Assembly (NCBI GenBank): GCA_030248295.1
Contig: JASANH010001446.1
Location: forward strand, 558,001 to 622,000
Reading direction: 5' to 3'
Length of the DNA: 64,000 nucleotides
Source: Mesodorylaimus sp. YZB2_4
Taxonomy: Eukaryota > Nematoda > Enoplea > Dorylaimida > Dorylaimidae
Shown: positions 1-64,000 of the stretch, piece by piece
Numbering within the stretch: position 1 is the first letter of the stretch
How the letters are laid out: every line of letters starts with the position of its first letter
Program-made: the position numbers and the translations under genes
Notes under the pieces: generated by a model
The model's input: the letters and a program-made list of their open reading frames with translations, nothing else
Told to the model about the DNA's origin: nothing
Database searches by the model: none

Positions 1-19
1 AGAGGAGGCCTCGTTCGTA

Positions 20-418
20 ATGATCCACCTGACTCTCACCACAATCGGCATCACCATGCTGGCAATGTGCTTTTTCATTTTGCGTGATTGGTGGTCGCGG
101 GTGGTCGAAGCAATATCCAACGAGTTGGCCAGAAAATTGAATCTGGTGGCGCCTGTTCCTCAAAGCGGTGCGGTCGGCGAAGACGACGACACGTTGCGGT
201 CAATCTCGGCCACGTTTAGCCAGGACCTGGCGGAGGAAACACGTAGTCCCAGTCCGAAACACAGCATCAGCAGGACGCCTTCGCCCAAAAAAAGGCGGAT
301 TTCGAAGAAGATCGTCGGAAAGGGAAATCGTGATCATGAATGCTCTCTTCACTCAATCCTTCGTGTTGGTTTTGTGTGCTCAAATAAGATCGTAAGAGCA
401 AATGCAAGAGTATCATAG
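20..418 (+). CDS. C-terminal part of a membrane protein (possibly a K2P-type potassium channel)
   Basis: The reading frame is open to the left edge (codons from base 2), so this is probably the last exon of a gene that starts outside the window; the methionine at 20 need not be a start. The first 25 or so residues form one hydrophobic segment (ITMLAMCFFILRDWW at its end). A tail of about 100 residues follows, with SPSP/TPSP motifs and a basic cluster (KKRRISKK), typical of a cytoplasmic tail. The pattern of a last transmembrane helix ending in LAMCF followed by a charged tail recalls two-pore-domain potassium channels, but no pore or selectivity filter is visible. That identity is a guess; any multi-pass membrane protein could end this way. 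Stop TAG at 416-418. Confidence 0.35.
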   Translation: MIHLTLTTIGITMLAMCFFILRDWWSRVVEAISNELARKLNLVAPVPQSGAVGEDDDTLRSISATFSQDLAEETRSPSPKHSISRTPSPKKRRISKKIVGKGNRDHECSLHSILRVGFVCSNKIVRANARVS

Positions 419-1950
419 TTCGTGAAGATTCGGTCATCTGTATGGTTTTGTGGATAAACTACTTGCTCTCGTTGGGTTCCTCTTGCTAAATACCTGGCCA
501 TGAGGATTCTTCAGACGTTTCTCATAAAACACTCTAAAACTGTATTCCCGATTTATTGGGCCCATCAACTGGCAGGTGCTTGTTCTCGTGGCTTTCTATT
601 CGGTACCAAACACCTGTCTTTTTACTGCAAGCTACTCTCTCACCCAGTTCTTCACCCGCATTTCTCTGACATCTGGCTACATGGGCAGGACATGCACATC
701 TTAGGTCACAGGCCGTTATCAAGCACTTGCCATCTAGGGCGAACTATCGATAAATCATTGTATCAGTCGACGGTGTGCACGTTCATTGCAACGTCTTCTC
801 GATCAGACAGGGCTCGGGCTCGTCCGCGTGTCTGTAATCTGTCAGGCTAATGGGGACATACGCATTAGATCCCAGTGTCGCCCTCTGTGGTTGAGAGCAA
901 ACTGTCCATGTTCTTAAGGTTGTATGATAAATTATCGGTCTGATAAATGGAGTTTTATTAGGCGCATGATTAGCACAAGCTCAGCTGCTAAAATATAGGA
1001 TGTAAAAGGCTGATATGATATACTATAGCTAGGCTGGCCTTCTCGGCTCTAAAGCTCAAGAAACCGACAAAGAGCGAGAAAATTGATTAAGAGTCGCATC
1101 TACGTTGGTCGCGGCGCCCTGATCACACAGCTAATATGCTGTAGGCATCTCTTTGCATGCCTTTGAGTTCCACGCACTGGAGCGGACCATATTTTACATG
1201 CAGTCAGTGGGGCCGATTTCCCTCTGCGTGTTGTAACCATCATTCCCGGCGGCCACGAGATCGATATTCTCCCTAGCTGGGAGACGTCAACCCGTCGGGT
1301 TGATGTTTCAGCCGCAGGTATAGTCGAAATGCCTGCAGTCGAGGTACTCGCCAGAGACTTCGGTCTCGAATCTCCCGACACCTGGGCGCGCTGGTATGTT
1401 CTCGACTCGAAACACCTCGAGATGAGGTGCAACTGATGAGGTCAACCTGAGACCAGGGTGGGGTGACCTACTGTGCAGTACTGAGAGTCGCCAGACTGTC
1501 TTCTCTTTTGGCTCCATCTTTCTGTATTGATCCTTTTTGTTTCAAGGTCGCATAACGCGGATCGTTTATAATCTGCTGGATTTTGGTTTAGGTGGCCGGA
1601 TGCTGGTGCTGTACTGTAGCTGTACTATAAAATAACACCTGTTATGTTCAGGCACCGTGGAACAAAATCCTTGGGTGCAGCGCGCATTTGCATTTCTTCC
1701 TGTCGTGGTAAAGGAGACATTGGAAAAGGGTGTTTTTGATGGCATGACGAGACTACCGGGAGGAGAGAAACTTGACACACACTTTACCTTACTGCGCTTG
1801 GATTGGTCACACACTGCTCTGCCTGACATTACACTGTACTGTTCAGTTGCTAGTACACTGACTGGCCAGGTCACGTCAGTGCAGCGTAGTGTCGTGACCG
1901 TGACCATTCGTGTGTTGCTTGTTGTGTCTGCGAGTGCAATCGAAACGAAA
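419..1950. other. Intergenic region without a recognisable gene
   Basis: No reading frame here has recognisable domains or splice structure. Reading frames at 500-850 (+) and 1100-1517 (-) show no family resemblance. A 17-bp perfect palindrome with 8-bp arms lies at 1287-1303, and TACTGTA occurs at 1612. The promoter of the MSP-domain gene must lie at the right end, but I see no clear TATA or initiator element. Confidence 0.4.
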
Positions 1951-2582
1951 ATGAGCGATCTCGTTGGTCAAATCAAGGTAACTCCAGAAGGAACGCTGCT
2001 GTTAAAAAAGAAGGGAATCATCGAAGTGGGCCTAGTAAGTTACGACTATCTTCCTTTTGATCACTTTGCCGCTTTTTCGGCATAATTTACTTACCAGGAA
2101 AATGTGGGCGACAAGCTGCTGACGTACAAGTTGAGGACGACCCGACCAGCCAGCGTCAAGCCAAACAAAGCCTACGGAATCATCAAAGCGAATTCTAAGG
2201 ACAAGTTCAAAGTCAAATTCATGCCCAAGGATGACGAGAAGCCGTTCAGTGATCGCGATCGACTCACCATTCTGCTCGCTACGTTGTCTGACAAGGATAC
2301 GGTAAGTGATTGCTTTTGAGGCCTCGGGTGATCTTGAATTCTGCCCTGGCTTTTGTCATTCACCAATTTTAGAAGCCGGAACACTTTTGGAAATCGCCGG
2401 AAGCGCAGAAACCGCATCGAATTGTGATGAAGCTTTCAACCGATGAGTCACCAGAAAAAAAGAAAGAACCAGAAAAGAAGAAAGAACCGGAAAAGAAGGA
2501 AGCCAAAGAAGAAGAGGAGGCCAGCGAAGAAAGCGAAGGAAGCGGATCAAGCGAAGGAAGCGGAGAAAGCGAATCTGACTGA
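1951..2582 (+). CDS. MSP (major sperm protein) domain protein with acidic/lysine-rich tail
   Basis: Three exons: 1951-2034, 2098-2301 and 2373-2582 (stop TGA 2580-2582), all joined in phase 0 with GTAAGT-type donors and CAG/TAG acceptors; 165 residues. Residues about 9-105 form an MSP/VAP-type immunoglobulin-like domain: an opening VTPEGTLLL strand, the ENVGDKLLTYKLRTT core, the KPNKAYGII segment and a KVKFMP strand. The C-terminal 50 residues are low-complexity KKEPEKKEAKEEEEASEES followed by SEGSGSSEGSG, probably disordered. It lacks the C-terminal transmembrane helix of VAP proteins, so it resembles the small soluble MSP-domain proteins of nematodes rather than an ER tether. The ATG at 1951 is chosen because it directly precedes the conserved domain; the same frame is open upstream to 1657 but without domain similarity. 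A cytoskeletal or sperm role is only family inference. Confidence 0.85.
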
Positions 2583-4555
2583 ATGATCAATGATTCGTGT
2601 GTGAGTCGATTCTCTACCTCGAACGGGTTCAATACCTGTGCTTGTTTTTGTGCTATATGCCTTTTGAATGATCACTGACACGATCTGGCTTTTGCTCCTA
2701 AACTCTGGCCTTTATCCAAAGTCTCTCTGATTATCTTCGACATAAAATGTTACATAGAGGATGTATAGTACAGAGTAGATTAGTGAACGTAGCCGTAGCT
2801 GAGTTTTCGATACCGTTCGGATTATTGTCTGAGAATGAAAGACGTGTTAGCAGATCAGGTCGAAAATTTGGCATGGCAGAGGCCTATCCAGCGGGACACG
2901 ACCCACGAGCAGGGCCCGGTGGACTATGCGTCGATAACAACGGGATGACGGTGATGTGCAGTAGTGGTGCTCGTAAGCTGCACACCGTGTTCGCTTGGAC
3001 AATCTGATCGTGAGATGATCACAATGTTTCTGTTTCAGAAAGCATAGTTTCGGCAAATCAGACTCACTCACTTGTGCGCCTCGAGAAGCCGTTTGCGACA
3101 GAGGCAAATGTCTGGCGCGATGAGTCATCTGTGCAAGGCGCGTCATAGGCAAAAGGACACGTCTGTTCGATGTGATATTGTTGATTGATTGTCAGCGCCA
3201 CCGAGTCATGCAAATAGGCAAAGATTTTGTAAAAGGTTTTTGACTCCGCTCACTTAAGCGGGCCAGTTTTTCCTAGCTGTCCAGCTTCCACAGCCATAGC
3301 TTGGCGTTGAAGGTCAGCGAGGATTTTTGGTTCAAAAACCGACCTCCGTCACCCCTGATTGAGCTTACTGCGAGCCTAGCCGCTCGCTACCAAGCAATGC
3401 CTGTACGTAGACGAACGCCAAACACCTGGGACACTACGGACCCTACGGGGACACTACGGCCGCCAGACAAGTAATGTCAGCTGTTCATTCATACAGATGG
3501 AAATTCCTACTCCTTTCTTTCTGTGCCTATTGGCTCTGCCAAAGCGAGGAAATGGTCTCATGGGGAGTCCGGTTGATGCTTACTTTCTGACCATTGAGGA
3601 GAGCCTTGCTCATGCTAGCTGTGAATTAGATAAATGTTAGAGGCCCTATTGCCCCCTAGATACCCGTAAGATAATGGAATCAGACGGCGGCCTTGGATAG
3701 TTGCAGTATATGGTTTGTCCGTCTAATGAAAAGGCCGGTACTGACCCTTGTGTTGCGCAAGCGGGGCCCACAATTTGAGAGAGTGAATTCTTGGTTCTTG
3801 CCTCTAGTATACCTGCCAATGCTCGTGCACATACGAGGTACCGATTACGCTTGTTACTGTGCTTGGTCTTAAGCCTGTATGGAAGGTCTTCAGGCAAAGA
3901 AGTTTAGGAGCTTTCTGCATCCCACCAGAGTGGGTTGCCTAAAACGGAACACTGCGCATGCCTACAATAATGAGTAAAACGGCTGCTTTGAAATCGCCTA
4001 CTAACTTTAAGTGTCTACCAAACTGGCACTCGCACTTCCAAGACATTTTTGTCCGAAATTGAAGTTTCCGGACCTCTCTTTTGTCCTCATCTTGTCCAAA
4101 AGTCGCTGACTCCTCCAAGTAGCGTGAAATGCGCGCTCATAAGCCCCAAGCTGAGCCTCTCTCGAATAAGCCCACCTTCAGGCTGGACTAGGTTTGAAAC
4201 TGTAAGCTCACCTGGGTCATTTAACGTTTGTGATACTTACCGTACTTCATCGAAGAATCCCCGCATAGAAAAGATTTTCTCCTACCTTATTGAGACCATA
4301 TCCCTAAAATCATGGGCCTTCCATTGCGCCGCTGTAACCAACTCCAAACATCCACGGCTGTGTGCAAGGCACTACCGCTAGCTTTGAATTTTATGTTATC
4401 TCACTGTATTTGTTAGTAGCGCTAAACTGTTACAAAAACATCCACATACGTAAAAAAGTTGGTACAAGTCAGCTGAACGATCATGCACAATATGTTCACG
4501 GAGACCCCAACCGCGACTTGAGCAATCCTAACACGACATCCTACTGCTCAGGATT
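2583..4555. other. Intergenic region, no gene seen
   Basis: Roughly 2 kb between the convergent MSP-domain gene and the DUF229 gene. Reading frames of up to 110 codons on both strands have no recognisable domain and no splice-linked partners. The right end must contain the DUF229 polyadenylation region, but I could not place a convincing signal. Confidence 0.4.
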
Positions 4556-6568
4556 TTATGAACAGTAGCAAAATGTACGCAAATGCTGATGAGTATCAAT
4601 GACACAACGGGCTTGTTCGTGGTAAGCATTCAGTCTGCTGACGTCGTCGTGGGACATCGAAAAATCGTCAGATTTTAAATAGTAAGTCAATGACGCTTCC
4701 CAATCGCCGCCCCCAGGTTCTGTGACAAATCGAATTTGATAAATGACAGCGGCTAAATCCTTGTTCGCACTCAAATTAGGCGTGTAGTTGTCAAAATCTA
4801 AACTTTCCTTGAATGCCATCAGTTGTTCATTAGGTTTTAGCAGTCTGGCAGACACCATCCTTCCTAAGGTCAGGTTGACGCATCGTCCGTTCACTTCACT
4901 GATCTGTTCATTGAAATTATCGATTACATGCTGAGCAGAGGCCAGAACAATCGGATCGCTCAGGTTCTTCACTTCGATCCAATCCAGGCATGAACAAAAG
5001 TGGGCCTTGATGTGAGCGTGGGCGCAGGTTCGCTCAGGTGGGATCTCTCGGAATAAACTCAGGCCACGTTCCATTAAGTCTCCTCGGCCACCGTCTTCTT
5101 TAAAGTCCAATACGTGGGCCAAGGTAGCGTGAACGTCGAAGGCGGTGACCAGTCGATGACGATTATTTCTAAGATTAGCTTCACTCTTAGGAAACTTTTC
5201 TTTGAACCAAAGCGGTGTGACGACGGCCAGGAAAGGCAACTTCTCTTCTAATTTACCCGTCTGAGTTTGCCGCACAGGACCAAACCGTCGACCATGATCG
5301 CCCATAACGATCAATAAGGTATCGTTTAAGAAATTTTGTTTGTACAAGTCGCCAAAAGCTCGAGTCCAATGTTCATCCAATGTTTGAACGGTGTTATAGT
5401 CATCGTGACTCTGCTCGGCTGAGAACATCATCGAGAACTGACGTCCGCCCAGTGGCCTGTACATGGTTTGTAATTCTTGCCAATAGTTGCACCAGACGAT
5501 GGACCGTGGGGTATCGCCCAAACAACTGGGTTGGTGCTTGCTCTTTTCACTTTCCACTGTCAATAGCATTGTTCTCAAATAATGATCGACTGGCGCTTGG
5601 TCAAATCCTTTCAGCTTATATGTAAAGGCACTGTACCAAGGTTGCTCTTCGGCGTACGAAGTCACGTATCCAGCTTCGGTATAATTTTGAAACAAGAATG
5701 GCCAATTGTCTACAAAAGAGGCATTCTCAAATCTTTTTCTCGCCTCAGGCAATTCGGTTTGAAAATGACCCGTCAACATTGGAATAACTGCCCAAGGAGT
5801 CCCATCGCCCACAACATTAAACCCTTCCATCACATGGGCTTGCATCGTATCAGTCAATAGTGAATAGAATTTTGGCAATTTACGCACAAAATTGATTCGA
5901 GAGACTGAATCCATCAAATAAATAAACACATTTAAATCCAATAATCGCTGAGATAACTGTTCAGACGTGTTGCGTATCCGATCACCGATATCTCCATGAG
6001 GATATGGAACGCATGCATGCACATTATCGTAACTCTTCCCATCGGCCGCCGTGCACTGCACGTGGAATGCGTCCCCGCTCAACGGAGTCCCATTGACGAA
6101 TGCTCCGAACGCCGTCTCGGTATAAGCGTACTCGTCCCTTCGATCGATCCGAAAATAATTGCAGCTGATCAGTCCGTGACGAGCCACAGCGTCGGAATCG
6201 ATGTAGAATCTTCCATCGCCAGTGGTGTAAACCCAATTCTTCTCTTGGGCGCATGTCATCGGTCCATAATCTTTCAAAAAAGGCTTGATTAGTGGATCGT
6301 CAGCTAGAAGTTGAGGAAATTTGCAAACCGGTTCCAATGATGACGATTTTGAAGCTTTATCTGCATTTTTCTCGATTCCTTGATTATCAATACTCAACTT
6401 CGGATCAGCAATTTTTAAGAATGACCGATCATTGACAAAATTAGTTTGCTGTACAAAAGTGGCCACCATATTGATACTTGAATCAAATTGATACAAGGCC
6501 AAAACACCTAATGTGATCAGGACGGCCAGTAAGACGGTGACGAACCGACGATGAGTGTGAGGGTTCAT
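4556..6568 (-). CDS. DUF229 family sulfatase/phosphatase-like type II membrane enzyme
   Basis: Single-exon gene of 670 codons from the ATG at 6568 (an in-frame ATG at 6613 would add 15 residues). I prefer 6568 because the signal-anchor then lies at residues about 9-27 (RRFVTVLLAVLITLGVLAL), as in type II Golgi/ER proteins. The lumenal part matches DUF229 (PF02995), an alkaline-phosphatase-superfamily domain widespread in nematodes and insects. Visible motifs are IYLMDSVSR (first metal-binding strand), GDGTPWAVIPMLTG, AEQSHDDYNT and LIVMGDHGRRFG (metal-binding D and H), then PFLAVVTP. The C-terminal third is cysteine-rich (CAHAHIKAHFCSCLDW; ending FCYCS), suggesting disulphides. Sulfatase or phosphodiester activity on a secreted substrate is plausible but unproven for this family. 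No introns, unlike its neighbours. Confidence 0.88.
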   Translation of the reverse strand: MNPHTHRRFVTVLLAVLITLGVLALYQFDSSINMVATFVQQTNFVNDRSFLKIADPKLSIDNQGIEKNADKASKSSSLEPVCKFPQLLADDPLIKPFLKDYGPMTCAQEKNWVYTTGDGRFYIDSDAVARHGLISCNYFRIDRRDEYAYTETAFGAFVNGTPLSGDAFHVQCTAADGKSYDNVHACVPYPHGDIGDRIRNTSEQLSQRLLDLNVFIYLMDSVSRINFVRKLPKFYSLLTDTMQAHVMEGFNVVGDGTPWAVIPMLTGHFQTELPEARKRFENASFVDNWPFLFQNYTEAGYVTSYAEEQPWYSAFTYKLKGFDQAPVDHYLRTMLLTVESEKSKHQPSCLGDTPRSIVWCNYWQELQTMYRPLGGRQFSMMFSAEQSHDDYNTVQTLDEHWTRAFGDLYKQNFLNDTLLIVMGDHGRRFGPVRQTQTGKLEEKLPFLAVVTPLWFKEKFPKSEANLRNNRHRLVTAFDVHATLAHVLDFKEDGGRGDLMERGLSLFREIPPERTCAHAHIKAHFCSCLDWIEVKNLSDPIVLASAQHVIDNFNEQISEVNGRCVNLTLGRMVSARLLKPNEQLMAFKESLDFDNYTPNLSANKDLAAVIYQIRFVTEPGGGDWEASLTYYLKSDDFSMSHDDVSRLNAYHEQARCVIDTHQHLRTFCYCS

Positions 6569-6613
6569 GGTGAGAAGATGAGGAGTTTCAATCAATGCGT
6601 CTGAAAATATCAA

Positions 6614-9600
6614 GTGAGCTCAGATAAGGATGGGACTCGTATATATATATACACTAACAATGAGCCCAGGCATTCAAAAAAAGTGCCGCTGATCCATCTA
6701 AACTCGTATCTAATGAAACAGGGGTAGAATTTTCGCTCAGCTCAATAAAATGGCACAACACAAATCTTTGCAGGCAGTGCGCAAATGAAAAATGGGTTAG
6801 ACACAAGACAAGAATCAAAAAATTATGAACTGGACCTACACACTGGGCAGCTCTCCGAAGAAAATTCACGTGATAAACAGTGAAATAAAAAATTTGTGTC
6901 ATTTCCTCTGTCCTATCCATTCGATTTAACCTTCCAGCGCACGAACTACTAATTCTCTACCTTTCTAAATTCGAAAAATCTTAGACATGAACTTGTTGGA
7001 ATTCGCGAGCAAGTCCTCCTCGTAAAACTTGTATAACTTTCTGGGCGCTGGAAGACCAGTGCTAGAACAGGTTGCACCAAAGATTACCAAGAAAACAGGT
7101 TACCCTGTCATCAGTGCCTCACTAGCATTTAGCCTAGCACATTCTCATTAAGAACTCTCCCACAACCTGAAATACCCGAAAATGAGATCCGGTTTCTCAG
7201 TCTGTCCACCCATATGTACAACCGATTACGATCATAATGAATCATTATATACTGTAGACTTACTGTTCCAAAAACATGCCGTCTGGTGTCACCAGATAAG
7301 GCTTACGAATCGAAGTTTTTATCAGATTCAGTTAAATCCGTCTGCTCGCGAACCTGTCTGCCTCCAATCCGGTTTTATGTGACAACCTCTGGCGATAGCG
7401 ATACGGCAATGTAATATATTACAGACCAATGATGCTGTCAATTTTTCAAATACTTTGAAATTCTACACCTAAAAAACCAAGAAGTATGTGAAATTGCTAC
7501 CAGGTGCTGACTAGCAGCGCCTACCTGATTGAATGCACGTCTATCCTTTCTTTCGTGCCCCGTCTCGAGTGTCCACTCGCGACTTGGGCAGTGAGAAGAA
7601 TCTTGGCCGAAGAAAAAGTGAAGTATTTTATTTAAAGATCGTATAAAACGTGCGAGTATCCAAACAGTTTCTCGTCGCAACCTTCGGCCGCAAGTTTTCA
7701 GAGGACGATGCGAGGTCGTTTAGAAAATACCTTTTACTGAATGCCCTCCCACGATTCGTTCACGTTCGTCAATGAGATGCGCATAGCAAAAAAAGCCTTG
7801 GTGCACAATCGCTCCTCACCAATCCCGATATGGTGTTGGCAAAGAAACCCAGTCGTCTGAGAGAAACCCCGACCGAGGGGCATGCCACCTGAAATAGGTA
7901 AAAACATTATAGGACAGTCAAAGTCCGCCGAGGTCGATACGGCGTGTCTCCCCGAAAAGGTCGACACAAATTGCTCCCCCCCCCCCCGCCAAATATCCTT
8001 TTTTGGCCAGCAAGGGTCGCAGAACTCCAAATCACATTCGACTGTAACGCCCGCCTTATTGTACTGACAGTACAACCAAGCAACCAGTTTTTTTGCTAAC
8101 CAAGTTTCGTCTTGATCTTGAGACGAACAAGGTACACAATTGGAACTTTTCGTGTATTGGAGAGGTGCATGAAAGAAATCCATGGCTCCCAGTTCTTTAG
8201 GTAGTTGTAAAGAAATTTACCGAACGCTATCTACAGTAATGTAAGTACATACGCTTGAAGTTTCCTTATTGCACTCGATTCTTGCCAACTAAAGTGCAAT
8301 TTTATTGACCACAAATAGTATATTTCATTTGAGTAAGTAGAGCAAGTAGAGCGTGTTGGCACCGCGCGCCAGCCTCTCGTCATCTTACCAAACTTCTCGC
8401 CCTACTTTGACTAGACTAAAAAAGGAAAACTGTCAGCGAGCAATGAGCAGGTCCTCCGTTGTGTGTATCAGTCCAGCTGTCTCCAATTTTAATCAAAAAA
8501 TGCTGAGAATGTGTAGCATACAAATAAAATGAATGATGTGTCGAAGTGCATTTGCTGGTGTCTGCCTTCAGTGGCGGACATTGATATTGACTAGCCGAAA
8601 CTAGTTTGGTCTCACTTTGCAAGACATACATTTCCCATCTCACATAAAAGCTACCTCTGACAATTGAACAAGAATCCATCTTGTGTAAATAGTGGCCGAG
8701 CCAGGGCAGATTGTCTTCGTGAATAGACTCGATTAATACTAAATGCTGCGCATATTTTTTCTTATTCAAACCTAGTCACCTTGACGGACTGGAAAATATT
8801 TTATCCCAATCGTTTACCTAGGATGTTACCAGCAAAAGTACGATACCGCTCCATGTCATACAGTCTGTTTGACTATGTTCCACACGTTGTACTGTAAATT
8901 TGACATCGTGCTATACAGTTTCTGCTCAATCTATCTAATTCATGAGTTGCCAAAATTCGAGTGAACCCAAAGATTGAAAGGTAAAACCTCAGGTTTCGAC
9001 CATATCGAGATGAGTGGTCCGAGAAAATATATTTTGATGGTTTTCATCAAAAAGGTTTCGGAGGGGTCTTGGGAGTCGGGGTAAGTGGGTCGAGCAAGGA
9101 CCTAGTTCCATTTACTCACCTCCTTCGCTCTTCGCACCATCCGTTATTCGCACAAGATTCGTGTCACGTCAACTCGCATTTTGAGAGACCACATGTCAAT
9201 TCATCCGTGCCCCATCTTTTCAATGCTATGCATTGCGTGTCAAAAGGATTTTTTCAGTAAGCTAACAGTAAATGGATACCTCGCTTTGTCACGTCCTTTG
9301 CATCCCCTGTATTGCAATTACACACGCGTCAGTATAGCCGCACGATCCCAATAGGACCATGTCGATGCGAAAAGTATTTGCTTTACATTGAAAAAGCGTT
9401 TTTGAATAACGTTACGTATGCTGGTCAAAAATAATGTCATTTCCCTTCTTTCCCACCTTCGATTGAGAGTGTGTGTGCGTGGCGTGCTTGTCGAACCATA
9501 AAATTTCAGCGAGCAAGAAAAACTTATTTGGGGCTCAGGGTTGTGATGCCTAGATGTGCATCAGCCAACGTGCCTGTGTTCATGACCATGAGTTTCTTTG

Positions 9601-10823
9601 ACAGTTTTGCACCGCAGCTAACTAACCTCAGCAAAGACAAAGAACTATCGACATTCATTCATCGAGTGCACTTACAGCCCATAACTTTTGAAAAATAACG
9701 TGATCACGCATTAACGATATTTTTCAGAGCGCGTTCGTGACTAACGATAATAATTTCCTTTTGGCACCTTATCGTTAATGGTAATGATAAACGATATCTT
9801 TCTTCGCTAACGATATCAACACTATAGGTATTCTATCTTATTCAATCGCTGATGGTTCATCAGACAAGTATTCAATAAAAGCTCAAGGGAACACGAGGCT
9901 GTGTTTGGAACCTTCTAACATACTTGGTACAGGAGGCTAAGCTGAGACCCCTTCTGCCAAGTCACTGCTATAAAGGTCTATTTGTCATACAATGGTCCGG
10001 GGCAGGAACTCCCGAGTTATCCGTACGTTGGGTATCGGGATTTCAGACGAGTGCCATTGGCCTAGTACGTATTACATAGTGACGATGGTAGCGAATTGTA
10101 TATACGTAGTGCTGAGAGGTGAAATAGATGCAGTGTTATCTGGAGGAGCGCACCCTGATTACAAGCACATAGAGGCAGTCCAGCTAAAGACAGTTCAAAT
10201 TTAACGTACGAAGGCATAAAAATAAAAGTGGTTCGTGTTCTTGTTTTCTCACGAACATTTCAAGTGGTTGAGTGGATCAGCTAGTGCCGGCAGTTTTAGA
10301 CGCCATTCGTGAGCTAGTGGGAGAGTGAACAAATTCTGGACGATGGACGCCTGACTGGAAAGCCGTTGACAATACCGCATCGGACAGGGTCGATGTGCAG
10401 GGATAGACAAAATGGAGCAGTTAGCCGAACCTCGAACTAATATCAAACAGTGCATCAAAGTACGGCCAAAGGTGTGGATGCTGGGCGGCGTTTTTGCTTC
10501 CTTCTTAATTCATCAGCTTTTCGAGTGGTCGTTTCGTGTGACGGCTTTTTATTCAAGTGCCACAGAGACGTCTGGTAGGAAAGCTAAAATGGCGTCGTGC
10601 TCTGTGCCTCGAATGCTAACGGTGGCGCTCGGAGACTGGCGCCGCCGTCTGCCAGTCTTTCTCCATTCGGTCGCATCTCGTTAGCCGCACGAGATCGGCA
10701 TCATTATCGCCGCCTTCACCGCTCGTATTCCCCCCTATCCTATCCGCTTGACAAGACGCATTCGTGACTGGCGTGAGGGTCAAGCAGTACAGTCCTGCCA
10801 AGGCCAGTCCGTCGGCGCCTGTC
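6614..10823. other. Long gene-poor region (4.2 kb)
   Basis: No coding sequence is convincing here. Seen directly: a (TA)n run near 6640-6652, a C-run near 7977-7987, TAC(A/T)GTA at 7250, 8232 and 8890, and a cluster of five AACGATA-type motifs at 9712-9816. The minus-strand frame at 7734-8183 is 149 codons long but has no recognisable domain. The right end should hold the promoter of the fukutin-like gene. Confidence 0.4.
9712..9816. repeat. Cluster of five AACGATA motifs
   Basis: TAACGATAT or TAACGATAA appears at 9712-9720, 9742-9750 and 9808-9816, AAACGATAT at 9789-9797, and the inverted form TTATCGTTA at 9769-9777. Five copies in 105 bp, in both orientations, is a dense non-tandem cluster. 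It could be a transcription-factor binding cluster (each contains GATA) about 1 kb upstream of the fukutin-like gene, or a decayed repeat. Function unknown. Confidence 0.5.
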
Positions 10824-13188
10824 ATGGGCGCCGGAAGTCGATTTGTATGCGTCAATGGAAACAGTAGAGCGCCGAATTTTCTTCTGATACTTTCATTTTC
10901 ATTTGTTTGTTGTATCTCCGTAGCTTGGTATGGATTAGCTGTGATTCTGGAAGCTGTGCAGGAAGAACGCTTGATTAAAGCGCGCAATGACTTTACTTCT
11001 CAGGAGCAATCACGGGGCACCGCTTCCAGATTCACTAGTGACATGGACCTGCTGCAAGCTCCATGTAAGTCTTCCTTGTCTCGGTGAGTCTCGGATAACA
11101 TCCCATTTATGTAAAAGCGAGGGGTAATTGTTGTACTCTTGCCTTCTTACATAAAGCCGGTGAGATGGAAGATCAAGATTTGCCTTAGATCATGATTACT
11201 CCACTTTTATACCAAGTACTATATTTCAGTGAATATCGAATTCCAATCTCAGCTCGACAACTCCTTGCCACAGACTTTGCATTCCATACTGTCTCCATTC
11301 TCTGCAGTTCCTCTATTGCCTTTGAATTTGTCAGTCATCGGTCGCCTGTTTGAAAACAATCCATCCCCAAATCCGAATGCTGCAATTGTATCCTCATATG
11401 CATTCGGCATTTTACCGTCTGATTGGTCCTTACTTCACGAAACTGTAAAAAAAGATGGGTATGCTTTTTACAATCCGTTTCCTTCCACACGTTAGGTGTA
11501 AATATTTCAAAATTTTAGATCACCCGAAAGACAATGCCGTTTGCTAAACGTTGGTACATGGTGTCTGGTTTTCCGATGCCTGAATAACCATCCGCTCGAT
11601 GTCTTTTTGTACCGATTGTACAATAAAACGACCTATTGGTCAGTACGCACGTGCCATGACCATACTCGCCAGATGGCATTCAAAATGTGCGTGCAGTTTT
11701 TTAAATATCACTTTTAAATCTTACCTAAATTTTCAGGACTGTATTTACGCCCCGGACAACATCATCTAACCTAACAATCCTCCTTCCTCACGATTTGCAC
11801 ATGTATCAGACCATGCTGAGCCACTGTACATTTTTACCGTGCGACTATCGAAATGCCAGGGTGTATCGACGAAAAAATTACGGGACTGAAAAGGATCAAA
11901 ATCAAACTAGTGTCTCCTATATACCACAAGCCAGCATTGTAAATTTGGCTGAACTGCGTGATTTATTGCACAGTTTACGAATGACACCTTTCCTATGCGG
12001 CGGAACCCTTTTAGGTAAAACCTATTCAACCATACGCCCATCATGTACATGTCCCATTGTGCTTTATTTTCAAGGTTGGAAACGTGAATGTGGCATTATA
12101 CAATACACAAGGTATGCAATGCACACGACTTCTCAGACACTTTGTTATGTTAAAGGTTTGTTTTTCAGTGACTTCGACTTTTGTGTACCTATTTCGCAGT
12201 ATAATGCAGGTCTAGAACTGATTCTTGCCAGTAATGTCAACTTCATATTGAACCATCGCTTTGGAAAGGTAAGCATGTCTCGTGACAAAATCCGATGGCT
12301 ACCAGCATGCCATGGAACATTTTAGCCGTCGGACTCCCTGGAATACACAGTTTATGATAAAAATCGAGTTCGTATCGATATCTTTTTCGTATATGAAGAA
12401 CAAGACCATTCTTGGATTGGCGGGATGGGACCAGGCAGAATGAAAGTCAGGTAAGGGAGTCTGGCTAGGTCTAAGCAATAACGTGAGGGTTATACTTTTC
12501 AGATATACCTATCCGAAAATAAGCCGATTATGCTCCGTCGACTTGCTAGGACATCTTTTTCACGTTCCTTGCAACGTAAATGAATTCCTTTTGGCTGACT
12601 ACGGTAAGGCTAGATGTGAGAAAAGTTTTAAATTTATGTGTACTTATGTCTCGTATGTAGAAGTGTGTGCTGAAGGATAATGCTTCTTCGCTAATGGAGA
12701 AAGTAGCCCGCAGAAAGTTAACCTTGGCCCTAGGTTGTTTATCCGCCGACCTAGACGAATGCTAACGATACCTCAGATTTCGCCCAGACGCCGCCATATC
12801 GGCCGTTTCGTTTTTATGGTGCCTGCCTAGAGATGCCTGAGTTGATAGCAATACGCTTATGTAGGTACAACGAGTCATTTCTTCTCACTGGACAGAACTA
12901 AAAGGGGCTGCATCAAAACCATTTGGCGAAAGTACTCAGGCATTATAGAGTGTAGCCTGGCTAAATAGGTGGCATTGATTAACTTGTCACAAGAGCACGT
13001 CGATAGGTCGTTTTCAGGCGTGTCTTTTATGTCTCTTTACCCCATCACTGCGTATTCTTCTGTTTCCAGGCCCTAACTGGACTGAACCGATTCATCAGAA
13101 CTCCTACTTATGGTACAGCACCTCGAACAGTGCCCAAATGGGCTATTGGTCGAGCGAGGAAGCTGATGAAGTCGATAAAGAATTCTGA
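10824..13188 (+). CDS. Fukutin-like LicD-family glycan phosphotransferase
   Basis: Nine exons, consistent in phase: 10824-11064, 11230-11458, 11519-11686, 11737-12014, 12075-12111, 12169-12268, 12326-12450, 12503-12603, 13070-13188; 465 residues, close to human fukutin (461). Residues about 18-40 are a signal-anchor (FLLILSFSFVCCISVAW), so it is a type II Golgi/ER protein. LicD/nucleotidyltransferase motifs appear in order: LCGGTLLGWKREC, IIQYTSDFDFCVPI (DxD-like metal site), RIDIFFVYEEQDHSWIGG, and the HVPCN...LLADYG segment near the end. Exon 9 supplies the typical C-terminal PNWTEP stretch. Fukutin family members add ribitol-phosphate to O-mannosyl glycans in vertebrates; invertebrate homologues may use other phospho-alditol donors. 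GTG at 10764 is in frame but the first ATG is 10824. Exon 2 ends at a GTATGC donor (11459), chosen because later donors break the frame. Confidence 0.88.
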
Positions 13189-13887
13189 ATTCAAATGCCG
13201 TCCGCGTGCAAAGACAGCTCATTTATGCTTGTACATTATCAACTTGGGTAAGCTCTAGGTCAGTGCCACATGCCTCCTATGCATAAGATGACAGAGGGTA
13301 GATTAGAAATCTCGAATGCATTTCTTGTAAATGTAATGTCACTAATAAGCCTTGTGCAGGGTGTTGATAAGCCTAAGTAGAATAAAGAGACGAGAGTGAC
13401 ATTAGCCGCGGGCAGTATGACCGTTGATCTGGGTGATTTATTAAAGCCATGACCACAAAGAAGGTTTGACCGTAAAAGATCAAACTCGGATTATGTTCAC
13501 GAGTCTGACGGATTCGCGTGCACACTTCCTACACGGTTGAATGTCAATAAAGAGGACCAAGGTCGTTTTTCTAAAGCCATGTGATTGTGCAATACGTAAT
13601 TATTTTCACTGGATTAATCAATAATCACCAGCGAGGTCTGCAGCTTATCCATCGGCGTAGTCGTGGTAACGAAGGTCAGCCAGCCTCGGTCCTTATCCGA
13701 AGGTTTTATATGGAAGAGGCCAGCAGGGACACCCGTCTCGTACTCATAATGAGTTTTCGTCTAATTGACTTTAGTATGCCGCTGGAAACGGATGGATCGC
13801 CCAGTTGATACTTGAAGCAAGCTGAGAACAAGCTTGATTATTTCACGGTGACTATCGGTGCTTGGACAGTGGTAAGAGTATGTTGAA

Positions 13888-13902
13888 GGGGGGGGGGGGG
13901 GG
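13888..13902 (+). repeat. Poly-G homopolymer
   Basis: An uninterrupted run of about 15 G, followed by AGATGATGGG. A second, slightly longer run occurs about 1 kb downstream. Exact length should be treated as uncertain because homopolymers are error-prone in sequencing. Confidence 0.8.
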
Positions 13903-14876
13903 AGATGATGGGATGGGTCAGGCTCCTTTGATGTCAACTTTTAAATGTCGTCTAGCTCTTATCGTCTTTTCCTTCTGTACACTGTACTACTACATAACTT
14001 GCCAGATTATGTTTTATGCATGAGCTGATGTCCTCCCTAACTGACCAATGCATGACGTCTGTCGTCCTTTAATCGCGTCTTCTTTAATCCGTGAATGAGG
14101 ACACGATCGTGACTTCAAACATCTTCTCACGTCTCTGACATCTCTGACGCAAGACCTGATGCGAATGGTCACCTGAAAGCTATATGATTCAAGAGGCGAA
14201 TGCAAATAGAGTTTTTACGTGCGCATGTTTCGCAGCCTCTCCCTCTTCAATGAAGGCATAATGTAATTGCAAACAAGCCAGGCATAACGCTTATGGGAGC
14301 CGAGCCTGAGTGGGTGGATCGATGACCCTTTTCCAGAAAAAAGCTAAGGAAAAAAGGGAAATGCGTTGAACGAAAATAGAAACTGCGGCTACCTGACAAC
14401 GTTAGGCACCGTGGTCTCATCGTGGTTTTTTTACCGGGCACTTGTATCGCGGAGTGAAGCAGTGTTTACCAATCACTTTAGAACAGATTCTCTTTCAGTG
14501 TCCCATTTTTTAGTGCTTATGCGCTACCTTATTTGGCCATTCTGTTTGTAGATCTTATTATAGTGAGGCATCAGAAGGGAAAGGTCAGCCATGGTACAAG
14601 AAGGGTCACGGGAAACAAGTCAGGCCTCCCATTTTTTAGGCTTTTGAGAAAGGATGGACTGTACAGGCTCGCCTGGCAAGCCACCCTCCACGACAAGCCA
14701 CAGCTGGGACAGGTTTTAGGGTGATGATTCAGCTACGGACCAGGGAAGGAGTCTTTGTTGGCTGCTCTGGAGTAATTGACAAGCTCCACTTTTTCACTTT
14801 CTCTGGTTGGTGCTGTTTGTGATGGTCAGTCAACTGACGGAATAGAAGCCAGTCGCTGCGTTCGAGGCAGGAACAT

Positions 14877-14896
14877 TGGGGGGGGGGGGGGGGGGG
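14877..14896 (+). repeat. Poly-G homopolymer
   Basis: An uninterrupted run of close to 20 G following ACATT. It is the second of two G runs between the fukutin-like and galactosyltransferase genes; such tracts can form G-quadruplexes. Length uncertain. Confidence 0.8.
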
Positions 14897-15271
14897 ATCA
14901 ATGATTTAAGCGGCGTAGCAGAATTTGGACAGGCAGTAAAGTGAGGCTTAAAAAAGGTCTATAGCGCTGCGCATAGATACTAATGGTTTAGGCTCCTTTG
15001 TCTTTACAACTCAACCCGCATGCTGCCTAGTGCTGAGTGAAAGCGTATCATACAGACATTATGAGAATGCTGACTTGATGAGCCCAACTGGCTTTATAAG
15101 TATCCTATGCGCAATTTTCCAAGCCTCTGAACTCTGTGCATTGAACTGATTTGATTGAACTGATTGAACTTTACCATCTAAGCAAGCTACATCATGGTCA
15201 GAGATTGCCAGAGCTAACCAACGTTACTCTTCTATGGCAGGGTCCGGCCACCAGCGAATGACACCCCGCCA

Positions 15272-16687
15272 ATGACCGTGAATCATCTGATGTCAAAACG
15301 TTGGTATATAATTTGGGCAAGGTTCCGGCGACGGCGCCAAGCAACAGTCTTCCTCTTCATGACATTATTCTTCGTTTACCTCTACGCTATTATCTTCATC
15401 TCTCATAGCCCTTTCCGACTGCTCTCGACTGGAACCACGAACGTGGCCACGTTTAACTGGACCGAGTATGCGTTCGAAGAATCGAATTCATCAGTTGTTC
15501 CTCCTTGCCCTACTCTGGCCTTCTCTGATGTTCAATTCATGCTATCAGAGAAGAAAGCAGAGAACATTACTGCCGAGTTTATGAAGCGGAAGTCAGCTGG
15601 TCAAAGTCGACCGACTGACTGCAATCCAAACTCGTCAGTAGTCATGATCGTGCCTTTCCGTGAAAGGCACAGACACTTGAAACAATTCTTGCCTTATATG
15701 CACGCATTTCTTCAAGAGCATCTTCTCGATTACGCAATCGTCGTGGTCCAGCAGCCCGAAGGTGGCATTTTCAACAAAGCACGCATTATGAATGCGGCAT
15801 TCCTGGAGTTAAGAAAATTGCGTAGATTTGACTGCTATGTGTTTCATGATGTGGATTTGTTGCCATTGGATAGACGCCTGAACTATGAGTGTTCACACCG
15901 AGGTCCCGTCCACATGGCCACAGCCATTGATAAGTTTCGATACAAGTAAGCTCACGATAGCAAGTGTGGGGCACTGCACTATTCAGCAAAGTCTAGACGA
16001 TGTCTGGGCGGCTCTTCTTTCCTTAGGTTGCCTTATGAAGACAATTTTGGTGGCGTGGTAGCGTTCACTGGTGCCCAGTTTGAAGCTGTGAACGGCTTCT
16101 CAAACAGGTAACATCGTCCCGACGAAGACTTTAGGAAGCCAACCAGAGGAAAAAGCCATCTGGCAAAAGCTGATCAGAGTCAGAGTGTTCAACAGCGAGG
16201 CACTGGCGATAAGTGAGTCAGGCAAAGAAAGGCATAGGGTTACGGGCACATATGCCATACCACACCGGAGCCCTCTCTCTGATATGGTGCCTTCACTGTT
16301 CAAGCGTTCATTTTAGGTACTATGGCTGGGGTGCCGAGGATGACGATATATACCAAAGGTATTCAGCACATTCCTGCGCCTACCGACCTCTGTACTGTCT
16401 TAATTCTAGAGTACAACTGAGTGGCCAAAAAGTACAACGTCCTCCGCTCAATGCTGCTCGCTATCGCGCAATTCGACATTCCAAAGACCCTGGTAATCCA
16501 AAGAACCCTAAAAAGTAATGCGCATGCCTTTCGCCCATCCAACCTACAATAATCCTTGTTCAGGGACGACTTAAACAAAGACACCAAACGTGTATGGAAA
16601 ACAGACGGATTGAACTCGCTCAACTATACAGTGCTTGCTATGATAAACGAAGGATTGTATTTGAACATCACTGTCAATGTCTACTAA
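15272..16687 (+). CDS. Beta-1,4-galactosyltransferase (GT7 family)
   Basis: Five exons in consistent phase: 15272-15945, 16027-16107, 16317-16358, 16410-16514, 16564-16687; 341 residues. Type II Golgi enzyme: a basic cytoplasmic tail (ARFRRRRQ) and a signal-anchor at about residues 25-45 (FLFMTLFFVYLYAIIFI). Catalytic landmarks of the B4GALT1-6 group follow in order: VMIVPFRERHRHL, FNKARIMNAAF, FHDVDLLP (metal-binding DVD), EDNFGGVVAFTGAQF, GWGAEDDDIYQR (acceptor-binding GEDDD-type loop) and AIRHSKD. It transfers galactose, or GalNAc in many invertebrates, from the UDP-sugar to terminal GlcNAc or glucose; which donor is used cannot be read with certainty. Several N-glycosylation sequons are present. 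Part of exon 1 plus upstream DNA has been duplicated at 42610-42932 and 45257-45700. Resemblance to C. elegans bre-4-type enzymes is family inference. Confidence 0.93.
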
Positions 16688-18951
16688 TGGCATGCATACA
16701 TTGTCTGCTCATCTTGTATCACGTGGGTGGAAGGAGAAGATACTAAGAGACCACCCACCTCTTTCGTAGTGGCTCTTCTCCGCCAGGTGGGTTGCGTATG
16801 CCTCAACGGACATGCGACCTTAGAATTCGTTCTTACTGTATCAAGCCAGTCATTACCTTCGATCTTTGCACCATCAGCTTAGCACAAAGCACCACATTGA
16901 AGCTTTATCTTGCACACAATAACAACATGTACTACATTCCTAGCGAAGCATCAGAAATCATGAGCTGACAAAAACCCTCGTGCAATTCAGAGGTCAAATA
17001 GTAAACACTCGCGCAGGTACGAGGTAATATGCCCAAAAAGTGTGCAAGGTGTCAAACATATTACGGACGCCCTTCCACAAGCCTACCACTATCGAGTTTC
17101 TCCAAACATGAAAATCCCAGCTATGTGTGCATGAAAAAGCTGAAAGTCGTATCAAAAAACCTGTAGTACGCTTCAGGCGTATTGAGAGGTGTCCTTTTTC
17201 TTGAACGCATACCTCGTGCCATTTGTGCGATAGCGTACTGGCGGTGTTCTCGGCAGTTGAGGCGGCCGCACGATGTATTTTTTGGAGCTTAAATTAAGAA
17301 CACCCATTCATCATTAGCATGAGTAAAAGTCCAAAGACAATTTTTACGTGTCATCCAACGTGTGATATTCCGATTCAGGATTCCTGCCATTTGCTTGAAC
17401 ACCCCCATTTTGTCGCTCGAAAACACGATGGCCGCTACTGCTGTCAATCCTAACAATGAAACTGTGATTTTGCAAGTGAAACGATGCACACCCCAACGAG
17501 ACAACCTTCCCTCAAAAGGGAGACCCCTCTTTCGAGCTGATATCTGCCCTAGCTGTCAACGAACAAGGCAGGATGGCCCCTCCAACTGCATTTAAACTCT
17601 TTCCACTTTCCAACAAGCGGGCCAAAGCATTCTGACAGTCATACTGTAGCCGACACACCAATCCATTCTTACCTGCTAGGAGGAAATGACCAAGCGTTGC
17701 ACGTGTCCATGTCCACTGATGGATCATCTCGACGACGAGCACGCTCATCACCGCCCAAGCTTGTGCGTTGATCACAGTCCGAGGATTGCGCAGTAGACTG
17801 CCGCCTACCCACGTCTGGTAGCGAAGCGATCGATTTCCTATCTTTTGGTCGTTGAGCTCGACTACGAGCATCAGCGCTTCGAACATGATACGTAGTCGAT
17901 GATAAAGTAACTTGCCGTCCACCACCTACTTTATGAACTTGCAAGTCTAAGAAAAGGAAATCATTTTGAAAACTTTTTGGATTTTTAAAACGCCCACGCA
18001 TCCTAAAAATGATAGGCCTCTCATCTCTTATATAGTACAAGCACAACGGGTACATCAGTCATTTCTTCCGCGTTCGCTCCGGGCCTCTTCGAAGCACATA
18101 CGAACATGTTTATGGACTCATATTGCTTTTTATGCCTGTTTTCCAGCCCCCTCCCTTCACTAGTATTTGCCCGAAATGCTTGGCTCCTTCTACTGATGCT
18201 TACTGAATCACAAGACTGATCCATAGAGCCCGAAGGGCAAGATGAGAGCACAGCTAGCCAACGAGCAGTCAAGCACCAGTGACGAATAGGAGACAGACAG
18301 AAGTGACGGCATGCTATACGTCATGCGCTACGGACTACCCCCTTTGGACAAGCAAAGTCATATCAGTCACATGCCTGCTCTAATGTTGCTCCGCAACCAC
18401 GCAATCAACCATCTATACTTACAAAAGCCGCGACACAGTTGTGACTGCTATTCAAGTGCAATAGCCTTTCAAAAATTGTATCTGTTCGCAAAACAGCTGA
18501 AAAGTTCACCTTCTTCGTTGAATTGACTTAAGGCAGCATTCGTCAGCTGGAAATTACGAGGGCATATCAGCATAGCCGTCGTTTCTGCTCTTAGTTATGT
18601 GTGGGCATCCTGAGTAAACGAGACTAGGACTACATCCAACACACTACGCCTAGATTTGATTGTTCCAAAGCAGCTGCGCTATGTCGTGGGCGGTCGAAGA
18701 GGCGCCGCGACGTCGACGACCGGATTCGTTTTTTACTAATTTTAACGGTTTCATTCTACAGTACGCCTTCTAACTACAATGGTGTCCTGTCCTTGAAGGA
18801 CCGAATTCCATAAAAACTGAACATTCGACATTCTTTGTCTTCTCCTCCTCCCAAGGCAAACCATTTAGACCTTTCACATCCTGATTTGGCATTCATATCT
18901 GAGGTGTCAACTGACGAGGAAACTTTCAAGGTGACGGAGAAAATATGATTT
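16688..18951. other. Region between galactosyltransferase and ARMC9; no gene established
   Basis: Minus-strand frames at 17289-17504, 17512-17925 and 18021-18272 are open for 70-137 codons, but they show no domain, no consistent splice chain and no repeat elsewhere. They could be exons of an unrecognised gene or chance. TAC(A/T)GTA copies lie at 17642 and 18757. Confidence 0.35.
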
Positions 18952-21900
18952 CTATCGAGGCCGAAGCGTAGTCGAACTCAGGGGCGTGCCCTCTGGAGAT
19001 TGGCCCACTCCTAGCAACACTGACATACCATCTGGCCCGGCCACTCCTACTCCCATCTCTCGTTGCTCGGTGTCTTTGCTGTGTCCACCACTCGACGAGG
19101 TGGACATTCGAGATGATAATTTTCTGTTGCTACCATTGGCGCGAGCGGATCGCTGCGGAGGGCGGTGCTGTGAGCCTACAGTATCCACCATCGTAGTACT
19201 CTTCTCGGTCGACTGTCGCACGATCGAGTTGGCCTGCTCATCATTTATGATACTGTCCGCTTCCGATTTGCAATAATGCTTTTTCAACAGCTCGAATCCG
19301 GACAGTGAATGAACGGAGTCCGGTAGCACTGTATCGCCTTCATCCAACTCTGGTTCCAATATGTCCGATAACTGTTCTTGGTTTGGCAGACTCCCGAAAA
19401 CTGTCTCTTCCTAAACAAGGATCAATAGCGAGTGCTCGATACCAAACCAACCTTCGGACCCTTATGTGCTCGGTCAGCATGCAATCCTAGCCATCCCGGG
19501 CTATCGGATTGGATCAGATAGTCAGCGAAAGCCCTACGAATCTATCTACCCACTCAAGACGGTGTATGTCAAGCCTTAGCGAGCGGCTGCTTATACTCAG
19601 GCTCACAGGCATTTTCATATTTATCGAAATTTGAGGGGTGAGAATGGCTTGTGGCAGCAGACCCATCGGTAAACAACAACCCATTCAAATATCATACCTC
19701 ACTGTCTTCATCGCAGTGTTCATCCGCAGTAGACGCGCCTTCTTCATCGGACGGCGGAGGTTGCTTATCAGCCAACTCTAAAAAGAAGTAAAGCACTTTT
19801 TTGACCACAATCATTCATTGTTGTACTCGCAGCCTATGCTCTCGTCTAAGCCGCCCTTTTTGTTAGTCCTCGTCCTTTAGCATGTTTATCAGCTTTATCA
19901 AATCCAACACCATCCATATCCCAAATCCAAACGATTTTCTTACCCTTTCCGTGTCAGACGGACCAAGCGATCGATAAAGCTAACAAGACTCAAAGGACAC
20001 TTACGTACTGTATACAGAATGAAGGGTTCGGGAAAAAGACCTTGTGAAAGGTATCTAGGCAATACGAATGCGTCATAAAACAATAATGCTACACCGAACT
20101 GTTCTGTACCTGCCGCTCTTACCCCGAGTCTCGAAACCTGTGAGATACCGTATATGTACGAACACACTCACAAATTTCGATCTCAGGGACCGAGAAACAG
20201 TCGACATGTCAAGCCATAGTTCGACACCTCGTTCAAAGTTCGAAGGTTTTAGACTCACGGTCAACGTCGTGGGCGGTCAGACTGGCGGCCAGGATGACTC
20301 AGTCGCAGGGTAATAAATCGACCCAAATAAGGAACCCATTTGGAGTCCTTATTACACTCATTTTCAAACTACCATTGCCAATGAACCATTTTCACACACA
20401 GCTTCGTCTAGGCGTTTTAGTAGAAAAAACCAATCACGCGCTCGCTGACGTGAGTAGATGGCAAAAGGCGTCAATGGGACGCACATCCACACAATCTGCT
20501 CAGTCGACTGATGCACGCGAAACCCAACCTCGCTCTGCTGATGGCGACCGGCTGGCGCTAACGTTTTAAGAGCCATCCATGCATGGGCGTTGTGAGTGGG
20601 CGGTAGTCGCAGACGAGGTCAGCCACGCGACCAAATGCGAAACCAGTCAATGCGCTACAGCTGCCACGAAACAGGGGGAGAACTACATGAAAAAACGGCC
20701 AACCAAACGAAAATCGGTTTCGACAAGAACAAAAATTGCTAACGATTTTTCAACGACTGGCTGGGGCCCCTCTGTCGATCCATACGAAGGCTGCCAACAA
20801 TGCATGCATGGCTAGACGGGGCGCCATCTCAGACGCGCCACTCACCCCCTAACCCATCATGCAACCACCTCCCATCATGATCGTTCTTTTTTCATGCTTC
20901 GTGCCTAGGCAACCTAACCTCACGCTCAGCTGACTGTCGCAACGTCTTGCCGGCGCCTCGGCCGCACAATCTCCACTGGGGCCTGCGACGATCGAGACGA
21001 GATACGGTAACCCAACAGGCCCTATTCATCGTCGAGCCCCCATGCCCAAATGAGACACATTCCTGCACACCAGACAACGAGCTGCGACCAGACGCAAATA
21101 AATGCCATTATTGGCTAAAGCCGCTGAAGACTGACGGAAACGCCAAGGTCGCCCTTGACAGACGAGGACAATCTAGTAAATAGTTGATCCTTCTTCACAC
21201 CACCTCGGCCATATCGCCTCAGCCAATGGCTTGCTTTCTGCACTGCGGCGTCAACCCTCCAACCCGACGCCACTTACCCAGACTCCGCCTGCTCGGCTAT
21301 GCCATCGCACGTTCGGCTATTGCTAACATCGCGCGGACCCTTGTATTCGAGTATCACTGCACAGCTGACTGAAAGCCCGAACATGGAAAACCGGGTTTTC
21401 AAACCTACCGAACAGCCAGGAAAATAACGGCAGCCAATTGCACTGTCAACCAGAAGAAACCAGATGCCGCCAAATGATCTATTTGACACACAAGATGGAT
21501 AGCTAGGTAGAAAGATAATACCTACAGTGTGCCTTCCGAAAACTACCGAACTCCCTTCTAAACACCCCATACTTCCAAAATAAAGCAAATGCAATGGTGC
21601 TTCCCTCGAACAATGCAAAATTGCTCATTTCCGAAAACCAACCAAACGCCCCGCACCCTTCTACATACAACTACGTCTCGCCAAGTCTACTTCCCCAATC
21701 CGACACCATGAAGATTCGAGACTCGGGAAAATGCAAAGTCAAACCTCACAAAAGGTGCAATGGTCCCCTCTGCAAGTGCAATGTGGCACACGTGACAGGG
21801 CCAAATACATACTGGAAGGGTCTATACTTGCAGAGTCCAGTGCATAAGCAGAGGACAATATAAGGCAAGTTGCAAATTGCAGAATTGTACCTCAGCCAAG

Positions 21901-24900
21901 CCACTTGTAGCAGAACACTACCGCGCATTGCCTGATTTGCAAAGAGAGAGCCAATTCAGCAGATACGAGCCGAAGATAAGACCACATTCGAGCAGATTGA
22001 GTGGGCAACAGAGAAGCACAATTTTACTAAGAAAAAGGGCTGTCCAGTCGGGCTCACGAACGGATTGAAGCCTAAGCAGAAGACTAAAATGCGATCGTCG
22101 GCCCAGACAGCAGCTTCGTCCACGGCCAGGTTTTCCAGACAGTCGCCGCCAGGCTATTGCGCCTGACCGAGCTTAGGCCGACCAGTCGACCCGTCTGATG
22201 CTGGCCGGTCGTGCCAGCCGAGGAAGTAGAAGGTAATAGACGAAGGGCAACCGGGCTACACGGGCGGCGCCAGCCACTTGGTTTCTATAAAAGATGTTAA
22301 CGCTCCCGCTCGAACCACCAAAAAGGACCGAATAACCCTCACAACTTCCGCCATCGCAAAAAACGTCTGAATGAAATAAAACAAGGTCCGACAGACATCA
22401 GGCCTAGCTGTGCACCCATTATCAGCAGGCCCATCCTCACTAATCCCTGACATATATCGCGAAGAGGCCAGAAATACGTAAGCCGTTAGCTGTGCATACA
22501 TTCCAAATAATGCAATGCAAACAACCACATTCTCTGCCTGTCTAGTCAATAAAATAGAATAGTTAAAACCGAACAATAAAACGCCCTAGCTTCGACTTCA
22601 TCGTCTAATGCAAAGAGGGACGGCTACTGCTATAAATTACCCATCGACCTTTCACCAACCCCTTGTTTTCCTCGCAATGGTGCCAGCCAGTTCAGTGATT
22701 CCCCCGCTACATAGATGCCAAAACGGACACAATTCCTTCCACCTGCTATGCAAACCTGAACAGAACTATATGAACAGAGAAAAATCAAGAACGAGGCTGA
22801 CTTTCAAGGAAACGAGGCCCAACTCTGACAATTGGCTAGTGCACAGGCAGACAGCCCCTGTGACCAACAGCCGCTGCCCGTCTCCATTTATGTAGGCTAC
22901 TAGACAAGACAAAATCCTGTCGTGCGAGACACGGACATTCCTGGGAGGACATCAGCGTGGACGGACACTTTCCCGCAGGCTCGCTCGTCTGGACGACAAC
23001 AAAATCGAATACCTACTGCCTTTCAACTGTTCTCATTCCAATTCCGCATTGAAACTCTCCAAAAGCATTCTGTTGGAAAGACTAAAAGAAACATAAAAAC
23101 TACGTCCGCAGGTGCACTCGGCATCTATGTGCACAATGCAACACGCTGATTCCCCCAACTACGTCCCACATTACATGGCAACAATCTAGTCGCCATAATA
23201 ATCATGCCATCCCGGCAGTGCCTCGCCGCTCGCCCTCGTGCCAGCTGTTCGTCTGGGTCGGCCGGGCTGCGTCGCGACGATGGTCGCCGCCTGCGAGTCA
23301 AATGCGCGAAGCGACGCGACCAGTCGCGCGACACAATTTCTAGTGCGAAAATGTTGCACTATTAGCAAAAACCTTCTTAACAAAGGCGACCTAGTGCAAA
23401 GACCACATTCATCCGAGCAAACACCATGTTAAATTGCAACAGCTTTTAAAACGACGACCAGCAGAGCATAGATCCTTTTCTTACGTTACTCGCCATTGAC
23501 CAATCCAGACGGCACAATTTCGAAAACTGGGCCGTGAGAAAGAACGAAACACGAAATCCGTCATCCCCTAGGTCATTACAGTGCAATGCACCATCAAGCT
23601 AGTCACCTGTTCAACCACTTTGCAAAATACGACTGCTCAATTTGCACAGCAAATTTTTGCACCTGCAATGGCGGCAACGCTAAGCAAACCAATGCAAATT
23701 TTATGTCCGTCCAAAAAAGGTGACACAAATACTTGTCCAGGCGAAACGACTCGACACCTGCTCGAGGTGCAGTCAACGAGAAAATTAGTATCACTCGCAT
23801 TCCATACAGAGTAGTGCACTCATCGTGCACCATATTCAGTTCAGGATTAGACCAGCCCGCCCCGCCCGTCAATCTTACTAATTGCAGACTTGCCCCAACT
23901 ACACTACCAGCCCGTGCCTAGCAAATGCATTGCGCTGAAATCTACATTCCTTAATTTGGAAACTCTTTAACTGTTTCTGAAGCCACATATATAGTAAACC
24001 CTTCGATTCGCATCCCAAAGCCACATGGGCGGGAAAGAACAAACCACATGCACACTAGCCCACTTCACTGCGCCAACCCATCTCCGAATATTTCCCTATC
24101 ACACACAGTTTCATACCTCCATTTAGCTGTTTGATGATGTACGGAATCTGCTTTAAGTCGTTCGCTGTCTTCGGTCGTTGTATAGCTTTGTCCAAAATGC
24201 CATGCAGACCCTAAAACAATAGACAATAACCAAATGTGGGAAGGGATAAATGACTCAAACCCTAAACTTCCATTCCAGGCAGACGCGAGTGCGTGCGTAC
24301 GCCATCAGTACTAAAATAGCCCCTAGCGTGAATGCCCAGAGGACACATTGCGATTTTCGTTCACTTGACATTTATGTCTCAGCAAAAAGGCGCCAGTATA
24401 AATCACATCGTACTGAGCCAAGCAAGAACAATGCCCACTGTCAGAAGATAGATCTCGCAACGAGAACAAACACTACAGGATCATAATGAAGGATGTATGT
24501 GGGAGGGCACAAAAAAATTGTTCATCGTGTTTCGTCTTTCCATTCTGATGAGTGCGGTGAGGCCAGCTTTTGGTGGTTGTATGTGCTGTATGAGCTTCAC
24601 AAAATGGAGGTCAGAAAAATTGTCTGCTGTTTATCCATGACTGGAAACTGAATTTTTATCCTGGCTCGCCATTTACAGAAATAACCCACAGAACCAATCA
24701 AAATTCAGACACCCTGGTAGGCCTGTCTTTGCCGTCTGGTATAACCTTCCCGCTTCATGTGGTACCGTAACCGAAGGTAAATTATTGCAGAAATCATTGA
24801 GGCCTGCCCATAACACTGATTGTGAGTACGTCTGTCCCTCCCTGCCAATTCAACATGGTCAAAGAGCACACCAGAGTAAACACCACTCCATAACTTACCA

Positions 24901-27298
24901 TTTTCTTCGCCCTGTGACGAACATTAGCCAAACTAAGGACACTGAACAATGTCCCATTGACGTATGGTGCTATCTAAAATAAGTAAATTCAGCATGACGA
25001 GCCAAAATCAGAACCTCATTGACTTCACTTACTACGTATGCATCTTCATGCTCCATCAGATCACACAGCAAATCTAAGATCAGGGCTGGATCCTCAGCTG
25101 CCGCTTTCCTTCCTAAAACAAAAGGTTCACATCACAAGTATCGAGTTATCCTACGATGGCTTACCTGCTGTGGTCAGGCTCAAGTTCATCAACAGGGCAG
25201 TACCGTACTCTAACGCGTAGTTTGATATTCTTGCATTTTGAGCCCGCAGATATTCGATCAGCCATTTCACCAAGTTCAAGCGAATCAGGCGTATTTGGAC
25301 ATTTCGCCTGCAGGAAAACCTTGTTTTTGAGAACAGTACACTGCGAGTCTCTTCTGCTGCACACTTACCGAACACTGCATTTTTGCAAAGTGACCAGAGC
25401 ATGGTACAATGCATTCGGTAGGAGATTACCTTTTACAGCATCGACCAGTTGAGGCAGAAACTCTGGGTCTTTCACAAGATAGCTCCTTCCTGAAATCGAT
25501 AAGATGTGTAGCTACTCTTATAACTCTGCAATTCAAAAATGCTTACCAGGCCGAAAGCAGCTAAGAGTATTTACAAGACGAATAAATGTTTCTTGCACTT
25601 CATTATTTCCATGGAATATCATACGGCGAAGTAATGAATGGTCCTGTTTGTAAACCAAGAATCCATAAAGAATCCGAACGATCATCAGACGACTTACCTC
25701 ACAATCGGACTGGCACAGCGATAAGACGTTTTCTCGGATTAGATCCGACACAAAAGCGGAACTAGACTCCAAATTGTCACGTTTGGTGACGCACTGGAAA
25801 GAAAAAGCACCAGAATACAACGGCGAGGGCCATTCAAACTTGACTTACCCAACGTAAAGCTTGTAATAATACAGCAATTTCTTTGTCTGCTGCAAAATCC
25901 GCAAGCCGATCTCGCACTTTCTGCCAATCGATAAAGTCGACGTCAATTTGTGGAGATGGGTGCAAAACATTTTCTAAAGTTGCTTGCAAATGGATTGGCG
26001 AAAACTTCCTGGAAAAAACACCTAGTTGGTTGCAAAAAGTGTAAAAATCTTTTTGCATCTCCTAAACCCGCCATGCAGAAATTCAAAATGACACCCCAGC
26101 TGTCACTTCAATATGCACCACTAGTATGAATAAAAAACTACCGCCCAGGGGGCTAGAAGTGTCATATTGAATCCAGTCTATAAATTACCTCGGTTCCGGA
26201 TCGTCGGGCGCTTCTTTCATCGCTAGTGTGCCAACTTTTTTTTCTTCATCCTCAGTCGAGAGGGTTCTACCGCTTGATGCCGCATTGCTGGCGCGAGTAT
26301 CGAACATTCGTGATCTCAAGTCTTCAACTTGTTCTGGTGTGACCTGTACATAGGCCATAAAAAGACGGTTGAGACTGGCGACGACGAACGGTACTTACCA
26401 AGGAGCCTTGGATGGTTTGTTCCAATGCATCGACTAATTCTGCGGCAACCAGAATAAGACGATGGTAATTTATCTTGAAAAATGTGCATTTCGATTACGA
26501 AACCCTTCAGGGTGTACCTGAGACTAGATTTCACCTGCAACTGAGTACAACGACTTTTATAAAAAAAGTGCTTTCTCTCCGCCTGTTCCAGACGCTCTTT
26601 CAATTTCTCGATGCTCTCTTCATTGGTATAACCTGCAGTATGATCGTAGAAAAAGCAACAGTATCTGACTGAAGAATTATTAAACACGTTACCAGTTTCC
26701 GGCTGATGACTTTCCTCGTGTGGTTCCTCGCTGCCGCTCCCAAATTTAAGGTCGATAAAATCAATTAATTTACGGCGAATAAGGCTGACCCATTTTTGCT
26801 AAATTGCAACGCAAATGCCATACAACGTAGCATGAGACAAATGTGTCGAACTTACATCTTTAAGGTCTTTGAACAAAGGATGTTTCTCAATATTTTTCAC
26901 GTATGGCAAGGCGAAGTACGGTGTGAGGTCAGTGTTTTTGCCGAGTTCTACTCCAGCGGCCGATTCGAGGTACGCTTTGAAATTTTCCATGGCCTTGTTG
27001 GAAGGTTCAGGACGTGTCTGTAAAAATTGCGCATCAGTTAGCAGACCAACGCAAGCTGTGGCGCAAGTACAAAATCGATCCACTCACTGCCTGTGAGTCC
27101 GAGTCACACTTTACGAACACCACTAATCTTCCTCACCTTGACTGTGGGCTCTCGGAGTCGCTGAGTCGCAAAATAGACTCGAACATAAAAGTCTAAATGC
27201 AGAACTGACAAATCATCTTTGCAGTCACCAATGATTGGAGGCCAGTGACGAAAGAACTGATTAAAATCGCCTGAGTCAAATGCGCGGAGTAACATTAT
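18952..27298 (-). CDS. ARMC9: ARMC9 orthologue (armadillo-repeat, cilium/basal-body protein), N-terminus not located
   Basis: Sixteen exons traced in consistent phase from the 5' end: 27298-27137, 27017-26856, 26798-26693, 26632-26535, 26473-26399, 26343-26189, 26008-25849, 25793-25698, 25643-25547, 25489-25369, 25307-25165, 25112-25033, 24973-24899, 24210-24117, 19777-19698, 19410-18952; about 720 residues. Landmarks collinear with vertebrate ARMC9 include RAFDSGDFNQFFRHW, TPYFALPYV, NYHRLILVAAELVDALE, LLQALRW, RLVNTLSCFRPGRSYL, ALVTLQKCSVRR, LEYGTALLMNLSL, APYVNGTLFSVLS and YIIKQLNGELADKQ. An acidic, serine-rich tail follows. ARMC9 acts at ciliary basal bodies and is a Joubert-syndrome gene in humans. 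The N-terminal LisH exon or exons expected upstream of 27298 were not found; ATG at 27295 could be an internal methionine. A 4.3-kb intron separates the last armadillo exon from the tail. Confidence 0.87.
19778..24116 (-). other. 4.3-kb intron of ARMC9
   Basis: Bounded by a GTATGA donor (read on the minus strand at 24116) and a TTTTTAG acceptor at 19778. It is far longer than the 50-650 bp of the other introns of this gene. No nested gene is recognisable. On the plus strand many lines are rich in A and C and poor in G (one line I counted at 21601-21660 has 42 A+C in 60), so the transcribed pre-mRNA is T+G rich. Confidence 0.6.
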
Positions 27299-27340
27299 CT
27301 AAAGAGAGAGATATAAACAAAACAACAGCCACAAATTCAG

Positions 27341-27697
27341 TCAAAGGGGAATATATTTTATGATGGTCCGACAACATACTGCACTGGAGACAGACAATCC
27401 ACTTTTCAAACCTTGGAGGCAGTTTTCGGAGAACGGGATCTCGTAGAATTGATTGAAGCAGATCGTCGAGCACTTGGTGCCTGCCGATTCGACATTTTGC
27501 TCAGTCAACAATAAATCGTCATCTGATTGAACTTGTTGACTGTTCACGCGCGTACGTAGACGTGTGATGCACAGGACACAGAATGTGGGGTTGTCGAGTT
27601 GACATGGTAACAGGCGCCAGACACTCTTCGCGCCAGTTTCTCTCCATTGATCAATGGGCACAAAAATTTGGCGGTAATTTAAAATCAATGAACCCAA
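27341..27697 (-). CDS. Unidentified minus-strand coding block
   Basis: The minus strand is open here with two overlapping candidate frames. One reads NYRQIFVPIDQWRETGAKSV then SDDDLLLTEQNVESAGTK; the other, one base out of step, reads LDDLLQSILRDPVLRKLPPR then FEKWIVCLQ. Both look protein-like, so a frameshift, an unrecognised intron or chance may separate them. Candidate later exons of the gene beginning near 29531, just upstream of ARMC9. I do not recognise the family and could not find a fully consistent splice chain. Confidence 0.3.
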   Translation of the reverse strand: MGSLILNYRQIFVPIDQWRETGAKSVWRLLPCQLDNPTFCVLCITRLRTRVNSQQVQSDDDLLLTEQNVESAGTKCSTICFNQFYEIPFSENCLQGLKSGLSVSSAVCCRTIIKYIPL

Positions 27698-28396
27698 AGT
27701 TTCGTTTTGCTGTGTGCATAATAAGAATGGTTATACGCAGTATTGTGATGCGACCTCCTTAGCTGTGTTAGTAACTTTTGGTTTTTACAGGAACGGGTCG
27801 TGTTATGCAAAGTGTGCTTGTTATCGCTCAGTCGTTAACGCTTGGTCTTTAAGTGGTAGAGGTCTCTGTGATTTTTTTAGTTTTGTTATTATAATACACA
27901 CTACACATACACACACGGAGGAGAGGGAAGGGCGAAGGCGAGAGAGAAAAGGACCAGATACAAATTCACAGGTACAGTTTCCACTCACGTTTAACTTCAT
28001 CCGCCGTGCCATTGCTGTAATAGATACTGATAAGGAGACCACAACACAAGCCTACGTGCGAACATCTTCACTTTGTTTGTTTTATTTTTATGATAGTAAA
28101 CACACGTCACAACTGCCTCTCTCCATACAGACCAAGCGTCACCCGACCACGCTCAGAAGCCCATAAGACGATACTACTATTAACTTCTTTGTTTCCATTA
28201 TTTCAATTTTAAAAGTGTGCTTACAAGAAGTGGTCAGATCTGTAAAGTGTACTTACAAGAACCACACAAGACTACTATGAGATCACTTATCGGGATTCTC
28301 TTACCACTGCAATCGATGCTTGTTCTTTTCGACACACATGACTAATTACGTAAAGTAACTGAATTTGCATACGCATCCATATGGCAGATCAGAATT

Positions 28397-28798
28397 TCAA
28401 GTATTCACACCGCATCGAGTAACGTTATTCATTAACCAGTTCATCCAATTTTTCCTTATCGCCATGAGCATCGTAAAATTGTTGCGCAACATTGGTAATT
28501 TCACTTTATTCCTTTGTGATTGCTTCCGGTTCGATGTTTCGGTGGAGTCATCGAATACCTCATCTATGATAGCACAGTCTTCTCTTGGATAACGACCTTC
28601 TTCAGTAAGCTTTTGATAACAAAATGCCTGAAATAGAAACCACAGATTGGAGTCTTCTCGTAAGACAGATCTCAGGATCTGATCGTAACCACAATCATTT
28701 CTCACAGGAGAGTATCCTTCCCTGCGTGCATTCAGGTAAAACGATAAGGCAGTGGGCGTCTCATCACGTAGAGGGCGGTCCATCACCTGCACACACAC
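28397..28798 (-). CDS. Unidentified minus-strand exon
   Basis: The frame beginning after a TGTGTGCAG acceptor-like site reads VMDRPLRDETPTALSFYLNA then RREGYSPVRNDCGYDQILRS, followed by an aromatic and acidic stretch (LWFLFQAFCYQKL). The composition, with charged, aromatic and aliphatic residues in helix-like spacing, looks like genuine protein. A donor-like GTATTC follows IIDE. It lies between the blocks at 29140-29531 and 27341-27697. No known domain recognised; the join to the block above is out of phase with the simplest splice sites. Confidence 0.35.
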   Translation of the reverse strand: MCVQVMDRPLRDETPTALSFYLNARREGYSPVRNDCGYDQILRSVLREDSNLWFLFQAFCYQKLTEEGRYPREDCAIIDEVFDDSTETSNRKQSQRNKVKLPMLRNNFTMLMAIRKNWMNWLMNNVTRCGVNT

Positions 28799-29139
28799 GC
28801 GCGGCGACGAGAAGACAAGCTGAGCTGGTGACCGTCATTCGCACTATTGGAAGAGGTGTGAGTCTGGGAGAAGCGATATCAGAACTAGTGAGAGGTCCTC
28901 CAATGCACTGCCATGCTATTCAGCCCGCAGGGCCCTGCATGAGGACTGAGTCCACATATTGTATATCCGAACTGATGATCGATCCTCTGTGGGTGGGTGC
29001 CTGGGTTTCAGATCCGCAGGGCACAGTACTGAAGTCATCATCGGCTCCGTGTTGGTACTAAGTCTGGATGAACCCCTGATTACTTGCGTCTCTTTGTTGC
29101 AAAATCAAGTCTATGCTGATTAATCAGCTCAAGTTCTAC

Positions 29140-29531
29140 CTTTCTTCGATGGGGATATCCGTCCAACGAGCTTTCAAAATTACGCAGTTTACGTCTTGAA
29201 GCGGCTTCATCCTTGAATTCCCGATTTGACCAATTGTGTTTTTCTTTGTTCCAGACATACTTTGAACAAGACCGCTGTAAAAATGGCTCAGGTTTCTAAA
29301 GAACTCAAGTGATTTAAGTATCTTACTTTCAAAACAGGCGACACCAGTTGGATCCTTCTCAGCTAATAGTTTACGCTTTTGGCCACCGGATTGCTTTCGG
29401 CTAGCTGGGATCAAGAAATTACTTTCAATACGTTCTCCCACATTGTTGGAACTACCTGTTTGAGCAAACTCGATATCTCCTAGACACTGATGAAGCAACG
29501 TGTTAAAAAACGACGCGCTGTCTATTTCCAT
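29140..29531 (-). CDS. Unidentified protein, probable first exon
   Basis: Begins at an ATG (29531) reading MEIDSASFFNTLLHQCLGDI and ends at a GTAGAA donor-like site in phase 2 after WTDIPIEE; about 130 codons. A basic patch (SRKQSGGQKRKLL) could be a nuclear localisation signal. Its 5' side abuts the left end of the large inverted duplication, so the duplication breakpoint lies just upstream. No family recognised. Whether it joins the blocks at 28397-28798 and 27341-27697 is unproven. Confidence 0.35.
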
Positions 29532-30126
29532 CCAGAGCAGTTTCTACAAAGTATAAGGCTGTATAAGTGCAAAGAAATTTCCTAATATTTGAGGAGGCCC
29601 TCTTACTAAAAGTCACTGTGTCATTGGATGGCCAACTAGGATCACCAGACCTTGGTACTGACTCTCACGATTATCAAAGTTTGTGAGCTCACACAAACAC
29701 TGGACGTTGCGCAGCTCTATAGACTCTGACAGGCGTGCATTGGTGTCAGAGCCATCTTGATATGTCCTATCCACGTTCCATCAGCGAGCGACTGTTTTGA
29801 CCAAGTTTTAGAGGGAGATAGACAATCTGTACAACACGCATCTCAGCGCCCGCCTAAAATAGGAAATTCGCACTGTCATCACGTGACATGGCACAGCTCG
29901 AAGAGGCTGGCTGGCTAGCACGATTATGCAATATCATCTTCGTGACGAGGCGACGGCTGCCAGTGCACTGTTTTGTGCATGGTCATTATAAAGACCGTTC
30001 TAGAATGAGGCGTGATGGCCCAGCCACTGCCTATAAAACCCAGCCAACCTGCTCCATTCGACATTGTGCACTTTCCAAGGATTCTATTGGGTTTTGTGTT
30101 TTCGAAGATTCTACGTGCTTTGAGCC

Positions 30127-31430
30127 ATGCCTTCGTTGTCAGTCAAAGTTTACCACTACAATGAAATCCGCCGTTTCCGTATGGAGACTGGCGAGGAGGA
30201 AGGCCGATTCGGATACCAGAGGCTGATGAATAAGCTTAATCACCTGTTCCCTGATTTGGGCAATGCGAAACTGAGAGTCATGTGGAAAGGTAAGCCAGAA
30301 CACATTCTCACTTTTCTACCCGTGCGTTCCAGCGCAATGGGCCTCGTGTCATTTTCAGACAACGACGGTGAACTCGTTCTCATGTCCAGCAACGCCGAGC
30401 TGAAAGAAGCTGTGGCCAATATGGCCTCGGACGACAAAATTCTGCGTGTATATCTCTTCGCGGAGACTGAGAAACTAACTTTGGCCGAGTCGGGCCAGCA
30501 GGAGAAGAAGGCTGAGAAGATGGACGAACAGCCTGCAAAAGATGGGCAGGAGCAGGCTGTTCAAGAAAAGGCCACGATTAAAAAGCCGGAAGATTCGACT
30601 CTGCATCGCAATGTTATATGCGACGGATGCGAAGGAGGCATTCGGGGCATTCGTTACAAATGCTTGACCTGCCCCGACTACGATCTATGCTTCGAGTGCA
30701 TAGAGAAAATTGGGCACGACGAGCATCCTGTGCTCCGCATCGCGTCACCAAAAGACGAAAGCTGGAAGGTACAGTAAGTCGACCATTGCGTCATCCCTCG
30801 CACATGGAGGACACGCCTCTTTTCCAGCAAGCCTTTTTCGCTTCGCAAACATTCGCTTTTGCTCCCAGTCTGTTCCGTGGTGGGCACGGATTTGGATTTG
30901 GACACTGTCACGGGCAAAGGTGCCGTCGTAACTGGGGTGAGGGGCACCAGTCTCAGGAGGACGAGGAGATAAATGAAGCCCCAAAACCAGAGGGTAAGCC
31001 GGATGATCAGCCTATCGATGACGATATGATCAACAATTTGACTGGCGCAATCGAAACTGTATTGAACGTATTTGGTGAGTGCTCTGGTCTGCTCTACACC
31101 CAATTCATCGCCGAATTACCGGGAGTTTTTCTAGGCATCCCTGTAGCCACCTCTGGAGCCACACCCAAAAAGGAAGAACGCGCAACAGCCCCATCAGCCG
31201 AGAAAGGAGCCTCTTCTGGCACAGCTGATTCAGGTGAGACTCCTTTTCAGCATCCTCTTGTCGGCGCTTCGACTTAAAATCGTGTTTTCTCAGATGCGAA
31301 GATCGAGGCGGCTCTGAATTATCTTTTGGCCATGGGTTACAGAAACGACTGCGGCCACTTAAAGGAACTGGTAAAACAGATGAAAGGCGACGTATCGGCT
31401 GTCTTGGACTATTTGCATCCCAGCCACTAA
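30127..31430 (+). CDS. SQSTM1: p62/sequestosome-1-like autophagy receptor, left copy
   Basis: Four exons: 30127-30768, 30828-31074, 31135-31233, 31294-31430; 374 residues. Domains in order: PB1 (about 3-106, with basic KVYHYNEIRRFR and the DNDGELVL acidic loop), ZZ zinc finger (160-205, CDGC...CLTC...CFEC...GHDEH), a GHGFGFGHCHGQRC linker with an acidic DDQPIDDDM stretch, and a C-terminal UBA (about 330-374, LNYLLAMGYRND...VLDYLHPSH). This is the p62 architecture: PB1 polymerisation, ZZ recognition of N-degrons or RIP1, and UBA ubiquitin binding for selective autophagy. No clear W-x-x-L LC3-interacting motif was identified. The intron 1 donor is GTACAG, with TACAGTA overlapping it; removal of five bases would restore GTAAGT. 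It lies head-to-head (inverted) with a second intact copy. Confidence 0.92.
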
Positions 31431-31460
31431 GACGGGGAAGAAGTCTGACACAATGGCGCG

Positions 31461-31784
31461 TCAATAGCCGCTTGCGTGCTGGATTGGTGAATTAGATGAC
31501 TCTGATATATACTTCCGATCGGTGACTTTTTGACATTGGTCGTGTTGGGATATAAGATATTTGAATGTACTGTATGCTGCATTTAAATCACACAATAATC
31601 TAAAGCCTACCTGAATGAAGTCAGAAGCTGGACCTTTCAGAGCCTCAGAAAAGCACTCACTATAGGAAGGAATGTGGCTTTTACAAATCCCTACAGTACG
31701 TGCAACAGATCTTGACTCGCCTGGAGCCACTTTCTGGCAGACAGGAATCATGACCAAAAGACTGTCTGACTGAACAGAAACCAA
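31461..31784 (-). other. Conserved non-coding or unknown block downstream of p62, left arm
   Basis: Open on the minus strand (SVQSDSLLVMIPVCQKVAPG) and mirrored at 40314-40637, where the same frame is also open. Similarity is expected from the duplication alone. The reading frame could be an exon: a CAG-GTAGGC donor-like site follows DFIQ in this copy, but in the right copy that GT is AT. Identity unknown. Confidence 0.3.
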
Positions 31785-32121
31785 ACGCCTTTGCTTGCAC
31801 TTGCTGAGTTGCGATGGCTCACAAAGCCGTCAGCTATAGTCGTGATCGTGGATGTTGGGGACGTTGCTCAGGCACATTGGACTAATGTCCATCTAGATGA
31901 CAATGAGATCACCATATTCGTGGGCCGTCGGCCAGTCTTCGTAATAGATAAAACCTAAGGTGCTAATTTCGAGGCTAGATGTATACTGCATTTACTACAT
32001 TTGTCCGGTTCAAGTTGCTCAGAAATACAGTAAGTAGTAATGCAAATGAGTAATATCTAGAGCAAGTGTTTTTCAGCTATTTGCCACCAGTGCACAATAA
32101 ACGGGAAGGCCGGGGACAAGC

Positions 32122-32622
32122 ATGCCCAGGTGCAAACCTAAGGTGCTACTTTCGAGGCGTTTCGTAGAAAGAAAGGTCTCACAAGTCGATTTGAATGTAT
32201 GGGAGGAACATGCTAAATTGATGGATTTGGCCTTGCAACACCGTAATGATAGTATGCTTAAAGCCAGGATTGAGTTCGTGGAAGCTGGTATTTTGCCAAA
32301 AGACGAACATTCAACGCATCAGTTTTTGTTGGAGAAACGTTACATCATGAAGGACGATCTCCTGGTGCAAATCATGCGGTGGAGTAAGAATGCTGAGCCT
32401 GTTTTGCAAGTTCTTCTTCCTGGCCGCATTCTTCAGCAGTGTCATAGTGACGCCTTTGCAGCACATTTTGGCATAGGCAAGACATTCGACAAAGTCGCAC
32501 AACGATACTATTGGGATGGTTATTTCCAGGATGTTGAAAGATACAAAGCCCCGGCGTATGCAATGTTGTTTCCTTCCACCACGCCACTGAATATTCGGTT
32601 GGTAAAGTGTAATCGGGATTGA
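32122..32622 (+). mobile_element. Gypsy-type LTR retrotransposon fragment (integrase zinc-binding region)
   Basis: A 166-codon frame contains LPGRILQQCHSDAFAAHFGI then GKTFDKVAQRYYWDGYFQDV, the classic region upstream of retroelement integrase: histidines spaced as in an H2C2 finger and the YYWDG(Y/M) signature. The CxxC half of the finger is not present (PAYAM in its place), and the frame ends soon after. There is no protease, reverse transcriptase, full integrase core or LTR nearby, so it is a dead fragment. It lies inside the left arm at a point where the right arm has different sequence, so it was inserted or the other arm lost it after duplication. Confidence 0.7.
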
Positions 32623-33161
32623 GTATGGCAGAACCAGACAGAGATCAAGAGAGTCGAGGGCATTTTGCATAATGTGTTGGAACCTGACTTTGGCTGTTAC
32701 TCGTGGGTCAAGGAGATCCAGCCCCCCTATGTTTGGTGTGTAGTGTGATTTGCATATCACCTAATTCGCTGGTCGACCTAGGGATCTCTATTGTGTGTGT
32801 AAGATTTGCTCTTCTGCGCCGGGTCAGGGAATTAGTTATGCCCTACAGTAGTTGCGAGGCTTGCATTGACAGCAGCAGTGAACCCTGAACTGAAAGCACT
32901 GAACACTCATGCTGGTATGGGACACAGGCTGACCAGGCTCCTGAAGTTATCAAACCCTTAGTCCAATAGTTTTAATTAATCATTTCAGAAAAAAACTAAC
33001 GTGCATTTTAGTAGAAAATGCGTTGGAATCAATTCTGCCAAAACCTGGTTCGACTTTCACTAAATACCCTTCATTTCCAAGAAATTTTAAATTTCAAGGT
33101 ACTCAGATGACTTCCATTACCTTACGTTAAAATGCTACACCAATAAATGCACAGCTTCGCC
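32623..33161. other. Left-arm-specific sequence, no gene seen
   Basis: Sequence between the Gypsy-type fragment and the kinase pseudogene with no counterpart in the right arm. It may be the rest of the inserted element. TACAGTA occurs at 32844. Confidence 0.35.
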
Positions 33162-35204
33162 TTAGGTGATACAAATTTTTTTTCCCGACGGAAGGGTGAG
33201 AGTTTGCGTCGTTTTCTTGCTAATGAAGTTCGCTACATGTACAGTAGTCGTGCGATCGCGACTGGTGTCGTCAGGCGGCTGACGGAAGGCTTCCTCCCAG
33301 TCGTATGAATCTTCCTCTCGATACTGGCTCTTGGTTCCAATTACGCTAAACAGCTCGTGGTATCGATCGTACCTCGGCTCGTCTGCGAACTTCAACGTCT
33401 CCAAATCAGCCAAAAAAATTTTGAATCCTTCAGCCATATCGATTAATAGCTGCTCAGGCTTTACGTCTGTTTTCAATTTGAACACCTACAGGGCGAAGAA
33501 GCGAGTGTAAAGCTCTGCGGTTCTCCTAATTCCTGACACCATTCATGAATGGGCGGTAACGATTGAAAAACCCATCTTGGATTTAATAAATTGTCCAGTC
33601 CCATTTGCGCATTTACCTCTTCTAACAAAACTGTCATGGGCAAGATGTGTTACTCTAACCCTAACGTGGTGTGCTAGAAGAAAACGGGTAAGTTCTCGCC
33701 AGAGGCCCTTATCCCATCTATTGCGGAAAGCAGCGATCATACTTACGGCATTCTTGTCGGACTCCATCTTCCATGGTACAGTACAGTAGGTCCCCGTTGT
33801 GGAGCTCTACAATCACGTTGAGAAGGCTTCTGTAGCGAGAGCGGCGTTGAGGAAGCGTAGTTGAGGGGAGCGACGGCAGAACCGACTGCTCTGGTCGGCT
33901 GGAGGAGAGAGACTGAATATATCACAGCTTCGTTACACTGTCTTTTACGGACAAAGATAAGCAGATGACCAATCTGGTCAGCGACAGAAACGAAGAGTGA
34001 GCCACAGGGAAGCGAACAAGGCATAAAGGGGGAAGAATCATATCGTAAAGTCACAGATCGACGATGCTTCTCCACGCACTGTCGATTCGACAGCTCCACA
34101 GCTCGTCGCACCTTCCAAGGTTCTTGCGCATTAGCGCGTTTTTAGAAGCATATTGGACTGGCCCTTTGAACGTGGCAACTGGTCGCTGAGATCGTACCTT
34201 TCCATCTTAAGTCCTTCCTTCCTTTCTTTCTTTTTTACCACATCACCAAGCACTTAACAGGGCACTCGAGGGTGAAGGGACAAATTTTACACGAAACGGT
34301 TTACCAGCACGCAAGTCGAACACTCGCCCGTAACCGCGCAACAGGCGTGAGAGGCAGACGCCTATCCCACCAGGCCACAACTCTGGTTGCCGGAGTCGTG
34401 GTGTTTCGGGAAATGCCAAAATCAAGAATGTGGATGACATAAATCAACTCTCCGCCACAGCGGCCAACTGCTAAGTTTGACTGCTTAATATCACAGTGGA
34501 TAAATCCAACTTGATGCAGGGCCTGAAGTACGATCGCTGTCAGAATGGGAAAAGAGAATGGACAAGACTCACCTCAATCGCATCTAGGACTTGCGAGCCA
34601 GTCTGCATGGCCGTGCTGGTACTAAATTTGTGTTCTTCCGCTTCTGAAGCAGTTCGCTCAACTCAGGGCTGACCAGTTCTAGAACCAAGTAGGACAAAAA
34701 TGGAGTTTTTCCACTGTCGATAGGCTGATAAATATGTGGATGTTTGCCTGGTGTCCTCCAAATGCCCGATACACTTTCTCCTATGAGAAGATTCCTGGTC
34801 GCATATCGAAAAATATTGCTGAGGTCATGTAGTTCAATGTAGCGATCGGACGATCAGAAAAGTGTTAGTTGCTACTTTTCAAAACTTATTCACTTCGAGA
34901 ATTTATGCTGCAGAAAGAGGCTGGTTCGTGCTGTGGAGTATTGCGACCGAGTTTTGTGTCTCTGACTTTCCTACAAATGTTGGTCTAAAACACATACTTC
35001 GAGTTCAAGCGCAGGCCGACGATTAGGCCGTTTCCATTCAATTTTCATGGCCAAATGTTGAGCTGGAGATTGGGAATTGATAATTTCGTAAATGGACCCA
35101 AACCCGCCTTCCCCAATCTTAGCGAGTAGTTTCCATTTTCCAGTGTGCGAGCCTTGCACTAGAAAAGGTCCTGAAAACGCATGCACCTTGGATGACGCTT
35201 TCAA
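33162..35204 (-). pseudogene. TTBK/CK1-type protein kinase pseudogene
   Basis: Read from 35204 downwards, recognisable kinase pieces appear in order: glycine loop WKLLAKIGEGGFGSIYEI and MKIEWK; SYLVLELVSPELSELLQ; the catalytic segment LHQVGFIHCDIKQSNLAVG (HCD in place of HRD); ILDFGISRN; then, beyond a SINE, LSDQLPRSKGPVQYASKNAL and GRCDELWS; YVIVELHNGDL and PWKMESDKNA; and the C-lobe LADLETLKFADEPRYDRYHE. GTVRYAS and GRxDDLWS are hallmarks of the TTBK/CK1 group, which is greatly expanded in nematodes. It is broken: a one-base shift before FSTSTAMQTG (about 34630), a SINE at about 34211-34395 in the activation segment, and a 10-base CTGTACTGTA-type addition near 33777. Confidence 0.8.
34211..34395 (-). 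mobile_element. tRNA-derived SINE (family B) inserted in the kinase pseudogene
   Basis: Read on the minus strand it starts with a tRNA-like A box (TGGCCTGGTGGGATAGGCG), has a B-box-like GTGTTCGACTTGC, and ends in GGTGATGTGG followed by an A/G-rich tail (TTCCTTCCTTTC on the plus strand). A related copy lies at about 36640-36770. A related kinase fragment (about 35930-36000) lacks it and keeps the flanks adjoining, which fixes the insertion. Confidence 0.7.
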
Positions 35205-35262
35205 ACAGACGGGCTAAACTTTTGAGTTAAACTCAGCTCAGACTGATCCAATATGACAACAC

Positions 35263-36045
35263 TTACTGAAGGCTCGCCCCGCACATACTGACCATACCTG
35301 GGTTCGCCACCAAAATTGAACATATCCAAATGTGTCTTCGGCTATTGAAGTTTATTCGACGAATCTTCAGTTGTTTGGTTGCGACTTGTGTCGACGGGCA
35401 GCTGACTGAAAGCTTCCTCCCGATCGCACGCCAATACATACCAGCTCTTGATTTTGATTGACCCAAACAATTCGCGGTACTCATCTTACCAGGGCTAGTC
35501 CGCGAACTTCGACATCTCTGAATCGGCCAGAAAAATTTCGAATTATTCAGCCGTATTGTCAGTAACTGCCCATGTGTCCTGTCCACTTTCAACCGCTAAA
35601 ACCTTAGCAGGCGAAGAAGTGAGCTTCAGCTCTGTTTAACTTCTGATTCATGACCCCATTCATGGATGAACGGAGACGATCGAGAAACCAAAAATGAACA
35701 AAAAATTCTCAAGTCCCTTTTGCGGATTTACCCCTCTCCAGTTCACATTGGAAAGCATGTGTTACCCTAACCCTAACGTGGTGTGCTTGGATAAAACTGG
35801 TAACTTCTTGTCAGGGGCCCTAAAATCCCATTTATTGCAGAAAAGAGATATGGTACTTACAGCGTTCATGTCCGATTTTTTCTTCCATGGTACCCCCCCC
35901 CCCTAACTGTGGAACTGGCCGTTGAGGCCGTACCTCTCTATCTCGAGTCGTGGAATTTCAAGCTGAGCCGAAATCGTGGATGGTTACAGATGATACGAAT
36001 CAATTGTCTGCCACGGCTGATCGCGAAATTTGATAGATTATTAAT
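35263..36045 (-). pseudogene. Second, more degraded TTBK-like kinase fragment
   Basis: Blocks matching the neighbouring pseudogene in the same orientation: 35263-35592 (C-lobe), 35640-35905 (SDKNA exon and its intron, with CCCTAACCCTAA) and 35905-36045 (activation segment, without the SINE). Stops and frame breaks are numerous and a C-run replaces part near 35893. It also matches, inverted, 37860-38170. Confidence 0.7.
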
Positions 36046-36639
36046 AACGATAAACCAAACAACCGCTAACGAGACTGTACACTCCGGCTAACCGCACGGG
36101 GCACCTACAACTAACACACTGACTGACAAAACCTCGATAAACAACAGGGCACCAGCAGGCGAGGCGCAACAACCAATCAGAACGCTCGCTGTGCGGCGAA
36201 CAAAGGACAGGCAGGGAGGGAGTACCTGAATAGCCTATCTCTTCGAAGGGGGTTGCGACCGCAACGAAAGCGTGACCATTGACGCTGACAATTGAAAGTG
36301 ACAGCGCGCGCTCTTGCGTTTGAATAAATACTGGCTCGAGTAGAGAGACGAAGTAAATTGCCTGAGACGCACTTTTCCTAAATTGCCTGAGACGCACTTA
36401 ATCGTAAGACTTGTTGAGGCAGTTCTGTCCGCGTGTTGTGGTCTGAAGGGTCGATTATACGAGTGGGGAAAGAAATCTAATTAGAAAGAAGCCTAATTAA
36501 TTTTTAGACCATTTCCAGGCCTACCTACTGCATTTGGCAACAATTCAGCTCAGCTCAGTCGATACTTAATAAGGTCAGTGTCTTGATTCGCTCGTCCTTG
36601 GCTACTCATTCTTCAGTATTGTGTTCATGTTTATGTTCG

Positions 36640-36770
36640 TGTTCATGTTTTACCACATCACCAAACGCTTATGCGCACTCGAGGGTGAAGTGGCACATTT
36701 CACACGAAATGATTTACCAGCCCGCGAGTCGAACACTCGCCCCAACTTGTGCCTCGCACTTGTGTGCTCT
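36640..36770 (-). mobile_element. tRNA-derived SINE (family B), partial copy
   Basis: Shares with 34211-34395 the blocks TACCACATCACCAA, CACTCGAGGGTGAAG, ACACGAAA and the B-box-like region GAGTCGAACACTCGCCC (plus-strand reading). The A-box half is diverged or missing. The T-rich run just left of it would be the tail. Confidence 0.55.
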
Positions 36771-36837
36771 AATTTGCACACTTTGCACAAGATTTACACA
36801 GAGTAGGGTGGTCGAGGGCGTCAGGACCTGACCACCC

Positions 36838-36878
36838 TTGTCGTCCTTCCCTTTCCCTTTCCCTTCCCCTTCCCCTTC
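36838..36878. repeat. Pyrimidine microsatellite
   Basis: Consecutive CCCTTT and CCCCTT units on the plus strand form about 40 bp of pure pyrimidine. Simple repeat near the centre of the inverted duplication. Confidence 0.7.
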
Positions 36879-37859
36879 CGGATTCCTAGGATATGGCATT
36901 TACGCAGGAGAAAATTTTCGCGGTCTCATACATACTGTACATAGGTATGTTGACAGACACCCGAGCGCACAATGTGACATCGTACATAGTGCGTGGGACT
37001 GTGAGCGAAAGCCGCCTCGGTGCAAGTCCGGGGTGCGTAGATCCATCATATGGCTGGCGCTTTAAATAGCACAAGCGAGGAAAACATTTCGAACATTACC
37101 ATAAAAGGACTACTGTGTGGTGCACCTACTAGATCTCATTGCCTTATCATTGGTAAATACGCGCCCGCCCAGAAGAAAGGGCTTTTGCTCAATGTCTGCT
37201 TCACCTTGGCGGTGGAACATAGCCAAGCCCACAAAATCCGAAGACAGAAAATTCAGTCGTGCAACCAGAACAGTGTCTCAGCCAAAATGTACTACAAGAT
37301 CTCTGTGGCAACGGATTCCTAGCTGACAATGTCGCGATACATCAATGCATTATTTTGTGCCCTAGAAAGAGGATGTCAGGTTGTCAAATGAAGAAATTTG
37401 AAACAAACCACATGGCCAGCTACATTTCAAAACTATCAATACAGTAGGCGCAGTTGAGGGAGAAGACGAGGCTGCTTTGCAGCAGCTGTATCCCACTGAA
37501 TTTTTGAATACGGTTACTTTGACTGGACTTCCACCACGTGGACTCCACTAAAAAAAGGTGCTGTGGTCATGCTAGTTCGTAATCTTTGTCTGGCCTGAGG
37601 TCACTGAAATGGAACACGTCTTCTCGTCATGGACTATCAACGAAGGGAACTGCAAGTCAAGATCATCAGTAGTGCCCATCAGGTCACTGTGCATTATATA
37701 TATCGAATTACTTTCAACACGAAAGACGACGTGAACGTTCCCAATAATCTGTGCCAGACGTTCGACTGAGTAGGGGGCTTTTTGCGTGATCCAATATTTA
37801 CTCGTGGCCAACTTTATGTGGCCTGTTACCGAGTACTGTACAATCCTTTGACTCCATGC

Positions 37860-38170
37860 GAATTCAAGTGATTAAAGGTGAAGAATTTAAAAGTTTGCTG
37901 GCTGATTTAGAGACATTGAAGTTCGCGGACGAGCCCCAGTATGGTCAGTATCGCGAGTTGTTCAGTTAAATTGAAACCAGAAGCCAGTATGTATTTTAGG
38001 ACGATCTGTTCGATCGGGATCGGGAGGAAGCCTTCAGGCACCCGCCTGTCAACACTTGTCGCGACTGCACAACTGAAGATTCGTCGAATAAACTTCAATA
38101 TTCAAAGACACATTTGGAGACGTTGAAGTTCACGGAGGAACCCAGGTATGGTCAGTATGTACGGGGCGAG
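37860..38170 (+). pseudogene. TTBK-like kinase C-lobe fragments (two, partial)
   Basis: Reads GEEFKSLLADLETLKFADEP with a related partial copy LETLKFTEEPRYGQY about 220 bp further. A shared segment (GAAGATTCGTCGAATAAAC) matches the minus-strand fragment near 35370, so these are the inverted partners of 35263-35592. Multiple stops; not functional. Confidence 0.65.
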
Positions 38171-38304
38171 TTTCAAGTAAAAGTCAACATATTGGACCAG
38201 TCTGAGGAGAGTTTTTCTCAAAAGTGATTTGTCTGTCTTGGAGTCGGGGTTTCGAACGTAATTTTCCTGCAATAGGGACAATATATTGACAGGTTGACCC
38301 GTCA

Positions 38305-39290
38305 ATATATGGTCGACGTTCAAAGGGACAGTCTGATATGCTTCCAAAAACGCGCTCATGCGCAAGGACCTCGGAAGGTGTGACGATCTGTGGAGCTGTT
38401 GCGACGGAGAGCGAAGATTCAATGTTCACATGGCGGCCCAGGAGAAGCATCGTCGATCTGTGACTTTACGATATGATTCTTCCCCATTTATGCCTTGTTC
38501 GCTTCCCTGTGGCTCACTCTTCGTTTCTGTCGCTGACCAGAGTGGTCATCTGCTTATCTTTGTCCGTAAAAACAACAGTGTAACGAAGCTGCGGCTTGTT
38601 TATACTCAGTCTATTATCGTCGTGCGACCTGAGCAGTCGGTTCTCTAGTCGCTCCCCTCAACTACGCTTCCTCAACGCCGCTCTCGCTACAGAAGCCTCC
38701 TCTACGTGATTGTGGAGCTCCACAACGGGGACCTACTGTACCATGGAAGATGGAGTCCGACAAGAATGCCGTAAGTATGATCGCTGCTTTCCGCAATAGA
38801 TGGGATAAGGGCCCCTGGCGAGAACTTACCCGTTTTCTTCTAGCACACCACGTTAGGGTTAGGGTAACACATGCTTCCCCATGAGAGCTCTGGCAGAAGG
38901 GGTGAATGCGCAAATGGGACTTGACAATTTATTAAATCCAAGATGGGGTTTTCAATCGTTACCGCCCATAATGGTGTCAGGAATAAGGAGTACCGCAGAG
39001 CTTTACACTCGCTTCTTCGCCCTGTAGGTGTTCAAATTGAAAACAGACGTAAAGCCTGAGCAGCTTTTGATCAAAATGGCTGAAGAATTCAAACTTTTTC
39101 TGGCTGATTTGGAGACGTTGAAGTTCGCGGACAAGCCGAGGTACGATCGATACCACAAGCTGTTCAGCTTGATTGGAACCAAGAGCCAGTATCGAGAGGA
39201 AGATCCATACGATTGGGAGGAAGCCTTCCGTTAGCCGCCTGACGACACCAGTCGCGATCGCACGACTACTGATACGTCAAGCGAACTTCC
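38305..39290 (+). pseudogene. TTBK-like kinase pseudogene, right arm
   Basis: Inverted partner of the left-arm kinase C-lobe. Pieces: FKGTV then a TGA stop where an arginine codon is expected, YASKNALMRKDLGRCDDLWS at 38332-38395; YVIVELHNGDL, a 5-base CTGTA addition at 38734-38740, then PWKMESDKNA; and FKLKTDVKPEQLLIKMAEEF with LETLKFADKPRYDRYHKLF at 39028-39234. There is a stop before PPDDTS. N-lobe exons are absent. Dead copy. Confidence 0.75.
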
Positions 39291-40000
39291 GTAGCAAGAG
39301 AATGACCCGTATGTGATATAGTTATTCGACATGATTTAGGAGTTTGAACTTCGCGCTTAGAGCTCAGGGTATGCCAACGGTTTACGACAAACATATCTTT
39401 TCTTGATTTCGACTTACCCGCTCGCATTTGCATGATTTCTAATTACTAGTGTTTTGTGTTAGGCTCGCTCCCTTGGCAGGTATAGGGATCTATTTTCATG
39501 CCAGGAGGTTTTAGTTTTTGTGTGTTCCTTGACCACCACTCAGGAAGGACTAGCCGTTTTCGCCCATCATCGCATTTGTACTCTCGTGTTGGCGCAAGAT
39601 TCCCTCGACGGAGGTGATTCCAGAGATATCATTACAGGATCTCGCAATGTCCTGTGCTCAATCGCCTTAGCGCCTTGCTTTCTCATATTATGGATTGTTA
39701 GCTGGCAGCGGCGAAAACAAGTTCCATGGCCCGTTAAGGGGCTGCAGCGCATGACCATGGTAAGCTTAGAACACCAGGTTTTTTTTCGCAAAAAATGGTC
39801 ATGTTTCCGCTCACACGGATAGCAGGGCAAATGCGACTGGTGCGCAATGTGGTAACCAAAGTCCCCCTTCACCTTCTTTTTGTCACTTTCGCATTATCTT
39901 ATCGCTAGTGGAAGGCTGTTTCAGTCGAGCGCCAGATAGCTCGACCCAGCATACATGCTGGCTAAAATATGAGACTGGTTTACCTGACAGTTTAGAATAA
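39291..40000. other. Right-arm-specific sequence, no gene seen
   Basis: No counterpart in the left arm, where the Gypsy-type fragment and 32623-33150 occupy the place. Frames at 39520-39822 (+) and 39567-39872 (-) have no recognisable domain. Confidence 0.35.
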
Positions 40001-40094
40001 GCATTTTTGTCGCCGGCCTGCCCATTTATTGTGCACTGGTGGAAAAGAAAGCTGAAAAACACTTGCTCCAGATATTACTCATTTGCATTACTGC

Positions 40095-40637
40095 TTACTG
40101 TTTTTCTGAGCGACCTGAACCAAAATGGTTTAGTAAATGCAGTATACATCTAGCCTCGAAAATAGCACCTGAGGTTATATCTATTAAGAAGACTGGCCGA
40201 CGGCCCACGAACATGGTGATCTCATCGTCATCTAGATGGACATTAGTCCAATGTGCCTGAGCAACGTCCCCAACATCCACGATCATGACTATAGCTGACG
40301 GCTTTGTGAGCCATTGCAGCTTAGCAAGTGCAAGCAAAGGCGTTTGGTTTCTGTTCAGTCAGACAGTCTTTTGGTCATGATTCCTGTCTGCCAGAAAGTG
40401 GCTCCAGGCGAGTCAAGATTTGTTGCACGTACTGTAGGGATTTGTAAAAGCCACATTCCTTCCTATAGTGAGTGCTTTTCTGAGGCTCTAAAAGGTCCCG
40501 CTTCTGACTTCATTCAGATAGGCTTTAGATTAATGGGTGATTTTAATGCAGCATACAAGTACATTCAAATATCTTATATCCCAACACGACCAATGTCAAA
40601 AAGTCACCGATCGGAAGTATATATCAGAGTCATCTAA
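40095..40637. other. Conserved block downstream of p62, right arm
   Basis: Contains two overlapping open frames: plus strand 40314-40637 (counterpart of 31461-31784) and minus strand 40337-40095 (VDVGDVAQAHWTNVHLDDDE). The second is interrupted in the left copy by TGA and TAA, so it is probably not a functional gene. Part of it (about 40100-40165) resembles a third place in the window, about 53034-53095, suggesting an old dispersed repeat. Confidence 0.3.
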
Positions 40638-40697
40638 TCTACCAATCCAGCACGCAAGCGGTCATTGACGCGCCATTGTGTCAGACTTTTCCCCGTC

Positions 40698-42000
40698 TTA
40701 GTGGCTGGGATGCAAATAGTCCAAGACAGCCGATACGTCGCCTTTCATCTGTTTTACCAGTTCCTTTAAGTGGCCGCAGTCGTTTCTGTAACCCATGGCC
40801 AAAAGATAATTCAGAGCCGCCTCGATCTTCGCATCTGAGAAAACACGATTCTAAGTCGAAGCGCCGACAAGAGGATGCTGAAAAGGAGTCTTACCTGAAT
40901 CAGCTGTGCCAGAAGAGGCTCCTTTCTCGGCTGATGGGGCTGTTGCGCGTTCTTCCTTTTTGGGTGTAGCTCCAGAGGTGGCTACAGGAATGCCTAGAAA
41001 AACCCCAGTGATTCGGCGATGAATAGGGTGTAGAGCAGACCAGAGCACTCACTAAATACGTTCAATACAGTTTCGATTGCGCCAGTCAAATTGCTGATCA
41101 TATCGTCATCGATAGGCTGATCGTCCGGCTCACCCTCTGGTTTTGGGGCTTCATTTATCCCCTCGTCCTCCTGAGACTGGCGCCCCACACCCCAGTTACG
41201 ACGGCACCTTTGCCCGTGACAGTGTCCAAATCCAAATCCGTGCCCACCACGGAACAGATTGGGAGCAAAAGCGAATGTTTGCGACGCGACAAAGGCTTGC
41301 TAAAAAAGAGATGTGTCCTTCATGTGCGAGGGATTACGCAATGGTCGGCTTACTGTACCTTCCAGCTTTCGTCTTTTGGTGACGCGATACGGAGCACGGG
41401 ATGCTCGTAGTGCCCAATTTTCTCTATGCACTCGAAGCATAGATCGTAGTCGGGGCAGGTCAAGCATTTGTAACGAATGCCCCGAATGCCTCCTTCGCAT
41501 CCGTCGCATATAACATTGCGATGCAGAGTCGAATCTTCCGGCTTTTCAATCGTGGCCTTTTCTTGATCGGCCTGCTCCTGCCCATCTTTTGCAGGCTGTT
41601 CGTCCATTTTCTCAGCCTTCTTCTCCTGCTGGCCCGACTCGGCCAAAGTTGGTCCCTCAGTCTCCGCGAAGAGATATACACGCAGAGTTTTGTCGTCCGA
41701 GGCCAGATTGGCCAGAGCTTCTTTCAGCTCGGCGTTGCTGGAAATGAGAACGAGTTCACCGTCGTTGTCTGAAAATGACACGAGGCCCATTGAGCTGGAA
41801 CGCACGGGTAGAAAAGTGAGAATGTGTTCTGGCTTACCTTTCCACATGACTCTCAGTTTCGCATTGCCCAAATCAGGGAACAGGTGATTAAGCTTATTCA
41901 TCAGTCTCTGGTATCCGAATCGGCCTTTCTCCTCGCCAGTCTCCAAACGGAAACGGCGGATTTCACTGTTGTGGTAAACTTTGACTGACAACGAAGGCAT
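40698..42000 (-). CDS. SQSTM1: p62/sequestosome-1-like autophagy receptor, right copy
   Basis: Exons 42000-41359, 41299-41053, 40993-40895 and 40834-40698, the same structure and length (374 residues) as the left copy, with all splice sites intact. In exon 1, 14 of 214 residues differ, for example HYNE/HNSE near residue 11, EKLTL/EGPTL, and GHDEH/GHYEH in the ZZ finger. Exon 2 differs at about seven positions and the UBA is identical. Absence of frame breaks suggests that both copies are expressed or that duplication is recent. The D-to-Y change in the ZZ finger follows the conserved H region and could alter ligand binding, but this is inference. The same TACAGTA overlaps the intron 1 donor here, so it predates the duplication. 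Confidence 0.92.
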
Positions 42001-42609
42001 GGCTCAAAGCACGTAGAATCTTCGAAAACACAAAACCTAATAGAATCCTTGGAAAGTGCACAATGTCGAATGGAGCAGGGTGGCTGGGTTTTATAGGCAG
42101 TGGCTGGGCCGTCACGCCTCATTCTAGAACGGTCTTCATAATGACCATGCACAAAACAGTGCACTGGCAGCCGTCGCCTCGTCACGAAGATGATATTGCA
42201 TAATCGTGCTAGCCAGCCAGCCTCTCCGAGCCGTGCCATGTCACGTGATGATGGTGCGATTTTCCTATTTTAGGCGGGCGCGGAGATGCGTGTTGTACAG
42301 ATTGTCTATCTCCCTCTAAAACTTGGTCAAAACAGTCGCTCGCTGATGGAACGTGGATAGGACATATCACGATGGCTCTGACACCAACGCACGTCTGTCA
42401 GAGTCTATAGAGCTGCGCAACGTCCAGTGTTTGTGTGAGGTCACAGACTTCGTAAATCGTGAGAGTCAGTACCAAGGTCTGGGGATCCTAGTTAGCCATC
42501 CAATGACACAGTGACCTTTAGTGAGAGGGCCTCCTCGAATATTGTAAAATTTTTGTGCATTTGCATTGAATTATACAAAGCTACTTGCTTGAAGACAAGG
42601 ATGCCTCAT

Positions 42610-42932
42610 TACCCGGGCTGTCGGACCACGACAGTTGTGTAATCGTGAAGATGCTCTTGAAGAAATGCGTGCATATACAGTAAGGCAAGAATTGTTTCAA
42701 ATGTCTGCGGCAGTAACGGAAAGGCTCGATCAAGGGTACTGATGAGTTTGGATTGCAGTCAGTCGGTCGACTTCCGCTTCATGAACTCGGCAGTAATGTT
42801 CTCTGCCTTCTTCTCTGATAGCATGAATTGAACATCAGAGAAGGCCAGAGTAGGGCAAGAAGGAACAACTGATGAATTCGATTCTTCGAACGCATACTCG
42901 GTCCAGTTAAATGTGGCCCCGTTCGTGGTTCT
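42610..42932 (-). pseudogene. Galactosyltransferase exon 1 fragment (3' part)
   Basis: Reverse complement of about 15437-15768 in the intact gene: the minus strand reads ATFNWTEYAFEESNSSVV and SEKKAENITAEFMKRKS as in the gene, then is out of frame. It carries a 5-base CTGTA addition at 42676-42682 relative to the gene (gene reads TTA-TATGC). Homology stops abruptly at 42932, where the 2.3-kb insertion begins, and fades past 42618. Confidence 0.85.
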
Positions 42933-45256
42933 GTAAGGTGTGTAGTGTCGACCTTTCACCCAGTCAGCGCCGGTTACCACTTATCAACGGTCACGGTCAA
43001 CTGGGCGCTGCCAGCTGGCCGACGGCCAACTGGGCGCTGGCCAACTGGACGTTAGAAGACTAACTAGGCGCTGGTCAAATCAGCGTTGCCAGACGTAGTG
43101 GAATTCCGCTACTTTGGTGGATTTGGGGTGTCCGTAGTGGCGTAGTGGCCACTATGGTGGTTTTCCATGTGTAATAGCCACGCAGTGAATTGTAGTTGTT
43201 AAGGTAAAGTGCCCAAATCCGGAACTCTCAACACCCAAGTCCTCTTATTGCCTAAAAATTATCAAGAGAGCGATGTTTTTTCAATTTTGCTTGACTAAGC
43301 AGTCCCCCGCGACCAAAACTGCTCCAAATTTTGGTTTAAGCCCAGCTACACGCTCGGCAAGGGTATTTTCAAAAACTGCGCACTCATTCCGCTTTCTGCT
43401 CTCTTCGGTCCTAGTTCGGATCACCCATAGGTTTGGGGGTTTTAGACGATCTTAGGAGAATAGATACGTTGTGGTTTTTTTTAAAAGCCTAGATTGAAAC
43501 AACACCGTTTCTGTCTTCTTTTTGACCAAAACCGAGTTTAACATTGCTTTAAAAAAATGAAACTCTTCTACGCCCTCACCTTTTCTGTGCAAAAATAAAA
43601 CTCACGTTGCCAGGACCGACCATTCGTATATGGCAATTTTTTTTGCCGTAAACAAACATGCTCGCTCGCTACGCCAGCCGAAAAGCCTGGTCAAAAACAG
43701 TAAGTCATCGGATTAGATGGGCAATCGAGGTGTTCCGGTTTAGGAGCCGTTCCGGATTAGCGCATTCTACCCTACTTATTCGGAGATTGCTTTGGGAAGA
43801 TTTCCTCAGTGATGATCAGATTCATGATTTATGATCATGATTAGGTATTTTCCTTTTCATGAATCGAAACGCGCAAAGCAGAACTTTTCAAGGTAGGGTG
43901 CTAAATATCTGCGAGGCATCACGGGCTGTATCGACTGGCTGGGCTGCTGCGCGGCATCACGTGGTATTATTTAATAAGCAGCCTACCTAAACTCGAAATT
44001 TTGGTTGATGGAAAGCTATTTTGTATCCAGGGTGGACCAAAAATGTTGCATTATCGCTCTGTTGCGATGAAAATTTTTAGTGTCTGTTGTAGTGGATTTC
44101 GGAAAGATGTGTAGCGGCTGGTAGTGGACTTCAGGTGTCCTTGCAGTGGAATTCATTTTTCGCATCTGGCAACGCTGGGTCAAATAGGCTTCGGGCCATC
44201 TTGGCGCTAGGGCATAAAAAACCGCAGACAGCGTCGAGAGAAACTCGGCGCATGGCAATTAAAACAACTTCTTAGTTCAATGTCACTCGTGATCATTTGT
44301 GTACTTGTCCAAGAGAAAAGATAGCACTCGCTAAAACCGAAAATATCACTACATGCGATAATTATGAGACCACGAAGATACTCAACCAAATTGTCACGCT
44401 CGTAGGCAATTACCTTGTAAAAAATGCGTTGATCAGCTTCTTCGTACCATGGACGTTTTCGCGCTCGTTCATGACCTCAAACGAATCGCTCGTACTCGGC
44501 GTCGAACCCTTTTTTGTAATTTCTTTAAAGTGCTTTTAAGTCCACAAGTTTGGATGGCTGACTCCAAATCCTAGCAGAAGTTTTTTTGTGGAAGCTTCTG
44601 AAAAATTATTGGTTCGTTCATTACCAGCTATTGTACGTTCATAAACATTCCAGACAACCACGCTGTGACTCAATACCATTCATGGCAAAAGGGAAAAGTT
44701 CTGACCGCACCGCAGCACGAGTGATGGCCACATATAGACTGAATTACGAGTAAAGTTGCCGCTCACTCAATTTGTACAAGGCTTGGCGCCTAGCTGGGAT
44801 TGCCTACTTCGGCAGCGCCTAGTTGACCAAGCAGGCGATGAGTCGGCGGCGCCCAGATGGCCAGCGCCCAGATGGCAGCGCCCAGATGGGGTTTACCGAG
44901 TTATCAAGGTACAATGTCAACAACATCGCCTGGTCACAGTACGACGGATATTCCAGAGGCCTAAGACTGGTTCTTGCGATAGACTGGGTGATACTGATGA
45001 TATATGCCAATTGAACTAGCGGGAGGTATATAAGGGGACGTCTGCCTTTCTCTATCGGGAGTATGTGTCGTGTTGCCGTCGGGTGCGACGCCCGAAGTAT
45101 AGTTCGATGCGATGCGTCAAATAAGCGTGCGATGCAACACTTTGGGGTGACCTGACAATGTAAAAAGATGCCTAAAATGCCGCATCGCAAGCTTATTTGA
45201 CGGAACGCATCGAACTATACTTCCAGCTTAATAAACTAGTGTGGTTACAGTTCGAC
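42933..45256. mobile_element. 2.3-kb non-coding insertion with long inverted repeats (foldback-like)
   Basis: Splits the galactosyltransferase pseudogene. Near its left end (42990-43110) and right end (44770-44900) GGGCGCTGCCA-type units recur in opposite orientation several times. Further in, CAGCGTTGCCAGA with GTGGAATTC (43083-43115) is mirrored at about 44100-44180. The ends show CTGTAA...ACTAGT-like partial inverted similarity. No transposase frame was recognised, so it looks like a non-autonomous foldback or large MITE, or two nested elements (see the hairpin at 45094-45223). Confidence 0.6.
45094..45223. repeat. Near-perfect 42-bp hairpin (MITE-like or structured RNA)
   Basis: The 42-base arm at 45094-45135 (beginning GAAGTATAGTTCGATGCG) is repeated in reverse complement at 45182-45223 with three mismatches, around a 46-base spacer. 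A transcript would fold into a stable long hairpin. It could be a small MITE, or less likely a small-RNA precursor; no direct repeats flank it convincingly. Confidence 0.8.
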
Positions 45257-45700
45257 CAGTCGAGAGCAATCGGAAAGGCCTATGAGAGATGAAGATAATA
45301 GCGTAAAGGTAAACGAAGAATAATGTCATGAAGAGGACGACTGTTGCTTGGCGCCGTCGCCACAACCTCGTCTAAATTACTGTATACACCAACGTTTTGA
45401 CATCAGAGGATTCACGGTCAGTGGCCGGACCCTGGGATAAAAGAGTAATGTTAGTTGGGCCAATCAGTAGTCTCTGGCCAGGATCTCTTCAATGATAAGG
45501 TGCACGGGCTCCAGCAATCAGTCCAATGCAAGAGTTCAGAAGCTTGGAAATTTCTTCATAGAATTCCTGTGACGCCAGTCATTAGGCGCATCAAGTCAGC
45601 ATTTTCATGATGTCTGTATGACACTTTTATCACTAGGCAGTATCCGGGTGGTGTTGCAAAGACAAAGGAGCCGAGAACCATGTTTATCTAGGTGCAGTAG
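45257..45700 (-). pseudogene. Galactosyltransferase 5' fragment (exon 1 start and upstream DNA)
   Basis: Reverse complement of about 15000-15436: start-codon region, signal-anchor coding (CTCTACGCTATTATCTTC-like) and some 250 bp of upstream DNA. It therefore came from genomic duplication, not retroposition. It has a 5-base CAGTA addition at 45378-45384 (gene TATAATTT, copy TATACAGTAATTT). Together with 42610-42932 it made one copy, now split at the gene's CTCGACTGG/AACCACG point. Confidence 0.85.
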
Positions 45701-46878
45701 CTAAAGTGCTTACTTAAACCTTTCCAATTCTGCAGCCCCACAAAAATCACTAGTGCCGCCAATGTTCCTGCATCGAAGGCAGCGATAGGATTCTGTGCCG
45801 TCAGCTTACTGATCACAACAAGCTGCACTTTGTAGCCCCTATATAACTAACGCTATAGAAAGCGACTGGTGGGGCCAAAATCTGGGGCACCCACCTAAAT
45901 CTTCCTGGTCCATGGCTGAAAGATCACTGTGACGCGTAACGAATCTTAACTGGCTTCCTGCTAGGGCTCGATTGCCAGACGAAACTCTACCTGCTGGCAG
46001 TTGGTACGTGTACTGATACATAGTTGAGCGCACCTTCGAAACCTTCGAATGTTGGGGGTGTGGTGCATACAGAGCTAAAATGTAGTTCACTATTTCTGCT
46101 ATACTGGACGCATTTGGCGGCTGGAGCTGCCGATAGGACCTTGTTTGAACATACTTGCACAAGTATCTTTAGAAATATTCTGACCTTTAATTTCGTGCTG
46201 TTCTCCTGGCCTACCCTAGTAACATTGCAAAAGGCTACGGCAGCTCATACGTATCGATCCCTTTTTTTCGCTTCGGATAAGCAAACTTGAACCAATTTTT
46301 TTGATAAGCGTTTATCATAAATGACGTCTGAGAGATCATTACCGAGACTGGTGGGCGGATGGTTTAAATCACATTTATCAATTCGTGTAGTCACAATAAA
46401 ACATATTGATACAGCACATCTATATAGTCGCTGCCTCCCCTCCCTCAGCTAAAGACTGGTTTCTGCGAATGGCTTCGTTGAATCGTTGTCCACTAGGGCC
46501 TTGTATGTTGATTGCCTCCTCGAATCAATGCAGCTGCAGAGTACGTGGCTTATGTACGTTTCCCAATATGGTGTATGCATTCGTATAGTTGTATCCCAGG
46601 TGCGATGTTGCTTGGTTTCGGCCAGCCATCGATGTTAGCTGACTTTTACATGGTCCTAATCGATAGCCCAAGGCGTCACGTGCGAGTTGCCGCATCAACC
46701 TGGTAGTTATGGCTTTTGACGATCTAAAAGAAACCAGGGCTCTGGGAGAACTTGCTGATGTGCATGCATTCTTTTAGAATATTCGATTGTGCTAAAGTGG
46801 AAATGCATTCATGTCGGTCTTTTGCGTGTTTTTTGATCCAGAACTGCCTGTAGCCAGGTCGACACTAACTGTACTGAA
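45701..46878. other. Region upstream of the fucosyltransferase, no gene seen
   Basis: No convincing coding sequence on either strand. It presumably contains the fucosyltransferase promoter and any 5' untranslated exon; I see no certain element. Confidence 0.35.
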
Positions 46879-48132
46879 ATGACTCCAACGGCAACCGGGA
46901 TCCGTCCACACTACCAGAAGCTCAAACTAGTTCCATTCTGCTTTATGGCTCTGACATTATTCGTGCTCCTGACGTGTTACTTGTTTTCTGACGAAGCAGT
47001 TTCTCTGCTTCATTTATTTCAAATCTGCGAGACTGGCTGCGAAAGTAATCAAAGTGCGATTACCACAACTGTGCCTTGGAGGCTTGACCCAACGAATAAC
47101 ACATCAATCAACCAGTCCGACCCCTTGATCCTTATTTGGACCACCTTTTTTGGTCAAAGGTGGGACCACATCGATCCTGTTTTTCAAAACTGTTCAGCCC
47201 TCGAAGTTTGTCGGGTTAGCCATGATCGACGACTCGTTGACCAGAGCGACGCCATCGTGTTTCACATCAATGATTTAAACTGGAGTGACATCCCATCCGA
47301 GCGCAGGCCCGGCCAGTACTACGTATTCGCCCTTTGGGAATCCCCACCTCATACACACAACTCTGTGATCATGTCCAACCGCAGGGACTTCTTCAATTTG
47401 ACTATGACCTACCGCACGGACTCGGATTCAGTGTGGCCGTACGGAAGCTTCGTAAGGAAGCCATGGCCAGCCACTGACACAGAAACTGAGCAGCTAGTGG
47501 AAGTGGTCGGAGGCAAGTCGAAACTGGTGGCTTGGTTTGTAAGTAACTGTGCCACCCCCAGTCGCAGGGAAGTGTTCGCGAGTGAGCTGAGACAGCTCAT
47601 TCAGGTGGACGTGTACGGGCAGTGCGGCCAGTTGAAGTGTCAAAGAGAGAACATGGGTGGAGAAGTTGGCGCGGGCGATGCCAGTTCGTGCCATCGACTC
47701 CTGACCAACGACTACAAATTCTACTTGTCCCTCGAGAATAGTCTGTGCAAGGATTACGTCACTGAAAAATTCTACGGGGTCATGGACAATGCGATCGTTG
47801 TGCCGATCGTGTTGGAAAGGAAGATAGTCCTGGGCACAGTGTCCGATGCCGAAACTGCCCGGGCCCTCAATCGATCATTCATCGCTGCCGATGACTTCGC
47901 CAATGTCCAGGACTTGGTCAGTTATTTGAGGTACTTAGACACAAACACGACAGAGTACCTGCGATACTTCGAGTGGCGCAAATCATTTCAAATCGGTCCC
48001 AGCACGCAGTTCGCACCTGGCTGCCGCCTATGCAGCGTTGTCAGATCAAGAAAGGAGAAGAGGATAGATATCAGAAATTGGTGGGTCAACGAGGCTGGGT
48101 GTCATAGCTTTAGTGAAAAAACACGTTCATAA
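46879..48132 (+). CDS. Alpha-1,3-fucosyltransferase (GT10 family)
   Basis: One uninterrupted frame of 417 codons. Type II Golgi architecture: a short cytoplasmic segment, then a signal-anchor at residues about 21-42 (FCFMALTLFVLLTCYLF). The stem has N-glycosylation sequons. Catalytic-domain signatures: DAIVFHINDLNWSDIP, YVFALWESPPHT, MTYRTDSDSVWPYG, LVAWFVSNCATPSRREVF, VDVYGQCG, and the GDP-fucose-binding motif FYLSLENSLCKDYVTEKFYG at about 282-301. It ends with a CRLC motif as in many family members. It transfers fucose from GDP-fucose to GlcNAc in Lewis-type or core alpha-1,3 linkages; which acceptor cannot be told. ENSLCKDYVTEK matches the family consensus closely, so activity is likely. 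Intronless, unlike the galactosyltransferase. Confidence 0.93.
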   Translation: MTPTATGIRPHYQKLKLVPFCFMALTLFVLLTCYLFSDEAVSLLHLFQICETGCESNQSAITTTVPWRLDPTNNTSINQSDPLILIWTTFFGQRWDHIDPVFQNCSALEVCRVSHDRRLVDQSDAIVFHINDLNWSDIPSERRPGQYYVFALWESPPHTHNSVIMSNRRDFFNLTMTYRTDSDSVWPYGSFVRKPWPATDTETEQLVEVVGGKSKLVAWFVSNCATPSRREVFASELRQLIQVDVYGQCGQLKCQRENMGGEVGAGDASSCHRLLTNDYKFYLSLENSLCKDYVTEKFYGVMDNAIVVPIVLERKIVLGTVSDAETARALNRSFIAADDFANVQDLVSYLRYLDTNTTEYLRYFEWRKSFQIGPSTQFAPGCRLCSVVRSRKEKRIDIRNWWVNEAGCHSFSEKTRS

Positions 48133-48510
48133 ACCTTGATCCCAATCACTTCCCTTCTGTCATGTCTCAATACAATTCAAATCAGACACATGCACAAGTG
48201 CAACTGTGAGAAAGTTAATGAAAGGCAATAAGCAAAAGCCTACAAAACAGTCTCAAAAAAGAAAATGCTTGCACAACAAAAATTTGCACTCAGTGACGTA
48301 CAAAAGCCACCAGCACAATAACAAGAATGACAAAAATGTACATCAGGCATTTCCATGCAAGCTACGAAAAATGACTAGCCGGAACATTCGAGTCAAACAT
48401 TTACACTCGTATTGCATCTTTGTCTGGCCAAGCAATTCAAAAAAAAAGTAAAAACATACTCATTGATCAATAAAGAAGCAAAAGCTTCGAAGCTCAAGTA
48501 GCCAACGCAA

Positions 48511-49751
48511 CTATGGAGCATAAGGCGGAGGTGGTTCCATGTGGCCAGCTGTCATTCGACCAGGAAATGCGAAGCATCCAACAGTGCTAGAGCGATTTGT
48601 CTGAGCGGCTGTATCGCTAGCTCGTCGTCTTGGAACGCTCTGCGATTCTTGGACAGGCAGTGGACGAGTTCCGCTCACGATTTCGCTCATCCGACGACGA
48701 ACCACTTCGACGCGTTGTCTCGTATACGGTGCGCCAACATATTGCAAGAACGGCAGCTGAGTTGGGCCGACGTCGCATCCATCAGGGATCTGATTGCTGA
48801 TATCTTGATGAGCTTCAAATACTAAAGTACAAGCTTCGCCCATTTTCATATAAGATTGAGCCAGAATGTTCATGGCTTTCTTAAAACGTAACATTTTTGC
48901 CGCTTCTTGCTCCAACTTCGTCTCCATGGCTCTTTGCTCGGCTGACTGACGCTCACGAGCGATTTGTTGCAATGTATGTTGCAAAAGACGAACGTCGCCT
49001 CCCTTGCGCCAGCGACAAGCTGCTTGAAGTTCTTTCCTGTAGCAAACAAACGTGTTATAACTAACAGGGATCGAGGCGGTAAATTAGTAGCACGACCATG
49101 TACAGCCGCAAACATGATTGTGGACAAAAACTGATAGGCACTGCACTACTACTGCATGTATGCAGTCCAAAGTCAAATGCGTCGTCTCCCCCTTTCATTA
49201 CCAAAAGAGCGATTAGGTACAGCACATCTAGCCGAAACCCAGGCGACATCGTCTAGCAAGAAATATCGGTATGTTACAATAAGTAACTAATCAAGTCTCT
49301 TGGGTACTGTACTAAAATTGTCGATTAGAGTAGTACACCAGTAAGCAAGCAAACCTGAAGAAAGGACGTACTTGATCTTTTCTTCTTTCTCTCCACAAGC
49401 AACGACACGTTTCTCCGCTTCTTTGACCACCTTGTGAACTTCTCGAATCGAATTGAGTTCTTCGATAGCCGATTGCAACTGAGTTGAGAATCGTGACTGG
49501 GCCTCCGACCACAGCTGTACCAATTCATTCAACTGAAATGCTGCATCTTTAATCGCCCGATTCTCTTCTTTCAATGACCATTTTAATAAAAATTCTGCCG
49601 CTTCACGTTGAATTTGAGCGAAGGAAGAAGCTGCATTTTTCACATCTTTCCATTCTTGCAAGGCGACATTCAAATCGCTCTCGCTTTCGTCCGTCATCAA
49701 GCGAGCAGCACTTCTGCGAATCGACCGACGAGCTTTGTCCATTATGATCAA
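48511..49751 (-). CDS. Coiled-coil, BAR-like protein with C-terminal PPxY motif
   Basis: Two exons, 49751-49372 and 49036-48511, joined in phase 2 (GTACGT donor, CTACAG acceptor); 301 residues from ATG 49751, or 298 from the in-frame ATG at 49742. It is almost entirely helical and charged: SSFAQIQREAAEFLLKWSL, NELVQLWSEAQSRFSTQLQS, HKVVKEAEKRVVACGEKEEK, HTLQQIARERQSAEQRAMET, then a DISNQIPDG turn. This is compatible with a BAR-type membrane-curving domain or another long coiled coil. The proline-rich end contains PPPPYAP, a PPxY motif that binds WW domains of Nedd4-type ubiquitin ligases. The specific family was not recognised; an endosomal role is only suggested. It shares a 460-bp divergent intergenic region with ASPSCR1. 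Confidence 0.65.
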
Positions 49752-50211
49752 AAATTCTCAGAAAAATAAGATTCGATAACCAAGATCTGGTCGATCTGAT
49801 AAACGGTCACAAAGGTCGCCGCGTCCGATCACGAAGGTCAACCGGAAGCTTGCTGACAGCTGCATTTGAATCCGTGCGCGTCTGGTTCACAAGTGTGTTA
49901 TGATGTAAAGTGCTAGCAGACCACAAAAAAGGCGGGAAAAGGTAAAAATGGCAGAAATAATTGACCAAAGTGGTGAATCGGCATTTTACTTGTTTCATTT
50001 AAAAAACTGTTCGCCACTGATTACTAAGATCGCACGATTTTCGGTAGTTCGATAGGAATATTGTGAGACAGGTGCAGGTACGAAATCGAGTGTGCATATG
50101 TTCTACGTTCGGTTTTTCCATTTCGTGTGAAGTTTTGTTGTGTATGCCTATACGTACATATAAGCGACGTATCCCACCTATACATCCCCGTCGCTTTTGC
50201 TTTTAGATAAA
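49752..50211. promoter_or_regulatory. Divergent promoter region between the coiled-coil gene and ASPSCR1
   Basis: 460 bp separate two start codons facing away from each other, so both promoters must lie here unless there are unseen 5' exons. No TATA box can be assigned with confidence. Confidence 0.5.
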
Positions 50212-52930
50212 ATGAGTGGTGTGACAGTAGTCTGTCCAAATAATCGACGCGCAAATATCAAATTCGATGGCGCGGCAAAGACGCTTTATCAGGTACCTAA
50301 TGACATTTTCCGAGTTTCTTCCTGTGTTTGAATGATGTAATGTACATTTTAGATTCTGGACGAGGCGTGTAAGAAGCAAGGCTTTATGACGGAGAAGTAC
50401 GGCCTGAAGTAAGTAATTTTGACCCGCGATTAGCGCTTATAATTAGGCTTATGTAGACTATTGCCCTGTTCGTACTCTGTCCCATTTAGACATCACGGTC
50501 GATTTGTTGATTTATCGGTGACGTTCCGCATGTCTGGATTGCCGCAGAATTGTACGCTGGAGATGGCCGAGCTGGGTCCAGAGCAACAGCAACAGGGAAA
50601 GAACGAAGCAGAAGAAGTTCAAGTAGCCCTTCAATTGCCCGATGGCCGACGAGTGATGAATAATGTTCCTTCCGATGCCACTTTATTAGATGCGTTACTT
50701 GATTTTGAAAAGTTGAAGTAAGCCCGAACCAGCTTTGGATTTTTGACATGACCGCATGGTTTGGTTTTAGTGACATGAAGTTGGTCGAACCCGAAAACGA
50801 TGGGGAAAATATGCAGCCCGTCTGCTTTTACTTGAATAATGAAGTGAGAGTTTGGAAATATGTAAGCGTTTAGGGTCCAGAGATTACACATAATGTGTGT
50901 TTAGTTCATCGGAGCTAAGGCTTTGGGTTCGACGACTTTGAAACAGTTGGGTATCCGGGGACGGGCATTGTTTCGGTAAGGCTGTCGAGGTTTTTCCAAA
51001 ATTCAATGGAAAACGTGAACCAGTTTCTTGGCCCTTAGATATGCGTCACGCCAGGTCGATCCAACTAAAATGCAAGAGATCAATGAGGCTATTGAACGTA
51101 CACGGGCCAAACAACGCAAAATGGAATCCACGTACGAGAAGAAACTTCAAGATAATCTCGAATATGAAAGAGATCAACAACGGCGTCGAGAAGAGGAAGA
51201 AGCTTTGGAGCAGCTACGCCAACAACAAATTGAGTTGATGTCAGTAGCTTCGACGACTGATGACATGCGCGAAACAACACCAGAGATCACTGGGCCGCCG
51301 GCTACGATGCCAAAACATACGTCAACCGATGATCATGGAGAGTCAAGTGCATCTTCTGGAATTTCGAACCGCCAAGCGCGATTAGACGCCTTGCAATCAA
51401 TGCTAGCTATGGTTGATCGATCTATTGTAGAAGGGAGCGAATTGCCGTGGGATCCCTCTCCATCTCGACAGCAGGCGGCTCCGGCTACTTTTGAAAATTT
51501 TAAGGTGAGTCATGCATCTTTTCACGACCTTGTCATTGTGGAGTTTGCATCTCCCGCGTAGATATAGTATAGTCTACGCTATTGTAAAGCTTCCTCCATT
51601 GCACGGCTGCACAATCACGATTTTAAAGTATAATAGTGATAGTGGGGCCGTGCTCGCGGGCTACAGCCAGAGCAGGTGACTTGCAAGTGAGCATTGGTAG
51701 ACCATAATTTTCGGCTAGTGTACTGTACTTTGTCTCGAGGTCGCCCTTGTCTGTAAACAGTCACGTTAGACTGCGATGTGACAATCTTGCTTTGTTTTTG
51801 CAGTTTCCAGAAGAAACCAGAGGAATGGACTTGCGCGCAACTCAGCGTCCAAGCGAAACCCAAGTGAAGCCAATCGAGCCATGCGATCGCCGTTCTGTGG
51901 TGTTCTCCTTGGCTGACGTCGCAGAAGTCACCTCGGATGACTTGCCGCCCGAAGTGTACGACGTTACGGTGAACGACGTGCAATCGATGCTGAGAGATAT
52001 CAAGGATCAGTCGTAAGTCGTTGGTTGGCTGTTCAAATATTTATCATGACTGATGCAAATGGGCTCCAATTTAGGGAAGAGCGAGCTCTATTGCCCGAGT
52101 CCTATATCAGACAAAAAGATTTCGAACGCAAAGTGGAAGCTTGGAAAACTACTGTCCTGCGCATCAGAATGCCCGACCGAACTGTCTTGCAGGGCGTATT
52201 TCGTTCTTTAGAAAACGGTGAGACTTTTCTCTTTTTCTTGTGATACAAGTTAGCTTATCTTTGTTTCAGTATCGGCTGTATATCGATTTGTTGAAGAAAG
52301 TTTGCAAAATCAAATTCCAAATTTTCTTTTGTGTAAGTCTGCCTTAATTTTCTCGGGAGGGCGATCTCTGAATTATTGAAGATTTGTTGCAGGTTTGCCT
52401 CCTAATTTCGTTATCGACAAGCGAGATCATAGTCTGCTGCAAGCTGGTCTCGCCCCACGTGCCACATTGTTGTTTAAGCACAAAGTTCTTGAAGATTCTC
52501 TGGCTGTGGGTATGAATTGGTTGTCCAACGTCTGATAAATAGACGATTTTTGTTTTTTTTAGAAAGCTATCTTTCCAGCAGCTTGATCGACCATTTGAAA
52601 ACTCCTATTGAAGCGGATCGTCTGGCCGAAGAGAGGTATGCTTGGAATGCAGGCGCATGATTGTTGCGTGCTACGGTTTGTGCCTTGCTTTTTAGTCTCG
52701 CTGAGAATACCGCTTTTGTGCCTTTCCGTCCTTCTATAGTAGGCGAGGGTTCACAGCGACAGCCAAATTCGTCCCAGCAATACGGAGGGGCTTCGAGAAG
52801 CGGAGCTCCATCCAGTGACGCGTTGCCAAAATGGATGCAAGGGTCAAAGGGTATGGAGATCTGCGGGCTGTTATCACCCGTTGGTCCTCTTTAATATCTA
52901 GGTAATCTTGCTTTTTTAGGAAAGAAATGA
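50212..52930 (+). CDS. ASPSCR1: ASPSCR1/TUG (tether containing UBX domain)
   Basis: Thirteen exons in consistent phase: 50212-50292, 50353-50408, 50490-50717, 50771-50843, 50905-50975, 51039-51504, 51804-52012, 52075-52217, 52270-52332, 52393-52509, 52563-52635, 52696-52850, 52920-52930; 581 residues. N-terminal ubiquitin-like domains: VVCPNNRRANIKFDG, LDEACKKQGF, HHGRFVDLSVTFRMSGLPQN. A long KR/EQ-rich coiled region follows (TRAKQRKMESTYEKKLQDNL, RRREEEEALEQLRQQQ). The C-terminal UBX domain is TVLRIRMPDRTVLQGVFRSL then LPPNFVIDKRDHSLLQAGLA. The end LPKWMQGSKGKK parallels the KVPKWLKLP end of the human protein. TUG binds p97/VCP hexamers and, in mammals, retains GLUT4 vesicles. The exon 4 donor GTGAGA (50844) was chosen over GTAAGC at 50862 because it keeps spacing with the human protein. 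Confidence 0.93.
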
Positions 52931-53738
52931 TCCTCGCGTTCAAGTCACACAGAAAACGAATTGCGATGTTTGGGTGAATCATATGAAACGTGCGTGCGGT
53001 GTTTGGGTTTCTAAGTTCTTGGAGAACTAATTTCGAGGCTATGTATACTGTGCTTGATACTTTTTCGTTTGGAGTTGTTCAGAGACATAGAAATGTCTGA
53101 AGCTAGGCTTGTCGTGGATGAATGTCTCTCGGATATCAGTCACCATTGCACAAAACGTGGGCGAGCCGTGACCAGCATGCGTATTTCAGTTTGTCCTGGA
53201 GACTAGCCGGGATACTGATTGGCGATTGAAGTTGCCTATAAAATTCGTCCGTGACATCGCAGTCGCCCTGATCTTCATGGTACGCCAACGTGTGCATCAA
53301 GGAACGTGTCGCTATCATCCGTAAGAGTATTTTCTGAGAAAACTCGCAGTCATAACGATAGCGGATCAGTAGGCCATCAGCAACGGCCTACTACTGTATG
53401 TGCTGCAGTCCCCTTGACCGCAGTATGCATTAAATACATCGAGCGCTACGACAAATTCTTGCGGGTAATTCAGGTGGAGCGGTTATGTTTCAATGAAACC
53501 CTTTCCAGCACATCGTATGAGTTTAGCAAAGATCTGCAGACCTGACAATGAGTCGTCATGCATGGCCTTTACCCAATTTGTGTGTCGTACAAGTTCCATC
53601 GGTGCATGGAATTTGTTTGATGATAGCCAGCATTCATAACAAAAGGGGCAATTAAGCGATCAGCATGCTCGTACATGGCAGGGCCCCTCTAGTCACCTTC
53701 GCCTTCGAATATAGAGCAAGCACCAGTACAAGGGACCC
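52931..53738. other. Intergenic region downstream of ASPSCR1
   Basis: Contains at 53034-53095 a stretch resembling 31960-32030 and its mirror near 40100-40165, an old dispersed repeat. TACTGTA occurs at 53392. No coding sequence recognised. Confidence 0.4.
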
Positions 53739-54160
53739 GCGGTGGCTCAGGTGGTATTGGCCCCGCATTACTTTGGCCATCAACCCTGACTGGGAGGCCG
53801 CAATTCTGTTCCGGCTGAGGACGGCCGTTTAGTAAGTTCGTCGCTGGCGTTTCACCCTGGCTGTGGGCGACTCACCCCTTAGAACGAGTAGAGCATCAGG
53901 AAACTGGTTCCCGAACATTAGTCGGGAAGGTCCCTCCCTTCTCGCCCAGTATCACCCTGGGATGCTGGTGCTGGCACAGGATGCCCTGATGTGAAGGTGC
54001 TCCTAGTGGAGACACACAGAGGCAAGCTGCCGTGAGAGAGCTGGTCACCTCACGGCCTCGCTCATCATATCATGACTGCTGGCCTTCTGTGGGCGAAACG
54101 GGTTTGAAGTCCAGTGGGGGAGCTAGGGCGGCACGGGGCGCGACCCAAAAAATTTTTTAA
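53739..54160 (+). mobile_element. tRNA-derived SINE (family A), diverged copy
   Basis: Begins GACCCGCGGTGGCTCAGG (A-box-like) and shares with the copy at 54665-55092 a body containing CTCCTAGTGGAGACAC, AGAGGCA and GGCGAAACGGG/GGCAAAACGGG, ending in AAAAAATTTTTTAAAAGG. Longer and more diverged than its neighbour; target-site duplication not certain. Confidence 0.7.
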
Positions 54161-54664
54161 AAGGAGTGCATATTTACAAGTGTGATAATGGGCGGAAACG
54201 GCTAATCCTCCAGAGTGGGGATCAGGCAGCCAAAAAACTGGAGCGGATCAGTGGTCGCAGGATTCTATACTCGTTTGGCGCGACCCATTATACAGTACAA
54301 GGTGAATCGAACACTGCAGGACAAGCAGATCCAGCTAGAAACCCCCTAAACCTCCAACCTTACCCACCTAGAGAATCCAGATGGTGGACAGATCTGACAT
54401 CGCTGTCGTCCTTCAGGCTTGCACGAAATGCTCCACTGACATGTCCGACTCTCAGTGACAGAGCTCGCTGCTTTTTGACCCCGTTTGCTCTCATCGTCAG
54501 GTAATCCAAGTGCCCGGCGATTTGATGGTAAGATCCATTGTTGTCATGCGACAGGTAACCGACAAGCGCTCATTAGACAGGCACTTCCGTCTCGACTGAT
54601 ACATATGTACTGTGCGAATAATTTTTGTGTCACTCATTTCGAAGGTCTACATCAAAACTAGGGA

Positions 54665-55092
54665 CCACCAGCGGCCGTGGTGGTGCAGCGGTTCGGCATT
54701 CGTCTCTCCGAACTGCTTGGGAGCGAGTGGCTGGACTCGTCCCGGGTTCGATCCCCGGTGATGGAGGTTCGGTTTAGGAACCATAAACCAACGCCTGCCT
54801 TGCACACCAGGCCGTGAGTGACTCACCCAGTACCCTAGTGGTACACTGAGTGGAGAGACGGAAGCCAAACGAGGAGACAGTCTCGGCTGTCTAACACCGA
54901 CAGGGTTCACAGCCGACCCGCCATCGTCCGAAGTTGGTGTCCTGTCCAGGATGCCCTCGCGCGCAGGTGCTCCTAGTGGAGACACGTAGAGGCACTGCTG
55001 TGTGCGATGGTCGCCTCTTATCATATTGACTCCTGGTCGGCTATAGGCAAAACGGGCTTCAGCTAATAAAAAATTTTAAAAAAAGAAAAAAG
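54665..55092 (+). mobile_element. tRNA-derived SINE (family A) with target-site duplication
   Basis: The head carries a good RNA polymerase III promoter: A box around GTGGTGGTGCAGCGGTTCGG (54674 onward) and a perfect B box GGGTTCGATCC at about 54748-54760. The body ends in an A-rich tail (AATAAAAAATTTTAAAAAAA). The 10-bp repeat AAACTAGGGA flanks it at 54655-54664 and 55093-55102, the expected target-site duplication from LINE-mediated retrotransposition. No protein coded. Confidence 0.88.
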
Positions 55093-55102
55093 AAACTAGG
55101 GA

Positions 55103-55777
55103 GCATAGCTGGCACCCTATTTGAACGAAAGTCGACAGTCCGGTTTAGCAGGAGAATTATAGTTCCTACAGTTATGCTTGCCGTGGAATCTTATGCTAAA
55201 TCACTTCATACGAAAAACGATTGAAAACAACAAGAATTAACTGCAGGATTCTGTCCGCAATGCTAGAAGAAAGCTGATGCGCATTGGGAAACGTGGTAGA
55301 AAAATAATTCTTGTCGAATATTGAAATTTGAAAATAATACTGATGCGACCGCAGACAGCATGATCAGCTCCACGTTTCAATACAGCATGCGCATGGCACT
55401 GATAACGTTAGCAGGCCCCGTTAATCGACAGCGTGCGATCGAAACCTCATTTAAAGCGCACGCATCTTTGAATTTGACATAAAGTGCTTACTATCTCCAC
55501 TTCTTATACCAACCCTGAATCGATAACATGAGTGCGCGGATATTTATCCCCAGCAGTTCTCGCTGCTCGCGCTGCTCTCTAGTGTTCCACTCCTTTCTCT
55601 CTCTCTCTTGCCTAGCTGCCCACTCACTACTCGGCTATCCTTTTCGCTTCTTCGTGTCACAAAAAAGTTGAAGGGGTGGAACTTCTGGCTTTTGCAATAG
55701 TGGCAGACCTGTTATGCGTTTGCCCAACTGTTGGATTGGGTCGATTCTATCACTTGGCAGGCACGAACGTACGGGCA
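55103..55777. other. Intergenic region upstream of NAA30
   Basis: No coding sequence recognised. A CT-rich stretch (CTTTCTCTCTCTCTCTTGCC) lies near 55593, about 180 bp upstream of the NAA30 start, and may belong to its promoter. Confidence 0.4.
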
Positions 55778-57128
55778 ATGTCGAAGAGTGACCAGTTAGA
55801 AGTCGACGAAACGGGCGCGGCGACGAGCGAGCAATGCGTATCTGAACTGCAGGTAGGCCTATACAGTATGTGATGACAGTGAGTGACCTGAGCAAGCCGA
55901 TCGTGCAACGAATGGCCAACCATGCGTAACTGATACCCACGTATAGTTCTAGGTCATACTGTGGAAATTCTCATGGGTTCAGAGAGGACTCTGGTTCATG
56001 TTGGTTCGCGACTTTCCGTAGACCTGAATGGACCGCAGTTTTTTTAAAATTTTGCCCATGCTTCGTGGGTAGATTGCTGATTGCCTTGTCTAAGTTGGAC
56101 TTTTCGATCGGTTTTTGGACTTTAACCTGTAATCTCTGGCAATTAGGTCATAGCTGTAGTAACTCATACAGTATCGTGAGTTGAGCCATCCTGAGTCAGC
56201 GTTTCCTTGCCTTTTTTAATTTTCAACTAATCTTTCAGAATCTTCGCCTTAGCTCTACAATTTCTAAACCAACTGAAGAGCAAAATACAGTCCTGGATAT
56301 TGTCCCGTACGAGAATGAATTGCAAATGCCCGATATTATGCGCCTTATTACAAAAGATTTGTCCGAGCCGTATTCCATCTATACTTATCGATATTTTATC
56401 CACAATTGGCCAGAGCTGTGTTTTCTAGTATGTTTATTGCCCTTGGTCTTATATTAGTTGCTTATCAGTTTTTCCTCAAAGTAGGGCAAGAGAGTTTATT
56501 GGCCGACGGATAATGTCGACGAATCAGCCAGCGAATACGTCGGCGCGATCATTTGCAAGTTGGCCATGCATCCGAAGGGTACTCGGAGAGGATACATCGC
56601 TATGCTAGCCGTAGACGAACGATGGCGAAGGTTGAAAATAGGTAAGGCATATAGTTCCGTAGTATTTGAGTCTGATGCTTCGAGGATAGAGCACTTGCTT
56701 TTTGCTTGGTTCTGAGCGAACCAACTGAGGGATCTATCTGCCAGTAGCAGTCAAATTCTGAAAGCCCTATTTTGCTGAGTGTTGAACAAGGGGTTCCCTA
56801 TGAAAATTGACCAGTTATTTCACATCTTACTTTTCGTTTTATTTTTGGGTACTCAGGAACACGACTCGTTTCACGCGCCATCGATTCGATGCTCGAAAAA
56901 GGCTGCGATGAAGTAATGTATCTTACTTCTGACTTATGTTTACCTGTTTCATGCATTTCGTTCCAGGTGGTTTTGGAAACAGAGGTAACCAATCATTCTG
57001 CGTTACGATTGTATGAGAATTTGGGCTTCTCACGGGACAAGCGGCTGTTTCGCTATTATCTGAACGGTGTGGACGCATTCCGGTTAAAACTCTGGCTACG
57101 CCCTCCTCACGCCGTCGATTATTTCTGA
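55778..57128 (+). CDS. NAA30: NAA30, catalytic subunit of NatC N-terminal acetyltransferase
   Basis: Five exons: 55778-55852, 56239-56427, 56485-56641, 56857-56912, 56967-57128; 212 residues. A GNAT acetyltransferase collinear with human NAA30/yeast Mak3: [65 protein letters not shown] (acetyl-CoA-binding R/QxxGxG/A region), [40 protein letters not shown] and AFRLKLWLR. NatC acetylates the N-terminal methionine of proteins starting Met-hydrophobic (ML, MI, MF) on ribosomes. Exon 3 adds a longer loop ([17 protein letters not shown]) than the human enzyme. The ATG at 55778 is chosen as the start; the frame is also open upstream to 55676 but without similarity. It stands only 323 bp before the UBR-type ligase. 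Confidence 0.94.
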
Positions 57129-57451
57129 TTTTCGGTATTCGCTCATGTCGCTTTACAACACTCTGTCGAATTTCGAATCATGTCTGAATTTCTTCGAACG
57201 CCTTCTAAGACTTAATTTGGTTCCTATGAATGACTTTTTCTGCGAAAAACGAGTCAATTTTTATGTCTTTACGTTTGAGACTAAGCTGGTGAGTTCTTGG
57301 CGAGACTGTACTAAACTTTAAGTTAGTAAAAATATTATTCCTTAGTTTTGCATTATATGATCTGGGTTTATATCCAAGTTATTATATCGATTGTTTCTCT
57401 TCGTCTCGATATGTAATCCATGTCTTTAGTTTCGTCCACTAGTTTACGAGA
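57129..57451. promoter_or_regulatory. Short spacer between NAA30 and the UBR-type ligase
   Basis: 323 bp between NAA30 stop and the next ATG on the same strand; it must hold the NAA30 polyadenylation region and probably the promoter of the ligase. No certain signal assigned. Confidence 0.4.
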
Positions 57452-60400
57452 ATGTTCAGAAAAAAGAGTAGTGGGCAACAAGGTTCGGACTCTGCACCTG
57501 CTCGCCTACCGAGTTTAGTTTCACCAACCGAGTGCATTCAAGTATGTCTGTTACAGCTTTTTTACTGGCACCTATCGCCAGATTCTTCCTTATAGAAACT
57601 TACGGCATTGTTCAATCAAGGTCAAACGGAATGTGCTTACAATTTGTTACAAGACTACTGGTCGTCTTTTGTACCAAAAATTTTTAAGCCCAGTTCGAAC
57701 CCTACGGAACTGGCTTTCGATGAGCAGGTACGCACGGATTTTGGTTTGGTGGGGTATTTTGAGGGCCTAGTTAAACTTGGAATTTGGGTTTAAGTGAGAG
57801 TCTTACTGATTGATCAGTTGATGAGGTTCAGACGAGGATATTTTCTCGTTATTCGTTCAGATTTTTGAGAATAAGTCGCAAGTTAACTTTTTAGGCTGTA
57901 AAGATCGTTTTATTAACGCCTTGTATTAATATTATGTGCGGTTCTCCCGGGCTGACATTCGAGCAATACGCGGAAAGTTTGAATATTACTTGCGCTCGCC
58001 CTGGTCAAATCTGTGGCCGACTATTTCGCAATGGGGAACCGACGTACAGTTGCAAGTAAGAGAGTAAAATTTATTTCCGTTTTACATTAATCGTTCTAAT
58101 TTTCAGGGAATGCGCGACAGATCCGACTTGCGTTTTATGTCTCGACTGTTTCAGCAAAAGCGATCATAAATCGCATAAGTATCGGGTATGTGGGCTGTTC
58201 TGCTAGCTTGCTACCCAGTGTAATGAGTTCTCCGTTAAGATGCACGCTAGCGGAGGAACCGGGTATTGCGATTGCGGAGACATCGAGGCTTGGAAGCGCG
58301 AGCCGTACTGTGTAAGTCATAAACCAGCCGATGAGGTAAAACAAGGATCTGAGAACAACGGGTCAACGGTGAAACTACCTGAAATGGACGAACAGCGTAT
58401 GTCTGCTTTTGTTGCGACTATCTTACGATACGCGGTCGAATTGATCTGCTGGGACTATTGCGATATTCTGCCAGCCGGCTTAGTGCATCAGTAAGTTCAC
58501 TTAATTATCATACTGGCCATAAGGGGGAATTTGGTGGAGTCCAGTTTAGGTGTCAGTTTTGGTCCCTCAACGTGCCCTTTTATGTAGGAACATGTCGTTG
58601 CCCTATCAAACGATGTTGTTCAATGACGAGAGTCACACATACGATCAAGTCATCAAAGCTTTGACGAAGGCGATCGATTGCGATGAAGAACGAGCCATGT
58701 TTCTGGCAACGGTGGTGGATCGGGAAGGACGTAGTAGCGTGAGGTCTGGAGCCAAAGACGATTGTGAGAGAGCCAAGACAATCATACAGGTACGTCGAGT
58801 GGGCGAAGGTATTTTTTCGATTTGAACAATGAAAATATGATTTTGTTGCAGCAACGAACGGCTCGGGAAGCTAGGGCGCCTCTGATCGTCGAAACCATGG
58901 ATAGCAATTTAGTGGCGCATCAACATTTCGCCATCAAGTTGCTGCAGTGGTTGACCAATGCTGTGGCAGCTTTGCGTAAGTCCTGTTGCTGTGGTTTCAG
59001 CGACTGGAGATATAATATCTTGTTTTTAGCGCCCTTGTTAAATATTGTCGCAAAAATTTTGATGCGTGAAAGATATATTTCTAGCGACGCTGCGGAACAA
59101 CCGTCCGATGATACGTTGATCACAAAATTGATGAAACGGGATTTCAAGCTGTGGAAAAGTAAGTCTAGTTATTCCTGATGCATTTAACCTGCTCTCTGAG
59201 AGCTGATTTTTATTTGTTTAGGTGCCCGATCAGCCGCGCACGAACTAATAATGCGTACGGTTTTGATGGATAGTGAGGTGAAAAAGGACTTTGCCAAACT
59301 GTTTGTCAAGGTGGGTGTCATTGACTTGGTTTCATCCTCCATAACTGTACTAACGTGGTCTTTGTTGAGTTATAGATGTACCCTGATTTGATGCACAAAC
59401 ATATCGAGGATGATCATGATCACAGTTTGTCCATAACGGCATTGACGGTTCAAATTTTTACTGTTCCTACTATCGTAAGTTCTTAGAGTATGTCTTGGAG
59501 GTTTTTTTCGTTTTTAGACTTCTTACATTTAGGCCAAACTGTTGATCGCGGAGGAGAATGCTCTTTCCTTGGTCATTCGAACGTTTTACTCTAAAGCGCA
59601 GAGGCATATAAGTAAGATAATTAGACAAGTGTGGTGGGCAGGAGGTAACGACATTCTATTTTTAGACAAAGGGAGGTTCTCATTTCAACGAGCAACCCAA
59701 GCGACCGTTTTACGTCGAGGATTAGTTGCGTTTAATGACGCAAGGTATGTAAGCATTGATTGTAGTGCTCTTTTGTAACTGATGCGACATAACATGCTGG
59801 CAGATATTTGTTAACGATTCCACCGACTGATGACGAATGGACAGATGCGTTGAGGCACCATTTCTTTTCTGGATTTAGTGCCTTGTTGGATGTTCTGTTG
59901 TGCATGCAGGTAAGTGGAGTAGGTAATAGATTCTGTTCCGGTGCGAGATTTTAGAGAACATGAAACTTAGGGCATGGACGAAGTTGTGCGTCAAGTTGGT
60001 CAACATCAAGAATGGGAACCTGAGTGGGAAACTGCGTTTAACATACAAATTCGTTTATCGCCCGTTTTGTCGCTCATTCAGCGTTGGACGAGTACTGATG
60101 TAAGTTGCTATCGTATGCATTGCTGTGGCGACTAATGCGGTTTGATGATGTTTTAGAAAAAATGCCTGGTCACTGCATTTAATGAAACGATGGCCAAACT
60201 GTACCATTATCCCGATGTTGCGTTTTTAACCTCGGTGGCCAAATGCGGTGATCATCAAGCCGACTGTATTATCTACGATGTCGCGAAAAGAGCCGTCAGT
60301 ATTCATCTGCCATTGAGTCGCTTGTTGGCTGGTGAGCGAATTTGGCGTTTATTCTGTTTTGTTGAGCTTTTAATTGGCTTGTCTTATTTTCAGGGCTTTA

Positions 60401-63400
60401 TCTGAACTTCCAGAAGTTTTCTTTAAAATTGAGCTCGCCAGATGTTAATAGCGCTGATGCAACATTGAGCATCGAACGATTGATTGAGTTGCCTTTGCGA
60501 ACGATGGTCATGATTGCCCAGTCATCGGCTGGCATGTGGCGTCGTAATGGATATTCGTTGGTGAATCAGGTGATGAGTGGTATGACACTTGACTTTGACT
60601 GTCTTTTTGCAAATGCATGGTCTTTCAGATTCACAACTACGCTTCGTCGATATGCAGATCGGAAATGTTCGATAAGGATATCCTCATGCTGCAGATAGGA
60701 GCGGCCAATATGGACCCGAATCAATTCGTCATTCGACTGTTGGACAAATTCAATTTGCTGCGTTGGGCTGCCCCGTAAGTGTAAGAGATACGTTGTCAGA
60801 CACTGTTCAATGGGGTTTCGTACATAGGGAAGGAACGGAGGCACCGGCTGGCGAAGAAGAATCAATCAAGCAGGTGGTTACCATTGCGGAGGAATTCTTG
60901 CACTTGGTATTGATGGTCACAGGTGAGGGTCGAAGGAGTTTGTCTCGCATCTGCTCGCAACAGCATCTGGTGTATCGGATGCTGTTGTTATAGGTGAACG
61001 ATGGATGACTGGTGTCGGGGAAACGACCAAAGAAGAAGCTATTCGTCGTGAAGTGATCCACATGCTGTGCAAGGGACCTGCGCCCTACAGCAAATTAGAC
61101 AAGAACTTGCCCGAAGATCATTTGGAGAAAACTGGATTAGAGCAAGTTATTCGTTCAGTGGCTGACTTTAGGTAAGTCAGAGGCATTGTTTTGGGAATTT
61201 CATTTCACTGACGATGAGACTTACTCTGTTACTGCAGGGAGCCAGCTGGAACTAGCGCTGGTGTTTTCGAGTTGAAACCATCGTGTCGAGGAGAGTATAA
61301 CTCGTTTTTCTACCATTATTCGAAGACGGACATGTCAAAAGCTGAGGAATTGCAAAGAAAGGAGAGGAGGGACGATGTTTTGGAGATAAGAGGTGAGATA
61401 ATTGCGTGTGTGTTTAGTGGCGAGTCTTTATTTTTGTCTCATCCCACTTCAGCGTGTCCACCCCCGTTGCCGCCTCCATTGACGGAACACTTCTCATCAA
61501 TTGTGGGCGTTTTCTCTTGCGATGTGATGCTGCAAATTTTGACGAACATTTTGAAGCGAGCAAAAGCTTACGATCGATTGCACACGGATGGCCAGCTGCA
61601 TCGGGCTTTACACGTGATCGGACTGGCATTGAGGGAAGAAATTAGGCAGCACAACCCGAGTTGGAAACACGAAGGAGGAAAGAAGATGACGCCAAGTTCG
61701 TCGTCTGCATCAAGCGAGACCGATCGCGTTTTTGCAAGGTCGGTCTTGGTACTTACGCTGTGAGGTGTCGGTCGTTTGTAGTTGCTTCTGATTACAGGTT
61801 TGTTTTCACCATACCGGCGATGGAATTTGCAAAGTCAAAGGGCCAGTCGAGCATGTTAGAGTTGTTGGAAAATTTGTTGGGCCAAGCGCAGACACAGTAT
61901 TATCAGGACCTGCTGAGGTGGATGATAATGGTGGGACGCACAAGTGTTAGCGTGGAGGGCGAGTGACACAGAGTTGTTTTAGAAGTTCAAGGAAGCTTCG
62001 GCAATGCACGAGAAAATGGATGAAGAAATGGGCAGTACGGTCGAGATCACATTGGGCGATCAGGATTTGACAAGAGGGCGTGGTGGACAAGATGACGATG
62101 GCGAGCAAGAACGTAAAAGGCGACGGCGCGAAATCGCCATGAAACAGCGGCAACGCGCCATGGAACAAATGCAACGACTGCAAAAAGACTTTATGAAAAA
62201 CAATCGAGCTTTATTGGAGAATGCTGGTGGCAGTGGGAAAAGTGGTACGACTGGCGGAAACAGTGGAGTGGATGACGAAGAGGAAACAGAAATGGAGATC
62301 GGCCAGTTGGCGGCTGACGAAAGTTTCCCGGTATCTTTGGGGCCAGCGAGAAGCCAGTTGATCGAGCTGGGTACGAGGAAAGCGGCTTGCGTTTTGTGTC
62401 AAGAGAGTCAAGAAGTGACATTCAACGGACGGGCAATCGTGTATGCGGCATTCGTGCAAACTTCAACTTTATTTTCTAAGCGTCGTGGAAAAATGATTGA
62501 AAATCCGGAGCAGCATGATCCATTGTACGCACCGGCTGATCTTCATATTGGTGTTTTGACGTCGACGTGCGGTCACACTATGCACTCGGATTGTTGGCAG
62601 CAGTAAGTGATGCTCGTGTTTTCACCATAGTCAAGGAAGGACTAAAAAGTTGTCTTTTAGTTTCTATGACAGCGTAGTGAGCAAGGAACAGCGGCGACCA
62701 TTGCGGTGGCGTTTCAGTTCGTTTTTCGATGTGGATAATGGAGAGTATTTATGTCCGTTGTGCAAACGGTTGTCGAACACTGTGTTACCCGTTTTACCGC
62801 CTCTAAAACGTTTGAACTTTGAAAGGTAAGCGCTATTTCTGGCCCCTCCATATATACCTTCAGAACAATGAACGATGTTATTTGTAGCAGCTCGCAGCAA
62901 GCCCCTGATGTTCTTTACAAAGATTGGTTGTCCGGCTTGGAAACTGCGGTTGTGGCTACGTTGTCGAATGGCCGTGGTTCTCGTACGACGTCGACGTCAT
63001 CGGCGAGTGGACCCGCGGCCTGCCAGCCTCCAAGACCGGGCGGCCCTCACTCCTGGCGAGTGAGGAACAGTAATTCGGATTCATCAACGTCTTCGTCGTC
63101 GTCTTCGTTGGTCGAAGCCATGGACCTGCAGCCGCAGCCACCTGCTGCTGCCGATGAACCGAATCAAGCAACGGGAAGCGGTAAGGCAGAAATGGATTTA
63201 GTATGTTCGGGGCCTTAAATGTGCATCTCTTTGTAGATGTGGCTATTGTGGGAGTCGGAATGGGATCACTGGTCGACCTGCTACCAAATTATAACTCCGT
63301 GATCGCTGCTTTGACGCAAACGATGCCCACAACGGTCGTTGAACAGTTGTCGCGAGTGTGGCGACGCTTGAGCAGCTTCAACGAAAAGTAAGCCATGAAC

Positions 63401-64000
63401 AAAATTTGTTAGCCTTCAATGGTGCAATGAGCTTCTTTTTTCAGTGTACCAATGTCATCTTCGTATTTCGAAATGCTGCGGACATTCTCACAAGCTGTAT
63501 ACAGTGTAAGTTGAGGTTCATCTAATCGTAAGAGGCGCGGTGAAACGGAACTAAAACGATCCGATTTTTAGCATGGTCTTAAAGTAGCGCCGTTCCACGA
63601 CTCGCCTCGTGCCCCGGTGATGTCTTGGTTAACGACAGCATTTACGGTCCGTTGCATAGACTCTTGTTTGGCTTTCGACGAAAAACCATTGTTTGGAGCT
63701 TTCTCGGCTCGTCAGGTATGCATTGCTTTACTGCAAGATAATGAAATGATTGCACGCTTGGCTATATTTTAGCGTGATTGCTTGTACGCCATTGTACGAT
63801 ATGGCGCCGTTTGTAATCTGGTGTCGAAGCCGCCAGTTATTCGGAGGCATTTAATTCGATTGTTGCAGCCGTTCCTGGCCACAAGCACCGACGCAAAGAT
63901 AACGATTTTGGATATGGACTTGTTCACAACGGTGGTAAGAGACCTGAACTGGAAGGCAATAAGACAGTCTTTGACGTGTGAAAATGTCTTACGCAGTAGT
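57452..64000 (+). CDS. UBR1/UBR2-type N-recognin E3 ubiquitin ligase (3' end outside window)
   Basis: Twenty-nine exons traced, about 1,585 codons, last one 63773 to beyond 64000. Others include 57596-57727, 57895-58055, 58107-58185, 58240-58490, 58588-58789, 58852-58975, 59030-59158, 60157-60331, 60629-60774, 60994-61171, 61453-61738, 61983-62602, 62661-62825, 62888-63180. The UBR box (about residues 114-190) has its Zn ligands: [51 protein letters not shown] ClpS-like domain follows ([20 protein letters not shown], binds bulky hydrophobic N-termini). A winged-helix-like region contains [21 protein letters not shown] coiled coil with [20 protein letters not shown] precedes the RING-H2 (from about 1167: CVLC...[10 protein letters not shown]...CPLC). 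It recognises type 1 and type 2 N-degrons with an E2 of the Ubc2/RAD6 type. UBR1 versus UBR2 cannot be resolved. Confidence 0.94.

What the first reader, a model, noticed from the sequence alone, without database searches (positions are those of the whole stretch)
1612..56173. TAC(A/T)GTA heptamers throughout the window look like Tc1/mariner excision footprints
I located 27 exact copies, starting at 1612, 7250, 8232, 8890, 17642, 18757, 19177, 20006, 30770, 31568, 31692, 32026, 32844, 33240, 33777, 33782, 36934, 37440, 37834, 38734, 40430, 41351, 42676, 45378, 49305, 51721 and 53392; others lie at 54291, 55862 and 56167. Random expectation is roughly 8 in 64 kb. Paralogous copies show what they are. 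The galactosyltransferase gene reads TTA-TATGC while its pseudogene reads TTA-CTGTA-TATGC (42676). Gene TATAATTT corresponds to pseudogene TATACAGTAATTT (45378). The kinase pseudogenes carry one (38734) or two tandem (33777 and 33782) CTGTA units where the open frame joins without them. Each is a clean +5 bp at a TA: a duplicated TA with CAG or CTG between. That is the canonical scar of Tc1-like elements with CAG ends (as described for Sleeping Beauty). It implies a family that has been cut out very often, leaving no intact element here.
Basis: partly seen in the sequence, partly recalled or inferred. Interest (0 to 1): 0.88.

Follow-up and report, generated by a model that had tools for sequence, protein, structure and literature searches.

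The report
Genome-wide scars of departed jumping genes
The short word TAC(A/T)GTA that dots this animal genome is mostly the scar left where a Tc1-type jumping gene was cut out and the ends were glued back, and tens of thousands of such scars survive although few of the jumping genes themselves remain.

Summary
The window has 31 TACWGTA (30 listed; one coordinate off by 1; 16834 missed) against 4.6 expected; the 145-Mb genome has 67,261 (1 per 2.16 kb), versus 10,177 TACSGTA, an excess of about 55,000-58,000. Independent tests agree. (1) Of 8 distinct clean 5-bp insertions in alignments, 4 are CWGTA at a TA, two in a repeat whose other 8 aligned copies lack it. (2) Flanks show the Tc1-type target bias: ANN_NNT 10,761 versus TNN_NNA 2,700 (3.99; reversed control word 1.84; plain TA 1.0). 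(3) Doubled scars are 53% same-W, 47% mixed (reversed control 97% same), so they are separate events, not slippage. (4) One-step transition derivatives are enriched 1.8x: scars are inherited and ageing. (5) Resident Tc1-like elements with TA-CAG ends exist, about 127 by one terminal pattern. Best model: Sleeping-Beauty-like cut-and-paste with 3-nt overhangs, joined cleanly by end joining in the germline, accumulating over long time. The scar is a known kind; the scale, and the implied germline end joining (C. elegans mostly uses homologous repair there), are the surprises. Taxon not settled.

The parts
1612..1618 (.). TACTGTA, putative scar
   Evidence: exact match; individual status not tested
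7250..7256 (.). TACTGTA, putative scar
   Evidence: exact match; individual status not tested
8232..8238 (.). TACAGTA, putative scar
   Evidence: exact match; individual status not tested
8890..8896 (.). TACTGTA, putative scar
   Evidence: exact match; individual status not tested
16834..16840 (.).
   Evidence: exact match; individual status not tested
17642..17648 (.). TACTGTA, putative scar
   Evidence: exact match; individual status not tested
18757..18763 (.). TACAGTA, putative scar
   Evidence: exact match; individual status not tested
19177..19183 (.). TACAGTA, putative scar
   Evidence: exact match; individual status not tested
20006..20012 (.). TACTGTA, putative scar
   Evidence: exact match; individual status not tested
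30770..30776 (.). TACAGTA shared (same W) with 41351 in the inverted duplicate; at the end of the p62-like frame
31568..31574 (.). TACTGTA; duplicate copy carries one extra T inside it
31692..31698 (.). TACAGTA shared (same W) with 40430
32026..32032 (.). TACAGTA; duplicate copy reads AACAGTA
32844..32850 (.). TACAGTA, putative scar
   Evidence: exact match; individual status not tested
33240..33246 (.). TACAGTA; paralogue has TATCAGTA
33777..33783 (.). TACAGTA, first unit of a tandem scar; shared with 38734
33782..33788 (.). TACAGTA, second unit of the tandem scar; clean +5 bp against the copy at 38734
36933..36939 (.). TACTGTA, putative scar (reader gave 36934)
   Evidence: exact match; individual status not tested
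37440..37446 (.). TACAGTA, putative scar
   Evidence: exact match; individual status not tested
37834..37840 (.). TACTGTA, putative scar
   Evidence: exact match; individual status not tested
38734..38740 (.). TACTGTA, single unit homologous to 33777
40430..40436 (.). TACTGTA shared (same W, inverted) with 31692
41351..41357 (.). TACTGTA shared (same W, inverted) with 30770
42676..42682 (.). TACAGTA, clean +5 bp at TA against the galactosyltransferase gene near 15694
45378..45384 (.). TACTGTA, +5 bp at TA against the gene near 15310 (72% alignment; fails my flank filter)
49305..49311 (.). TACTGTA, putative scar
   Evidence: exact match; individual status not tested
51721..51727 (.). TACTGTA, putative scar
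   Evidence: exact match; individual status not tested
53392..53398 (.). TACTGTA, putative scar
   Evidence: exact match; individual status not tested
54291..54297 (.). TACAGTA, putative scar
   Evidence: exact match; individual status not tested
55862..55868 (.). TACAGTA, putative scar
   Evidence: exact match; individual status not tested
56167..56173 (.). TACAGTA, putative scar
   Evidence: exact match; individual status not tested

Best explanation
Most TACWGTA heptamers here (about 82-86% by the counts) are excision scars of Tc1-like cut-and-paste transposons whose ends read TA-CAG...CTG-TA. The transposase nicks three bases inside each end, so each flank keeps TA plus a 3-base tail. The two tails pair except for the middle A-A, are ligated, and the mismatch is fixed to A or T. 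The net change is +5 bp at a TA. The scars arose in the germline, were fixed one by one over a long time, and decay by point mutation. Shown: the excess, +5 indels at TA in a few cases, the target-site flanks, the independent W in tandem scars, the ageing, and resident CAG-ended elements. Inferred: the order of cleavage, non-homologous end joining as the repair route, and steady rather than burst-like accumulation.
For: Excess: 67,261 TACWGTA versus 10,177 TACSGTA genome-wide; second most enriched of all heptamers in 207 kb. Indels: 4 of 8 distinct clean 5-bp insertions are CWGTA at TA (the two registers of L024:1200/1202 counted as one event); in L018 and L024 the other 8 aligned repeat copies lack the 5 bp. 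Target flanks: ANNTACWGTANNT 10,761 versus TNNTACWGTANNA 2,700, ratio 3.99, against 867 versus 869 for plain TA and 1.84 for the reversed control word (3,015 versus 1,642); R at +2 and T at +3 raised. A palindromic AT target, ATATATAT, is reported for ZB and said to be similar for SB and Bari (PMC7913693, passages). Tandem 12-mers: 866 of 1,636 same-W, control 1,499 of 1,539. Ageing: transition neighbours 246 observed/137 expected, transversion 333/281; transition enrichment ranks about 30 of 16,362 heptamers. Donors: L057, L058, L066 with CAG ends, TA duplication and Tc1-like frames; L058 protein matches Sleeping Beauty transposase, E 5.9e-49. TAC(A/T)GTA is the typical SB footprint (PMC3432063, PMC4378557, passages). 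A steady-state rate predicts 1.5 scars per 570 substitutions in the repeat family; 2 seen.
Against: Only 4-5 scars are shown individually as +5 indels; the rest is statistical. The reversed word ATGWCAT (27,734) is a weaker contrast (2.4-fold) than TACSGTA (6.6-fold). Part of the flank bias is general: the reversed word gives 1.84 and the other TANNNTA in the sample 65 versus 43 (scars subtracted). +1 lacks A but does not prefer T as the published ATATATAT would. The tandem total (1,636) is close to its reversed control (1,539); only the same/mixed ratio separates them, and among the first 50 listed the two mixed kinds were uneven, 16 TACAGTACTGTA to 8 TACTGTACAGTA (hand count). Elements are few compared with scars. 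No locus was found in all three states (empty, filled, scarred). No related genome could be compared. Some heptamers are chance, element ends (L066 ends read TACAGTAGTGG) or satellite (a C1:917429-917708 cluster). Scars in long frames are not clearly rarer than other TANNNTA (4 of 118 versus 38 of 679 in frames of 200 aa or more; no test run).
Confidence: 0.92

Rival explanations
1. TACWGTA is a regulatory or structural motif kept by selection (it has been reported beside a promoter motif pair in C. elegans).
For: PMC3575287 (passages): TACWGTA within nine bp of motif R12-5 in 20 of 42 C. elegans motif pairs. Here 5 of 147 sites have a 12-5/12-0-like core (the 12-0 core typed from recall) within 16 bp, versus 9 of all 829 TANNNTA, which include those sites.
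Against: Only about 3% of sites show it. A binding site does not predict clean 5-bp indels at TA, free W in tandem copies, or enrichment of transition-decayed forms.
Confidence: 0.03
2. The heptamers are the ends of resident elements or miniature derivatives still in place.
For: One family (L066) has ends reading TACAGTAGTGG, so an end can contribute a hit.
Against: In 119 sites no 8-base flank occurs more than twice; a search of the held sequence for TA-bounded inverted repeats found no CAG-ended element apart from loci picked for transposase; only 453 TACAGTNNNNNNCAAAA genome-wide against 200 for the reversed word.
Confidence: 0.02
3. Chance, base composition or tandem slippage of a CAGTA unit.
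For: About 9,400-11,800 copies are expected by chance; tandem copies exist; the small same-W surplus (866 versus 770, p 0.02) could be duplication.
Against: 6.6-fold over TACSGTA; slippage would give nearly all same-W tandems as in the control (97%), observed 53%.
Confidence: 0.01
4. The scars are made anew in the soma each generation: the germline keeps the elements and the assembly shows excised somatic DNA.
For: Tc1 in C. elegans leaves empty sites mainly in the soma through end joining (PMC13148408, abstract and passages); elements are few in this assembly.
Against: Five of five homologous scar pairs have the same W (one pair may be a repeat edge), expected 1 in 32 if drawn anew; decayed forms are enriched; scars sit in diverged repeat copies at about the predicted rate.
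Confidence: 0.03
5. Scars of excision, but mainly from other TA-targeting groups with CAG ends (pogo/Tigger, mariner) rather than Tc1-like elements.
For: Such groups also use TA and some have CAG ends (recalled); I did not search for them.
Against: Three Tc1-like CAG-ended elements were found and the 3-nt outcome matches Sleeping Beauty.
Confidence: 0.15

Closest known systems
Canonical Sleeping Beauty excision footprint TAC(A/T)GTA
   Same: Same seven bases, same +5 at TA, both middle bases; typical SB footprint in PMC3432063 and PMC4378557 (passages)
   Different: There a laboratory system in mammalian cells; here natural, inherited and about 1 per 2.2 kb. Mouse has over 300,000 TACWGTA (PMC4378557, passage), about 1 per 9 kb if its genome is 2.7 Gb (recalled)
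C. elegans Tc1 excision
   Same: Tc1-like transposase, TA target, cut and paste
   Different: The typical somatic Tc1 scar is +4 (78%), and germline breaks are mostly repaired by homologous recombination that restores the element (PMC13148408, abstract and passages); here +5 and retained in the germline
DNA transposon excisions in rice (Mariner, Stowaway)
   Same: Genome-wide record of excisions; Mariner/Stowaway footprints keep element bases (PMC4423477, PMC4561436, passages)
   Different: In rice 8 of 94 excisions were perfect and the others carried deletions or new sequence; here a clean uniform scar is what can be counted (messy outcomes would be invisible to a heptamer count)

Membership tests
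Sleeping-Beauty-type (3-nt) Tc1/mariner excision scars | sequence TA-CWG-TA in clear excess | tested here: met
   67,261 versus TACSGTA 10,177 and reversed word 27,734
Sleeping-Beauty-type (3-nt) Tc1/mariner excision scars | exact +5 bp at a TA against an unscarred copy | tested here: met
   42676, 33782, L018:2070, L024:1200, and 45378 at lower identity; most sites could not be tested
Sleeping-Beauty-type (3-nt) Tc1/mariner excision scars | the 3 bases equal the terminal bases of resident elements | tested here: met
   CAG ends in L057, L058 and L066 (one L066 end reads CAA)
Sleeping-Beauty-type (3-nt) Tc1/mariner excision scars | flanks show the palindromic Tc1-type target preference | tested here: met
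   ANN_NNT/TNN_NNA 3.99 versus 1.0 for TA and 1.84 for the reversed word; +1 differs from the published T preference
Sleeping-Beauty-type (3-nt) Tc1/mariner excision scars | middle base A or T drawn anew at each event | tested here: met
   866 same-W and 770 mixed of 1,636 tandem 12-mers
Sleeping-Beauty-type (3-nt) Tc1/mariner excision scars | scar formation depends on transposase and end joining | not testable with these tools
   needs an excision assay
Tc1-like transposons (the donors L057, L058, L066) | DD34E transposase with Tc3-type DNA-binding domain | tested here: met
   HTH_Tnp_Tc3_2 and DDE_3 over cut-off in 3 of 3; 34 residues between second D and E counted by eye on the frames
Tc1-like transposons (the donors L057, L058, L066) | terminal inverted repeats and TA target duplication | tested here: met
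   of 10 DDE_3 loci fetched 3 have CAG ends, 3 are CAC-ended (L063 only through an offset match), 4 (L059, L060, L062, L065) gave no clear CAG or CAC pair; L060 holds a partial copy of the L057 family
Sleeping Beauty subgroup proper | long IR/DR ends with two transposase sites each (recalled) | tested here: inconclusive
   L057 has a 39-bp perfect TIR, L066 a longer imperfect one; internal sites not analysed

The most novel reading that the evidence does not exclude
The germline of this animal closes transposase breaks mainly by clean non-homologous end joining instead of copying the element back from the sister or homologue. Every hop then leaves a 5-bp scar and gains no copy, so Tc1-like elements stay rare while scars pile up: the repair choice acts as a brake on the transposons, and the genome keeps a readable count of past jumps.
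Probability: 0.3. Interest if true: 0.82.

Novelty: new member of a known kind. Interest (0 to 1): 0.6.

Why it matters
Cut-and-paste transposons are usually counted by the copies that remain. Here departed copies can be counted: roughly 55,000 scars against about 127 resident CAG-ended elements by one terminal pattern. That would make a natural clock of germline excision, shows that +5 insertions at TA are a visible part of this genome's small indels (4 of the 8 distinct clean 5-bp insertions), and makes the choice between end joining and homologous repair in the germline testable by comparing genomes. Annotators and motif finders should also know that an over-represented palindromic word TACWGTA can be a scar.

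Tried and rejected
Rejected: chance; slippage; element ends; regulatory motif as the main cause; somatic-only origin.

Tried without clear result: avoidance of long frames (46 of 118 scars versus 250 of 679 other TANNNTA in stop-to-stop frames of 100 aa or more; 11 of 118 versus 71 of 679 at 150; 4 of 118 versus 38 of 679 at 200; no significance test). A second scar class TACATA, the +4 Tc1 type, is 126 versus 70 expected, but none of the 14 grouped 4-bp insertions shows it and its flanks are weakly biased. A CAC-ended family predicts other scars; TACACTA is only 25 versus 15. SL1 RNA search for the taxon: no match, and the tool's control rang nowhere. Rfam and tRNA scans of the window: nothing. 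Literature: ten searches ran; one search failed on a bad term. Three of them showed only the first 20 of 49, 1,492 and 35 papers. In what was listed I saw no report of genome-wide accumulation of TACWGTA scars; that is not proof that none exists. Eight papers were opened, passages only (searches are nine opened papers counting PMC10138897, an SB excision assay that uses a TACWGTA probe).

Rows dropped: overlapping or duplicate loci and the 12-mer baits were removed or masked before the counts (bait sites skipped); this is why site totals vary between 106 and 119. One search did not mask the baits (147 sites). Indel counts use alignments of at least 100 bp and 70% identity with at least 10 of 12 matches on each side; 45378 fails that filter. 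The 276 grouped insertions are counted per locus, so one old event shared by several copies can count more than once.

Full report
What was asked. I checked the count, the meaning, and the prediction that matching elements exist.

Count. The window is part of a 145.1-Mb, 1,067-contig genome with 67,261 sites, 29.7 per 64 kb, so the window is average. The matched control, the same word with C or G in the middle, has 10,177; the word read backwards has 27,734. In about 207 kb of held sequence TACAGTA is the second most enriched of all heptamers (106 versus 13.9), after a C-run. Two baselines (order-1 model; TACSGTA scaled for base composition) leave 55,000-58,000 sites unexplained by chance.

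Indels. Self-alignment of the window shows +5 at TA at 42676 and 45378, and one extra unit in the tandem 33777/33782. Alignment of the held loci gives 276 grouped clean insertions, counted per locus; of 8 distinct 5-bp ones 4 are CWGTA at TA (L024:1200 and 1202 are two registers of one event). In two of these, L018 and L024, 9 copies of one repeat align and the other 8 lack the 5 bp, so the change is an insertion. The remaining four 5-bp insertions do not fit the pattern. The kinase open frame is compatible with having no unit but a C-run spoils the alignment.

Target flanks. In 119 sites the flanks differ from those of plain TA at +1 (A depleted), +2 (purine raised) and +3 (T raised) with chi-square 31.6, 13.7 and 19.3 on 3 degrees of freedom; +4 to +8 give 1.0 to 6.1. 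Genome-wide, A at -3 with T at +3 occurs 10,761 times and the opposite 2,700 times, a ratio of 3.99. Plain TA gives 867 and 869. The reversed control word gives 3,015 and 1,642, a ratio of 1.84 (controls), and other TANNNTA in the sample 65 and 43 (scars subtracted), so part of the bias is general and the scar word is about twice the control. The A...T arrangement is that of the palindromic AT-rich target reported for ZB and said to be similar for SB and Bari (PMC7913693, passages). One decayed form, TATAGTA, keeps similar flanks (n=26); another, TACAATA, does not clearly do so (n=45).

Tandem scars. TACWGTACWGTA occurs 1,636 times, about 2.6 times the number expected if scars fell independently (626). 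866 have the same middle base twice and 770 differ. Slippage would copy the base: the reversed control word is 1,499 of 1,539 same. The near 1:1 ratio is what separate excisions, each resolving the A-A mismatch freely, would give. The total by itself is not much above the reversed control, so the ratio is the informative part. In the first 50 places listed, the mixed kinds were 16 TACAGTACTGTA and 8 TACTGTACAGTA (hand count), unexplained. L057 shows an element sitting in a target that reads TACAG-TA-CAGTA, that is, apparently inserted in a doubled scar.

Ageing. Single-transition neighbours of the word are 1.80 times expectation, transversion neighbours 1.18 times; among 16,362 heptamers (both strands listed) the transition enrichment ranks about 30th and the transition/transversion ratio about 126th. 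Homologous scars in duplicated sequence have the same middle base in 5 of 5 pairs where both copies are intact; one of these pairs may be a repeat edge. So scars are inherited and decay. If they form at a constant rate and are lost by mutation of seven bases, the observed density predicts 1.5 scars for the 570 substitutions in the repeat family, and 2 are seen. This is a consistency check with small numbers, not a proof of constancy.

Donors. DDE_3 gives 126 matches in the genome (150 of 222 candidates scored). Of 10 loci fetched, three have CAG-ended inverted repeats with TA duplications: L057 (1,710 bp, 39-bp perfect repeats), L058 (1,372 bp) and L066 (one end CAG, one CAA); three belong to a CAC-ended family; in four no clear CAG or CAC pair was found, one of them (L060) a partial copy of the L057 family. 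The three CAG-ended ones encode Tc1-like transposases, and the L058 protein matches Sleeping Beauty transposase at E 5.9e-49. Ends of the form TACAGT-N6-CAAAA number 453 against 200 for the reversed word, or about 127 elements. This is rough: scars themselves inflate TACAGT, while other or decayed ends are missed. The L057 family has few copies, mostly partial. The inverted-repeat search found no CAG-ended element in the rest of the held sequence.

Mechanism. Sleeping Beauty and mariner transposases nick three bases inside the element, leaving 3-base 3' overhangs, and end joining turns these into the footprint (PMC7827188, passages). With CAG ends this gives TACAGTA or TACTGTA, as seen in laboratory systems. 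In C. elegans, Tc1 breaks in the germline are mostly repaired by homologous recombination that restores the element, with rare polymerase-theta joining, and end joining makes the somatic empty sites (PMC13148408, abstract and passages). A genome with tens of thousands of clean inherited scars therefore suggests that clean end joining was often used in its germline. That step is inference: messy or templated repairs leave no countable word, and the species could not be identified (an MSP-domain gene; no SL1 match, with a silent control).

Verdict. The scar type is known; the number, and the germline repair route that it implies, are what is new.

Noticed in passing
window 33831-34073: A dispersed repeat: 38 scored copies elsewhere in the genome at 86-92% identity (40 of 228 candidates were scored, two of them the window's own); a 292-bp core is shared by 28 loci and nine copies extend to 610-846 bp. 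Not identified.
   Followed up: partly
window 29565-32125 and 40001-42562: Inverted duplication, 95.4% identical, carrying a PB1 + ZZ (p62/sequestosome-like) gene; two TACWGTA are intact in both arms.
   Followed up: partly
L061, L063, L064: A second Tc1-like family with CAC ends (CACTACGTTCCAAAAGTC) and TA duplication, with no strong matching scar class.
   Followed up: partly
held sequence (238 kb): TACATA/TATGTA, the shape of a +4 Tc1 scar, is 1.8 times expectation, but no +4 indel of this form was seen.
   Followed up: partly
window 32122-32622: Frame with an Integrase_H2C2 zinc-binding domain, a retroelement-like fragment just outside the inverted duplication.
   Followed up: no
G000:C1:917429-917708: Seven ATATACAGTATAT copies spaced 29-62 bp (three of six spacings 43): a satellite-like array that contains the scar word.
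   Followed up: no
genome-wide: ATGACATGACAT, the reversed control, occurs 1,499 times on the two strands, far more than mixed forms (40): probably a tandem repeat family.
   Followed up: no
C. elegans literature: The TACWGTA reported beside a promoter motif pair in C. elegans (PMC3575287, passages) might itself be transposon-derived; worth a check.
   Followed up: no
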